Source: Gigantopelta aegis (Eukaryota; Mollusca; Gastropoda; Neomphalida; Peltospiridae). From it: a stretch of 64,000 nucleotides of DNA. The stretch covers positions 80,706,920 to 80,770,919 of the forward strand of contig NC_054702.1 of the NCBI RefSeq assembly GCF_016097555.1. Reading direction: 5' to 3'. Both the position numbers and the translations under genes were made by a program. Positions 1 through 64,000 of this stretch are shown here, piece after piece. The stretch's first letter is position 1; each line of letters begins with the position of its first letter. The notes beneath the pieces were generated by a model. It did not search any database and had not been told where the DNA came from. It saw only the letters and a program-made list of their open reading frames with translations.

Positions 1-271
1 ATTTTGTTGTGTGTAACATTTTAGAGGACATCCTAGTGAGTCTAATGACCGTAACAAGAATGTACACAAAATGTTAATTAATATTTTAAAGAAACCTACA
101 TCAGGATTGTTTTGGTTTTTTTACTTTTACTCAAAATCAATATCTATCAGTTGTTATCAGAAACTATATCCTTTAAAACACCATCAACTTTCACTAGATA
201 ATAGTGTCCAATGTTTAAAAATATTATTTTACAAATATCATGAAACAGAACCCATGTGCATGTTTCGTTAT

Positions 272-637
272 AACGTTTACAGAAATTTAGAGTGGGTTTT
301 TTTTTATATTGCAATAACAATTCTAAACATAAAATCATATGCATGTTACATCATCAATAACGTTTACACAAATTTACACTGTTTTTAGTTTTCTTTTCGA
401 TATTGTGATAACCTTTCTAAACATAAGAATCATATGCATGTTACATCATCAATAACGTTTACACAAATTTACACTGTTTTTAGTTTTCTTTTCGATATTG
501 TGATAACCTTTCTAAACATAAGAATCTGTAGTACATTACCCATCAATAACATTTACTACACAAATGTAGAGTTTTTTCCTTTAGAAATCTATTTGATATT
601 GCCTAACCTTTTTAAACATAAGAATGTGCTAAATTCC
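272..637. repeat. Minisatellite, four units of about 87-95 bp
   Basis: Units begin at about 272, 359, 454 and 548, each with a variant of AACGTTTACACAAATTTACA followed by a T-rich stretch and a TCTAAACATAAGAAT block. Units 2 and 3 are almost identical (period 95); units 1 and 4 are diverged. The array lies in the presumed next intron of gene A. The rest of 1-271 is AT-rich without a recognisable feature. Confidence 0.75.
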
Positions 638-657
638 GACATTATAAGACTTCTAAC

Positions 658-844
658 CTGCAGTGCAGACATGACTCGGAACTTTTCGTCACAGTATTGA
701 CAGGACAGAGCCTTCTCGCCGAGGTGAAAATTCTTCTTGTGTGACTTGAGACCCGACGGCTCCGTGAAGCTTTTATCACACTGATCACACTTGTAGGGTC
801 TCTCACCTGTATGCTGACGAGTGTGGATCTTCAGGTGATCTAGT
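658..844 (-). CDS. Gene A, second exon: end of finger 8, finger 9, start of finger 10
   Basis: This 187-bp exon continues gene A. It follows an acceptor reading CTTGTCTTGCAG on the minus strand and supplies the third base of the split Arg codon. It then gives 62 codons in frame: [11 protein letters not shown] completes finger 8, CDQCDKSF to the H-x4-H pair makes finger 9, and [15 protein letters not shown] opens finger 10. It ends in phase 0 at CTGCAG followed by GTTAGA, so finger 10 must be completed by an exon to the left of the window. No exon to continue it is visible in 1-657. The two introns cut fingers at different positions, which shows that fingers here are not one-per-exon units. 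Confidence 0.85.
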
Positions 845-2056
845 CTGCAAGACAAGCATTACACGAATCCGTAAGTGAACAACCGTAAATCATCTATGAT
901 ATTAATGTGAGCAAATAATTAGTTGACACATTATATTTTACTTCACCACCTAGAAAAAAAGAAACAACCAAACATGTGTATCTATTACATCATTAGAAAG
1001 TAATCATGTAATGAACAAGTTAACATAAAAAAATGTATTCTGGACAAGTAAAATGAACAGTCCATTAATTATTATTGTTGTTGTTGTTGTTGATACTAGT
1101 ATGATCTTTAAAAGTTGCATTTGCCAGATGCAAAAATTCAAATGTCTACTTGTCCCAACGCAATAATATGATGCATTATTTTAAAGATTTACAGTATATG
1201 TGCCAGGAGACTAATTCATGCAACATAAAGCATAAAATCAAATTCAACTTGATTCTTTTCAATTAACAATGTGCACATTTATATATATTTAAGGATTGTC
1301 TGTTATTTCTTTTACGTTCATCGGGGGATGAACAAAATAAATCATCCACAAACTGTGTGAATTGGTGATGCCGTTCTCACATAATTTTGCGGATGATTTT
1401 TTTTTATATACCTAGATGAATGTAAAAGAAATAACAGACAATACTTATCATTAAATTTGAATCATACAGGCTAATAATAACACTAAAACATCATACTTTA
1501 TTTTCAATTATTTTTTATCCATAAACACTAATGCTCAATAAGACATATAAAATGATGTCATCAGATATGACGTTCCCAGACGAAGTAATTTGTACGTTCA
1601 TCGAAAAATGAACAAACTCCTGTTGCTACGTCTGGACCAATGTGGTCATAGAATTGGATAATCACTCCGATAACAAGGTTTTCCAGGGAAAACAGAGGTA
1701 CTATAACTAATGACTGGAGAAACCATAAATGGTTCTGTGAATTAATTTTATACAATTGCATAAGAAAAAAATAAAATTTTAGATACCCCCAACAAAATAC
1801 AGGCATCATGCAATTAACAATGTTTTAAACTTTTAGTTCAGACATGTGAACAAAATAAGTCGTCAATGCCAATTTCCATACACCCCCAATTTAACATCAC
1901 TTGACAAATTATAACTAAAATTAAAATATCTGCCAAAAAGAAAATAAACCTACAATGTAACATACAAGTATGTACTTATCAACCCATTAATGAGATGAGA
2001 TTACATTAAACTAAATATTTCGGAAAATGGTAACCTCAAGATCTGTGAAGTCTCAC
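845..2056 (-). other. Intron of gene A
   Basis: This 1.2-kb AT-rich intron is bounded by GTGAGA (donor, right end) and TTGCAG (acceptor, left end) on the minus strand. It holds a TTG microsatellite near 1066-1093 and the inverted-repeat element at 1295-1442. I see nothing coding in it. Confidence 0.8.
1295..1442. repeat. Short element with 28-bp terminal inverted repeats
   Basis: The left end ATTGTCTGTTATTTCTTTTA and its next 8 bases recur inverted at the right end with one mismatch in 28. The 148-bp unit has no ORF and fits a MITE. I see no clear TSD. A small internal hairpin GTTCATC-GGGG-GATGAAC lies at the left arm. Confidence 0.6.
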
Positions 2057-4002
2057 CTGGCAAAGTTCCTTCCACACCACTCACAGAAGAAAGGTTTTTC
2101 CCCAGTATGGGTTCTCTTGTGCATCTTGAGCTTGTCATAGCGAGCGAAGCGTTTCTCACACTGGTCACACGTGTAGGGTTTCTCTCCAGTGTGCACTCTC
2201 TTGTGCTCAGTCAACTTGTGCAGACGTCGGAATGCTTTCTGGCATGTCTCACACTTGTACGGCTTCTCCCCGGTATGACTGCGAATGTGCAGCTTCAGTT
2301 TGTATGCAGAGTTGAACTTTCGATCACAGAACGTACAAGGAATATGTGCAGGTCTTGGCACTGTCTTGTTGGGCCGACGAGGATTATAGTTGGGGCTTGT
2401 GTCATCATCTACAGCATCCACATACTGGTCCTTCAGGTATGCCATATTGAATTTCAAGAGGTCTAGATCACTGATGTTTGGGTCATTTGGTAGGCTCAGC
2501 TTAACTTTAGATTCTGGTGTCATATCTAATTTATGGACTTTCATTTTGTGAAGTTTTAATTTATCAGACCTGGCAAATTTCTTTTCACAGTGATCACAGG
2601 AATAAGGTTTTTCGCCCGAGTGTGTACGGTAATGAATCCTCAATTTGTACAGTTCCAGAAAGCCTTTACCGCAGCCAGTACACTCGTATAATTTTTTACC
2701 ATCTGGTAATATTGTGGGTTCTGGTGTAACAAAAAATCGGTCTACGCAAACTTTAGGCAATTCAGTCTTGAATGTAGTTCTCAGTCTTGCCTGTTGTAGT
2801 GGCTGTCTTTTCTTCAAACGAAGTAGTAACTTTTTCTTGAAATGCTGTCTGTTGCCTACTTTCATCTTTAACCGATTGGAAACTCGTACTGGTACTTTAT
2901 CTGCCGACAGAGGCTTTTGCAGAACATTTGTCCTTGGCCGTTTTACTTGCCATACTGCGGACCTTGTCACTCGATTGGATGTCTTCTGCAAGCCAAGCTT
3001 ATCGGCCAACTCCAGCTGCTCTGCATGTGACTTTCTGTGAAGCAGAAGTCCAGAAGATGTAGTGAATGCCTTTTTACATACATCGCATCGATACGGCTTT
3101 TGGCCAGTGTGAGAGCGCTTGTGAATTTTCAGACTTGCTGTGTGGCTGAAACTCTTCTCGCACACACTGCACTTGGTGGGTTCTGACGCATTCACATTTC
3201 CAGCATGCTGGCTGAGCAAGGTCAACAGACTCAAGGACGTCGTCCTGGAGATGAGCTTCTGGCACAGCTCACACTTGTAGACCTTGACGATTTTCAGTGC
3301 ACAGAGTGTCCACTTGCATTCAAGATGTTCATTAGGAACGCTAGCCTGGGACACTGTTGCATTTCTATTGTTGTGAGCACTGGTTGACAAATCACCAATG
3401 CTTGATGAATCGGTCTTAAAATCAGTATAATCTGGAGGCAATGGGTCATGCAGCCGACGCCTCTCGCAATCATTAGCAAATGCATTTTCTTGTATCTCTT
3501 TCGGTGCGACTGTGTCATCTGCTTCAACCTTAATAGAATCTGTCTTATGTTCAGTCATGTATGACGAACTGCTGTGACCGCCATATTTGATGTTGCTAGT
3601 GCTGGGAACACTGCCCATATCAGCTTCATTAGTAGGCCACACAGGCTGCCTTGTATCTTGCATGTATGTTGAACTATTTCTCGTCATGTCCTTATTGGCA
3701 AACATGTCCATCTCAGATCTGTTGGGAAACCATGGAGCATGCCTTTGAACATAATTTGGATCCATGTAGGGTATGCTGTTTGGCAGACTGTTGCCCATGC
3801 TGTGCTTGTTGGGGTAGTTATCCATGTTGGTTTCATTAGCTGACCAGGAGGCAGGTCTGTCGGTGTGGGTGGAGTCCATCCTAGACATGTCGGTGGGCCA
3901 GGGCCCTGGAGGATAGGCCACAGCACTACTGGACAAGCTGCTCAAACACACTGCAGCCTCATTCTCATCGCTTGATCTACCGGTGTGAGGCAGGTGCTCC
4001 AT
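2057..4002 (-). CDS. Gene A, large exon: C2H2 zinc-finger protein, N-terminal 648 residues
   Basis: This exon encodes a probable nuclear DNA-binding protein. The ATG at 4002 has an in-frame TAA 21 nt upstream. Residues 1-225 are low complexity, with four W-centred repeats. Residues about 228-265 are the family N-terminal module (CKWTL, then KIVKVYKCELC, then RTTSLSL). C2H2 fingers follow at about 278-298, 306-326, 441-461, 469-490, 556-576, 584-604 and 612-632, and an eighth starts at 640. A basic linker with a VTRS motif lies near 345 and a Lys/Arg-rich stretch at 380-405. The exon ends at 2057 with GCCAG followed by GTGAGA, a good donor inside finger 8 that leaves two bases of an Arg codon. 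Joining to the exon at 844 restores a normal finger. Fingers 4, 7 and 8 carry EGR-like R-x-D-[KH]-L helices. A lacks the C-terminal block of genes B-F in the part seen here. The true 5' UTR and the target are unknown. Confidence 0.88.
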
Positions 4003-4009
4003 GATGGAC

Positions 4010-4379
4010 CAAGTGTACAGTTAATGTATCTGACAATCAATTTATTCCATTTTCATGATTTTCAGAACACTACTGACCTGTGATGGATGCAAAAATGAAA
4101 TAATCATTAAAAAAACTAAAACATCAAGCAGTCTGTCACAGAAAGTGTTCAAAAAACATTAATGTTGAAATGGTCTTGAATCCAAACTTAAATGTAAATA
4201 CTTCTGATCTGAAAAACACAAAAACAAACATAATTTTACAAATTGTTAACCATAATTATTAAAATAGTTTTAGCATTGTACAAAATGTTCACTTTTGCAC
4301 TTGAATAAAACAAACTTCATAAAAAACAGAGACAAAAACTGCTTTATTACAAATGATTCTCCATTTGATGGCAACATTG
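4010..4379. other. Upstream of gene A, nothing recognised
   Basis: AT-rich non-coding sequence upstream of the gene A start. A possible acceptor (TTGATTGTCAG on the minus strand, about 30 nt before the ATG) suggests a 5' UTR intron. I cannot place a promoter. Confidence 0.4.
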
Positions 4380-4455
4380 TATGTTACATTTAGCTTTACG
4401 GCACTCAACACATTTTATTTACGGTTATATGGCATCAGACATATGGTTAAGGATG

Positions 4456-4529
<74 letters not shown>

Positions 4530-4752
4530 AGAGGAGAGAGAGAGACAGAAAGAGAGAGGGAACCTGATCTCGCCACTTCATGGGCTACTCTTTTTGATTA
4601 ACAGACAGATAGTACATACCATAGCCTTTGTTACACCAGTCACGGTGCACTGGTTTGAACAAGAAATAGCCTCATGAGGCCACCGACAGGGATCCATCCT
4701 AAACCGACCACGCATCAAGCGAGCGCTTTACCACTGGGCTACGTCCTGCTCC
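4380..4752 (-). repeat. tRNA-headed SINE (type B body) with (GA)n expansion
   Basis: The element reads from the tRNA-like head at 4752 (rc: ACGTAGCCCAGTGGTAAAGC) to an AACACATTTTATTTACGGTT-type tail near 4380. A (GA)n run plus poly-G at about 4461-4528 has expanded inside the body. It is old: many differences from other copies and no clear TSD. Confidence 0.75.
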
Positions 4753-5081
4753 ATAATTTTAAAGTTGGTGGATAGAACGTATAATTTTCTGAGATCACAG
4801 ATGGAAGGCAACAACTACTTGTGAATCCTCAATTGAGATTTATGAATACTAATAAATACTATATTCTGTTTTAAAAATAAAGGTATATAGGTCCTACAGG
4901 TATTTATATTCTGATGGAAAAAAAAAATAGGGTCATAATTATAAACAGAACACATTTTGTTACTTCTATGAAACTTGGCCCAGAATTTCAAAACTTGTTC
5001 TCAAAATGTATATTTAGTACATTTTTGACAATCTTCATGTTTCCATTAGTAACAAATGACCTTTTATATGTACCATCCCAT

Positions 5082-5156
5082 AGACAAGGATAGCATATTC
5101 CATAAACTGGGATCGATCCCAGACCAACCACTTTAACACTTGGCTACATTCCACCC
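5082..5156 (-). repeat. SINE head fragment
   Basis: GGGATCGATCCCAGACCAACC, then CACTTGGCTACATTCCACCC, matches the B-box and A-box side of the SINE heads seen elsewhere. The body is reduced to a remnant. Confidence 0.55.
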
Positions 5157-7138
5157 TTTTGCTCTGGGTTAATCAACTGGTGTTCGAAATAAGTGAAAAT
5201 ATTGACGGACAAATAGATTTCAAGATGTATTTGTCCGGTGGACTAGTAAAAAAATCCTGCTTATTTCTATCACTGTTAATGTCCGATAGTTTAACCACGA
5301 CACCACTGAGGCCTCTCAATACAGATACATATATTTGTATGAAAACTTTGTTTATTGTTAAATACAGCTAAATATGAAAATCCTCATTTGAATAGAACTT
5401 TAGCAGTTAAATTTTTCACATAATCAGCTTGCTTGAAAATTACCCAAATTGTTTGCTCACCATTTTTGTCTCAGTTTGCAATCCTGGTGAGAAACTAAAT
5501 TTAATAATAAAAAAAAAAAAAAATCCTTGGCAATCAGTTATTTACTTTAAAGTAGTCACATTCAAGAATCATGAACAATTACCAACATAAAAAATAAGGC
5601 ACAGCCACTTTGGCTGAGAGACTTGCATACTTTGTAGGGCATTGAAGCATATAACTAGGGCATTGCGGAAATTTGCAGAATGGCTGTTGTTAAATTTGAG
5701 CCCTGTAACATACAATTTTTTATTTCATGCTTAGTTAAAAACATTGTAAGTGGAACACCTTTAGAGATGTCGTGACCTCTTATTAGCTAATCAAGGCTAG
5801 CTCTGGGTGAGCAAAACATTTTGCTAAATTATCTAAAAATAAATCCAAAACCCAGTTATTTTCCAACAAAACATCAATTATTACTTGAAATTTGTTCGCC
5901 AAATTAAAATAAAATTAGACAATTATTCCTAAAATTCGCAATTGGCAAATTTGGCGAGTGGCAAAGCTAGCCCTGCAAATTGACATTGTCTGAATTTGGG
6001 TAGTGTGTCATGCACACTATTCTTTCAATTCATACTTGCACTGAAGAAATGTGACATGGAAGATTGCAAGTTTCTTGTGTTAATTATGACAGGTTCATAA
6101 TCATTAAGAGTTATTTTTAATGAACATTACTGCTACAAGACTGTATTTTCACACAGGTTGCAAATTTACAACATTCCGTGCTTATGTGAAATCCAAATTT
6201 TGGGTTGTTCGCGTAAGATTATGAAATGGAAACCCCAAATATCAGCAAATAAATTGGTGTTGGTAGTCTAGGTTGGGGGTGGGGGTGGGGGTGCCAGTAA
6301 CCTCCCAACTGAAAATCTTTATGTATTATCGCCCCCTTCCGACATGTGTATGTTAACACAAAATTACCCCCCAATAGTAATGAATCAATATCTGCCAAAG
6401 AGTTGCATTGTGTCATTAGTGAACTAATCCTCCAGTTATATTTTTGGTAAACAACTATACGTAGGCTAGGATGTTGCCAAGGTGCACCTCCTTTGAGGCT
6501 ATGACTTATGTAGATACAGCATGCAGACAAACAAGAAAAACATATTCCGTTTGTACCCTTTACAACAATTGGGTATATCAAAATAACAATATACCGGTTA
6601 GCTATGTAGCGTCAAACCGGTGTTTTGTAAGACAATATTTAGTTTATGTAGGTTATACAAAATTTTTGGCTACGAAGTGTACGAGATCGAGACACCCACC
6701 CAGGTCACTACCTGCATTCGTTGTGCCACCTCTAGTTCGTCAAATTCGCCGCACCTTGTCACAAATTCACGTTCAACGTCTAATCAACGTAACTGTTTAC
6801 GTAAATGCACAGCTGACTGTCCAGTGAGATTTGGTGACAAAGCAAACAAAACGTTTCTTTTCGCAAAACCCAAACAACTGGACAAGGGAAGCAGAAAAGG
6901 GAGCACCACACCGATCCGGATAACATCCGGCGACAGCTCATGAATATTAAGCGATATAACACGCATGTGCAAACTTTACCATTTAGCGGGGAATTCAATT
7001 TTACTATATTATTAGCATTATTAGGCTAAATCGATGCAGAAATCAGACTGAAATTCCAAAATATAAGACTCCCACTCTGCACCGCCCCCTGCTCCCCCCC
7101 CCCAAAGACCCTACATCAAAGCCGCCTTCCCATACACA
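5157..7138. other. Non-coding interval with a possible MITE at 5792-5975
   Basis: There is no gene. At 5792-5975 the ends CAAGGCTAGCTCTGG and (inverted) CAGGGCTAGCTTTGC resemble hAT-like MITE termini, with no clear TSD. The short ORFs near 6219-6998 on both strands lack any family motif and are not supported. Confidence 0.4.
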
Positions 7139-7983
7139 CAGGGGCGGATCCAGCAGAGTTTGGGGGATCACCTACCCTCTAACAAGTTTTTTTTTTCTCG
7201 TCTTTTTTTAACAATTACAACTAAGAGCATTTTTGGTGTGTTTATTTATTTTTTTTGGTTGTGGAGCTCTATTAATTATCGATCCAACCAGGGCACCACG
7301 ACTGGTATATCATATGCAGTGGTATGTGCTATCCTGTTCGTGAGATGGTGCATACAATTTAGATGCCTTGCTACTAATGGAACATGTAGCGGTTTCCTCT
7401 AAGACTATATATACCAAATGATTGACATTCAATATCCGATGGTTTAAAGCAATGCGCACTAGTAGTGTTGTTAAGCAAAAAAAACAAAACAACAACAACA
7501 ACAAAAAACCCGGCTCTAACATGCAGTTAGGATACAAATCGATTAAATACGAAGTTAGCAGGGAGGGGTCTAGACTGGCGAGCATTTGTTATATGGGGGT
7601 AGTCATGCTCCTGCCAGAAAATATATTGAAACCCTTCCCCTGGACATGCACCTGTACTTACCGGGAGGTTTGGCCCCTAAAAAAGATAATGACACATATA
7701 TATATATATATATATATATTAGCTAGCTGGAGGTGTTGTATTATGTACAGGGCCATGATTCTTAAATTTATTGATCCCCCCCCCCCCCCCCCCCCCCACC
7801 TTCACTTATTTTAGACTAAGAAATAGTCCTGCTATTCCGTCCAGTTACACCTACGGTCTTGTATGCATAGGAATGATATTTGAAAATGACTGGCGGATCT
7901 CAGGGGTACCCCTTAAATTTTGCGGAATTTATTTAAAAAAAGAGAAAAAAAGAATACCTTTGGATTTTCTGGATCTGCCACTG
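7139..7983. mobile_element. hAT-like non-autonomous element, composite
   Basis: The left end CAGGGGCGGATCCAG and the inverted right end CAGTGGCAGATCCAG match at 13 of 15 bases, a CAG-type end typical of hAT relatives. The interior contains a plus-strand SINE piece (about 7284-7478), a (TA)n run (7697-7719) and poly-C (7778-7798). There is no transposase ORF. No 8-bp TSD is evident, so the two ends could belong to different copies. Confidence 0.45.
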
Positions 7984-8104
7984 GTGGGGTGGTTGGAGCA
8001 CAATTTATACTAGAGGTGGGTGCAAGCCAGATTTCGATTTTATTTATATAAAGTTGGACAAGGGGAAAAAAAGTTTAAACATATTTTTTTCCCTCGTCAG
8101 TTAG

Positions 8105-8410
8105 GTACTGTGTGTGTGTGTTGGGGGGGGGGGGGGGGGCACAGCACAATTTCCAGTTTCTACTTTAGGTGCGTGTAGATCGAAACCGTCTAGTTCCGAG
8201 TTTCTTTGTTGAGTGTAGTTTCTGAGGGAACTTGACCAGACCCCGCCCCTAAAAACTTAGCTCACCAGTCTAGACCCCCCCCCCCCCCACACACACCACC
8301 CCGAACAATGTCCTGTGTACGCCAAGAACATTCGGTTGAGAGGTAATGGACTGGGTTGGGACAAGACTCCCCCCCCCCCCCACACACACACACCACCACC
8401 ACCACCCAAA
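8105..8410. repeat. Poly-G/poly-C and CA/GT compound microsatellites
   Basis: GT run plus poly-G at about 8108-8139, then poly-C followed by (CA)n at about 8273-8298 and again at 8369-8394. The same C-run plus CA-run compound recurs elsewhere in the window. Confidence 0.8.
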
Positions 8411-8884
8411 AATAACAATTTTCTATCAAGTGACTTATGTACCTCATACGAATGCTCACACCTCACCTCCCATTTGGTTTAGTTAAGAAATCCACTGAGC
8501 CACATAAATTATGTTCAACACATGATTTTATATTAATACATTATTCCACATACAAGACAGCATATACCAAGGTCTTAAGATTATACCTAATTAGGCCTAA
8601 CCTGTTTTATAAATCTTTGCTAATGAGATTAGTAGATAATTCATTCACAAACATTGGTGGGTTTCTTTTTAAAGAAGATTGGGATTTAAACACACACAAA
8701 ATTGGGGGTGGGTAGGTGGGGGGTCAAAACAATGATTTAATTAATACCATACGAAAACAGACTTCATTAAAAATTGAAATGTTTTATTTCGTAAAGAAAT
8801 ATGAACACAGAGAACAATGCAGATCACTGAACGTCTTAACAATAACACATGGTATTCAGTTGCCATAATACACAGCAAATGTTT

Positions 8885-8990
8885 CATCATACAATAATAA
8901 ATGCAAAAACAATCTCACTCAAGGCTTTTGCTGCATCATCGTACAATAATAAATGCAAAAACAATCTCACTCAAGGCTTTTTCATTGCAG
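8885..8990. repeat. Tandem duplication, 52 bp x 2
   Basis: CAATAATAAATGCAAAAACA and the following AATCTCACTCAAGGC occur twice, 52 bp apart. This is a recent-looking simple duplication. Confidence 0.8.
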
Positions 8991-9316
8991 CAAGTCTACA
9001 TATGATGTCATATCGTAGGTTGACTGTTTATTACAAAATTATTACTAAATTGAAAAAAAAACAAAAAAACAAACAAACAAAATATTTCATTATTATTATT
9101 ATTATTATTAAAAAATAAACAGGAATGATCTTATTAAACTTGATTCAACTTTGTTCAGGATCCTTGAAATTTGAAAAGAATATTAGAATGCATACGTCCA
9201 TATGCAATCAACACCTCTCTGCATCAGTGGTGTCTGCAAAAATGAGAAAAGTTTCTATATTTATGAAATTATAATAAAATATAAATAAATAAATACTCTA
9301 TCCCATCTCAACACTG

Positions 9317-9385
9317 TGTCCATGGGCAATCATGTCCACTTCCACTTTGTCCATGGGCAATCGTGTCCACTTCCACTTTGTCCAT
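9317..9385. repeat. Tandem repeat, 31-bp unit, just over 2 copies
   Basis: TGTCCATGGGCAATCRTGTC plus CACTTCCACTT occurs twice and a third partial unit begins at 9379. An (ATT)n run lies just upstream at about 9087-9108. Confidence 0.75.
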
Positions 9386-9839
9386 CCCAGCATGTTGGCA
9401 CATAATATTTTCTAGTCCAACAAACTTCAAATAAATTAATCTGGATGATAACTTGGTAATCAATAACACATCATGTACATAATTACTGACTGTATGTAAT
9501 GAAAAATGTACAATATATAAGGTACCAAGTACTCAAACTGTTTTGTGTGTACTGACCGCAAATTATAGCTACTTATTTATAATCATGCCTGAACCTCTTG
9601 GATGTAAACACGTTAATAAAGTAACAGTAACAGTATTAAAAATCTCATTTCATTAAAAGCAAGACATGAAGATAAAGCTTAGAATTAATTCAATAAAACA
9701 GTTTGTTAAATTATTGTTAGAAATGACACACATATGTAATTTATTCTCTTATCTATAATGAACTACAGTTGTTATAATAATTTATATCCCTTCTGTTCAC
9801 AAAGGCATGTTATCAGATCCTTTAGATTGCATTTAAAAA

Positions 9840-10103
9840 CAAGTTTGTATTATATTTGTGATAAATGCTTGTGAAAGTCCAATGTCTGTGGAATGGTACT
9901 TTACTTGATGCGTTTGTGGGAGATTTACCATGAGATTGTTTAGAGTTCTCTTTATCTGCACAAGAACCAAATTAAATGAATTTTGTGATATTAAAAACAC
10001 CAGGATGACCAAAACCACTTCGAATGTATGGAAATCAAAAACGGTTATAATAGTCACAAATATGTGTTAGTGTTTAAAAACTAGGGTATGTCCCTTTAAG
10101 AGA
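9840..10103. repeat. Dispersed TIR-type repeat, copy related to 28125-28497
   Basis: AAACACCAGGATGACCAAAA and flanks are the reverse complement of sequence near 28255, while both loci end in the same AAACTAGGGT-type arm followed by CCTTTAAG. The pattern fits an element with CTTAAAGG termini. It has no ORF. Confidence 0.5.
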
Positions 10104-10953
10104 AACATATCAGATATGTAATCCTACCTTATACTCTGGCTCATCAAGGCAATAGCTATATTATTAGTTATATATATGTTGTAGCAAGCAATAAACCCAC
10201 CTCAAGCAATTAAAAAAACATAAATAAAAAAATCTGCCCGAACAAAACAAAACAAAAAATAAAAATCAGTCTGTCCTAAAATTATGCTAAATTCAGTAGT
10301 CACGCATATACACCTAAATGTATGCAAGACCCCTATACATCACTTAAACAGTATTTGATTCAGTTTGCACACTGACCCCTAAATGAACAAGAAATACCCT
10401 TCCAGATATGTATTACCGGTATGCAACAACAACACAAAAAAAGAAAGAAAAAGGAGTGGGAGAAAATAAACATAGAGAATAACACTGAATGTTGTACAAG
10501 TACATGTTCTTCTATCGTTATTTGCTGGAAATCGCTGCAGTTCCAGTACATCATCAATTAATTGTTGAAACTTGAATAGCATGATCAGATAACTAACATC
10601 TTGTGCTAGCTTCAGATAAACATGGAATACAACAACATTTGAGAAACTGTATAAGACCAGAGATAAGCAGCAGAGGATGGTATCATTCATTGCCACTGCT
10701 GGCCTAAAGGTGATGTCAATTAACAAGAAAAAGAAAAACAACCTGTGTACTTATAGTAACAGCAGTTTGCATTCACAGAATAAAATTAACACTATCAAAT
10801 AACAAATTTGTAGTCAACACGGATCATTTTTAATATGACATTTTCTTGTTATTCATAAATTATATCAAATTTCCAAATAATCAGTTCTGTAGGATTGAAG
10901 TGATAATTTAATAGCTAACAATGTTGATTTTGATTCTATAGTCACTTTTGTCT
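10104..10953. other. Downstream flank of gene B
   Basis: AT-rich sequence that should include the gene B 3' UTR next to 10954. Short ORFs at 10360-10741 are Phe/Leu-rich and unsupported. I see no convincing minus-strand AATAAA close to the stop. Confidence 0.4.
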
Positions 10954-13803
10954 CTAAGCAACAGAGCCTTCTGGGACATCTGGGTTTATTACAACATATC
11001 TTGTGTGATCACCTTCATTGGATGTCAGAGTAAATGCTATTCTGTCATTATGTGCTGGAGATTCCTGCAATTCTAGAACATCACCAATTACTTCTTGATT
11101 AGCATTATCAGACGAACTCACGTCTTGTGCTTCGGTCACATAAGTAATTTGTCCATTGGGTGAAATAACCTCTTGTCCCTGGGTAATGAAGGTTATTTGC
11201 TCATCTGAAATTTGCTGTCCCTGGGTTATATAAGTCACTTGGTCATCTGGCAAAAGTCCATACTGTTCCTGAGTTAGATAAGTGACATGTTGATTTTCAT
11301 CATTTGCATCAGGTTCTTGACTTATAACAATATAGTGTGTTTCATTTGGTTCTTTCTTGATATGTGAAGTCGCCATTACTTCCTGCACAATTTGCGATGC
11401 AAAAAGCAACTCATTTACATCTGTAGCTGACACAGTTTGGACTCCAGTGGTGTCAAATACTGGCTTTCGGTCTTCAGTTTCACTAGGCTCTCCAGTTGCT
11501 ATGAACTCAAGACGATCCAGATGTCTGCTATCAGAAACCATCGTTGACATATCTTCCACATCTTCTTTCTCAGTTTTCACCACAAATGTACTGGACACAG
11601 GTACATGATGTTTCATTCTACGACGGATTGGCTTATCCTTGTTGCGTAGGTGTATTAGCTCGTGTCTTTTGAGGTGGGATGGTGTTCGAAACCAGGTTCC
11701 ACACAGGTCACATTGATATGGTTTTTCTCCGGTGTGAATCCGCTTGTGGACTCTGAGAGAACCCATTTCTGTGAGAACTGTACCACATATATCACAAGCG
11801 AATGCACCTTTCCTCTTTTGCAGACACCGGGCTCTGTGTTTCCGGAAATAAACATAGTCTTTAAAGTTTACACCACATTTATAGCACAGATAGCTCTTTT
11901 CTCCATTGTGTGAGCGGACATGAATATTAAGTCTCTTCTCACTGGTGAATTTCCGTCCACAGTGGCTCCAAGGGCAGACCAGTACCACCGTTTCCTTGAC
12001 TTTGTTATGGACATTTTCCATATGAACTGTCATTTGCCGGAGTTTGTAAAAAGTGGTAGGACACAAGTCACAAGAATACTTTTTTCTCAGTGGTGCATCT
12101 CCTACATTGTGTTTGATTCTACAATGCAGAAGATAATTGTTCTGAACTTTGAACCTCTTCTTGCATAACTCACAAGGATAAGGATAAACCTCACCATGCT
12201 CTTTGACATGGGCATTCAACTGGGGAGCAGAACAAAAACTCTTTTTGCATATGTGGCATATCTGAATTTGAGCACTGGCCATATGATTTTTCAAGTATTT
12301 TTCCATATGGAAACCTTTATCACAAGTAGAACACCTGTAATCTTTACTTGATCTGTGAAGCCGTAGGTGCTGTTTTAAGTAAGTTCGACAACGAAACTCC
12401 TTTGAACAACAATCACACCTGTAGGGTTTCTCTCCTGTGTGAATTCTGTTGTGAACATCCAGTTTTTCTCTGGAACTAAATGACAAGTCACAGTCGAGAC
12501 AATTAAAAGGTTGATCTCCACTATGAATTTGTTTATGTATCTCCATTTTGGACTTATTGTTAAACATTTTCTTGCAAATATCACACTGGTAGTCATTAAC
12601 CCTATTCTTTTTATGTTCCAACATGTGCGCTTTTAAAGTTTCTTTGGAAAAAAATGAATGTGGACAGAGGGAGCACTTGCGTACTTTTATTCGTTTTCTT
12701 TCATTCTTAAGCCTTGGCAAAAGTTTCTTATATGACTTTTTTGGATCTATATGCCGTGTATTGTACTTGTGATCTTTGCTTGTCACTTTAAATTCTTCAA
12801 AAGAAATATCACTGTCTTCAGAATGAAAGATTTCATCAGCATCTGATACTGAAGAATGGTGGGAGTCTTTATTTGGCTTGTCTTTCTTTGCTGCTGGTTC
12901 ATTAACAACAACTGTCTCAGACTTTGGCAAGCTATCCCCACCTTCATGCTTAATTTGGTCAGAGAGATCAACTAAAGCTTTAAGTTTTTTCGATGCAGGT
13001 AGGTCAGTTACAGATTCCGAATCACTGTCAACTTTATCTTGAGAACCTTGTAATGCAGGGTGTTGTGCATCACCCTTTGTTTTGACATCACTTGCCTCTT
13101 CTTCTACTTGTGAAATGGCACTGTCAGATAGACAGCCATTAGCTGTCTCAACAAAGGGAGACATATCTGGAAGACTAACACTTGTAGCTTGTTTTTGCAA
13201 CTGTTTTTGATTGGTTTCTGCATTAGGAAAACTAACACCTCCCTCTTTTTCCACTTCAGTGATTTTAGAATCACCTGAATATTCAACTTTAGTTTTTTTT
13301 GGAATGTTCTTATTTTTGTGCCGATTACCGCCTGTAACAATTACTTTTATCTTTTTAGGTTTTGTCAGCTGTGACAAAGATGCCTTGGATATTTTATCAA
13401 CATGCTTTGCTGATTTACTTCTGGTCACTGGAACAGACACTTCCTTGGCTTTCGTTTTCATAACTGTAAATGCTTTTTCTCCGCAACAGTGAATTTTCTT
13501 ATGAAGTTCAAGGCCAGAAAATGTGAAAAAATCACTCTCACACAGAACACATAAATAAGGCTTTGAATCTGTATGTACCCGCTTATGCACTGCAAGGCTG
13601 TACTTTTGGCCAAATGTTTTTTCACAAAACTTACACTTAAAACTTTCCCACTTCTTGAATTCACCTATCAGCTGTGCAAGAGAACTGCCTAGATTAAGAG
13701 TTTTTCTCTTGGTTATTTCATTACAACAAATCACACATTTATAGACTCTAACAATGTGGAGAGAAACAAGTGACCATTCACACTTCGAATGCTCATTTTT
13801 CAT
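10954..13803 (-). CDS. Gene B: 949-aa C2H2 zinc-finger protein with a V-T-Y repeat tail
   Basis: The frame runs from the ATG at 13803 (in-frame TGA 9 nt upstream) to a stop at 10954. The family N-terminal module is at 8-45 (CEWSL, HIVRVYKCVIC, RKTLNLG). Fingers 1-2 are at 57-77 and 85-105, and a VTRSKS motif is at 126-131. A long acidic, Ser-rich linker fills 170-345. About twelve fingers follow at 377-718, including one lacking its second His (491-507), a C-x4-C finger (CPWSHC, 610-632) and a C2HC finger (640-660). The tail holds four repeats of the form x-Q-[VI]-T-[YF]-x-T-[QE]-x-Q at about 838-890. It also has psi-K-x-E motifs (VKTE, IKKE) that fit SUMO attachment sites. It is the longest gene of the array. 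It is likely a nuclear regulator; its target is unknown. Confidence 0.9.
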   Translation of the reverse strand: MKNEHSKCEWSLVSLHIVRVYKCVICCNEITKRKTLNLGSSLAQLIGEFKKWESFKCKFCEKTFGQKYSLAVHKRVHTDSKPYLCVLCESDFFTFSGLELHKKIHCCGEKAFTVMKTKAKEVSVPVTRSKSAKHVDKISKASLSQLTKPKKIKVIVTGGNRHKNKNIPKKTKVEYSGDSKITEVEKEGGVSFPNAETNQKQLQKQATSVSLPDMSPFVETANGCLSDSAISQVEEEASDVKTKGDAQHPALQGSQDKVDSDSESVTDLPASKKLKALVDLSDQIKHEGGDSLPKSETVVVNEPAAKKDKPNKDSHHSSVSDADEIFHSEDSDISFEEFKVTSKDHKYNTRHIDPKKSYKKLLPRLKNERKRIKVRKCSLCPHSFFSKETLKAHMLEHKKNRVNDYQCDICKKMFNNKSKMEIHKQIHSGDQPFNCLDCDLSFSSREKLDVHNRIHTGEKPYRCDCCSKEFRCRTYLKQHLRLHRSSKDYRCSTCDKGFHMEKYLKNHMASAQIQICHICKKSFCSAPQLNAHVKEHGEVYPYPCELCKKRFKVQNNYLLHCRIKHNVGDAPLRKKYSCDLCPTTFYKLRQMTVHMENVHNKVKETVVLVCPWSHCGRKFTSEKRLNIHVRSHNGEKSYLCYKCGVNFKDYVYFRKHRARCLQKRKGAFACDICGTVLTEMGSLRVHKRIHTGEKPYQCDLCGTWFRTPSHLKRHELIHLRNKDKPIRRRMKHHVPVSSTFVVKTEKEDVEDMSTMVSDSRHLDRLEFIATGEPSETEDRKPVFDTTGVQTVSATDVNELLFASQIVQEVMATSHIKKEPNETHYIVISQEPDANDENQHVTYLTQEQYGLLPDDQVTYITQGQQISDEQITFITQGQEVISPNGQITYVTEAQDVSSSDNANQEVIGDVLELQESPAHNDRIAFTLTSNEGDHTRYVVINPDVPEGSVA

Positions 13804-14089
13804 AGCTGGTCAGGATGTGTGGGAGTTTTCTGAAACCTGGTTCATGCATCCACATAACAATGTTTGTTTTTTTATCCTGAATATAAAACTTGTGTTATAT
13901 TCCAAGCTAAGGTTAATATAAAATGCACAAATGACACATCATATGATTCTATCTTTTGTCTTGATTCCTGTCTGATGTTTTTCAATTCACAAAACTATGG
14001 CATACCATTCCTGTAAAAAATGAAGAATATACATGTTAGAAGGTCTGAATGCATCACAAGCATTAATATAGATTTATACATACATACAT

Positions 14090-14386
14090 TTAAAGTTTGT
14101 TTCGTTTAACGACACCATGAAAGCACAGTGATTATTAATCATCGGCTGTTGGATGTCAAACATTTGGTCATTTTGACATATAGTCTTAAGAGAAGAAACC
14201 TGCTACAATTTTCCATTAGTAGCGAGGGGTCTTTGAAATTCACCATCCCACGGCCTTGATATACCAGTTGTGGTGCACTGGCTGGAACAAGAAATAACCC
14301 AATGGGCCCAAAAATGGGGATTGATCTCAGACCGACCACACATCAATTGAGTGCTTTACCACTGGTCTAACCCCCCCCCCCCCCCA
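14090..14386 (-). repeat. SINE, type A body
   Basis: The tail GTTTGTTTCGTTTAACGACA lies at 14096 and the head (TTTACCACTGGTCTAACCC) ends in poly-C at about 14386. This type-A body (GAGCACA, TTATTAATCATCGG, CAAACATTTGG) is the commonest in the window. Confidence 0.8.
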
Positions 14387-14395
14387 CACACACAC

Positions 14396-14783
14396 AGAAA
14401 GAAAGAAGTGTTTTATTTAACGACGCACTCAACACATTTTATTTACGGTTATATGGCGTCAGACATATGATTCAGGACCACACAGGTTTTGAGAGGAAAC
14501 CCGCTGTCGCCGCTACATGGGCTACTCTTCCGACTGGCAGTAAGGGATCTTTTATTTGCGCTTCCCACAGGCAGGATAGCACAAACCATGGCCTTTGTTG
14601 AACCAGTTATGGATCACTGGTCGGTGCAAGTGGTTTACACCTACCCATTGAGCCTTGCGGAGCACTCACTCAGGGTTTGGAGTCGGTATCTGGATTAAAA
14701 ATCCCATGCCTCGACTGGGATCCGAACCCAGTACCTACCAGCCTGTAGACCGATGGCCTGCCACGACGCCACAGAGGCCGGTG
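14396..14783 (-). repeat. SINE, type C head on type B body
   Basis: The tail is AAAGAAAGAAGTGTTTTATT and the head (read rc) starts CCGGCCTCTGTGGCGTCG and contains GGTAGGTACTGGGTTCGGAT, a good tRNA-like B box. Near-identical copies occur at 30860, 37346, 45089 and 49639. Confidence 0.85.
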
Positions 14784-14880
14784 CACACACACAGAGTATT
14801 GCCATGAATGGCAAGTGATCGAGCCTGCTCCCCTCCATACTAACCTGAACAAATTTAAATTTTGGGAGAGCATTTCCTTT

Positions 14881-15137
14881 CAACTTATTTCCGTGCTTAT
14901 ATCCAATTAAGGTTCAAGCACACTGATCTGGGCACACACCTCAGCTATCTGGGCTGTCTGTCCAGGACAGTGGGATAGTTGTTAATGGTTAGTGAGAGCG
15001 AAGAGGGTATAGTGGTCTTACACTTACCCACCGAGTTATTAAAACTCGCTCTAGGTGGGAGCCGGTACCGGGCTGTGCAAATCCTGTACCTACCAGCCTT
15101 ATGTCCGATGGCTTAACCATGTCATACCAAGGCCAGT
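14881..15137 (-). repeat. SINE-like repeat, third head family
   Basis: Read on the minus strand it begins CTGGCCTTGGTATGACATGG and continues with GGCTGGTAGGTACAGGATTT, a tRNA-like head related to type C, but the body (CTCGGTGGGTAAGTGTAAGA, CAGCCCAGATAGCTGAGG) is different. A fragment of the same family lies at 27977-28078. Confidence 0.65.
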
Positions 15138-15535
15138 TTAGAACAGCAGCAAACTGATAAGACTTGTAATAAATTTTTAAATATATTTTCTTTGAAACAT
15201 GTGGTCAGGTGGATAAAAGTAAAAATACAACATTACCCTTATTGGTGGAAATTTCGATCTGGCTACATTAAAGCTATTATAACATATTTAATGTCCTACT
15301 AGAAATCGAAAGCTCTCTGCCAATCAAATCACATTAAAAGTACACTCATCTAGAGTTCTGTGCCGTAGCGTTTTAAATTTGCTTTTGGTTATAAACATGA
15401 CAAAATGTTTGGACTTCTCGATTCCATAAAACCTGATAGTGTCCAAAATGTAGTCAGTGATTGTTTTATTTCATCAGTATGTTTGGATATTCGTTTAAAA
15501 AACACCCACGCACTTGTAATTTCAACCAAAATATG

Positions 15536-17073
15536 TTTAAAGCTGCAGTCCCTGGAATATTTTTATTATTTAAGCATATAGAATAGATGATTCAGTTCTG
15601 TTTAGTATCAAAAAGGTCCACCACATCGCTATAGTTTCGCAATGCTCGCTTATCTACATTATCTAGGTCAACTACAAACGCAATGGCCAACTTTGTTTTT
15701 CTTCATTTAGCGCGACGCCAGTAGAACTGGGACTTTACGTGATTTGTGCAGGCGCTGAGCTTCTCACATGATTTTGAACAAATTTAACTGTCTTGATTGA
15801 GGGGTTGTCTGATATCTCCAAAACATATTTATATCCATAGAGGTATGGTACAACGCCTTTCCAGGGGTTGGTGAGTGGGGGATTTGCCTTGAAATTTTGA
15901 CAGTGGCCAGCTTTTGGCATACGCGTTACATGTAAGGGGGTGTTACTAATTACGTAATGCTCTAGAGGAAGAGGGTGTTGTGTTCGATTTACGTAACATT
16001 TTTCAAGACTATGTGTTATTTTTATTCATTATTTAGACCTAAAAAGGTGAGTTTTTAAAATGCGCAGTCAGTCTAGGATCGATCCTCATCGGCGAGTATA
16101 TAAAAGGCCATGGTATGTGATATCCTGTCTGTGGGATGGTACATATAAACGATCCCTTGCTAAAAAAATGTAGCAGGTTTCCAAGGCGCGTGTGCAGGGA
16201 TTTCAGCAGGGTTGGGGGTTATAGAATGTGTTGAGCGAAGTTTATATGGGGCCATGCTCCCCCAGAAAATACATTTCAATTTTTTAAAGCTTGGGCAGGT
16301 AAGGGTTTCGACCTCCAATACCCCCTCCCCCTGCACATGCACCCGATTCCTCTCTAAGATTATATGTCAAAATTACCAAATGTTAGACATCCAACAGCAG
16401 ATGGAAGGAAGGATAGGATATGTTTCATTTAACGAATGCACTCAACACATTTTATTTGCGGTTATATGGCGTCGGATGATTATTAAATCAATATGCTCTA
16501 ACACTGATGTCGTTAAAAAAAAAAAAAAAACCTAACTTTACCCTTTCCAAATGAAAGAATATTTATTTCAATCTGTTGATTTTAACACACGTAAAATTAA
16601 GAAGTGAAAACGTTCACTGTCTACTTTAGTATATTTTATTTAAAAATGATTAAGGTGTTACTAGTATACAAACTAACTTTGAAAGTTCAACTAACACTTT
16701 ATAAAATATTAATTCTGAAATAGGAAGGTATGATTGTCGATAATACGTTGTCAAAATCAAACCGGTTTTAACGAAAGACTCTAGTACCGTATCCTCAACC
16801 GAACGTTCTTCGTACAGCGCAAGATTTCTCTTTTAAATTTTTTTAGACGAACCCTACAATTTGAAATCGGCAAACGCACATGTTAACTGAAACTGACAAC
16901 AGGCTGTCATTTGTGCTTTGCCGAGCTATGGCGGCACAGCCGACGAATCGAGCGTATACTTTTGACGATCTCTGCTCATAGCGAACACACACAAGTTTTT
17001 TAAAAGTGCATTTGAGCTTGTATTTCATATTTGTACATGTTATAATATGGTAACCAGAGACTGTAACTTTAAA
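15536..17073. mobile_element. 1.5-kb TIR element, copy 1
   Basis: The left end TTTAAAGCTGCAGTCCCTGG and the inverted right end TTTAAAGTTACAGTCTCTGG are TIRs with few mismatches. Long stretches (AAACATATTTATATCCATAG, CAGTGGCCAGC, CTAGTACCGTATCCTCAACC) match the copy at 62016-63982 in the same order. There is no transposase ORF. A SINE (about 16055-16400) lies inside both copies, so it entered before they separated. A (T)AAAA tract ends the nested repeats at 16516. Confidence 0.65.
16055..16480 (+). repeat. SINE pieces split by an insertion
   Basis: SINE sequence (CAGTCTAGGATCGATCC, ATCCTGTCTGTGGGATGGTA) runs to about 16183 and resumes with TCTCTAAGATTATATGTCAA near 16351. The intervening block (about 16184-16345) has GTGCAGGG at its left and CCCTGCAC at its right end, with TTCC on both flanks. 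The same arrangement is seen at 62555-62870. Confidence 0.5.
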
Positions 17074-18295
17074 GTGACATGTTTTCTGAGGTATAACGGA
17101 ATATTATGACCTAACATTGTTCCACACTATATAAATGAGTTACAAAGGACTACAAAAATTGTAACATGAGAATGTCATTTTAGCCTACCAAGAAACTAAT
17201 GTCATTTTCACATCTTTGGTTTGGCTTCATACACAATAAAAATAACATATCTAACTAATTTTTTAATATGATATATTTGACAAAAGTTAACCTACTTTTA
17301 ATTATTTTTTCTTTTAAAACTTAAACTTAATATTTTATCTAAATTTTAAAAAAATTGTTAACTGTGTTGTCTGCTCTCAAAACTATTTTGACACGTGTGA
17401 AAGTAACCAGACCAGTTTTCATTTTAATGCCACATGGAGAAGCATGCTAATAATAGAGTTAATTTTGAATCTGATTAATGCCAGTTTTAAGAAAGCTGGA
17501 AAAATTCCAATGCAAAATTACAACTGAAATTTGTTTTGTTTGAACATTACTAATGCACTCAACGAATGCACTCAACGGTCTTCCAACAAAATCTTGTAAT
17601 TAATTTGTTTTACTATTTCTAAAATATGACTTTGAACTGAAATTACCCCAAGATGTTTTATTTATTGTGTACGAAGACAAGTCATGGGTGCGAAAAGTGT
17701 TTGTCGTCAACCATGGCAAGGAAATAACTCTATAGGCCTACTCAGCAATAACCATTTATATTTTACCTTTAAATTTGTACGGTACTCGATTAACTGGTTA
17801 AATGTTTTAAATTGGGTGTCCATGTGTGTAAGTGGTCCAGACATGGACACATTTTATGTATGTGTTCATTTATGCGATTACTAGTAACTTATGGTTTTGT
17901 ATCCACTTGTGTGTTTTCGGACACGTTTCCTTACTTACCACTATATGATCTGGTCGGCAAAAACGTATTTGCAGCCGTATGCCGGACTGCACTACCCACC
18001 GCATAAATGGATACCATCCTATATTAAATCATTGTGTGGGGTTTTCAGCCATGACTGCATCCACATAATAGACATACACAAGAGAAAACGCTAGTTTAAA
18101 CAAGTGCTCAATGCTTAATAAATTAAATTAATTCAAACATCACCAGTGATTTTAGTTAGAATACCAACATAAATGTTTAGTCTCTTTTATCTTTTAACAT
18201 TTTGATATAAGCCTTTTTTTTTTTTATGGAGATTGATTTTTTAATGATTTTTTAAATCTGAGTTTTTATTATTATCATCCATTAAAGGCTTTTGT
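17074..18295. other. Non-coding interval, nothing recognised
   Basis: AT-rich sequence without motifs or repeats that I recognise. Short ORFs at 17684-18094 have no family features. Confidence 0.4.
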
Positions 18296-18348
18296 AGGAG
18301 ATATCGCTGGCACTATAATTTGCGATATCTCCTGCGAGGAGATATCGC
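18296..18348. repeat. Three iterons of AGGAGATATCGC (+,-,+)
   Basis: AGGAGATATCGC occurs at 18296-18307, inverted at 18322-18333 and again direct at 18337-18348. The first two form a perfect 12-bp stem with a 14-nt loop. Confidence 0.8.
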
Positions 18349-18574
18349 TTCTTATAATCTCGATTGGTCAAATTTTAATCACAAGACAATGTTTTGTTAC
18401 GTCAGTGTGTTTGTTTCAGTGCTAAACCTACCATTAGTAACGTCACGCCAACGCCGTTCTGCTAGTTAACGAGTCTACTGCTGACATTTAACCCACATTA
18501 CTGACATTGTTTACAACTGTCGCAAATGAAAAGAATGATAATGGATGATGAAAAAAGAATACCCCCTTGTGTCT

Positions 18575-18680
18575 TGTGATATCATAATTCATCAGCACTC
18601 GTTGATAAAAGTATAAAATCCTCGGCAAGCCTCGGATTTCCTACTTTTATCAACTCGTGCTGATAAATTATGATATCACA
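18575..18680. repeat. Foldback palindrome
   Basis: TGTGATATCATAATTCATCA and the next 30 bases are repeated inverted at the right side (ending TTATGATATCACA) with a few mismatches, around a short GGCAAGCC centre. It is a hairpin of about 50 bp per arm, probably a small foldback MITE. Confidence 0.7.
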
Positions 18681-19437
18681 AAACACTCATGGAGTATCAT
18701 CTATTTATTATTATTTGGCCTATTATTTTTTTAATGGGAGGGTGAAACAATATTTAGGACTTCTTTTTGTGATTATTTAATATATAGGCCCTACAACCAT
18801 CATTTTAAAACTAAAAGGCATTTATTTTATTACATACACAATAATAAAACTCAAAAGCAAAACAGTTGTGATTTGCTTTTAACACAAAACAAAAACTTTT
18901 TTTCAAAGTAAATATTTTTGTCCATTTTAGCGCGAAAACGCTAAACTGTGTTGAGAGACGACAAGCACTACGTAGATTTTGAAACTGTGTAGAAAGACCT
19001 TTTATCGTCTTAATAATAACACCTATTTATACCTATGTGTCTTCTATATAAAATTTTATATCAGCTTCTTTTCTTCGGTCAGATCGATCTGTTTTTATAT
19101 CTCGACATGTAAAATTATTGCTTAAGAAAATTATTTTCAGCCAAATCACTGGCAAATCATTAACCGGAACTATTTCCCGAAATATGTAAAACCTTTAACA
19201 CAGAAAATGTGGAAGAGGATTTAACCTGTTTTAAGTTGTTTTTTGTTTTTTCTCGAGACGGGATGCAAGTCATGCAACACAGTAACTAAAATTAGTCTGA
19301 ACTGACGTAGAAAGTGTGGGTGAAAAAGTATTGACGTAATGTGCACCTAGCACTACACAGTAACTAGTTATTGACGTACCATAATTACAATAAGGGAAGG
19401 CGGAAGGTGCAACCACACTGTATATGAGGCGATACCA

Positions 19438-19840
19438 CTAGACAACATTGATTTATTAAACATTAAGTAAATTCGACGGCTAGTCTTTGAGAAAACCCAC
19501 TATATTTTCCATTAGTAGCAAGGGATTGTTTAATATGCACCATCCAAGCCCGTAGCCAGGGGGGTTCGTAGGGTTCGAACGAACCCCCCTTTTTCTGAAG
19601 TGCCCTTTCAAACTAGGCTAGAGCCCCCCCCCCCCCCCCGAGTCATGTCCTGCCACTCTGAAACACGCTGAAACCGACAATGTGCTCGCAAGTGCCCTTT
19701 TAATACCAAAAAGAACCCCCCTTCAAACATCCTGGCGACGGGCTTGCCATCACAAAGACAGGAGCACTGCCTGTAACGAGAAATGGGCCCACCGACGGGG
19801 ATCGACTGCAAATCAGCGGTGCATCAGGCGAGCGCGTATG
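19438..19840 (-). repeat. SINE, type A, interrupted by a MITE
   Basis: The left part shows TTGATTTATTAAAC and CCATTAGTAGCAAGGGAT. The right part (19752-19840) shows GAAATGGGCCCACCGACGGG and the B-box region. The break at 19545-19746 is a separate element. The TTGATATACCAGTCG body segment is deleted. Confidence 0.75.
19545..19746. mobile_element. 202-bp MITE inside a SINE, TSD CCATC
   Basis: The ends CAAGCCCGTAGCCAGG and (inverted) CAAGCCCGTCGCCAGG match at 15 of 16 bases. CCATC flanks both sides (19540-19544 and 19747-19751), and that sequence occurs once in uninterrupted SINEs. The interior has two GGGGGGTTC-type arms, a poly-C run and no ORF. Confidence 0.8.
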
Positions 19841-20023
19841 TAATAAATCATCATAACTAATTATTATGGTGAATGGTGATAGTGACCAGCGACGTGTTAA
19901 ATTAAAACATTTTAAATATTTAATCATGGAAGTTAATATGACTTCTTATTTTATGATAATCGGTGATGTACTGAACGTTGAGATAAACAATATGTAGTAG
20001 GAGTCCAAATGTGAAGTAAGCTT

Positions 20024-20256
20024 GTTTTGTTTAACGACACCACTGGAACACATTGATTTATTAATCATCGGCTATTGTCTAACATAGTCTTAGAGAGGAA
20101 GCCCGCCATGTCTCTATTAATAGCAAGGGATCTTTTATATGCACCATCCCACACAGGATAGAACATACCACGGACTTTCATATACCAGTCGTGGAGCACA
20201 GACTAGAGTAAAAAACAGCCCACTGGGCTCACCAACGGGGATCGATCCTAGAGAAT
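20024..20256 (-). repeat. SINE, type A
   Basis: GCTTGTTTTGTTTAACGACA tail, TTATTAATCATCGGCTATTG, AGCAAGGGATCTTTTATATG and GGGGATCGATCCTAG are all present in order. The head is truncated. Confidence 0.8.
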
Positions 20257-20698
20257 GCAGTATGTATATGCACTGGCTGGGGAGCACAGCCAACAGCGTT
20301 TTATTCCATCGCTGAAAAAGTCTACGTACCACCTGAAAATCCCAAGCTAGGCCCCTCTTACCGTGGCCTACCAGTAGTTTAAAATGTACTGGGGGATATC
20401 CCGTTAAAAATAAAAAATATAATAATAAAGAAGAAAGATTCCTTTCTTTTTCCGTTTGTCTGAACTAGACAAACAGACGTAGGAGACCATTTTTAAAAAA
20501 ATAAAAATAATTTGTCACTCGCCTCCATCTCATAACACAAACACCACAAACTTACTAAATGATCATCTCAACTAGTCCTTTCCACAGGGAACGCGTTTTT
20601 CAACCTGAAATTTACTACAAGTTATTCATTTCTGAGCCGATTGATATCTAAACTGCAGACAATAATAGTTTGTTTGTTGCTGGGGTTTTTTTTGGAAA

Positions 20699-20871
20699 AA
20701 TATCCGCCCGGTCCCCCCTTCCCCTAACCCTAACCCCAACCCCAACCCTAACCCCAACCCCAACCCTAGTCCTAACCCCAGCCCTAGTCCTAACCCCAGC
20801 CATAACCCTAACCCTAACCCTAACCCTCAACCCTAACTAAAAATAATAATGGAGGGGACCGGGCGGATATT
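20699..20871. mobile_element. Inverted-repeat element with a telomere-like CCCTAA core
   Basis: A perfect 18-bp inverted repeat (AATATCCGCCCGGTCCCC at 20699-20716, inverted at 20854-20871) bounds about 115 bp of degenerate CCCTAA, CCCCAA and CCCTAG repeats. The last four units are exact CCCTAA. Confidence 0.8.
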
Positions 20872-20896
20872 ATACCTTTTTTTTGTGTGTGTTTCT

Positions 20897-21057
20897 TGGG
20901 GGGGGGGGGGGGGGGGGGGGGTGTAAATTAAAAAAAAAAATTTTTACTTTTCGTCTTACGTCAAATCAAACTGAAATTATTCTTTTTTTTTCTTTTTTTT
21001 TGTAGGAGTATGAGACGGACAAAGGAGTGCATACTTTTTTAAAAATTATAATACGTT

Positions 21058-21082
<25 letters not shown>
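20897..21082. repeat. Poly-G, poly-T/A and (AAT)n tracts
   Basis: A 26-nt poly-G run starts at 20897, followed by A/T homopolymers and a (TAA)n run near 21059-21082. A-rich simple sequence recurs at 21483-21540. Confidence 0.85.
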
Positions 21083-21095
<13 letters not shown>

Positions 21096-21601
21096 TACTT
21101 TGCTCCTATCTGGAGGTATAAATGTAGTTCCTTGATTATGGGAAGTCGCCTGCTACCAACCTTGATTGGACTACTGGTGCTCCCTTGCCAGTACAGGCGT
21201 CCCTCTTTCACCCCCGCCCCATCCTTTCCTGTCCTGGATGGAGGAGGCGGCCGAGGCCGGCTCTTGTGCCCAATATAGGCGTGCGCTACAACAGCTTGCT
21301 CTGAATGTGCACGTTAATTCTTATTCCATTCCATTCCATATGGGACGTGGATTTCTAGTTTTCTAAACCCAAGTGTCAAAAGTAACCATATTAGACACCA
21401 AATAGCGATATTTTTAAACGTGGTGTACTTAAAAAAATTTCAGGCTTAAAAACCCTACATAGAACAACCCCCCTCCCCCCTCCAAAAAAATAAAAATAAA
21501 AATAAATAAATAATAATAAAATAAATAAAATAAAAATTTCAATATATATTGTTATTTTTCTAATCTATTTTTTAACATTAATACCAGCATGTACGTGAAA
21601 A

Positions 21602-21925
21602 GGAAGGAAGGAAATGTTTTTATTTAACGACGCAATGAACACATGCTATTTACATTTATATTGCGTCAGGCATATGGTTAAGGACCACACAGATATTGAG
21701 AGGAAACCCGCTGTCGCCACTTCATGAGCTACTCTTTTCGATTAACAGCAAGGGATCTTTTATATGCATCATCCCAGACAGGACAGCACATACCACGGCC
21801 TTTGATATACCAGTCGTGGTGCATTGGATGGAGCGAGAAATAGCCCAATGGGCCCATCGACGGGGATCGATCCCAGACCGACCGCGCACCAAGCGAAAAC
21901 TTTACCATTGGGCTACGTCCCGCCC
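21602..21925 (-). repeat. SINE, type B, near full length, with TSD
   Basis: The tail is GGAAGGAAGGAAATG and the head (rc) begins GGGCGGGACGTAGCCCAATGG with GGTCTGGGATCGATCCC as the B box. The TSD GTACGTGAAAA is intact at 21591-21601 and 21926-21936. This is the clearest reference copy of the type B SINE. Confidence 0.9.
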
Positions 21926-22369
21926 GTACGTGAAAAAAGAGTATACACAACAGTTTATCTGGCTTTTAGGGTACGTAATTTCAACCTTCGTACCCTCCAG
22001 CAGATACCGTGCGTTGAAACCCGCTACCCTGAAAAATACATTTAAAAAATAGGAAATGCGCCTGAGAAGGGAGAATTTCAACTCTACCGCACCATTCTCT
22101 ATTCACACATATTTTTTTCTTTTGTTTATTCTTTAGAGTGTTATATTCACCCCACCCCTACCCCGAACTTTTTGAAATTTCATTTTTAAAGTCTCCCGAC
22201 TACAACTCTATGGGACTATTCAATATGCACTGCCTCTTCTAGAAAGTCCACACCGATCAGGACAAGTTTTCCTGTAGACGTGCTTTAGAAGGAAATCTCG
22301 GTATGTTGGGGACAAAAATAACACTCTAACTCTAAGAAAAAAACATTTTTAGAGTATTCCCCTACCGGG

Positions 22370-22790
22370 CCCCACAAATTTTTATATCTCTTACGTTCAA
22401 GAGCTATAATTCTGTGAAAAAATTGGTAAATCACCATGAAAAAAATAAATAATAATAATAATCTTAGACTTATAAGTACAGCTAAAAAAAAAAATTCAGC
22501 TCAATATATTGAAGCCTTCCTAAAAAAAAGAAAAAAAAAAAAAAAAAGTCTGAAAAACTCATTTTTGTATCTCTTTATGTTCAAGGGCCATAACTGTCAA
22601 AAATTTGTAAATCGCCATGAAAGTCAAAATACTATCTGTAACAGTACATACTAACGCTATACACATAATTTCAACTCACTATTTTGTGGCTGTGTATTCT
22701 GGAAAACTATGATAGACAGACGGAAAGACCGAGCTGAAACCAATAGTCCCATCCAGTTGGACCAGTAGGGGACTAATGAAGTGAATTTTG
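22370..22790 (+). repeat. Dispersed repeat with GTTCAAGGGCCATAACT units
   Basis: Two related units (about 22370-22500 and 22555-22790) share TTTTGTATCTCTTTATGTTC, GGGCCATAACTGTCAAAAAT and an AGACAGACGGAAAGA end. A second locus lies at 44188-44415. I know this kind of repeat as common in molluscs but cannot assign it a class. Confidence 0.6.
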
Positions 22791-23188
22791 TTATGTAATC
22801 AAGAAAAAAAAACCAGAAAGAAAAAAGATGGTCCAACAATAATTAAACCGTAAATAAAATTAACATTTTTATCATATTTGTGTTTGGCGTTTTCTTCCTG
22901 ATACTTCAAATAGAATATATCCCAAAACAATACAAGACATTTCAGTTTTTAACTAGCTTACAAGTTCCCACCCTGCTTTTTTTGCTATGGTTAGTCTGCT
23001 ATTTAACAATACTTGGGAGATGTCACTGGTGATATATTGTAATAACAACTTTTGCTTTTGTAAACCATTTGTTTACTACAATACACAAGTAAGACTAAAC
23101 ATCTACTTTCAAATTTTACATTTTCAACCTGAAATGTCTCTCGGTGAACAAAGACATATGCTACATGTACTATAACATTAATGATTGA

Positions 23189-24763
23189 TTAATTATGGAC
23201 AACTTCAAAAGAATTTAGTACAACTTCTTGTGCTATTTCTGCTCCCAGCATACTGGTACCTTCTAGAGTTTGTGAACCAGCTACTACATGCATGACTTCT
23301 CCAGCCAAAAGGGACACATTATTCTCACTAACATAATATACCACTGGTTCTCTCTTCACATTAATAAAAGTGTAAGTGGAGCTATCACCATCATTATCAC
23401 CATCATTGTCAACATCATCATAGCCATTAGTGTGTACCAAGTTAGCTACATCAAGTGTCTGTTCTGCAGATTCAGTCTTAATCAGATCTTGTGATGTTTT
23501 CTCCACTTTAACTTTCACGGGTGTCTGTGTGCCACAATTCTGAAAGACTGGTTTTGCATCCTTTCTTAAATGAATCTGTTTGTGGCGCTTCAAGTGGTGA
23601 TTGATTTTGAAACGCATACCACAGGTATCACACTGAAATGGTTTCTCTCCTGTGTGTGTGCGGGTGTGTGTTTTCAATGCTGAATAACCACCACATTCTT
23701 TACCGCACAACTTGCATGCAAGTTTGATAAAACGCTGTCGACACGTGCTTCTGTGTTTCTTGTACAGTATACAGTCGGTCAGCAACATTCCACACCTGCT
23801 ACAAAGATAAACCTTTTCTCCATTGTGTCTTTTAACATGCTGGTTAAGTCTACTCTGGCATGTGAATTTCTTGTTACAATGTTTCCACGGGCAAGGGATG
23901 GTCGGAATATGTTTTGTTTTATGAGTCTGGTTGTGAATTCTTAGTAGTTCTGAACCATCAAAGGATTCTGAACAGTGTGCACATTCGTATGCGACAGTTA
24001 TGCCTTTTCTAATATGTCTATCCACATGTTCCGTGTAATTTCTCAGGTATGGTGTTGTCTTAGTGCAATATGAACAAGAGTATTTTATGTCATGTTTCCT
24101 TTTATGACGTTTCAAGTCCAAAACTGTGCAAAAAAACTCTGAGCAAGTGTTGCACTTTTTAGATCTGCTGCTGTGAGCATGCAGATCGTTTTGGTTGTTA
24201 AAATATTTGTTGCAAATCGTACAATTTATATCCTCATTACATTCTGTTTTGCATTTTCCAGAAGGTGATTCCAGTTGTGCGAACTCTCTACTTACACTTT
24301 CATTGCTGGTTGCACAAATGTTACACAGAAACGTTTTTTTATTAGTATTAACGTCAAGACAAGTTTTCTTTTTAGAAGATGAGGGAGTCATTTTATTGCA
24401 CAGAACACACTTGGACAACATGGATTTTTTCATACTGTGCACACTTTTATGATTATCAAAATCTGTTTCAGTCACATGCTTAGCTGAACATGGAAGATGT
24501 TCCTTGCAACGATCTTTGGTCTCTTTACTTGCTTCAGCCTCATAGGCTTCATTTCCGTTAACTACACTGTCAACAACCACAGTCTTTCTATAGTAATCAT
24601 GCATATTACGATTACTAGTGGATGCCTTGTCGACAGATACTTGCTGCAACTCTGTTGATGGCTGATCTGCCATCTGCTTTTGTGTGTATGACCGTGTCCG
24701 CATCCTGGTACGTGTCGGTACCGAAACTATTATTTTCTTTTGTACAGGTGACCTTGTTTGCAT
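23189..24763 (-). CDS. Gene C: 524-aa C2H2 zinc-finger protein lacking the N-terminal module
   Basis: The frame runs from the ATG at 24763 to a stop at 23189. It starts directly with MQTRSPVQKK, which aligns with the TRS basic motif that lies internally in A, B, D and E. It therefore lacks the CWSL module and the first finger pair, or these sit in an upstream exon I cannot find. Cys pairs at 119-150 are degenerate. Fingers lie at about 181-200 (incomplete), 204-224, 230-250, 261-281, 291-313 (CPWKHC, C-x4-C), 321-341 (C2HC), 350-370 and 378-398. The tail has VKVEKT, IKTESA and VKREP (SUMO-type motifs), an Asp/Gly/Asn run near 449-460 encoded by a GAT-rich repeat, and a VKREPVVYYVSE segment like the family tail. 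It is closest to D and E in finger order. Confidence 0.87.
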   Translation of the reverse strand: MQTRSPVQKKIIVSVPTRTRMRTRSYTQKQMADQPSTELQQVSVDKASTSNRNMHDYYRKTVVVDSVVNGNEAYEAEASKETKDRCKEHLPCSAKHVTETDFDNHKSVHSMKKSMLSKCVLCNKMTPSSSKKKTCLDVNTNKKTFLCNICATSNESVSREFAQLESPSGKCKTECNEDINCTICNKYFNNQNDLHAHSSRSKKCNTCSEFFCTVLDLKRHKRKHDIKYSCSYCTKTTPYLRNYTEHVDRHIRKGITVAYECAHCSESFDGSELLRIHNQTHKTKHIPTIPCPWKHCNKKFTCQSRLNQHVKRHNGEKVYLCSRCGMLLTDCILYKKHRSTCRQRFIKLACKLCGKECGGYSALKTHTRTHTGEKPFQCDTCGMRFKINHHLKRHKQIHLRKDAKPVFQNCGTQTPVKVKVEKTSQDLIKTESAEQTLDVANLVHTNGYDDVDNDGDNDGDSSTYTFINVKREPVVYYVSENNVSLLAGEVMHVVAGSQTLEGTSMLGAEIAQEVVLNSFEVVHN

Positions 24764-25270
24764 CCTTATAAATGGGTTGCTGCTCTGTGCTCTAATTAAT
24801 TCACATACATATGTACACTAGGTTTACAGTCTTCCAATAAGGGATCAAACACAGCAATTATGGAAACTGATTTTTCACTGTGCTTTCTAGACCAGAAGAG
24901 GACTGGGTTCCACTTTGCAAGTGTGACTTAGCAAATATTTAACAAAGTTGAAACAACACTAATCATATCTTCATTGTGTTTATGTAGTTGGCATATTTAT
25001 CTTTGTTCAGTGCAGGCACACTTTCAGTATTTTGTGTTCTTTGATATTGTGATACTATTTTTCTTCTTCTTTTTATTACACCAATCTTCTTGTATAAGTA
25101 CAATCTTGAATCTGAAACAATACAAATTATATGGATTTAATAATGCAAATACACAGTAGAAAAATACCTAGAAATCCCCCAGACTAGTAATTCTGAGTAG
25201 ATGTGACTGTCAGGCCATTTAGCTATATAAATGTGTGAATTTATTTCACACAACAGACTGCCTAATCAAG
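24764..25270. other. Upstream of gene C, nothing recognised
   Basis: AT-rich sequence expected to hold the gene C 5' region. No CWSL-like exon is visible on the minus strand. Confidence 0.4.
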
Positions 25271-25289
25271 GTTTCGTTTGGTCTCGTAG

Positions 25290-25490
25290 GCGTGTGTACA
25301 GGGTGGTTTCAGGGGTCAACCCCACAACACCCCCTCGGCCCTCCTCCCTCCCCTGCATCAAGCCATTTTTGTTTGTTTTTTAAAATGTTTTTTCTGGTTC
25401 AGAATGCCTCGACCCCTTTCTCCTTAGAAACTTTACTCGCCAGTTTGGACCCCTCCCTGAATAAATTCCTACACACATGCCTGTCTTAAT
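25290..25490. repeat. Dispersed element fragment with GTGTACAGGG and CCCCTCCCT ends
   Basis: GGCGTGTGTACAGGGTGGTTTC at the left resembles the block inserted at 16184 (GGCGCGTGTGCAGGGATTTC), and the right side ends in ACACACATGCCTG. It is probably the same family of short GC-rich-end elements. A poly-C (25708) and a (TATG)n run (25812-25855) lie downstream. Confidence 0.4.
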
Positions 25491-25819
25491 AAATTACATT
25501 TCAAATCACAATCAGAATGACTTTTTGTCTTCCGAATCCCCTGGCTACAAACATTTCCATAATGTTCCAACTGTTGAAATAGTAAGTGGTACATGTATGT
25601 TCAGAAGGCTGAATGTACTTTGTTGACCCATTATGGTTTTAGCACTGGATAGGGCATCTCTTATATTTTGTTTATATTTATATAGGCCTAAATTAAAAGA
25701 AGTGTTTTATTTGGCACCCCCCCCCCCCCCAAATAAAATGCAATACAAGTTAAGGGGGCAAAGTTACCACTTTTCAATTTATTTATCTCAGTTTATTTAT
25801 CTCATAATTTATATGTATG

Positions 25820-25853
<34 letters not shown>

Positions 25854-26000
25854 TGGTACATACAGGCATGTTCGAGACTACAAATAGTCCACAAATTTTG
25901 GTGAATTCGTTTATGCTCATCTTCTACCACCGATTTAGTCTGAAGGGACATGTCACGTAGTCTTAGAATGTGTGGTTCTTAAGAAAAGTATTTACATAAC

Positions 26001-27466
26001 TAGCCCGAGTACTCCGACTGTAAGAGAGCTTGACGGACATTTGGACATAAATACGCTCTCATTACAGTCAGAGACCAAGCTATGTATATTTTGGCATTTC
26101 CCGACAACCAAAAAGTTGGCAAACATTTCCGCTCTAATATCACAATAATCCTATGTTCGATGTTAAATACTTTTACATCGATCATTTTCGAGTTAATTGA
26201 TTAAAAAAATCCACATATTAATCACTAATACACACACTACAAAAAGAAACCCGACAGCACCCACATTCACCTAAGCTTCGGCAAACTCCGGACAGCAGAA
26301 TTCTAAGTTCGCCAACCTATATCGTGATGTTGCGTCACATGATCGCCCACTCAGCCATTCCGTTAGCCCGAGTACTCTGACTGTAAGAGAGCTAGATGGA
26401 CATTTGGACATAAATACGCTCTCATTACAGTCAGAGACCAACCTATGTATTTTTTTGGCAATTCCTGACAACCAAAAAGTTGGCAAAGATTCCCGCTCTA
26501 ATACCACACCAATCCTATGTTTGAAGTCAAATACCTTTACATCGATCATTTTCAAGTTAACTGATAAAAAAAAAAATCCACATATTAATCACTAATATAC
26601 ATACTACAGAAAGAAATCCGACAGCACCCACATTCAGCTACGCTTTGTGACACTCCGTCGCCATAATTATAAAGCTTGGCGACCTATTTCGAGACGTAGA
26701 GCACGTGATCGCCCACTGGGCTATTCCACCTAGTAGACGGAATGGCTGAGTGGGCGATCATGTGACGCAACGTCACGATATAGGTCGGCAAACTTAGAAT
26801 TCTGCTGTCCGGAGTTTGCCAAAGCGTAGCTGAATATGGGTGCTGTCGGATTTCTTTCTGTAGTAGGTATATTAGTGATTAATATGTGGATTTTTTTTTA
26901 TCAGTTAACTCGAAAATGATCGATGTAAAGGTATTTGATGTCAAACATAGGATTGGTGTGGTATTAGAGCGGGAATCTTTGCCAACTTTTTGGTTGTCAG
27001 GAATTGCCAAAAAAATACATAGGTTGGTCTCTGACTGTAATGAGAGCGTATTTATGTCCAAATGTCCGTCTAACTCTCTTACAGTCAGAGTACTCGGGCT
27101 ACCATTCCGTCTACTAGGCAGAATCACCCAGTGGGCGATCACATGATCTACGTCACCGAGCTTTGTAATTCTTGTGACGGAGTGTCACGAAGCGTAGCTG
27201 AATGTGGGTGCTGTCGGATTTGTATTAGTGATTAATATGTGGATTTTTTTTTAATCAGTTAACTCGAAAATGATCGATGTAAAAAATATTTAACGTCAAA
27301 CATAGGATTGTTGTGATATTAGAGTGGAAATCTTTGCCAACTTTTTTGTTGTCGGGAATTGCCCCAAAAATACATAGCTTGGTCTCGGACTGTAATGAGA
27401 GCGTATTTATGTCCAAATGTCCGTCTAGATAGCTCTCTTACAGTCAGAGTACTCGGGCTATTAGTA
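26001..27466. mobile_element. Foldback (long-TIR) element, outer copy, TSD TTACATAAC
   Basis: The left arm 26001-26354 begins TAGCCCGAGTACTCCGACTG and the right arm 27111-27460 ends with its inverted equivalent. TTACATAAC occurs at 25992-26000 and again at 27467-27475, with six extra bases after the right arm. The arms carry a shared core (AAATGATCGATGTAAA, CAAACATAGGATTG) but no ORF. Nine-bp duplications and long arms fit a MULE-like foldback. Confidence 0.75.
26364..27101. mobile_element. Foldback element nested in the outer one, TSD CCATTCCGT
   Basis: It starts TAGCCCGAGTACTCTGACTG and ends with the exact inverse. CCATTCCGT flanks it on both sides (26355-26363 and 27102-27110). Each arm is about 370 bp and together they make nearly the whole element. 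A subterminal hairpin (GACTGTAAGAGAGC against GCTCTCATTACAGTC) sits in each arm. Confidence 0.82.
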
Positions 27467-27479
27467 TTACATAACGTGC

Positions 27480-28124
27480 CCCGTGCACTACCACCGATTC
27501 AGTATTACGCAAGTGAAATTCAAATGAGTGTTTTATAATTATTGTTTTGCCAGTAGGGACATAAAAGTATTCATGTACTTGCAACTCTAACGAAAACAGG
27601 ATACCATGTAAACTTGTTAAGTTATGGCACGATATATTTCAATGATAGGTTGGAGTGTTATTGTTAATATAATCGTTCATAAACTAACCAAATTCCAAAC
27701 AACTAAAATAAATATTTTATAGACATTCATATTAAATAACCAGGTCGTACATCGAATTGGGGAATGGAAACCACTTAGTAAAAAAACAACAAAAATAATA
27801 AGACAAAAAAACATTAAATTACCAATACTAGAAGCAAATTGTTTTCGTGTTACGCTTGATTACTATATTACTAAATGCATGACAGAGATACCAGTTTAAG
27901 AAATCTGAATATTTCATAAAACCCAACATAAAAAAGAAACGAACTGAGAAATAGAAGGTTAAAGTTTGGTTTACTGGCCTCGGTGGTGTGGTGGCCACCG
28001 AATCTATGGTACTGGCACCAGTATGAGTCAATGAGTAGGTGTAAGGCCACCGACTACTCTCTCACTAACTATACTAACCAGGCGCGGATCGAAGGTGTCA
28101 CAGGGGTCCCTTTGGAAAAAATTA
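27480..28124. other. Non-coding interval with a SINE head fragment at 27977-28078
   Basis: Mostly AT-rich unique sequence. At 27977-28078, CTGGCCTCGGTGGTGTGGTGG and GAGTAGGTGTAAGGCCACCG match the head of the third SINE family (plus strand). Confidence 0.5.
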
Positions 28125-28497
28125 AAGGGATAAACACTAATATTGTAATACGGCATATTTTTCATTATTAGAGCCGTTTATGATCACTGAAATCAAACAT
28201 TACTTATATTTTATTGTTTAGATAACCCATTTCCGTACAACCGAAGTGTTTCTGGTCATCCTGGTGTTTCTAATACCACAAAATACATTTTTCATATTTT
28301 TAAAAACGCACGTGTGTCTGAGAAATAACAGTTATGGAGTACAGTTTTAGTATATTTTTAACAATATTTCACCGTTTCAACGTCACAAGACTCTTGTTTC
28401 ACTCTCTTGTAACGTTATCCAAATGTGTTAGAGGTTTGTAACTTAACCAAAGTTAGTGTCCATATTTACGGGTTAAAACTAGGGTCTGCGCCTTTAA
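28125..28497. repeat. TIR-type dispersed repeat, related to 9840-10103
   Basis: It begins TTAAAGGGATAAACACTA and ends AAACTAGGGTCTGCGCCTTT AAG. It shares GGTCATCCTGGTGTTTCTAA (inverted) with the copy near 10000. No ORF. Confidence 0.5.
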
Positions 28498-28896
28498 GTG
28501 TCACAAGCCTGCTCTGACCCCATCTACCTATTTTGTATTACACTAGTCTTGGCTCAACACATTGAGCAAGCACCTAAATTAGGAATCCCATTAAGATTTT
28601 CCTAAATCGTCTTTTTTGGGAATAACTTTGACCTTGACTATGAATTGTTTTAACATGCCCATATACCACCAAGGTTTCGGGCATGTCTCTCCTGAGTCCT
28701 GTCCTTGGATACCACAACCTTTGATGTAGCAGTCGTGGTGCACTGGCTGGAGCGGTACTGGGGAACACGTTTAAAATGGTCAGCTTGATAATTTTGGTGA
28801 AGTTTACCATATATAGGTAGATAATACGTTGCTAACAAGTGTACTTCTCAATACTATTAGTAGGTGCCTCTTTTAAGCGGGGGGGGGGGGGGGGGG

Positions 28897-29202
28897 CTAG
28901 ACGTAGCCCAGTTTAAAGCGTTCGCTTGATGCGCGGTCGGTCTAGGATCGATCCCCGTCGGTGGCCCCATTGGGCTATTTATCTTTCCAGCCAGTGCTCC
29001 ACATCTGGTGTAACAAAGGCCGTGGTATGTACTATCCTGTCTGTGTGATGGTGCATATAAAAGATCCCTTGCTGCTAATCAAAAAGAGTAGCCCATGAAG
29101 TGGCGACAGCGGGTATTCTTCCTCAATATCTGTGTGGTCTTTAACCATGTCTGATCCCATATAATCGTAAATAAAATGCAGTGGCGTAGGAAGGTGCCAC
29201 AA

Positions 29203-29234
<32 letters not shown>

Positions 29235-29381
29235 GCACACTTTTATATTTACACAAAATTACACTATTATAAAGCAAAACATCTGAAAAGTGGGGGGGGC
29301 ACCCCCCCCCCCCCCCCCCCCGCTTCATACGCCAATGCAATGTGTTGAGTGCGTCGTTAAATAAAACATTTCCTTCCTTCT
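28897..29381 (+). repeat. SINE, type B, plus strand, interrupted by a GC-tract MITE
   Basis: The head GACGTAGCCCAGTTTAAAGC and B box GGTCTAGGATCGATCCC start at 28897. The tail GTCGTTAAATAAAACATTTC CTTCC ends near 29381. The body is complete except for the insertion at 29179-29338. A poly-G run precedes it at 28879-28896. Confidence 0.85.
29179..29338. mobile_element. 160-bp hAT-like MITE inside a SINE
   Basis: The left end CAGTGGCGTAGGAAG and inverted right end CATTGGCGTATGAAG match at 13 of 15 bases. It carries a (GT)n poly-G arm and a poly-C arm. AATG is shared by both flanks; the exact TSD is unclear. Confidence 0.65.
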
Positions 29382-30409
29382 TCCACTGTTTCAGAGATGT
29401 GTTGATTGCATTTACCCCTGCCTGTTGTGACAATATTTTAAAAATGCAATATTACTACCACACGCCCTTCACAGCCTCGTGAATCCTGCTCGATTTGACA
29501 CTGGATCCGTCACTGCTAACAACTAATCTACTGCCCTGACAGCCCGTGACATCAATTGGCATATCGTTTAAGGAACCCCACGGTATAGTAGGTGACCCTC
29601 CCCAACCTTCGGGTTAGACAGCAAAATGACCCAGAAGGAACATCACTGTGATTCAGTGTCAAGCAGGATATACCAGTACTACAGGTCAGGGAAGATCCAC
29701 CAAGAGAGGCATAGGTCATGTACCATATTCCTACCACATTGTGCGTGCGTGCGTGTGCATGTGTATGTTTTGGGGTATGCACCTGCTGTCAATAAATGGT
29801 ATTCAAAATAAATAGGGGTATAAGTATAGAATGAACTGTGATTATACAATTTATCTACATAAACCCACCCCACCAACCCTGAGCTTTGACCCTTTGAATT
29901 TTCTCCCATCGAATACGTGCGACATCATTGAGTGACAACTCCGTCCACGTACACGGCGTCCCAGACAGGGTTTCTACCAGAGGGTAAAACGGTTATGGCG
30001 CCATACCCAAAACTCTTGCAGAGTTTATTTTTTGAAGTTAACCTTTTGACACAATTATGATTTAAAAAACCCACAAAAACAACAACTGCTAGACATTTTG
30101 CAGATGAACCCTAAATTAACTCTGGACGTTTGATTAGCACACCAGGCTCGTACGCAGGACCTTTAATGGGGTGTGTGTGTGGGTGGTGGTGGGGGTGGGG
30201 GTGTCGAATTCCTCGTAATGGGACAAACAATGGCAACACCCCCCCAAAAAAAAACAAAAACAAAACAAACAAACATCACCCGTTTATATAACATTATTTT
30301 AATTTGATAGAAGAAATGTGGACCTTTGGTAAAATAAAATTTGGGCACCGCCCCAACCCCACCCCCTCCACTTGCCCGTGTACGGGTCTACACCCCCCAC
30401 ACACACACA

Positions 30410-30617
30410 CAACGTAGTTGTATCATTAATTACTTGACCGTTACATGCTCTATTTCAACCCTTGTAATTAAGAAAAAGTAAAGTTACAACTATTTCTGCG
30501 TGTAGAATGATGGAAATACATGGTAAAAAATTATTAGATTAGCACATTTTTTTTTCGAATATCTATCGTTGTTTCCCGAATTTGAGGAGTTGCTCCATTA
30601 CCCCCATGTCGTACGCC
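30410..30617. mobile_element. Fragment of a GTACG-ended hAT-like element
   Basis: TGTAGAATGATGGAAATACA, ATCTATCGTTG and CCCGAATTTGAGGAG match the element at 60111-60417. The right end GTCGTACGCC abuts the SINE at 30618. It is truncated on the left. Confidence 0.5.
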
Positions 30618-30704
30618 TATATTTAACGACACCACTAGAGCACACTAATTTATTAATAACTGGTTATTGGATGTGAAACATTTTGTAATTTGGACAGTCT
30701 TAGA

Positions 30705-31374
30705 CATAAGTGTACGAGACAGGGTGGCAGGGGCAACTGCCTGCCTAGTGCTGAAACCACAATTCGGGCAAAAATTATAGAGATATTCTGGGAAAATGCA
30801 TATAATAGTATAATTGCGTAGTGATTTGTTTGCAACCCTGTACAGCTGTTTGGTAGAAAAAAAGAAAGAAAGAAGTGTTTTATTTAACGACGCACTCAAC
30901 ACATTTTATTTACGGTTATATGGCGTCAGACATATGGTTAAGGACCACACAGATTTTGAGAGGAAACCCGCTGTCGCCACTACATGGGCTACTCTTCCGA
31001 TTGGCAGCAAGGGATCTTTTATTTGCGCTTCCCACAGGCAGGATAGCACAAACCATGGCCTTTGTTGAACCAGTTATGGATCACTGGTCGGTGCAAGTGG
31101 TTTACACCTACCCATTGAGCCTTGCGGAGCACTCACTCAGGGTTTGGAGTCGGTATCTGGATTAAAAATCCCATGCCTCGACTGGGATCCGAACCCAGTA
31201 CCTACCAGCCTGTAGACCGATGACCTGCCACGACGCCACCGAGGCCGGTGTCTGTTTGGTAGAAATGGTAATATATGAATAAATATTGTTATCCAGATTC
31301 GGGCATTTTCGTTTAATTCGGGCAAAAACCAGCCCCCCCCCCCCACCCCTAAAACGGGAACCCGTACACCGATG
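30705..31374. mobile_element. hAT-like element inserted in a SINE, 8-bp TSD
   Basis: The ends CATAAGTGTACGAGACAGGG and inverted CATCGGTGTACGGGTTCCCG share the CAT..GTGTACG pattern. The flanks GTCTTAGA (30697) and GTCTTAAA (31375) match at 7 of 8 bases. Without its nested SINE it is about 265 bp, with ATTCGGGCAAAAA arms as in the element at 60111. Confidence 0.75.
30860..31251 (-). repeat. SINE, type C, with 14-bp TSD
   Basis: Full copy from the AAAGAAAGAAAGAAGTG tail to the CCGGCCTCGGTGGCGTCG head. The TSD CTGTTTGGTAGAAA is perfect at 30846-30859 and 31252-31265. It sits inside the element 30705-31374. Confidence 0.9.
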
Positions 31375-31513
31375 GTCTTAAAACAGGAAACCCGCCACCT
31401 TTTTTTCATTAATAGTAAGGGATCTTTTATATGCACCATCCCACAGACAGGATAGCACACACAATGGCTTTTGATATTCCAGTCGTGGTGCATTGGCTGG
31501 AACGAGAAAAACA

Positions 31514-31719
31514 CCAATAGAGCACATTAACTGATTTATTAATCATCAGCTATTGAATGTCAAACGTTTGGTAATTCCAAGAGCCTTTCATATGCCAGTC
31601 GTGGTTCACTGGCTGGAACAAAAAAATAGTCCATTGGGCACACCGACGGGGATCGACCCTAATCCGACTGCGCACAAGGCGAACAATTTACCACTGGGCT
31701 ACATCCCGCCCCTACAACT
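31514..31719 (-). repeat. SINE, type A, internally deleted
   Basis: AATAGAGCACATTAACTGAT tail side, ATGCCAGTCGTGGTTCACTG, GGGGATCGACCCTAA and TACCACTGGGCTACATCCCG head side. The AAGGGATCTTTT segment is missing. Confidence 0.75.
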
Positions 31720-32450
31720 AAAAAAAGTCCGCGGCACAAAACGTGTTTGTATGTAAATATATACTTCAAAACACATTAGGGCCTATTTATACTGATTTGT
31801 GACGGGTTTTGTTTTGTTTTTCCTACAACTTTGTCTTCTACCCAAATCTGTGACTTACTTTCCATTACTTTTTTCACTTTAATTTTCTTTTCTACATTCA
31901 CACATAAAGCACTCCATTTCAATTAAATATTTCGTTCATATATACTCTCCAGTTTTATTCGAATGAAAACAGAAAAGCATTTACAGTCATGTTAAGAACG
32001 CGGAGTCACGGACATAAAGTTTGTTCAACATCTCAATTCCATTCACAAGGTACCATTATGTATATAGTGAGCATTTCATGTCATCAATGTCAAACTACAA
32101 CTTTTGATGAGTTAACTTTATTTGATATTTGGCATATAATATCCACCGTAAAAAAAAAACCCACCCTATTTTTTCTACAGTTTGATGATAATGGATGATA
32201 CCCCGTTAGGATAAAATTTCAACGACCTGTATCTCAAAGAGTCGAAATAGATATTTTAAATCTTGGCTAACAGATTGAATAAAAGAACATGTGTCCTGAA
32301 AGTCACTGATTTGACACAGAATGCCCCAGTAACTAATTTAATAGAATAAACAAGACAGAATGCCCCAATAACTAATTTAATAGAATAAACAAATAGTTCA
32401 TACAACCAAAATATCATGTTTGATATGTGACTTTTCAAATGGATTTTACA
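31720..32450. other. Gene D 3' flank
   Basis: AT-rich sequence. The part next to 32451 is presumably 3' UTR. A 40-bp stretch (CAGAATGCCCCARTAACTAA with TTTAATAGAATAAACAA) is duplicated at about 32318-32395. Confidence 0.45.
32117..32122 (-). terminator. Candidate polyadenylation signal of gene D
   Basis: AATAAA on the minus strand about 330 bp past the gene D stop. It is a plausible position but in AT-rich sequence such hexamers also occur by chance. Confidence 0.3.
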
Positions 32451-34943
32451 TTAGGAATTAAAGAGACAAGTTGCGTCTTCCAGTTCCTGGGCAACATTTG
32501 ATGTTGCACACATCAGTTCGGTCTGCAGGTGTACAGGTATCTCCTCTGTTGATATGCACGTAGTGCCATTTTCCTGCTTGACAATATACGTCACCACCTG
32601 TTCATTCCCAATATCAACAGACGTAGTATACTCTGTGTAGTTTTGGGCTTGTGTTGCATTGGAATAACACAATGCCGATTCCACAGATACAGTTTCTGGT
32701 ATGGTTTCGCCTTCAAAGGGAGGCATTTCTCCTTTTCGTACATGAATCCGCTTGTGTCGCCTGAGGTGGGAACTGTTGTTAAATCGAGCACCGCAGATTT
32801 CGCACTGACATGGTTTTTCTCCCTTGTGAGACAAAATATGCCTATGTAAAGCGGTGTACCCACTTAGGACCTTTCCACATATGGCACAATCGTGTGTATT
32901 TATTTTCTGGTAACACGCTCTTCTATGTTTAAGATAAAACACACAGTCAGTGAAGCGCATGCCACATCTATGACAGAGGTACTGAGTTTCACCATTGTGT
33001 CTTTTGAGATGCAAATTTAGTCTAGTCTGACTGGTTAGCATTTTGCCACAGTGAGGCAATGGACACCTAACGCACTTGTCACGTTTTACAGAGTGTTTTT
33101 TTCTGTGTACACGTAGCAGGTCATAACTGTCAAAAGATTCTGAACAAATTGGACATGGGAATCTTATTGGCATACCCTTTCGAGAATGTCTTTGCATATG
33201 GACAAAGAAATTATAGTTCGACTTGAATGTTTTTTTGCAGAACTGGCAATCTTTCCCATCTGTTTTAGACACAGAAAAAGCTTCCACATGATTTTTTTGC
33301 TTATGAACATTTAATGCAGAAATGGTACAGAATAACTGTGAACATGTGTCACATTTCTGCCTTTTTTTACTGTGATCCCAATAACCTTCACGACTCATGA
33401 ACTGTTTTTCACAATTCTTACAGCTAATTTGTTTATCAGTATTTGACTGATGTGTGGCTAAATGTCTGTTAAAAGTGTTATGATACTTAAATTCCTTTGC
33501 GCATGTGCCACAACGGAAGGGTTTTTCTCCAGTATGCACTCTCATGTGGATTTTCAGACAGGCCTTCATTCTGAAGCTTTTGTTGCAGATATTACAAGTG
33601 AAGGGTTTTTCTCCGGTGTGAAGTCGGAGATGATCTTTCAGTTTAGAAGAGTCATTGCACATCTTCTTACAAAGATCACACTGGAACAACTTTGACTGTT
33701 TTCCTGGGGTTTTAAGGTCATATTCAGATGGTGATTTACTGACCTCATCTGTTTTTAGGACGTGCTTAACGCATGAATTTGAACACTTTTGTACACTGCC
33801 AATAACTTTCTGTGTCTTAGATTTCTTTACCTTGTCATTAGACTTCATTTCTGGAGTACTTTGACATCTCTTCATATTTCTGTAACTCTTTGTATTGGTC
33901 GACTGCTTTTCCTTCTTCACAAGTGACCTTGTCATTATTCTGTGACCCACAAAAATATGCTGTGACAATTCTTTTTGTACACATGATTTTGTTTTCCATC
34001 TTGTGCAGTGCATGTCTTTATTATCATTAATTTTGTTCTTTTCCAGCATTTTAACTAATTTTGAACTACATGTTTCTACCGACTTCTGGTGTTTTTCTTT
34101 TACTGAGACATTATGGGAGAAATCTGAAGGGCCATAACATGCATTATCAAGATCATCATTGTAACTAGTGCTGGCCTCACATTCGATTTGTGATGAAGTT
34201 TTGTTATTCTCACTAACTTCTGGTTCATTTTTGAAAATAAAAGAACTGTTATCACCAGTGATCAATAATGTTTTCTTAACCACAGTTCTTTCATTTTGAA
34301 TATCACTTTCATTTCTTCTCATCCAGGCCAAGGAACTATTGGTATTAATATCTTCTTGTTTGACATTTTGTGCTGGGGATAGAACTGCATTTGAATTTCT
34401 TAGCAGCACATCAAATGTTTCAGCTGAATTTTTATCTCCTGTAGAATTCTGAGTAATGACCAACACTCTTTTGGACTCGTCACCTATTTCTACTTTAAGA
34501 AACTGACTTTCAAGGTTTTGAGATTTAAGTCTGTTACAAATCTGACTTTCTTCGTTCTGGTTTTGATGTTCAGTGTGATCAGAAACTGTAATATTATTAT
34601 GACCAAGATTTTTAGTCTTAAACTGTCTCATTTCATGACCTGCCTTGTGAATCACTAAGCCAGCCTGTGTGACAAACCCTCTGTTACATGTAACACACTT
34701 GTAGGGTTTTGCATCCGAGTGTCTCCGTCTGTGCACACGAAGACTGGCTTTTTGTCTAAAAGATTTTTCACAACCTCTACATCTAAAGCAACCCACTTGA
34801 TTGCCAGCCACACTCTGAGTAACAGCACTTGAGCAACCGAGACTATTGGTCCTCTGTACATGTTTATGGCACACACCACATTTGTAGATCTTAACAATTC
34901 TGATGCACATCAGTGACCACCTACATGTATGTCTTACACCCAT
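32451..34943 (-). CDS. Gene D: 830-aa C2H2 zinc-finger protein
   Basis: The frame runs from the ATG at 34943 to a TAA at 32451. The N-terminal module is at 7-38 (CRWSL, RIVKIYKCGVC, RTNSLG). Fingers 1-2 are at 55-75 and 83-103. A long linker holds KRVLVITQNSTGD (158-170) and IMTRSLVKK (336-344). Fingers then lie at about 422-442, 450-470, 478-498, 508-530 (degenerate), 531-552, 566-586, 597-617, 627-649 (CPLPHC, C-x4-C), 657-677 (C2HC), 686-706 and 714-734. After the last finger come RKGEMPPFE and a tail with TTSVDIGNEQVVTYIVKQE and ATSNVAQELE. It is closest to E, with nearly the same fingers in the same order. A splice acceptor lies 11 nt before the ATG. It is probably nuclear; its target is unknown. 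Confidence 0.9.
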   Translation of the reverse strand: MGVRHTCRWSLMCIRIVKIYKCGVCHKHVQRTNSLGCSSAVTQSVAGNQVGCFRCRGCEKSFRQKASLRVHRRRHSDAKPYKCVTCNRGFVTQAGLVIHKAGHEMRQFKTKNLGHNNITVSDHTEHQNQNEESQICNRLKSQNLESQFLKVEIGDESKRVLVITQNSTGDKNSAETFDVLLRNSNAVLSPAQNVKQEDINTNSSLAWMRRNESDIQNERTVVKKTLLITGDNSSFIFKNEPEVSENNKTSSQIECEASTSYNDDLDNACYGPSDFSHNVSVKEKHQKSVETCSSKLVKMLEKNKINDNKDMHCTRWKTKSCVQKELSQHIFVGHRIMTRSLVKKEKQSTNTKSYRNMKRCQSTPEMKSNDKVKKSKTQKVIGSVQKCSNSCVKHVLKTDEVSKSPSEYDLKTPGKQSKLFQCDLCKKMCNDSSKLKDHLRLHTGEKPFTCNICNKSFRMKACLKIHMRVHTGEKPFRCGTCAKEFKYHNTFNRHLATHQSNTDKQISCKNCEKQFMSREGYWDHSKKRQKCDTCSQLFCTISALNVHKQKNHVEAFSVSKTDGKDCQFCKKTFKSNYNFFVHMQRHSRKGMPIRFPCPICSESFDSYDLLRVHRKKHSVKRDKCVRCPLPHCGKMLTSQTRLNLHLKRHNGETQYLCHRCGMRFTDCVFYLKHRRACYQKINTHDCAICGKVLSGYTALHRHILSHKGEKPCQCEICGARFNNSSHLRRHKRIHVRKGEMPPFEGETIPETVSVESALCYSNATQAQNYTEYTTSVDIGNEQVVTYIVKQENGTTCISTEEIPVHLQTELMCATSNVAQELEDATCLFNS

Positions 34944-34956
34944 TGTTATGGAACCT
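34944..34956 (-). promoter_or_regulatory. 3' splice site 11 nt before the gene D ATG
   Basis: On the minus strand GTTTATTTTGCAG precedes 11 nt (GTTCCATAACA) and then the ATG. Genes E and F have an acceptor at the same distance. Confidence 0.65.
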
Positions 34957-35148
34957 GCAAAATAAACAATTCAAATTTAGCATGTGTATACAGAAAGCAT
35001 TATATATTGAGTACAGCTGTTATTTGCCAAATACATGTATCAACTGAAATTGGCAAACATATTTCATAATACAGGCCATATGTTTCAAGGTGTACAATAC
35101 ACTATTCTTGCTATAGACTATAAATGTAGGTGTCCTAGCAACCACTTG

Positions 35149-35358
35149 CAGGGATCAAAGTTAAACATTTGTCAGCTACAGCAATTTTGAGCCCACCTAT
35201 GGCAATTTTAAATTGTTAACTTTTGCAACAAATACAAAAAACCAAAATAGTCCCTTCAACCGACAGCAATTATTTTTATCCATCAGCCCCTCACTGACAG
35301 CAATTCATATTGCAATGACGGCAATTGCCATCAGTACCGTCATTAAGTTCAAGCCCTG
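35149..35358. mobile_element. 210-bp MITE, flank repeat CACTTG
   Basis: The ends CAGGGATCAAAGTTAA and inverted CAGGGCTTGAACTTAA match at most positions. CACTTG lies directly on both sides (35143-35148 and 35359-35364). The interior has CAATTTT and ACAGCAATT repeats and no ORF. Confidence 0.65.
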
Positions 35359-35404
35359 CACTTGCCTAGCTCAAAGCAAAAGTTTGTTTTGGTAAAAGAC
35401 ACAT

Positions 35405-36155
35405 ACAGAGCACATTGATTTACTAATTATCATGTAGGCAGGACGTAGCAATGATAAAGCGCTTGCTTGATGTGCAGTCGGTTTGGGATCGATCCCCGTC
35501 GGTGGGCCCATTAGGCTTTCTCGTCACAGCCAGTGCACCACGACTGGTATATCAAAGGCCTTGGTATGTGCTATCCTGTCTGTGGGAAGGTGCATATAAA
35601 AGATCCCCTGCTACTAATGGAAAAATGTTGCTTGTTTCCTCTATGACTGTCAAAAATGACCATATGTTTGACATCCAATAGCAGATAATTAATACAGGCC
35701 TTGACCTTAAAATTTAAAATAACATGTGTCAGGATTTTTAAAATCATGAGAAATATACCGTGAAATACACACTTGTAACTGTTGATTGCAGAGTTACAAC
35801 TGGACGTGTAAAACAAATATCTAGTAGCCCAGTGGACTACCAGGTTTAGACATCTGGTAGCCAGAGCAAACATTTGGTAGCCAAAACACCCTGGGCTATC
35901 GCTAAGACCGAGCTCTGTAATAAATCAATGTGCTCTAGTGGATGTCAAACATTTGGTAATTCTGAGAGGAAACCTGCTTTTTCCATTAATAACAAGGGAT
36001 CTTTTATATGCACCATCCCGCAGACAGGATAGCACACACCACGACCTTTGATATACCAGTCTTGATGCACTGGCTGGAATAAGAAATAGCCCAATGGGCC
36101 CACCAACAGGGATCAACATCAGGTGATTGCTTTACCACTGGACTATGTCCCGCTC
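35405..36155. repeat. Cluster of opposed SINEs with an inserted MITE
   Basis: A plus-strand SINE runs from its head at 35437 (GGACGTAGCAATGATAAAGC) to its tail at 35940 (AATCAATGTGCTCTAGTGG), split by the element at 35695-35917. A minus-strand type A copy follows at 35941-36155, lacking its own tail. A short minus-strand tail (AGAGCACATTGATTTACTAA) lies at 35407. Confidence 0.75.
35695..35917. mobile_element. 223-bp hAT-like MITE inside a SINE tail, flank TAATA
   Basis: It starts CAGGCCTTGACCTTAAAATT and its inverted right end is CAGAGCTCGGTCTTAGCG. TAATA is on both sides (35690-35694 and 35918-35922), and removing the element restores the SINE tail. Confidence 0.6.
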
Positions 36156-36399
36156 CAGTCAAAAGTAATGCACATTTAACAGAAATAATTTCATGATGTG
36201 CTGTGGGGTATAATAAACCATAAACTATGAATAATATGTATTATTAAAAACATTGTGCTGAACATTTGCTGTTTTTTTCCTTCTAAAACCCCAAAATGAT
36301 CTCCCCAGCTCACACCCTTAAACCCCCCCCCCCCAAAAAAAAAAACCCGACCCAGAACGTGTTACGGTGGTTTGCTTATTTCGTGGGTTTTTTGTTTGA

Positions 36400-36500
36400 T
36401 AATAATTAATGATTAATAAATCAAAAGTGCTTTAGTGGTGCCGTTGAAACAAAGAACAAGTTGGGGGTTTTTTTTTGGGGGGGGGGGGGGCAAATTAGCT
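36400..36500 (+). repeat. SINE 3' end remnant and poly-G
   Basis: AATAAATCAAAAGTGCTTTA GTGGTGCCGTTGAAACAAAG is a diverged type A tail, followed by poly-T/poly-G near 36470-36490. From 36500 to 37330 I see nothing I can name. Confidence 0.5.
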
Positions 36501-37345
36501 TAGGAACGAAACGCCAGGCATCACTAACACACTTACTCAAGCTACTCAGTTACTGGCTCAAACACTGACATACTAGGACAACAGTCACAATATAAGTTTA
36601 CACCTGTTTCTACAAATATGTGCATTAAACAAAATCATGAATAAAAACAATGCTTTTCGTTCTTTCTGTCCAACAGAAGTTAATCACGGAAGTGGAATTA
36701 TTTTTATATGGTCTCGTACCACGGTTTCTGATTTCACCCAGCTTTTCAGTTGTCCTTGCACTAAATAGTCTTGTCAGTAGGCCTAATGCAGTAATTATAG
36801 CAAGTTCCACAAGTTTTGCGAGACTTGCTCATTTGATGGGTTTTCCTCCTTCTTGCATTGAAGTGAGCTCAGATTTGTGCATCCTTGTGCAACATCAAAC
36901 TTGAAACATTGAAACAATGTTGCCATGATATGGGTATCCGAAGCAGAGGTGGGAGTGAGTATCGCATATACTAGTATATAATTTGCATATTTCATTATTG
37001 AAAAGCACTCAGATATTACATGTATCTGAATGTTTGATTTTATGCAAAGTATTGTGTAAGGCAGCTTAAAATACCATTATATTCAGTGTCATTCAATATT
37101 GCATGTTAAAATAGATACACATCAAAGTTTGCTACCCTGCCCAATTTCAGTGTTGTCGTAATGCAAATATGTGTTTACATTATATGCTAGCATTTATTGT
37201 TAATATATTGCCTTAAAATATCATAAAATGCATCTTTGTCTGTTATAACATTTGAACGATTTACATTTATAGGTTACAGCGTTTTACGCCTATCGTTACG
37301 GCATTTTGATTTGTCTGAAATGATAATGAACTGTCGTTTGAAAGA

Positions 37346-37739
37346 AAGAAAGAAAATGTTTTATTTAACGAGGCACTCAACACATTTTATTTACGGTTAA
37401 ATGACGTCAGACATATGGTTAAGGACCACACAGATTTTGAGAGGAAACCCGCTGTTGCCACATAGGCTACTCTTTTACGACAGGCAGCAAGGGATCTTTT
37501 ATTTGCGCTTCCTACAGGCAGGATAGCACAAACCATGGCCTTTGTTGAACCAGTTATGGATCACTGGTCGGTGCAAGTGGTTTACACCTATCCATTGAGC
37601 CTTGCGGAGCACTCACTCAGGGTTTGGAGTCGGTATCTGGATTAAAAACCCCATGCCTCGACTGGGATCCGAACCCAGTACCTACCAGCCTGTAGACCGA
37701 TGGCTAACCACGAAGCCACCGAGGCCGGTAAAATCTAGG
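37346..37739 (-). repeat. SINE, type C, with 15-bp TSD
   Basis: Tail AAGAAAGAAAATGTTTTATT; head ends CCACCGAGGCCGGT plus ten extra bases. The TSD CTGTCGTTTGAAAGA lies at 37331-37345 and 37740-37754. Confidence 0.88.
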
Positions 37740-37817
37740 CTGTCGTTTGAAAGAGAATCCTCTTATCTTCAATGAGACATACACATATAAGCACGCATTA
37801 GGCCCGTATGAACCAGA

Positions 37818-38600
37818 GGACCCCCCCCCCCCCCACACACACACACACACTTGCCGACAATGTACGTTTTTTTCTACTCTATATAAAATAAAGATAAAAA
37901 AGTATTTTAATAAAGCAATTCAAGCTAACCTAAAGATTGTTATTTAATGAAAAAGCTCTCAACTTTGTATTTGGGAAAAAAGGAAGAAAGAAAAAACAAC
38001 ATCCTCCATAAACATCTACCCACACCCATATTTCTGTACGTTTGTTAATTTAATGTCATAGGCCTTAGAAGTGGGGGTGGGTGTACGGGGTACTGGCTTC
38101 CAACTCTGAAGATAATGCATTCCCCCCCCCCCCCCCCCCGCTGAAAAATCGAAGTAATGTATTAACTGCCCCTACCCCATTGCTGTCTTTGATTTTGATC
38201 AGGTAATACGGTTTTGTTATTTAGATTTATTCCAGTTTGTACAAAATTAGCTGAAAAAGATGCATTTTCATGTTCATATAAATAATCTATACAATTTTGG
38301 CTAAAGCATTTTCAATATGGCTAATACAAATTCCATTTGGCTTATTTTGGCTACAGGTATTTTTGATCTAGGGTGAGCCCTGCTAAACACACACACACAC
38401 ACACACACGAGGTTGTGTTCCACCACTCCAAATATCGGGTCTTTGTATGCACGCACACGCATACATACGCCTGCATACATACATACATACATACATACAT
38501 ACATACATACATACACGTACACGTACACGTACACGTACACGTACGTGTACATGTACACGTACACATACATACATGTATACATATACATATACGTAGACAC
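37818..38600. repeat. Simple-sequence block: poly-C, (CA)n, (ACAT)n, (ACGT)n
   Basis: Poly-C plus (CA)n at 37818-37850, poly-C at 38120-38139, (CA)n at 38390-38408, (ACAT)n at 38473-38513 and an alternating ACGTAC/ACATAC tract to about 38592. All ORFs here are microsatellite translations. Confidence 0.85.
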
Positions 38601-38935
38601 TACAGAAAGAAACCCGACAGCACCCACATTCAGCTAAGCTTCGGCAAACTCCAGACAGCAGAATTCTACGTTCGCCGATTTATATCGTGTCGGGTTTCTT
38701 TCTGTAGTGTGTGTATTAGTGATTAATATCTGAATTTTTAAAAATAAAGTAACTCGAAAATGATCTATATAAAGGTATTTGACGTCAAACATAGGATTGT
38801 TGTGGTATTAGAGCGGAAATCTCAGACTACTTTTTGGTGGTCGGTGATTGCCAGAAAATTACATAGCTTGGTCTCCGACTGTAATGAGAGCGTATTTATG
38901 TCCAAATGTCCGTACTCGGGATAACCATCTATATT
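38597..38935. mobile_element. Foldback-family copy related to 26001-27466
   Basis: CGAAAATGATCTATATAAAG, CAAACATAGGATTGTTGTGG and GACTGTAATGAGAGCGTATT match the arms at 26-27 kb. CACTACAGAAAGAAACCCGA at 38597 pairs with its inverse at about 38690-38709, forming an internal hairpin. The terminal TAGCCC end is lost. Confidence 0.7.
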
Positions 38936-39013
38936 AGAGATAAACATTACTATTATTGTAGCACGGTTTTAAAATAAGTAGACTGTACATCTGTTATAAG
39001 ATGTTACATCAGG

Positions 39014-39014
<1 letters not shown>

Positions 39015-39054
<40 letters not shown>

Positions 39055-39075
39055 CGCACACACGCACGCACGCGA
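39015..39075. repeat. (CA)n and (CACG)n microsatellite
   Basis: Pure CA repeats from about 39017 that turn to CACGCA units near 39047-39074. Confidence 0.9.
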
Positions 39076-39407
39076 TCTGACCACAAAACTTACCTCGTCG
39101 TCTATTATACAAAATAACCTGATGTTAGTAAATCGTATTCGAGACTATCCAAAGATAAATTTTTTGCATCACTTAAAAAACCCGTCAAAGGAAGGAAATT
39201 CACTTTTTCTTAGACAGGACAACTTATATACCACCTTTGCTGTATCAGTCATGTGTCTGTTGTTTGAAAGTTTGTTTTGTTCAACGACACCACAAAAGCA
39301 CCTTGACTGGATGTCAAACATTTGGTAATTTTGACTTATAGTCTTAGATAGGAAACTCGCTACATTTTCCACTAGTAGCAAGGGATCTTTTATATGCACC
39401 ATCCCAC

Positions 39408-40163
39408 CAATCTAATTAAAATTAGCTCCACTATTACATGTGGATCTAAAAGCAGCCCGTTGGAGCTCATGTCCAGTTGACCTTTCATTCGACCAATCAA
39501 AACCTTAATTGCAAAATCATGCCAGTAATTTGAAAAGAATTTAAAAACATTCCGGATTATGCCGATTCGGGTGAATTACGAAATATGCCGGAAACTAATT
39601 GCAATATAAAAGTTTATATAAAATTTGTTTCAAGGCGACGTCCCCTCCCCCCCCCCCAAAAAAAAAAAAACCCCGTGATGGTATAGCCATAAAATCAGTT
39701 TATACTAGTATACAATCCAGAGTTTATTACTGCACTTTCCCCCGGGTTTTTTCATTGTTGAAATAGACCAACCAGTTTGTGTGTGTATGTGTGTGTGTGT
39801 GGGTGGGGGGGGGGGGGGGGGGGGGGGGAGTGACATGAGATGGAATACCAAGGGAACTTGGGGGGGGGGTCGTAAAAAATGAAAATAAATATAATACTAT
39901 CGCAAAATTTAGCCAGCCCTCCCCCCCCCCCCCCCCCACACACACACAAGATACGCCTCTGCCAACAAGTTCGCCTATTGCACAAAGTCTCGCCCGATAT
40001 TTTTTGAATTTGTATGCTCTCGAATAACGCTATAAGATACGAAGTGTAATTGGTCGATATTTAAATTGTTATTTATAGATGAATTGTTACCAGGACATGG
40101 GGAGTCCACGCAATGCTGTTAGATCCACTGGTAGACCCAGCAGAACTAATTTTAATCAGATTG
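39408..40163. mobile_element. CAATCT-family TIR element inside a SINE
   Basis: The left end CAATCTAATTAAAATTAGCTC and right end (inverted) CAATCTGATTAAAATTAG mark the family seen also at 45683, 47503 and 60519. The interior carries ATACTAGTATACAATCCAGA and AATATCGACCAATTACACTT (inverted). A second element is nested at 39778-39961. No ORF. Confidence 0.78.
39778..39961. mobile_element. 184-bp GC-tract MITE nested in the CAATCT element
   Basis: It is flanked by CCAACCAG (39770) and CCAACAAG (39962); the copy at 47503 has a single CCAACAAA here. The right end inverted reads CAGAGGCGTATC, a hAT-like terminus. The body is GT run, poly-G, poly-C, CA run. Confidence 0.65.
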
Positions 40164-40448
40164 ACCACAAGATAGCACATACTACGGCCTTTGATATACC
40201 AGTCGTGTTGTACTGGCTGGAACTAGAAGTCCAATGGGCCCACCGACGGGGTGGATCTGTTGTATGCGAGGGGGTACTCTAGTCCATGGAACGATCGATT
40301 CTACTACCCATCTCCTTGGGCTAAACGAAAACCTAGCGTTAACCTAACCCACGCACGAGAAATCAGCCCAGTGATTTATTTTAAATCACATATAAAGATA
40401 ATCATAAAATCTTATCATTGTACAAAAGCGAATCTGCTTAAAATTCAA

Positions 40449-40738
40449 CAGGGCTTCTAGAATGTTTTGAAAATCCACTAGCCATGGGATCAGTGATTAA
40501 AAAAAATTACTAGCCACAATTAAATATTCACTAGCCCTACTTTACTTAAATTAATAAAATTTTACTAAATAATAGTAATAATCAGATATGTCACCTAAAT
40601 AGCTTTAAAACATTAATAATGGCGGTTCGGGTGAGGTCAGAATATTCATATTTACAAAATAAGACTTAACTGCAACATTTAACAATTTTGTTTTTCACTA
40701 GCCATCGGGTATGGCAATATCATAATCTAAAAGCCCTG
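40449..40738. mobile_element. 290-bp hAT-like MITE, flank TTCAA
   Basis: The ends CAGGGCTTCTAGAATG and inverted CAGGGCTTTTAGATTA. TTCAA is directly adjacent on both sides (40444-40448 and 40739-40743). CACTAGCC words recur near both arms. No ORF. Confidence 0.65.
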
Positions 40739-40743
40739 TTCAA

Positions 40744-41364
40744 GAGTAAATTCACCCACACACTGACATACACTAAACAAAACGTTTGTGATACTGAATA
40801 TTATTTATTGATCAGTAAAGAGAATATCAATACAAATAATTTGAACATGACGTGAATTATACGCATATCTTACACATGGTGAATCCATGATTAAAACACA
40901 AAACAACATTTTTTTCATATCAGCAAATTACTATTAAAACGAAATATATAGAAATAAAAACACAAAAACAACCAACAACACTAAATTAACATGTAGCAGT
41001 ATATTTTTATCTAATAGCTTTCACCCAAGACATATTCTAGTAACATATCTATGTACATAATTATGTACAGCGCAATTCGGGGGGGGGGGGGGGGGGGGGG
41101 GGGGGGTCTATAAAATAGCACGCGCATAATTATCCTTTCTGAAACATCCATATCATTTATGTAAAAAAGAATGGCATATTAGACATTTGTAAACCATTTT
41201 TAAAAATCAATTAGGTTTTAAAGCAACTTTTGTAACTTGAGGGAAAAAACCTCCGTTTCGCTACAAACCTTTCCCCTCATTATAAAAAAAACCCCATCCC
41301 TGTATTATTAAGCACCACTAAGATGTCGCCAAAGTCTGCTTCTAGATTAACACACAGAGTTTGC
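40744..41364. other. Gene E 3' flank with poly-G tract
   Basis: AT-rich sequence with a poly-G run of about 28 nt at 41079-41106. A minus-strand AATAAA at 40804-40809 is over 500 bp from the stop and only a weak poly-A candidate. Confidence 0.45.
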
Positions 41365-43542
41365 CTACTCCAGTGCTTTAGCAACATTTTCTGTTGCACA
41401 CAGTATTTCTGTCTTCAGTTCTACTTGCTCGGTTTCCTTATCAATGAAATACGCCACTACCTGTTCATTCCCAATTTCAACAGTATATTCAGCGAAATCT
41501 TGGCTGTGCGTTTCATCAGGATAACAAAAGATCGATTCAATTTGTTGGGATCCTCGAGCGGTGGCATCATCGAATGGCGGCATTTCTCCTTTCCTAACGT
41601 GAATCCTCTTGTGTCGCTTAAGATGCGAACTGTTGTTGAATCGAGCACCACATATCTCGCACTGGCATGGTTTTTCACCTTTGTGAGACAAAAGGTGCTT
41701 CTGCAAAGACGAGTGACCACTGAGGATTTTACTACATATGGGACAGGCATATTTGGTGATTCTCTGGTAACATGCTCTCCTGTGTTTAAGGTAAAACACA
41801 CAGTCGGTGAAATTCATGCCACATCTGTGACAAAGGTACTGAGTGTCACCATGTCTTTTAAGATGCGAGTCAAGCCTGGTCTGACTTGTTAACTTTTTGC
41901 CACAGTGAGACCATGGGCAGGTAACGCATTTATCACGTTTAACCGAGTGTGATTTTCTATGACTGCGTAAAGCGTCATAGGTATCAAACGATTCCGAACA
42001 TATTGGACATGGAAATTTTATTGGCATACCCTTTCGAGCATGTTTCTGCATATGGACGAAGTAGGTATAGTTTGAGTTGAATGTTTTAGTGCAAAACTGA
42101 CAGTACTTTCCATCTGCCGCACTCACAGAAAATGAATCTACATGGTTTTTGTGTTTGTGAATGTTGAGCGCAGAAAAGGAACAGAACAACTGTGCACATA
42201 TGTCACATTTACGAAGTTTTTGCTTGTGATCCCACAGGCTTTCACGAGTCATGAACAGTCTGTCGCAAATCTTACACTTAACTTGTTTCTCCACATCGAT
42301 CTGGTGTGTGGCTAAATGCTTGTTGAATGTGTTTTGATACCTAAAGTCTTTTGAACACGTGCTGCAATGGTAAGGCTTCTCTCCAGTATGCACCCTCATG
42401 TGAACATTCAGACAGGCATTCATTCTGAAGCTTTTGTTGCAGATATTGCAAACAAAGGGTTTTTCACCAGTGTGAAGGCGACGATGACTTCTCAGCTGTG
42501 AAGAGTCGTAGCACATCTTACTACAAACATCACACTGGTATATCCTTGACGTCTTGGCCGAGTCTGCCTGGTTCTTCGAGACTCGTTTTAAACGTGCTTT
42601 CTTGACCTTGCCTTCCTTCTTGACCTCATCTTCCTGACTGTCACTGAATTCATCTTCAACTGCAGATGCATCCTCTTTCTTACTGTTGTTCACAATTGTT
42701 TTAGTTCTCGATTTCACTACCTTGTGTTTTCTACCACGTCTGTTATTGGTCGATGGAGGTTTCCTTTTCCCTAACGACCTGGTCACCATCCTTTTCTCCA
42801 AGTCTACAGTATGTGACATAACTTTGGACTGATTGTTCACCACTGACAAACCATCAGTACTATCTTCATCATCCACGTCATCATCACAGCTTATTTGCAG
42901 AGAAGATTCTGTTTTGGTAGTATCTTTTAGTTGCTTCTTAAGCCATCTGCGTTTGGGGGTGTTTTGTTTGGTATCTGCCTTACTGTTTTTACTCGGGCTG
43001 TTGGAATCTTTCACCATTTCAGTTTTTTTATTCTTCACATGTGTGTGAGCAAATTTATTATTAGATGAATCTTTTCTAGCTGGACAGATTTTATTTGATT
43101 TTGTTGTATTCTTGCCAAATAATTCTGTTGAACTTTCTCGTCCTGCAGAATCATGAGTAATGACCAGCACTCGTCTGGACTTGTGACTTCTTTGTCCTCT
43201 TAGAAACCGACTTACAACGTTTTTCTGTTCAGTCTTAACCTGCCTTACTTCATGACTTGTTTTGTGGATGACTAAACCAGCTTGTGTGATGAACCTTTTG
43301 TCACATTTAACACATTTGTAGGGTTTTGCATTAGAGTGTCTCCGTCTGTGCACAAGAAGACTGGCTTTCTGCCCAAATGACTTTTTGCATTTGTCACAAG
43401 TAAAATATCCCAACCGATGCAGAGTCAAACCTAAATTGAGTGTTGTCCTCTGTGAATGTTTACGATACACACTGTATTTGTAAATCTTGACAATTTTTAT
43501 ACTTCTCAGTGACCACTTGCACTTTCTGTGTCTTGCAGGCAT
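41365..43542 (-). CDS. Gene E: 725-aa C2H2 zinc-finger protein, paralogue of D
   Basis: I start at the ATG at 43542; the open frame extends three codons further only to a TTG and then meets a splice acceptor. The N-terminal module (CKWSL, KIVKIY, RTTLNLG) is at about 8-38, but its C-x-x-C is replaced by Tyr-x-x-Tyr (YKYSVY). Fingers 1-2 are at about 49-69 and 77-97. The linker has RRVLVITHDSAGRES, KDSNSPSK, an acidic DDDVDDED run and MVTRSLGKRK. Eleven finger-like units follow at about 337-650 in the same order as D, including CPWSHC (C-x4-C) and a C2HC unit. The tail has VEIGNEQVVAYFIDKE and ATENVAKALE at the stop. E and D are the closest pair in the array. Confidence 0.9.
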   Translation of the reverse strand: MPARHRKCKWSLRSIKIVKIYKYSVYRKHSQRTTLNLGLTLHRLGYFTCDKCKKSFGQKASLLVHRRRHSNAKPYKCVKCDKRFITQAGLVIHKTSHEVRQVKTEQKNVVSRFLRGQRSHKSRRVLVITHDSAGRESSTELFGKNTTKSNKICPARKDSSNNKFAHTHVKNKKTEMVKDSNSPSKNSKADTKQNTPKRRWLKKQLKDTTKTESSLQISCDDDVDDEDSTDGLSVVNNQSKVMSHTVDLEKRMVTRSLGKRKPPSTNNRRGRKHKVVKSRTKTIVNNSKKEDASAVEDEFSDSQEDEVKKEGKVKKARLKRVSKNQADSAKTSRIYQCDVCSKMCYDSSQLRSHRRLHTGEKPFVCNICNKSFRMNACLNVHMRVHTGEKPYHCSTCSKDFRYQNTFNKHLATHQIDVEKQVKCKICDRLFMTRESLWDHKQKLRKCDICAQLFCSFSALNIHKHKNHVDSFSVSAADGKYCQFCTKTFNSNYTYFVHMQKHARKGMPIKFPCPICSESFDTYDALRSHRKSHSVKRDKCVTCPWSHCGKKLTSQTRLDSHLKRHGDTQYLCHRCGMNFTDCVFYLKHRRACYQRITKYACPICSKILSGHSSLQKHLLSHKGEKPCQCEICGARFNNSSHLKRHKRIHVRKGEMPPFDDATARGSQQIESIFCYPDETHSQDFAEYTVEIGNEQVVAYFIDKETEQVELKTEILCATENVAKALE

Positions 43543-43555
43543 GCTTGTCAAACCT
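43543..43555 (-). promoter_or_regulatory. 3' splice site 11 nt before the gene E ATG
   Basis: TTATTTATATTTCAG on the minus strand, then GTTTGACAAGC and the ATG. This is the same 11-nt spacing as D and F, which also argues against the TTG three codons upstream as start. Confidence 0.65.
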
Positions 43556-44187
43556 GAAATATAAATAAAATTCTAATTAATATTTTGAAACCATTTTATG
43601 TTGTAGATAGGGATATAATTGTACGAGTGAAGTGGGTGTATGTATTTGCACTTAAGCTATAGCCCGTTTGTGGCAAAAGGGAACCAATGAAATGGCATAT
43701 AACTATATACTTGTATAAAACATACTACATGTATTATGTTTTAAGCCCGTAACAACTCACATAACATTTTTTGCAAAAATATTTATGAAAATAAAAATGT
43801 TTCTTCACAAATTATCATCAAATTGCATAAATTAACTCATTTCTAATATAGGGATGAAGACAAAATACTGGATCAGCCAAAGTTTGCAGTTTCATCTGAA
43901 GTAATCAATAATGCAGTTCACAGAGAATAAAGGCAGAATTACGGGTGATTCAACTTGGCTGTTTCATCAGTTGCCTTCATCCCTGTGTTGTATTACTTTT
44001 AATATGTTTCGTTATGAGTTTTGATGTTACTCATTACATGTTAATTCATTGGTTCTCTCTTCACAAAATGGACTGTGGCTATCATCTTAACAAATTAAAG
44101 GGAAATCCATTAAGTATTTTTTTGTGTTGCTGTTATTAACAGAAATAAACAAGCATTCGGAGAGTACTGTACATGTCACCTACAGGG
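43556..44187. other. Upstream of gene E, nothing recognised
   Basis: AT-rich intron or 5' flank. Two short plus-strand ORFs lack any motif. Confidence 0.4.
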
Positions 44188-44415
44188 CCCAACAAATTTT
44201 TGTATCTTTTAAGTTCAAGGGCCATAACTGTGTAAAAAAAATAGGTAAATCTACATAAATGTCAAGCTTTATAAGTAACAGTATATGATAAAGTTATGCA
44301 CAAAATTTCAGCTCACTATCTTGTGTCCAAAAAAAAAAGATAGGAAAATTATGTAGGACAGAAGGACGGACAAGAGAGAATGATGGAGAGGTAATCTACA
44401 GTCCCCTCCTGTTGG
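44188..44415 (+). repeat. Dispersed GTTCAAGGGCCATAACT repeat, second locus
   Basis: GGGCCCAACAAATTTTTGTA, AAGTTCAAGGGCCATAACTG, AAATTTCAGCTCACTATCTT and GACAGAAGGACGGACA follow the order of the copy at 22370-22790. Confidence 0.6.
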
Positions 44416-44447
44416 GCCTGCATCATAATTACTGATACATGCATGAG

Positions 44448-44631
44448 GGTAAAACATAGCCCAGTTGTAAAGTATTCGCCTTGTAAGTGGACCCATTGGG
44501 CTATTTCTTGTCCCAGCCTTTGTTAGACCAGTTGTGGAGCACTAGCTGGAACAAGAAAAAACCTTGACAGGGATCAATCCTAAATTGACCATACATCAGG
44601 TGAGGACTTTACCACTGGGCTACGTCCCAAG
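44448..44631. repeat. Two SINE heads in inverted orientation
   Basis: A plus-strand head (AACATAGCCCAGTTGTAAAG, GGACCCATTGGGCTATTTCT) at 44453-44512 is followed by a minus-strand head (CTAGCTGGAACAAGAA, TACCACTGGGCTACGTCCC) to 44631. Confidence 0.7.
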
Positions 44632-45088
44632 ACTACCGGTAAGTAAAATGTAGCAGGACATAAAAAAATTATTTTTCAGACAACCGATGTGTCATTGTGT
44701 GGTTTTAGTGTTTACACGAATTATTTTCTTCAATAGTTCACATACAAATTAAAAGGTTAAAGGGCAACAATATTCAAACGAGAATCTAAGATGAGCAATT
44801 TTCGTAGCTTTTCTCCATAAATACGAAAATTTACTTTTTGTGTGCTAGAACTAACTTAAAAGCTACCTTGTGAATATAAAAATTAGGTTTGTTTGTCCTA
44901 ATCTGACAGACCCATGAAAATTGACCAGTGTCAAAATCTTTTTTGACCTCTTTTGTTAATATTTAACCAATTTCAATGTAGGCTTAAACAAGTATAATAT
45001 TGATATGTAGATGATATTTGTCAAACATTTTAAAACCTCAATATAATTTAACAAACATTTATTAATGTTAGTCTGGATTCATTGGGAA

Positions 45089-45467
45089 AAAGAAAGAAAG
45101 AAATGTTTTATTTAATGATGCTCTCAACACATTTTATTTATGGTTATATGGCGTCAGACATATGGTTACGGACCACACAGATTTTGAGAGGAAACCCGCT
45201 GTCGCCACTACATGGACTACTCTTTCCGATTAGCAGCAAGGGATCTTTTATTTGCGCTTCCCACAGGCAGGATAGCACAAACCATGGCCTTTGTTAAACC
45301 AGTTATGGATCACTGGTCGGTGCAAGTGGTTTACACCTACCCATTGAGCCTTGCGGAGCACTCACTCAGGGTTTGGAGTCGGTACCTGGATTAAAAATCC
45401 CATGCCTCGACTGGGATCCGAACCCATTACCTACCAGCCTGTAGACCGATGCCTAACCATGACGGTA
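45089..45467 (-). repeat. SINE, type C, with TSD
   Basis: Tail AAAGAAAGAAATGTTTTATT; the head is slightly truncated (GCCTAACCATGACGGTA). The flanks GGATTCATTGGGAA (45075) and GGATTCATTGAGAA (45468) match at 13 of 14 bases. Confidence 0.88.
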
Positions 45468-45682
45468 GGATTCATTGAGAATTGCTGTAAAATGCTATCA
45501 TAGTAACAAGAACACGATTTTCCTGTCATGGTGGCACGAGATCTCGCGCACAGCAGTGCATGTTCGTAACACATGGTACATACTCTTGTGATAGGCAAAA
45601 TGGGTTTTAAAGTAAATCAATTTAACAGAATGTCAATGGCCAAAATGTCAATCTGTCAAATGACAAAATGTCTACCATTAAT

Positions 45683-45866
45683 CAATCTGATGAAAATTAG
45701 CTCTACTGGTCTACCAGTAGATCTAACAGCATGGACTCCCATGTCCAGGTGACATTTCATCTATAAATAACAATTTAAATATCGACCAATTACACTTCGC
45801 CTTTTATAGTGTTATTCGGGAGCATACAAATTAAAAAAATATCGGGCGAGACTATTTAGGGACCAT
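45683..45866. mobile_element. CAATCT-family element, one end only
   Basis: CAATCTGATGAAAATTAGCTC, TACCAGTAGATCTAACAGCA and ATCGACCAATTACACTTCGC match the right end of 39408-40163 and 47503-48048, inverted. The other end is missing. Confidence 0.65.
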
Positions 45867-45869
45867 AAC

Positions 45870-47500
45870 AACTGTATATTGAAGCCAGAGAGACTAAGTC
45901 ACTTAGTCTTGATTCTGACCCCCCACCCCCATCAAAAGACTAAATGGGCAGTTGACTTTGGCTTCATCCAAATTGACGTTACAGAACAAGGTTTGGAAAA
46001 GACCAAAGGAAGACAGTAGTAATATAAAAGATACAAACAGTATTTATTCATGAATGCACATAGTGAAACAATGTTTTCCGGTACCGGCAGTAATTTGCGA
46101 CAACAAGCGTGTTGTTTTAATGCATTCCTTGATCTTTATAATGGCATACAAATCTTCTAACAAATGTATAACTGCTAATTTGCAAGACCCTTGCTCTAAA
46201 AAAGCTGTAACTTTTATTCCCATTTTGATATGCTGCCAAACTGAGCCGAACCGGGCCGCATGCGGACCAGAGACGATTGGCACCAACCGGATTAGTATAC
46301 GGCTGATCGCACAGCGCTTGATGTGCAAGGTAGAGATTTTTTAAACAACTTGTATTGTTGTTAATATCTTGATGCAGAGTTGAGTTGTTCCTGTCAAGTC
46401 TCTTTTTGTTAATTAGAAGTTACAATATATCGTGAAATGTTTTAATGCGCTATTTATTGGGAGAAAATATCACACCCACCCACACGCAAATTTCGATAAG
46501 TGAAAAAAGAGAAGTGACTCTTATTAAAGAAAATCATCCTAAACACGCTCAAGATGTATAACAACAATTGTTTGTTTGTTTTTTGTTTTGTTTGTGTCAT
46601 TAATTTATTATTTATTAGTGTTACACATGATTGCCAAACCACTTGTCATACTAAGAGAGCTAACTCTTTACGATCGTTACAACGGCAAGACCTGTGTGGT
46701 ACCAACATGGCCGTTATAACGAGAGTTGACTGTAATACATACCTAGCCACCTTGATATCCTGGTTTGCATGGGCAGTAGGTCGACAATAAATACCGTAGC
46801 CAGTGTTTTGAAGCCTTTTGGGTTGTGTTTGTATGATGATTTTCAAGTTCAAAGCAAGTGAAGCCAAAAGTGATAAAAAGACTAAATGGAGATGTTGAAA
46901 TCGTAAACCCCCTCCCCCACCAGACTACATCTCGCCCTGGTGGTCGTTGAACGATGGGGTGAAAAAGCTGGTTAGAAAATTACCATCAAGCACATATGAC
47001 ATACATCTAGGTCAGGGATTTCCCACTGTATGCAATTTTTCAAAACATTGATGATATTAGCCAACACATGTTTGGATATACTGACTTGGATATATAAGTG
47101 ATTATAGCTTTTGCATGAGCAATCCGTTTATGTTGATATTCAAAGTTCTGCATAACCTACAAACGAACAACAAAATTGTACATGCCAAATTTTATGCACT
47201 GCAATTTATTTTCCTTCCACCAGCTAAACAAAATTTGAAATAATTAAGTCATAGGAAATCCCAAATGTTTTTATGCATGTAGTGTTTTACATTTAAAATG
47301 TTTAAAAAATAAGGAAAAGGATAATCAGGGTGCAATACTGCAAGTGAAACACTCGCATATGCGAGTGAAATTCTGTTTCGGCGATTTAAATTTGCTAATG
47401 ATGTCACCGATATTGATTTTGCTGAGATCGCACAGGACAAAATACAAGCTGTTTTTCACCGTCTGCCATTTTGCTTTTGTGTCAGATGGTTTGGTGAACG
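45870..47500. other. Non-coding interval, nothing recognised
   Basis: No repeat or gene that I can name. Overlapping ORFs at 46044-46344 on both strands have no recognisable domain. Confidence 0.4.
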
Positions 47501-47502
47501 TG

Positions 47503-48048
47503 CAATCTAATTAAAATGAGCTCCACTATTACATGTGGATCTAACAGCAGCCCGTTGGAGCTCATGTCCAGTTGACCTTTCATTCGACCAATCAAAACCG
47601 TACTTGCAAAATCATGCCAGTGATTTGAAAAGAATTTGAAAACATTCGGGATTATACCGAGGGTATATGAAATGATTCGGGTGAATTACGAAGTATGCCG
47701 GAAACTAATTGTAATATAAAATTTTATATAAAACAAATATCAAGACGGAAAAACCCCCATGATGGTATAGCGATAAAATCTGTTTATACTAGTATACAAT
47801 CCAGAGTTTATTACTGCAGTTTTCCCCCTGTTTTTCAATGTTATAATTGACCAACAAATTCGCCTATTGCATAAATAGTCTTGTCCGATATTTTTTTAAT
47901 TTGTATGCTCCCGAATAGCGCTATAAAAGGCTAGGTGTAATTGGTCGATATTTAAATTGTTATTTATAGATGAAATGTCACCTGGACATGGGAGTACATA
48001 CAATGCTGTTAGATCTACTGGAAGACCCAGTAGAGCTAATTTTAATCA
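47503..48048. mobile_element. CAATCT-family TIR element, 546 bp
   Basis: The left end CAATCTAATTAAAATGAGCTC ACTATTACATGTGG and the right end GAGCTAATTTTAATCA are both present, the right one lacking its last bases. The interior matches 39408-40163 without the nested GC-tract insert. Confidence 0.75.
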
Positions 48049-49018
48049 ACAGAGGTGAGAGGAGGAAAGTTTAGTCATTCAGTCAGTTATTCATTCAGAT
48101 AGGGAAGTGTTGGTACGGGGCGTTAAGGTTTAGAGTCGATTTTACCAATTCCGTATTTATTGTGTACTGATGATACCACAGTGTCCTGTCTCTTGTGCGT
48201 ATGCCTAGAGTGTTGTGTCCTGAAATTACTACGAAAATGGTTTCAGAACATGGAACGAAATGACCAATCTTGAGGTCAAGTGTTAAGCCACGTAAGTGGG
48301 TCATAATGATTACTCAATTTACTGGTAGCGTCCCTGTAGTTTTACTCGACTGGCTTCCAAAGTCTAATCAGCGTTATATAAAAAAAATAGTACCGGACAT
48401 AAAACATGGTTAATCTATATCTAGTGCTTTGTGATAATAGAATAACGACTTACACGATCAACAGCAATTTCAGATCATTTCGACGAAATCAAGCTACGGA
48501 AGTAGTGCACAGTCTAAGTTGGTGGGTCTCATGTCACAGTTCGTTCTTTCGGAGTCTGTAGGCGAATTGAGCGCCTACAGGACGTTTCGTACCCGATCCT
48601 GTTCGTCCCTGTACGTTTCGTACTGGCTATTGTTTTATACCCAATACGTGTCGTCCCTTGGTAATTTAGTACAGACTTTATATTGAATTGTATTTTGTTT
48701 CCTCTGTCTTAGTTTGTACGAGGTATTTTTTTTTCTGTCGAGGGTTCAAACTTGCTTACTGTGGGCACGGAAAGGCAGGAATTTGTAATAGTTGTTTTTT
48801 TCATTCAGTTAATTACAGTTTACTTTGTTGGTTAAAATTATAATTATAATATTTGATGCTTCATTCAGTGTATTTAATTAAGTCATACTCACGTGGCATA
48901 TAAATAATATCGTCTCGCAATGTCAACCTATGTGATATTCAAATATCCAGCTTGGTATAACCAACAATGATACAAAGATCGAATCAGTCTTGTGGTGTGC
49001 TTTTAGTTACAATTGATT

Positions 49019-49297
49019 TAGCACATTGATTTATTAATCTTGGGCGATTTGGTAATTTTGATATATAGTCTTAAAGATGAAACCCTCTGCATTTTGTCAT
49101 TGATAGCAAGGGATCAAGCTTTTATATGCACAATCTCATAAACAGGAATGCACATACCATGACAACTGATATACAAGTCGTGGTGCATTTGATATACCAG
49201 TCGTGGTGCACTAGCTGGAACGAGAAATTGCCCAATGGGCCCACCGACGGGGATCGACCCTACACCGACCGCTTTACCACTGGGCTACGTCCCGCCT
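49019..49297 (-). repeat. SINE, type A
   Basis: Runs from TTTAGCACATTGATTTATTA to the head TACCACTGGGCTACGTCCCG. It has an internal duplication of the GTCGTGGTGCA segment. Confidence 0.8.
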
Positions 49298-49341
49298 TTC
49301 GACATAAAACATGTGCTAACTGACCAGGGAACAAATCGTCT

Positions 49342-49603
49342 AAAGAAAGAACTATTTTATTTAAAGACGCACTCAACACATTGTATTTACGGTTATATGG
49401 CGTCAGACATATGGTTAAGGACCACACAGATATCGAGAAAGGAAACCCGCTATCGCCACTTCATGGGCTCCTCTTTTCGATCAGCAGCAAGGGATCTTTT
49501 ATATGTACCATCCCACAGACAGGTATATACCACGGCCTTTGATATACCAGTCGTGGTGCACTGGCTGGAACGAGAAACAACCCAATGGTCCCACCGACGA
49601 GGA
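49342..49603 (-). repeat. SINE, type B, head truncated
   Basis: AAAGAAAGAACTATTTTATT tail, TTATATGGCGTCAGACATAT, AGCAAGGGATCTTTTATATG and GAACGAGAAACAACCCAATG. It stops at CCCACCGACGAGG. Confidence 0.8.
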
Positions 49604-49638
49604 AATAGTCAAATCGTCTAGGACGTCAAACGGTACAA

Positions 49639-50020
49639 CCGGCCTCGGTCTACAGGCTGGTAGGTACTGGGTTCGGATCCCAGTCGAGGCATGGGATTTT
49701 TAATCCAGATACCGACTCCAAACCCTGAGTGAGTGCTCCGCAAGGCTCAATGGGTAGGTGTAAACCACCTGCACCGACCAGTGATCCATAACTGGTTCAA
49801 CAAAGGCCATGGTTTGTGCTATCCTGCCTGTGGGAAACGCAAATAAAAGATCCCTTGCTGCCTGTCGTAAAAGAGTAGCCTATGTGGCGACAGCGTCTTT
49901 CCTCTAAAAAAAATAAGTGTCAGAATGACCATGTTTGACGTCCAATAGCCGGTGATAAGATAAAAAATCAATGTGCTCTAGTGGCGTCGTTAAATAAAAC
50001 AAACTTTACATTTTTTTTTA
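49639..50020 (+). repeat. Chimeric SINE: type C head with type A tail, 11-bp TSD
   Basis: The head CCGGCCTCGGTCTACAGG and body through TAGCCTATGTGGCGACAGCG are type C, but the 3' part (GACGTCCAATAGCCGGTGAT, AATCAATGTGCTCTAGTGGC) is type A. The TSD AAACGGTACAA is perfect at 49628-49638 and 50021-50031, so the chimera was inserted as a unit. Confidence 0.88.
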
Positions 50021-50275
50021 AAACGGTACAAAGTACGACACGTCTGGGACGAACAGGATCAGGTACGAAACGTCCCGTGAAAGGATTTGGGAATGTTTGT
50101 TTAACGACTTAATTAAAAGAAAGGATTGTTTTTACGATGACCAAGCATATTCTAATCTGCGGCTATTAGGTGGCCAACAAATTGTAGTTTGACTCTTGAT
50201 ATAGAGAAGAAACCCACTTAGGCCATTGCCGCCACATAGCAGCAAGATAGTCCAAGTTGATATATACATTGGCCT

Positions 50276-50375
50276 TTATCTCACAATTCGTTGTTTAAAA
50301 ACCTATCAAACTCGCTTTCGCTCGTAATACATTTTAGAACAACTCGTGAGATAAATGGTATCCAACGACCACTCT
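50276..50375. repeat. Imperfect foldback
   Basis: TTTATCTCACAATTCGTTGT TTAAAA and its imperfect inverse (TTTTAGAACAACTCGTGAGATAAA) are about 45 bp apart. From 50376 to 51638 I see no other named feature. Confidence 0.5.
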
Positions 50376-51638
50376 TGTATTATTCTCTATTTAATACCAC
50401 GACCGCCTTTAGTTGCCTAGTGTCATACAATATCAAAGGCCTACACGAATTGTAACATACCCCCTCCCCTCGCTTTTTTCCAATATTATACTTGAAATGC
50501 CATATTAGAATATCATAAATTCAAAATTTTCATCGCATGGACAGAGCTCTCACCCAGTTCGAAATACACTACTTGGGCCAAGTCGTAGTTTTCCTTCCCA
50601 GCTAGTCTACGTCTAACGACTAGAAGTACTAGGTTCAACCCCAAGTAGGTGTCTACTGCATGTAAGCTCTCCGTCAGCAACATAACCTTCTGATATAGTG
50701 TATGATACATCCATTTTTTAATATTTAATTTAAATATTACATATTTAATAAATGGACACCATTTTGATTATGGACCATCTTTTAATTTTAATCATCCTAT
50801 GGTAGTCCCGGGACATGCTACATTAAAAAAAGAGAGAAGTAATTGCTGTGCAGGCAGGTGCATACTGGCAGTCACTGGTGTAGCCGTTGGGTGATCCCAC
50901 CACCACCCTTTATATTTGTCTGTCACCCCACAAAACAGAAACTCGTAGTGTGTGGGTGCCTCCCCCACCAATATAAAATCTTGGCTACGGCCCTGATCGT
51001 TACAGAGAAAGAACAAACACATGCATTTTTCATGAATGTTATTAGCAAGTTTATTATTTGTAAATGTGAAAAGGGTTTAAAATAAATCCAAGAAAGAAAA
51101 CAAAACAAAACAAACCACATGCAAGGTGAGTATATTGTTTCTTGCACAGTATTGTTCCTGGATCTTTGAAACACTACAAATATAATTGGAAACGTACATG
51201 TACCTGTCAGTTTAAGTTTATTCTAGACCAACATTCGAAACAACTATTTCATGGAACTATGATGTAGTTTGTAAATGAAAAGTTAAAGAACAATGGAACA
51301 ACTGCTTAACCAAATTTCCAATCCTTAGGAACAATAACGAAGCGTACTTTGCACTGCGCGCGCGGATAACCCATCAAGTGAGTTCAGGGGCATTATAACT
51401 ACGAAATTTATGACCTCAAATGTGATTTCTTAAAATATGCAGGGAGATGGTTTTGGGAGTCGAATTTTTTTTCTTCTTTTCAATATATATATATATTTTT
51501 TTTTTAAGGAAAAAATAACACGACCACCCCCACCCCACTCATAAACTTCGCTCGCCATAGTCTAAAAAGAGTCCACGCTAAAATTCACGTGCCTGATATG
51601 GTAGGGGAAACAATGGATCACAATTTGTCACTATATGG

Positions 51639-51895
51639 TTTGTTTTGCTTAACGACACCAATACTATAGATCATACAGATTAATTGACTAATGTGTGAAA
51701 CATTTGGTCATTGTGACACGCAGTCTTCAGAACCAGCTACATTCTTCTATTAGTAGCAAGGAATCTTTTATATGCAGTTTCCCCATAACGAGACGTGTAT
51801 CAAAGGTCGTGGTGTGTACTGTACTATCCGTGGGAAAATGCATATACAAGATCCCTTGCCCCTATTGGACAAGTGTAGCCGGTTTAAATATTATT
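51639..51895. repeat. Two opposed SINE fragments
   Basis: A minus-strand type A piece (TTTGTTTTGCTTAACGACAC to CTTTTATATGCA) ends near 51778 and a plus-strand piece (ATCAAAGGTCGTGGTGTGTA to AGATCCCTTGC) runs to 51895. Confidence 0.65.
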
Positions 51896-52315
51896 TCGGT
51901 TAATAACAGTAAGATGATATACATGTGAGTAAATTCTGTAGTCATAAAGTGGGAAGGGGGATATATCCTGGACTCCCCAGTCTATGGGCGTGTTAATGTC
52001 AACTGACTGTATCTTAAACCACATCTACTTGTTATCCAACATAGGATTCCTTGCAACATGGTCAACAAAGATAGGAAACCCACTTCAGTTAATATATAGA
52101 TATACAAATAGACAACATGTGTTTTGTACAATGTCCTCCCCAAAATATTCTTTAGTAAGTAAACTGTCTTTAGGCCCATGAACTATTTTATTTTTTCATA
52201 ATTAACCTGTTAAAAATAGGTTACGCAACATTAAATTTGCTTCAGTGAAAGGTAATTATCGTTCTCGCAATTTTCAGAGGGCTGTATAAAACAAACAAAA
52301 GAATACAAAACAGCA

Positions 52316-52376
52316 CTACACTACACTACACTACACTATATATAGACTATAGTATACTACACTACACTATACTGAG
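52316..52376. repeat. (ACACT)n pentanucleotide repeat
   Basis: CACTACACTACACTACACTA followed by a degenerate TATAGTATACTACACTACAC segment. Confidence 0.85.
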
Positions 52377-52542
52377 CACTGCCAAGAGAAGAGAACAAAT
52401 ACGAAGTACATTTCCTCAGTTGGAAGCTGGGATGATACCACTGGCGAAGGAACTGGTGGACGATATCATCTGGGTTAGAGCGGTGGAAACAATTTATCTG
52501 CAAAACCTCTACAAGCTGACAATATTACATTTTATAAGTTGT

Positions 52543-52548
52543 TTTATT
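52543..52548 (-). terminator. Candidate polyadenylation signal of gene F
   Basis: AATAAA on the minus strand about 230 bp downstream of the gene F stop. Confidence 0.4.
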
Positions 52549-52777
52549 CCGTCCGCGTTCAGTAAAAATATCTGAACTGTGGGTCCCATGTGTATTCTCT
52601 CTTCAATTATTTGCATGATATAAAAATGCACCAATTTCTAAATACACAAATCTGAAAAAACCAAAAGGGACAATTTTCAATTTCTGCCTTGAATTCAACC
52701 TATTAGTCACCATGCAAACTGTTTAATATGACAAGTAAGAACTACTGTTACACCAGATTTCTAATTACTGAACATGC

Positions 52778-54259
52778 CTACTGCATTTCCTTAGACACAT
52801 TTGCTGTTGCACGCAACACTTCAGCCTGCTGTTCAAATGCCACGCGTTTCTTTTGCTCCTCTATACAGTATGCCACCACCTCTTCATTCCCAATTTGAAC
52901 AGGTGTTGTATAATCGGTGTAATCTTCGAGTAGCACGTCATTCTGCATGTCTGATACGGACTGCATTGTCATGGTTGATGTCTTAGAATCAGCTTCAGGG
53001 GCTGACATTTCTCCTTTTCTGATGTGAATACGCTTATGGCGCGTCAGATGTGAATTATTGTTAAATCGCGCACCACAGATCTCACACTGGGATGGTTTTT
53101 CTCCCTTGTGCATCAGCGTGTGCTTCTGTAATGCAGAATATCCACTCAACGCCTTTCCACACCGAGTGCAATCGTAAGTTTTAAATCGCTGCAGACACAC
53201 ACCCTTGTGTTTATGATAAAAGACACAGTCGGTGAAGTTCTTGCCACACCTGTCACAGAGGTAAAATGTTTCTCCATTGTGCCTTTTCAGATGCGAGTTA
53301 AGTCTGGTCTGACTCGTCAGTTTCTTGCCACAGTGAGCCCATGGACAAACAGCCCTGATTGGGCGCTTCTTTGTATGCATCTTCCTATGATTGCATAACA
53401 GTTTGAAGCTGTCAAATGATTCTGAACAGTCTACACAGTCGAAGGTAAGGGATGTGATGTCAGACTTCACATCACAAGGTAAACCGGATGATCCTGTAAT
53501 GCTTTCTTTACCACTGCTTCCTGATGTGACCAGAATAGGTCTTGACTTGCCATCCATGTCTACGTTGACTAAATAATTAATAACTTTCTTCGGAGATGTA
53601 CAATTATCAACCATAGTACCCTTTACATCTTCATCCTGTACACCTGGATTTCCGGGTGCACTAGCCAGAACAAGACTGCCTTTAATTGGTAGGAGACTGG
53701 TAGCGTTCAGAAGACTATATGTTCCTTTGGATTTAGGTGAATTAGAGTCTTTTATTTTTGAATGTCTACTTGGAATCTTTGGTACGGACAATTCCTGTTT
53801 GATGCTACCAGTCTCTTGTTGAGATATTGCCATTTTTATCAACTGTTTCAAACATGTAGAAGCTGGAAAGGCCTTAACATCATTTAGTCCACTGTCATCC
53901 ATATTTTGTTTTTCAATTTTCTTTTTACTAGCGCACACTTGGTGAGATGCATTTCTATGCAATTCTAAGCCGGACCGTGTGATAAATCTTTTATTACACT
54001 GGGTGCATATGTAGGGTTTCGATTTTGAATGTTTTCTCCTATGAACATGAAGACTGGGTTTTTGACTAAAGGATCTTTGGCATCTCTTACATTGAAAATG
54101 TTCCCATTCCTTACAACCAGCCAGATCCCGCATGGCAGCACTCGCTAAGCTCAGAGTTGTGATTCTCTGTGTGTGCTTTTGGCACACATCACACTCATAG
54201 GTCTTGATAATTTTGACAGCTGACAAGGACCACAGACGCTTAGCATTTCTTGTCAACAT
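52778..54259 (-). CDS. Gene F: 493-aa C2H2 zinc-finger protein, short paralogue
   Basis: The frame runs from the ATG at 54259 to a TAG at 52778. The N-terminal module is at 8-40 (RLWSL without the leading Cys, KIIKTYECDVC, RITTLSL). Fingers 1-2 are at 57-77 and 85-106. The linker has IKQELS (SUMO-type), KDSNSPKS as in E, and SRPILVTSGSSGKES like the D/E VLVIT motif. It then goes straight to the C-terminal block: fingers at about 275-295, 305-327 (CPWAHC, C-x4-C), 335-355 (C2HC), 364-384 and 392-412. It therefore lacks the six central finger units of D and E and has no TRS motif. The tail has TTPVQIGNEEVVAYCIEEQ and ATANVSKEMQ at the stop. The open frame shows no break, so the short form looks functional. 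Confidence 0.9.
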   Translation of the reverse strand: MLTRNAKRLWSLSAVKIIKTYECDVCQKHTQRITTLSLASAAMRDLAGCKEWEHFQCKRCQRSFSQKPSLHVHRRKHSKSKPYICTQCNKRFITRSGLELHRNASHQVCASKKKIEKQNMDDSGLNDVKAFPASTCLKQLIKMAISQQETGSIKQELSVPKIPSRHSKIKDSNSPKSKGTYSLLNATSLLPIKGSLVLASAPGNPGVQDEDVKGTMVDNCTSPKKVINYLVNVDMDGKSRPILVTSGSSGKESITGSSGLPCDVKSDITSLTFDCVDCSESFDSFKLLCNHRKMHTKKRPIRAVCPWAHCGKKLTSQTRLNSHLKRHNGETFYLCDRCGKNFTDCVFYHKHKGVCLQRFKTYDCTRCGKALSGYSALQKHTLMHKGEKPSQCEICGARFNNNSHLTRHKRIHIRKGEMSAPEADSKTSTMTMQSVSDMQNDVLLEDYTDYTTPVQIGNEEVVAYCIEEQKKRVAFEQQAEVLRATANVSKEMQ

Positions 54260-54272
54260 GGTTGTTACATCT
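54260..54272 (-). promoter_or_regulatory. 3' splice site 11 nt before the gene F ATG
   Basis: GTTTTATTTTGCAG on the minus strand, then ATGTAACAACC and the ATG. The acceptor is almost identical to that of gene D. Confidence 0.65.
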
Positions 54273-54645
54273 GCAAAATAAAACAGACATGTGCATAATC
54301 AAATTTATGCCAGATTCTGTGAACTTAGTCTTTTTTGTAACATCTGTATATATGTAAGAAAGAAAAATCCCCTGTAACGGGGGTAGTACTATACATGTAC
54401 TTGTATTTATTCAAATGAATCAAATCTATTTAGCATTATAAAACAATATTGGGAATAAAAGTAGTATTTTTCAAGTGTTACATATAATTTCAAAACAAAT
54501 TCAATTGTCACATTGCTATTTATAAAGTAAAATGCTGCCAGTCTGAGTCATAGCTATTTTGTTCTTTAATTTATTCTTTATTATCCTGTCATCATTTAGA
54601 TATCATTATTTCAGCTGGCAGGCACAAAATCGTGTGACAGTTGAA

Positions 54646-54965
54646 AGAAAGAAATGTTTTATTTAACGACGCACTCAACATATTTTATTTATATGGCGTC
54701 AGACATATGGTTACGGACCACACTGATACTGAGAGAGGAAAACCGCTGTCATCACTTCATGGGCTACTCTTTTCGATCAGCAGCAAGGGATCTTTTATAT
54801 GCACCATCCCAGAGACAGGGTAGTACATACCACGGGCTGTGATATACCAGTCGTGATGCACTGGCTGGAACGAGAAATAGCCCAATGGGCCCACCAACGG
54901 GGATCCATCACACACCCACCATGCATCGAGCGAGAGCTGTACCACTGGGCTACATCCCACCCCTG
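54646..54965 (-). repeat. SINE, type B, with 13-bp TSD
   Basis: Tail GAAAGAAATGTTTTATTTAA; head rc GGGTGGGATGTAGCCCAGTG. The flanks TGTGACAGTTGAA (54633) and TGTGATAGTTGAA (54966) differ at one base. Confidence 0.88.
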
Positions 54966-55110
54966 TGTGATAGTTGAAGACACATTTTGATTATAACAAT
55001 GATTTCACTGTATCAAAAAAACAAATTATCTGGTCTTTTAATCAATGTGTGAGATCAAAGACAATATACATGTATATGCATGTAGTTGCAATAATTTAAT
55101 CTATTAATAA

Positions 55111-55707
55111 AATTTACAACATAATTTAGATGTTGCTATGTATGATCAGACTTGGCAGTCAGGAAGTTACGAACAATTCTGAATAAATATCTGGGAACAA
55201 CTGACTGTGTATAAGGAACACTTCAGTCTGTAGTTTCCAATCTGAAACCTTTGCATCATTATTTACTGACAGTAAAATTGGGCAAGGAATGAGTCGACGA
55301 GAACATGTAAACTATGCATGTAATTTGTTTTCAAATCACATCATAGTGAATATATACATCAGGAATTTCAGGACTACATGTAGATAGCATTTGCAAATGC
55401 AAAAAGTTACAAAAATAACATAATTTGGATGTTGCTACGTATGATCAGACTTGGCAGTCAGGAAGTTACGAACAATTCTGAATAAATATCTGGGAACAAC
55501 TGACAATGTATAAGGAACACTTCAGTCTGTAGTTTCCAATCTGAAACATTTGCATCATTATTTACTGACAGTAAAATTGGGCAAGGAATGAGTCGATGAG
55601 AACATGCAAACTATGCATGTAATTTGTTTTCAAACCACATCATAGTGAATACATACACCAGGACTACATGTAGATAGGACATTTGCAAATGCAAAAGGTT
55701 ACAAAAC
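55111..55707. repeat. Tandem duplication, period 299 bp
   Basis: Two copies with few differences: GATCAGACTTGGCAGTCAGG, GGAACACTTCAGTCTGTAGT and GGGCAAGGAATGAGTCGA recur exactly 299 bp apart. The unit is non-coding and lies upstream of gene F. Confidence 0.9.
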
Positions 55708-55795
55708 TAATTTTTAACTTAAAATAGTGAAATAATTTCAATTAATAATTGATATTTTGTAAGAAAATAACTGGATTTTTGAAGTTTAAAGGTAG

Positions 55796-57020
55796 GGTCA
55801 ACTCCAACAAGAGCCTTATGTGTTGGAAAGATGCATACCCGGACCACCAACACATACTGACACTTTAGCAAATGAAAAATGCGTAATTTTAGAGTTAATA
55901 AAATACCATGATTATTCCTGCTAACTAGGGGCAGCCATTTTGTTTTGTTTTTGTGACATCCGGTGGGATAGCTTGGGGCGAAGTGACGTCAGCTCCTGAC
56001 CATCTCCTGTATGTACAGTGTAAACTAAAGCAATAATTTTCGACAAGGCGCTTCTCTTTGATCAACCTGACTTGTAAAACAGCATAAATGACGTAATAAT
56101 ATAATAAACTACATGTATTTAACTAAATATATTTCAATTCAAGTTGCATTAACGGAACAAAATGGGGTTATAGTGTTTTTCTCTGTTTAATAATCCAAAG
56201 GAAAAATGTACACTATTACGCCTATTGATATGCTACGTTGGAGCTAAAACGACAACCCACGATACCCAAGTGATAATTTTATTTTCTTTGGGACTGCGTA
56301 ATTGGTCAGTTCTGTGGTTTTAGATGGAAAAGTCTACTTAATCAATAGTTTTACAGAACTATTTACAGTAATAAACCATGTCCATTACCATTTATGGGGC
56401 GACAGGTAATATTCCACAATACCGGTATGTATTTTTGTGTCTAGACAGCGTCAATTAATTGGCTCGTCTGGTTACCAATCAAATACATACCTGCCAATCA
56501 GGAATCAAAGGCAGAAGCAACTAACAGCATAGACCAATTAACTAAGAAAACACTCCGTGTATCATTTCAGTACGAAGGTTAATGCATGGTCAACACATTG
56601 TTAATTGTTTCGACTTGTTGTGTAGCCACTTTGACAATGATATTTTATTTTGTATTGAAAAATAATATATATAGTGCTGGATATACTTACTGTTGGCTTA
56701 CTGGGATGTGTATTATTACAGAACATTGCAATGTATGACTATTTATCATCCCGCAAAAACCAGGTAGATTGTGTTTCTCAAGTTCTAAGGCTCATTCCTG
56801 ACGTGACGCGTTAAGTATTACGTAACCACCAGCTCGCCAGAGGGCGTACTCACTGAGATGGTACAAAATGGCTGCGCCCGTTATATATAATAGTCGTCAC
56901 ATTTAACCGTTTTATTAATTAACTATACCATTATATGTGTTGATATTAAGCAATAATGTGCATTATATATCGTTGAATATGCATACCAGGCCAAATGCCT
57001 TAATTGTCCTCTCCTTTAAT
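55796..57020. mobile_element. Probable 1.2-kb TIR element
   Basis: The left end TTAAAGGTAGGGTCAACTCC and the inverted right end TTAAAGGAGAGGACAATTAA are alike at 12 of the first 16 bases, and GATGCATACC (left) mirrors GCATACCAGG (right). No ORF. It is similar in style to the 15.5-kb element. Confidence 0.45.
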
Positions 57021-58094
57021 AGACAGTACTAGTATATATGGCAAACTTCTCTTCTCTTTGTGTATTGGTAATACATGTACTGTTTAATACATTATCCTGA
57101 GCAATATTATAACTGCAAGTTAAAAGGGTTGGTCTGCATGTAATCAAAAAACGTTGGTTGAAATTTTGTATGTCCGATTGGGATTAGAGATTGGATTAAG
57201 TCAAAAAGTATTCAAACTGAAACATACCCAACCACAATTTACCCTTTTTTGATCAAAACGTACCTTAGTACATGGTTACAATCAGCCTATCCCTGCTTAC
57301 TGATCATGGAAATGTAACTGTATTGAGTCATGTTATTTGATATTTTCAAGTATAGAAGCACAAATCATCACATTAACAAAGTATATACCGGTAGCTGAAA
57401 TTTGCACATGAAAACATCAATAAAAAAGGAACTATTGCAACAAAGTTTTATTTTATAGATTTAGCAGTCAGCAGATTGTTCCATGGTATTTTAAATATTG
57501 TCTGCAAGATAACAGGTCGAAATTGAGAGCTGGCTCCCATAATCACAAGACACACAACCAAAAAAGTGTTTCTTATGAAATTTGAAATCCTATGGCCTGA
57601 GATAAGGTGGAACAAACTTATTTTGTATTTTTCAAATAGCTTTGGTGATGTTTATTTTTATTTTTTAAATCTAAATATTAATTTCATATTAATTCAAATG
57701 GAATACTGATTATACAATTTGTAATAATAGTCATATTTTTAAGGTAAAACTTTGAGCCAGAATATTACAAAATCCATAGTCATCTATACCCTATGTGTCA
57801 GGCCTTTGGATTTCATGGAAATTATTGTTTCTGGTACAGTGTCGGTAGTGCTTTTGTAAAATCACGGAACCAGAAATCCCCCCCCCCCCCCCCCATGATT
57901 ATTGTATCGAGTACAACTATTAAAATTTTTTAATATATATATAATTATTTTAAAAAAAACCCTGTTTCCAATGGGTTCCCACGATCACAAGCCAAGGAAC
58001 CGAAAAACTGTTTCCCATGAAATTCCTATGGATTGCTATGTTGTATATTATGTTTTTTTTTTTTTTATAGCCTTTATTTGCTTCCTTAGAAATA
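57021..58094. other. Non-coding interval
   Basis: AT-rich sequence with a 16-nt poly-C run at about 57879-57894. Nothing else recognised. Confidence 0.4.
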
Positions 58095-58566
58095 TCTTGT
58101 TCCAACCAGTGCACCACAACTGGTCAATGGTTGTGGCATGTGCTTTCGATCCTTTACTGCTAATGGAAAAATGTAGTAAGTTTCCCTCGATGACTACGAA
58201 AGAAAGAAAGAAATGTTTTATTTAACAACACACTCAATACATTTTATTTATGGTTATATGGCGTCAGACATATGGTTAAGGACCACACAGATATGGGCTA
58301 CTCTTTTCGATTAGCAGCGAGGGATCTTTTGTATGCACAATCCCACAGACAGGGTAGTACATACCAGTCGTGGTGCACTGGCTGGAACAAGAAATAGCCC
58401 AATGGTTCCACCGACGGGGATCGATTCCAGACTGACCGCATTTCGAGCGAGCGCTTTACCATTGGGCTACGTCCAGCCCCTCCGATGACTAGAGTCAGAA
58501 TTACCAAAAGTTGCTGATGATTAATTAATCAATGTGCTCTAGTGGTGTCATTAAACAAAACAAACT
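58095..58566 (+). repeat. SINE, type A, plus strand, interrupted by a type B SINE
   Basis: GTTCCAACCAGTGCACCACA to TTTCCCTCGATGACTA, then resumes GAGTCAGAATTACCAAAAGT to the tail GTCATTAAACAAAACAAAC. The 5' head is missing. Confidence 0.8.
58197..58482 (-). repeat. SINE, type B, nested, TSD CGATGACTA
   Basis: The tail is CGAAAGAAAGAAAGAAATG and the head rc is GGGGCTGGACGTAGCCCAAT. CGATGACTA lies at 58188-58196 and 58483-58491. Confidence 0.85.
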
Positions 58567-58699
58567 ATTTTTTTTTGCATAGAAACATTTGCTCAAGATT
58601 AATGTTACTCACTACACTAGTATGCACTAAATATAATAATGCACACGCAGATGACACTTTGCCACATATTTTAGATTTGATCACCATAACTTAAGACAA

Positions 58700-59290
58700 T
58701 TATCCTCGAAGGATCGTGAAGCGTCCTATTAACGGAAAAATGGCTACAACGCACACGCATTGTAATCTCACGATCAGTTTGATTATTTAATCTAGTACCT
58801 TATTCAACTAACTACAAATATCAATTAATAAAATGTTTATGACCTTACAAGTGTATTCCGTCGATAGATAAAACACATGCCACAGTTGAATGTGTACATT
58901 CCAAGGCCTGGATCGGAAAGCGTCCTATAGGTAAGATGGGCTTCCATAATTCGTTTTTGTTGAAAGAATATGTACGTCACGTGACCTGACCCAAAGATGA
59001 AGGCAGGCGTGACAGCGACAGGATTCTTTTGCTGTTGACAAGTGCTAATTATTTAGATGCAGGTAGGTATCAATATAGCATATGATTTTATTCGATGCTA
59101 CTATTTAAAATAACGATCGTGTATAATGCATTTTGTATAAAAATAACTTTTTACCTGTTATTTTCTCTCTTTTTTTTTCTTTATCGGTAGCAAATACTGC
59201 TTGGTTCAGAATTATTGTTGTCAAAGTTCATGCGCACGCAAATTCGTAATAAACAAGCCGTACGTAAAATAGGACGCTTCTTGACTTAGG
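58700..59290. other. Unique region with three AAGCGTCCTAT motifs
   Basis: AAGCGTCCTAT occurs direct at about 58719 and 58917 and inverted at about 59268. The outer pair could be termini of a 0.57-kb element. A plus-strand GATGCAG followed by GTAGGTATC near 59056 resembles a 5' exon donor, unsupported. To 60100 I see no other feature. Confidence 0.4.
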
Positions 59291-60110
59291 ATGCCTTTTG
59301 ATCTTTAGCGATACAAGTGTTTTAATTTACATACGGGTAATAACTAATATGTGTTTTTGCCTTATTTTGGTTGTGTAGAAACTAAATTCTGAAGTTAAAA
59401 ATGTAACAATAAATTTGGCTGTCAGCACTTCTAACTGTGAAACTGGGAACATAAACAAACTGTACCCGAGGCATATTATTTTTAAAATGGGGAAAATCAC
59501 AAATAACGCCACTCAACAGGGTTCGAGTATTCATTATCAGAATCATGCATGATTATGAATGGGCATTATGGGGGCGATTATGATGGTGCAAACTAGATAT
59601 GGGACGACTTCTAAGATTATCTGTGTGTCAACTAATCAAGTGAAACTTACTGATTGATTATTGTAACTCTAGACTTGACAAATTATTACTTTTGAAAGTA
59701 AAACCATAAACATTCCCAACAAAACACAACAGGAAATAAACATTTGTAGGTCTAGTCTCGTTCAAAAACAGACGAAAGCTGAAAAAAAAGAAGAAGAAAA
59801 ACCCATTCGGATAACCTCGTCCATTTCCGTAACAAAGCAAAACAGTCAGTCTTGCTTGGAAGAGTTTACTGGAATTAAAGATGCGTTATCAATATTATAT
59901 CATGACGACTTTCGGCCAGAATTATTTATTAACTTTCGCTTTGATATGTCAATATAATATCATCAACTATATACTCATAAACATTTAATTGATTGGCAAT
60001 AAATAAATAAAATTGGAGATTCTTTAAATTAGAGGATGCCTGGCCGACGGAATTTGGCGCGTTCAGCTTAACTTAATAGTAACATGTTGGAGACAGGTTT
60101 TTGACTTTGT

Positions 60111-60417
60111 CATAGGCGTACGGACTCTCATTTTTGTAGGGGTGGGCTGATTTTGTCCGAATTAAACGAAAAAGCCCGAATCTGAATAACAACATTTATT
60201 CATATTAGCATATTAGTCAAAATATAGGTTCGCAAACGAATCACTATGCATTTTTACACGGATTACTAATAGTGTGAGTAGAATGATGAAAATACATGGT
60301 GAAAACATTTCAAGCCCTCTCGTTTTGTCCGAATATACCTATCGTTTTTGCCCGAATTTGAGCACTAGAGGGGCATTTACCCCCCCCCCCCCCCCACCTC
60401 CGTCTCGTATACGTATG
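60111..60417. mobile_element. GTACG-ended hAT-like element, about 307 bp
   Basis: The left end CATAGGCGTACGGACTC and inverted right end CATACGTATACGAGACG. The flanks GACTTTGT (60103) and GGCTTTGA (60418) match at 6 of 8 bases. The interior TGCCCGAATTTGAG, TGTCCGAAT and poly-C match the elements at 30410 and 30705. Confidence 0.65.
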
Positions 60418-60518
60418 GGCTTTGATCAATGAACCATGACTCGTGCTTACATCAACTGAAGGTTCAAGCAACTTATTCGTCTCTGATGACCCTCTTGATG
60501 GATTGGCAGATTTCATCG

Positions 60519-61207
60519 CAATCTAATTAAAATTAGCTCCACTATTAGCCTACATGTGGATCTAACAGCAGCCAGTTGGAGCTCATGGCCACCAATCAAA
60601 ACCTTACTTGCAGAATCATGCCAGTGATTTGAAAATAATTTGAAAACATTCCGAATTATCCTGAGGGTATACGATATGTTTCATGTGAATTACGAATGCC
60701 TTATTTAGACCAGTAGAATTAATTTTAATCAGATTGCTAACAACACTGAGTAGTCTCCAATGTCCAGGTAACATTTCGTCTGTAAATAATAATTTAAATA
60801 TTGACCAATCACACTTCGCATTTTATAACGTTATTTGGGAGCATACAAATTCTAAAAATATCGGGCGAGTCTATTTTAGTGGCCGCAGTACAGCGAACCA
60901 TACCAATACGTACGGGATGGGTTATCAGTCTTCAATTTTTTATTTTTTTATTTATATAAAAAAAAAACTACATCAGTCTTCAGTTTTACATTACAAATTA
61001 TTTATTTTATAAAATAAAACATGTTTTAAGGCATTCGTATTTCACACGAAACATGTCGTAAACCCCCAGGATAATTCAGAATGTTTTCAATTTTTTTTTT
61101 AAATCACCGGCATGATTCTGCAAGTAAGGTTTTGATTGGTGGACATGAGCTCCAAATGGCTGCTGTTAGATCCACATGTAATAGTGGAGCTAATTTTAAT
61201 TAGATTG
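60519..61207. mobile_element. CAATCT-family long-TIR element, 9-bp TSD ATTTCATCG
   Basis: Both ends start CAATCTAATTAAAATTAGCTC and the inverted similarity continues for nearly 200 bp (TGGATCTAACAGCAGCCA, AATCAAAACCTTACTTGCAG). ATTTCATCG is perfect at 60510-60518 and 61208-61216. The centre holds a right-end sequence of the standard family form, so this copy is a rearranged foldback. Confidence 0.82.
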
Positions 61208-61557
61208 ATTTCATCGTAATAATTAAACAGTTCTACTGAATGTGACTACACTATAATTTCCATATTCCAGAGTTATTCATGGAAATACATATATAATGTA
61301 TGGGTTGATGGTTAATTTATAGTCATTTTATCACAAATAAAATTTAATGTAAAAATAGCTTAAAATATGACGCTTGTAACTGATACTGCACCTTTAACAG
61401 ACTGCCGCAGTACAATGAATAATTAGTTGAGAGAAGCAAAAAACCCAAATAGAAAATAATGGGGGTATTTTTTAGGGTAGAGTTAAGCTGTCATGCTACG
61501 CGTATATACTGACGCGGAGGGGCCATGTGACAGTGGGGGCGGGATGGAAAAAAGAAA

Positions 61558-61817
61558 AGTTAGTTTATTTTGTTTAATGACACCACTAGAGCACATTGAT
61601 TTATAAATCATCGGTTATTATATGTCACATTTGTTAATTCTGACATATTTTTCTATTAGTAGCATATATATGCACTTTCCCAGTCAGGACAGCACAAACC
61701 ACGGTCTTTGATATACCAGTCGTGGGTGAGACGCTGAAAACAAATTCAGAGATTGGATGGATCGAGTGAGGTGATTCGATCTTACGATGCAAACACTTTA
61801 CCAACTGATCAAGATAC
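61558..61817 (-). repeat. SINE with a fourth head type
   Basis: The tail and body (TTTTGTTTAATGACACCACT, AATCATCGGTTATTATATGT, GATATACCAGTCGTGG) are type A. The head, read rc, begins GGGCGGTATCTTGATCAGTT GG and has GATCGAATCACC as B box, unlike the other heads. Confidence 0.7.
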
Positions 61818-61839
61818 CGCCCTCAGGGAGTGATGGGGT

Positions 61840-61930
61840 GAGAGAGTGAAACAGAGGGAGTGAGGAGGAGGAGGAGAGAGAGAGGAGAGAGAAAAGAGGG
61901 ACAGAAAGGGAGGAGGTGGGTGAGGAAATG
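61840..61930. repeat. GA-rich simple sequence
   Basis: GAGAGAGAGGAGAGAGAAAA and AGGGAGTGAGGAGGAGGAGG purine tract. Confidence 0.8.
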
Positions 61931-62015
61931 AATCGTAAATGTAGTAGGCTAGGTACGGTCCTAAAGGAAAGGTGAAAAGGTGAAAGGTGGAGAGAGAATG
62001 AAAAAATTATAAACA

Positions 62016-63982
62016 TTTAAAACTACATTCCCTGGAATATTTTTATTATTTAAGCATATAGAACAGAAAATCCAATTACGTTTGGTGCATATATGACGCC
62101 GCACTCCGCATTGGTTTCACTACGCTGGCTTATCCAGGTCAAAAACCAAGCCATGATTTTGAAAGTGGAACACTTTTGACGGGCTCGTACCGATCTCGGT
62201 TTTCATTGACTTATCACAAGTATAGAATTCCCCAACAAGAGATCACGTGAGATTTCGCAATTTTTGAACAAATTTAACTGTTTTGATTGAGGGATCGTCT
62301 CATATCTCCAAAACATATTTATATTCATAGAGGTATGGTACAACGCCTTTCCAGGTGTCGGTGAGTGGGGTATTTGCCTTGAAATTTTGACAGTGGCCAG
62401 CTGTTGGCATACGCGTTACATGTAAGGGGGTGTTACTAATTACGTAACGCTCTAGAGGTAGAGGAAGAGAGTACTGTGTTCGATTTACGTAACATTTTTC
62501 AAGACTATATGTTATTTTTATTCATTACTTAGACCTAAAAAGGTGTTTTTTGGAAATGCGTGGTCAGTCTAGGATCGATCCCCATCGGCGGGTATACAAA
62601 AAGACCATGGTATATGATATCCTGTCTGTGGGATGGTACATATAAACAATCCCTTGCTAAAACAAATGTAGCGGGTTTCCAAGGCGCGTGTGCAGGGATT
62701 TCAGCGGGGTTGGGGTTATAGACTGTGTTGAGCGAAGTTTATATGGGGCCATGCTCCCCCACCCCTCCCAAAAAAAAAAAAATACATTTCGACCACCAAT
62801 ACCCTCCCCCTGCACATGCACCCTATTCCTCTCTAAGATTATATGTCAAAATTAGACATCCAACAGCAGATGGAAGGAAAGATAGGATATGTTTTATTTA
62901 ATGACGCACTCAACACATTTTATTTACGGTTGTATGGGGTCGTATTATTATTAAATCAATATGCTTTATCGTTGATGTCGTTACCCCCCCCCCCCAACTT
63001 TACCCTTTCCAAACGAAACAATATTTATTTGAATTTGTCGATTTTAATACGTAAAATTAAGAAGTGAAAACGTTCATTGTCTACTTTAGTATATTTTATT
63101 TTAAAAATATATACATGATTAATGTGTTACTAGTATACAAACTAAACTTTGAAAGTTCTACTAACACTTTATAAAATATCAATTCTGAAATAGGAAGGTA
63201 TGACTGTCGATAATATGTTGTCAACATCAAACCGGTTTTAACTAAAGACTCTAGTACCGTATCCTCAACCGAACGTTCTTCGTACAGCGCAAGATTTCTC
63301 TTTTAATTTTTGGGACGAACCCTACACTTTAAAATCGGCAAACGCACGTGTTAACTGAAACTAACAAGAGGCTGTCGTTTGTGCTTTGCCGTGCTATGGT
63401 GGTACCATCTTCATAAATCAAGGCTAATATTCGTTCCTCGTATTCAGCCTTGATACATGTCGTCAAGAAATCGTGCCACAAAATGCTTAAATTTCATTGG
63501 ATGCGATGAGATCTGATTGCAACGAATCGCAACGCTCCTTATAGATTCTCTTGTTATTGTAAACAAAGATGGCAGCGTAAGCGTCCGTAGAAACGTGTCG
63601 TGTTTGTCACGATGTTAAAAAAAAAGGTTTCGGCGGTTAATTTTTGATATTGCTTTCAAGATTGTCACATGTTACCGATGCTGTGATTGGTCAGCGATAT
63701 CATCGTGTAAGGGACATAATCGGTGTTACAAATTTTCTTCCAATAGAGGGCGCTAGTAGTGGATATCAGTAATCTTGACTAGATATATCAAGGCTGAATA
63801 CGAGGAACGAATATTAGCCTTGATTTATGAAGATGTGGTGGTACAGGCGACGAATCAAGCATATACGTTTGACGATATCCGTTCATAGCGAACACACACG
63901 ACTTTTTTAAAAGTGCATTTGAGCTTGTATTTCACATTTGTACATGATGTTATAATATGGTAACCAGAGAATGTAACTTTAA
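62016..63982. mobile_element. 1.5-kb TIR element, copy 2, with a nested MITE
   Basis: The ends TTTAAAACTACATTCCCTGG and inverted CTTAAAGTTACATTCTCTGG. Colinear with 15536-17073 except for the first 250 bp, which are diverged, and the insertion at 63406-63835. It shares the nested SINE pieces (62555-62870) and the GTGCAGGG block. Confidence 0.65.
63406..63835. mobile_element. 430-bp MITE with perfect 50-bp TIRs and 9-bp TSD
   Basis: CATCTTCATAAATCAAGGCT and the next 30 bases are exactly inverted at the right end. TGGTGGTAC lies at 63397-63405 and 63836-63844. The related locus near 16930 lacks the insert and has one TGGCGGCAC. Each TIR also contains a small ATCAAGGCT / AGCCTTGAT inverted pair. 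Long TIRs with 9-bp TSDs fit a MULE-type element. No ORF. Confidence 0.9.
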
Positions 63983-64000
63983 GATATTTCAGAAAACATG

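What the first reader, a model, noticed from the sequence alone, without database searches (positions are those of the whole stretch)
2057..54259. Tandem zinc-finger family with an unrecognised N-terminal module
Five of the six genes place the same 35-residue segment before their first finger pair. The pattern is C-x-W-[ST]-L, then [KRH]-I-[VI]-[KR]-x-Y-[KE]-C-x-x-C, then R-x-[TN]-x-L. It has one C-x-x-C but no matching His pair, so it is not an ordinary C2H2 finger. I do not recognise it as KRAB, SCAN, BTB, ZAD or THAP. A shared N-terminal module on an expanding same-strand finger array is the layout of lineage-specific repressor families such as KRAB or ZAD proteins. This could be a molluscan counterpart. 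Gene positions: A 3210-3320, B 13665-13785, D 34830-34925, E 43430-43525, F 54140-54240.
Basis: partly seen in the sequence, partly recalled or inferred. Interest (0 to 1): 0.78.

Follow-up and report, generated by a model that had tools for sequence, protein, structure and literature searches.

The report
His-less finger module, one gene cluster
A run of neighbouring zinc-finger genes in a probably molluscan genome shares a short, conserved front-end piece made of a new 17-residue segment fused to a zinc finger that has lost its histidines; it looks like a local invention of one small gene cluster, not a new counterpart of the large KRAB or ZAD families.

Summary
The segment is real. It lies in 5 of the 6 window genes and in 4 more genes of the same cluster outside the window: 9 of 10 long finger-array frames over about 120 kb. 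Three module-only searches of the 1.15 Gb genome found no convincing copy elsewhere. The last half is not foreign: it aligns with the front of a C2H2 finger whose two histidines are gone. The first half (H-x2-C-x-W-[ST]-L-x3-[KR]-[IV]-[VI]-K-x-Y) matches nothing in Pfam or PDB sequences and is about as conserved between paralogues as working fingers. Between close paralogues the module is under purifying selection. An upstream H-C pair and the C-x2-C pair are each lost as pairs (F/G lack the first, E the second), hinting at, but not proving, a rewired His-Cys-Cys-Cys zinc site. The KRAB/ZAD analogy is weak: one small cluster, module in the same frame as the fingers, no faster change at base-contact residues in young pairs. 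Likely role: a protein-facing cap on the conserved finger 1-2 unit. Other species and structure could not be tested.

The parts
3205..3339 (-). module of gene A: head with H-x2-C-x-W plus His-less finger; all four candidate ligands present
13669..13803 (-). module of gene B; all four candidate ligands present
34812..34943 (-). module of gene D; all four candidate ligands present (H-x1-C)
43411..43542 (-). module of gene E; H and first C kept, both cysteines of C-x2-C are Tyr, one residue missing in the tail
54125..54259 (-). module of gene F; C-x2-C kept, upstream H and C replaced by N and R
3025..3321 (-). gene A: most of the module plus fingers 1-2, the conserved unit (extent of the match to the D unit)
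13489..13785 (-). gene B: most of the module plus fingers 1-2
34632..34931 (-). gene D: most of the module plus fingers 1-2 (the query)
43249..43524 (-). gene E: most of the module plus fingers 1-2
53951..54235 (-). gene F: most of the module plus fingers 1-2
2053..4020 (-). gene A open frame, 655 aa; long leader before the module; the frame ends at a donor-like ccag|gtgaga, further finger frames lie at lower coordinates
10954..13809 (-). gene B open frame, 951 aa
23189..24817 (-). gene C open frame, 542 aa: lacks the module and fingers 1-2; looks like a 5'-truncated copy
32451..34970 (-). gene D open frame, 839 aa; acceptor-like ..ttttgcag just before the ATG
41365..43572 (-). gene E open frame, 735 aa; acceptor-like ..atttcag before the ATG
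52778..54298 (-). gene F open frame, 506 aa; acceptor-like ..ttttgcag before the ATG

Best explanation
The module arose once, in the ancestor of one C2H2 gene cluster, from the first finger of an array. That finger lost its two histidines and gained, or kept, a new upstream head (H-x2-C-x-W-[ST]-L-x3-K-I-V-K-x-Y). Tandem duplication then copied the whole unit of head, His-less finger, finger 1 and finger 2. Shown: the anatomy, the confinement to the cluster at tblastn sensitivity, the finger-like character of the tail, and purifying selection in the two close pairs. The reasons are that fingers 1-2 carry nearly the same small or hydrophobic residues at the base-contact positions in the six genes that have both fingers intact, and that the head is conserved although it does not look like part of a DNA-reading finger.
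For: Nine of the ten long finger-array frames of the cluster carry it. Module-only genome searches: 8 of 13, 2 of 6 and 9 of 12 matches fall in the cluster; every other match has E of 0.49 or worse. The nine outside matches were all looked at: four are ordinary fingers, five show neither finger nor module; the three were not looked at. Tail = finger: profile-profile probability 94% over columns 21-38; the 31 best PDB matches to the module profile are all C2H2 finger proteins, each over the tail, best single-finger i-Evalue 0.0029; permuting the tail columns lowers the score against 280 fingers of this genome in 100 of 100 trials, while permuting the head reaches the real score in 14 of 100. 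Selection, dN/dS module / fingers / rest: F-G 0.05 / 0.28 / 0.44, D-E 0.19 / 0.16 / 0.54. Mean pairwise identity in six genes: head 0.48, tail 0.42, finger 1 0.52, finger 2 0.45, the stretch after finger 2 0.21; with L1 and L2 added: head 0.47, tail 0.36. Contact residues of fingers 1-2: QASV/TAGI (D, E), QPSV/TSGL (F, G), QYSV/TSGL (B), HASI/TSGL (A).
Against: No structure, expression or binding data. Selection counts in the module are small (F-G: 1 nonsynonymous and 5 synonymous changes). In older pairs the module is less clearly kept (B-D module 0.52, rest 0.67; F-D module 0.31, fingers 0.06, rest 0.43), and synonymous sites are near saturation. Single-finger matches of the tail are only borderline (i-Evalue 0.003-0.006). 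L1 and L2 have the module without a finger pair directly behind it, so the four-part unit is not universal.
Confidence: 0.55

Rival explanations
1. A rewired zinc site: the upstream H-x2-C and the C-x2-C left over from the old finger together bind one zinc (His-Cys-Cys-Cys), so the finger was re-ligated from its N-terminal side after losing its histidines. E and F/G later lost one pair each.
For: H-x(1,3)-C-x-W is present in exactly the 7 of 9 genes that keep the C of C-x-W; F and G lack both residues, E lacks both cysteines of the other pair. Losses are pairwise in two separate lineages (tree). All four candidate ligands are present in 6 of 9 genes.
Against: Only two independent losses, so pairwise loss could be chance (one in three each if positions were equal). 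Three genes that should not bind zinc this way keep the rest of the module. Spacing varies: H-x1-C in D, H-x3-C and C-x4-C in L2. No structure could be predicted.
Confidence: 0.3
2. A lineage-specific effector like KRAB, ZAD or FiNZ: the module recruits a co-repressor and the fingers target transposable elements.
For: Position before the finger array, tandem genes (9 of 10 on one strand), no Pfam match. FiNZ shows that short unmatched N-terminal sequences can define such families (PMC10547256, passages seen).
Against: Nine copies found, in one cluster only; same open frame as the fingers; base-contact residues about as conserved as the rest in the young pairs (D-E 34 of 48 contact identities against 120 of 156 other; F-G 25 of 28 against 78 of 91).
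Confidence: 0.12
3. Plain decay: a dead first finger carried along by duplication, with no function of its own.
For: His pair gone in all copies; one ligand pair or the other gone in three; degenerate fingers do occur in zinc-finger arrays (PMC2865497, passages seen).
Against: The head, which does not look like part of a standard finger, is about as conserved as working fingers; the module has the lowest dN/dS of the F-G pair and is close to the fingers in D-E.
Confidence: 0.15
4. The module still helps to bind DNA, as a first non-standard finger packed against finger 1.
For: Linker from module to finger 1 is of similar length (17-19 residues in 5 of 6 genes, 12 in E); basic residues in the head.
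Against: A 17-19 residue linker is far longer than the TGEKP-type linker between adjacent fingers (recalled) and poorly conserved (0.27).
Confidence: 0.15

Closest known systems
C2H2 (Kruppel-type) zinc finger, Pfam PF00096
   Same: Tail of the module keeps [YF]-x-C-x2-C (C-x4-C in L2, lost in E) and the spacing to the core hydrophobic and to the Leu or Tyr (exact in 8 of 9 copies by eye), and aligns with fingers
   Different: Both histidines missing in all 9 copies; hydrophobic Phe position is I, V, T or S; extra conserved head in front
FiNZ domain of cyprinid fish zinc-finger proteins (PMC10547256; abstract and passages seen)
   Same: Short N-terminal sequence with no similarity to known domains, confined to one lineage's zinc-finger genes
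   Different: FiNZ: 28 aa, Glu-rich, own exon, about 700 zebrafish genes. Here: 38-45 aa, Cys/Trp/basic, same open frame as the fingers, 9 genes found
KRAB
   Same: N-terminal to tandem C2H2 arrays in gene clusters (recalled)
   Different: No Pfam KRAB match
ZAD
   Same: N-terminal, possible four-ligand zinc site in front of fingers (ZAD facts recalled)
   Different: No Pfam ZAD match; ZAD has two C-x2-C pairs in a longer domain (recalled), here H-x2-C and C-x2-C within about 24 residues

Membership tests
C2H2 zinc finger (module tail) | C-x2-C with aromatic two residues before it, hydrophobic at +4 and Leu at +10 | tested here: met
   met in most copies: Cys pair lost in E, Thr or Ser at +4 in E, F, G, L1, L2, Tyr for Leu in L1, L2
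C2H2 zinc finger (module tail) | H-x3-5-H after the helix | tested here: not met
   no His pair in any of 9 copies; no Pfam match for the 5 window modules
KRAB, ZAD, SCAN, BTB, THAP | match to the Pfam model of the domain | tested here: not met
   6 window ORFs, E up to 1; 5 window modules, E up to 10; the 4 outside copies were not scanned
FiNZ | 28-aa Glu-rich sequence on its own exon | tested here: not met
   module is Cys/Trp/Lys-rich and in the finger frame; definition from PMC10547256 passages; the FiNZ sequence itself was not compared
Lineage-specific repressor family (KRAB-like behaviour) | large, genome-wide, rapidly diversifying set with variable base-contact residues | tested here: not met
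   9 genes found, in one cluster; contact residues not faster in young pairs
Lineage-specific repressor family (KRAB-like behaviour) | transcriptional repression through a co-repressor | not testable with these tools
   needs an assay
His-Cys-Cys-Cys zinc site | four ligands close enough to hold one zinc | tested here: inconclusive
   co-occurrence and pairwise loss; structure job failed and the tool was then off

The most novel reading that the evidence does not exclude
A C2H2 finger that lost its histidines was re-ligated from the other side by a new H-x2-C head, giving a new zinc-site layout (H-x2-C-x14-C-x2-C). It became a protein-contact domain private to one gene cluster, in which some paralogues kept only one or the other half of the site and may work as non-zinc or paired versions.
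Probability: 0.2. Interest if true: 0.6.

Novelty: new variant of a known kind. Interest (0 to 1): 0.36.

Why it matters
If the rewired site is real, it is a case in progress of how a DNA-reading finger turns into something else: the four candidate ligands can be followed through nine paralogues, with two opposite half-losses. If not, it is still a small, well-bounded example of a lineage-private module in a zinc-finger cluster, and a caution against reading such modules as new KRAB counterparts without a genome-wide count.

Tried and rejected
Considered and rejected: KRAB, ZAD, SCAN, BTB, THAP (no Pfam match); a genome-wide family; a KRAB-like arms race in the fingers; a hidden module upstream of gene C (tblastn over 7.7 kb, nothing better than E 0.10). 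A zinc-ribbon reading of H-x2-C/C-x2-C was considered; the 60 listed PDB matches of 107 hold C2H2 fingers and, from E 1.0 on, mostly antibody light chains, no ribbon.

Led nowhere: scans of viral and prokaryote collections with a three-module alignment (0 relatives among 64 and 44 pattern matches; these collections hold hardly any animal DNA, so this says nothing about animals); literature searches for such a module in molluscs or lophotrochozoans (listings only, apart from the outline and passages seen of three papers); an abalone egg-lysin query to narrow the taxon.

Limits: the genome search is tblastn-like. With the consensus query the two most distant members (L2, L1) score E 0.38 and 0.78, level with outside matches (0.49, 0.78), so members as distant as these elsewhere could be missed. 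In one search only 150 of 2246 candidates were scored and not all of the 243 matches were listed; 11 listed ones start at query residue 8-18 (two of them inside genes B and D), and of the other nine I looked at three (L032, L037, L041: ordinary fingers). The identity figures rest on hand-set segments, with G left out and L2's two extra residues dropped.
Full report
What is there. The window is C4:80706920-80770919 of a 1.15 Gb genome. Six C2H2 genes lie on the minus strand. Fetching 60 kb to the left and 40 kb to the right shows that the cluster runs from 80657746 to 80778426. It holds ten long frames with finger arrays; nine of the ten carry the module: A, B, D, E, F, and outside the window G (80776870-80778426), L1 (80666110-80668353), L2 (80674830-80676674) and H (80657746-80659107, the only one on the + strand). 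Shorter finger frames without the module also lie there: one behind H, three near 80687654-80688309 and three between 80704962 and 80707777; some are probably further exons of H and A, and whether any is a gene of its own was not settled.

Is it more than chance? The core W-[ST]-L-x3-[KRHQ]-[IV]-x3-[YF] occurs 9 times in six frames of 164 kb, against a mean of 0.08 and a maximum of 1 in 50 block shuffles. The genes are related by descent, so similarity alone is no proof of function. Selection is the better test (NG86). F against G: module 1 nonsynonymous and 5 synonymous changes (dN/dS 0.05), fingers 0.28, rest 0.44. D against E: module 0.19, fingers 0.16, rest 0.54. For older pairs synonymous sites are near saturation and the picture is mixed: B-D module 0.52, rest 0.67, fingers not computable; F-D module 0.31, fingers 0.06, rest 0.43; A-B module and fingers not computable. 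Mean pairwise identity over six genes (A, B, D, E, F, H) is 0.48 for the head, 0.42 for the tail, 0.52 and 0.45 for fingers 1 and 2, 0.27 for the linker behind the module and 0.21 for the 120 residues after finger 2; with L1 and L2 added the head stays at 0.47 and the tail falls to 0.36 (G, nearly identical to F in the module, left out).

How far it spreads. A search of the whole genome with module plus fingers 1-2 of D gave 243 matches, not all listed. The seven that start at query residue 1-4 are all in the cluster; of the other listed ones 11 start at residue 8-18 and the rest at 25 or later. Of those 11, two lie inside B and D and three of the other nine were looked at: ordinary fingers. 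A lax pattern for the core found nothing in the non-cluster loci then held. Module-only queries are the cleaner test: A gave 13 matches, 8 in the cluster, the other five at E 1.6 or worse; L2 gave 6, 2 in the cluster (itself and H, the latter at E 0.55), the other four at E 3.5 or worse; a consensus gave 12, nine in the cluster (all nine genes), the other three at E 0.49 or worse. The nine outside matches were all looked at: four are ordinary fingers, five show neither a finger nor the module, one of these with C-T-W-N-L but no C-x2-C behind it. The three could not be cut out. Members as distant as L1 or L2 could be missed at this sensitivity.

What it is made of. The tail, from Y-x-C on, aligns with C2H2 fingers. 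Profile-profile comparison with 16 fingers of these genes gives 94% probability over columns 21-38. The 31 best PDB matches of the module profile are all C2H2 finger proteins, always over the tail; the summed E-value for the best (Aart) is 9.8e-6, and the best single finger (ZBTB20) has an i-Evalue of 0.0029, which is borderline; antibody light chains follow from E 1.0. Permuting the tail columns lowered the mean score against 280 fingers of this genome, those of the cluster included, in 100 of 100 trials; permuting the head columns did not do so reliably (14 of 100 reached the real score). So the tail is a finger without its histidines, and the head is not finger-like by this test. No Pfam family matches the five window modules at E up to 10. 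The six whole window ORFs match over the curated cut-offs only C2H2-type finger models.

Candidate ligands. Seven of nine copies have H-x(1,3)-C-x-W, and these are exactly the copies that keep that cysteine; F and G have neither residue. Eight of nine have C-x(2,4)-C; E has lost both cysteines. Six of nine have all four. F and G share an ancestor (99/97 support), so there are two loss events, each of a whole pair. This fits one zinc site built of two pairs, but two events are few. It also means that three copies probably cannot bind zinc this way and yet keep the rest, so zinc would not be essential in them.

How it most likely works. The conserved unit in seven genes is head, His-less finger, finger 1, finger 2. 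Fingers 1 and 2 show nearly the same base-contact residues in A, B, D, E, F and G (QASV, QPSV, QYSV or HASI, then TSGL or TAGI); H has HGSI and a finger 2 that lacks the standard His pair. Residues of this kind give little base specificity (recalled), and they do not vary as one expects of fingers that read different sites. The inference is a shared structured cap that meets a partner or a second copy, with DNA reading left to the later fingers. This was not tested.

Against a KRAB counterpart. The module lies in the same open frame as fingers in all nine genes, with acceptor-like sites right before the ATG in D, E and F, whereas FiNZ has its own exon (PMC10547256, passages). Only one cluster was found. 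Contact residues are about as conserved as the rest in young pairs: D-E 34 of 48 against 120 of 156, F-G 25 of 28 against 78 of 91. In older pairs they are often more divergent than the rest, for example C-D 10 of 28 against 53 of 91, B-D 17 of 48 against 70 of 154, L1-L2 10 of 40 against 55 of 130; others show little difference (D-F 20 of 28 against 62 of 89). That leaves room for slow change of specificity in the later fingers.

Taxon. The haemocyanin domain PF14830, molluscan by recall, is found over its cut-off, five matches on two contigs whose size was not seen; none of the 14 control genomes has it, but at least one of these is a microbe (Methanocaldococcus), so that control says little. 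This supports a mollusc, with the reservation that stray contigs can be contaminants.

Literature. The listings (the best 8 to 20 of each search) show no title or abstract start that describes this module; the library holds only open-licence PMC papers. A cephalopod C2H2 survey (PMC12513265; outline and passages) has no occurrence of 'N-terminal' in its main text.

Not done. No collection of animal genomes or proteomes other than the window's own genome was at hand, so presence in other species is open.

Noticed in passing
window 23189-24817 (-): Gene C lacks both the module and fingers 1-2; its first Met stretch (MQTRSPVQKK) resembles, by eye, the middle of the D and E linkers (MTRSLVKK, MVTRSLGKR). 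It looks like a 5'-truncated duplicate; no remnant was found upstream.
   Followed up: partly
window about 3600-3950 (-): The leader of gene A holds about four loose repeats around W-x-x-[NT] and a following Met between its first Met and the module, seen by eye; other genes were not checked for it.
   Followed up: no
window 26001-27428: Dense nested inverted repeats, the longest arms 26364-26574 and 26891-27101, 211 nt, 98% complementary: perhaps a foldback or miniature transposon.
   Followed up: partly
G000:C4:80664655-80665491 (+) and 80677806-80678711 (-), left of the window: Two long frames that read like Tc1/mariner transposase (named from recall) lie among the module genes.
   Followed up: no
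window 2053-2090 (-) and below: Gene A's frame ends at a donor-like ccag|gtgaga; finger frames at 592-858 and left of the window (80704962-80706657) may be its continuation.
   Followed up: partly
G000:C2783 and C5121: Haemocyanin domains (PF14830), five matches over the cut-off.
   Followed up: no
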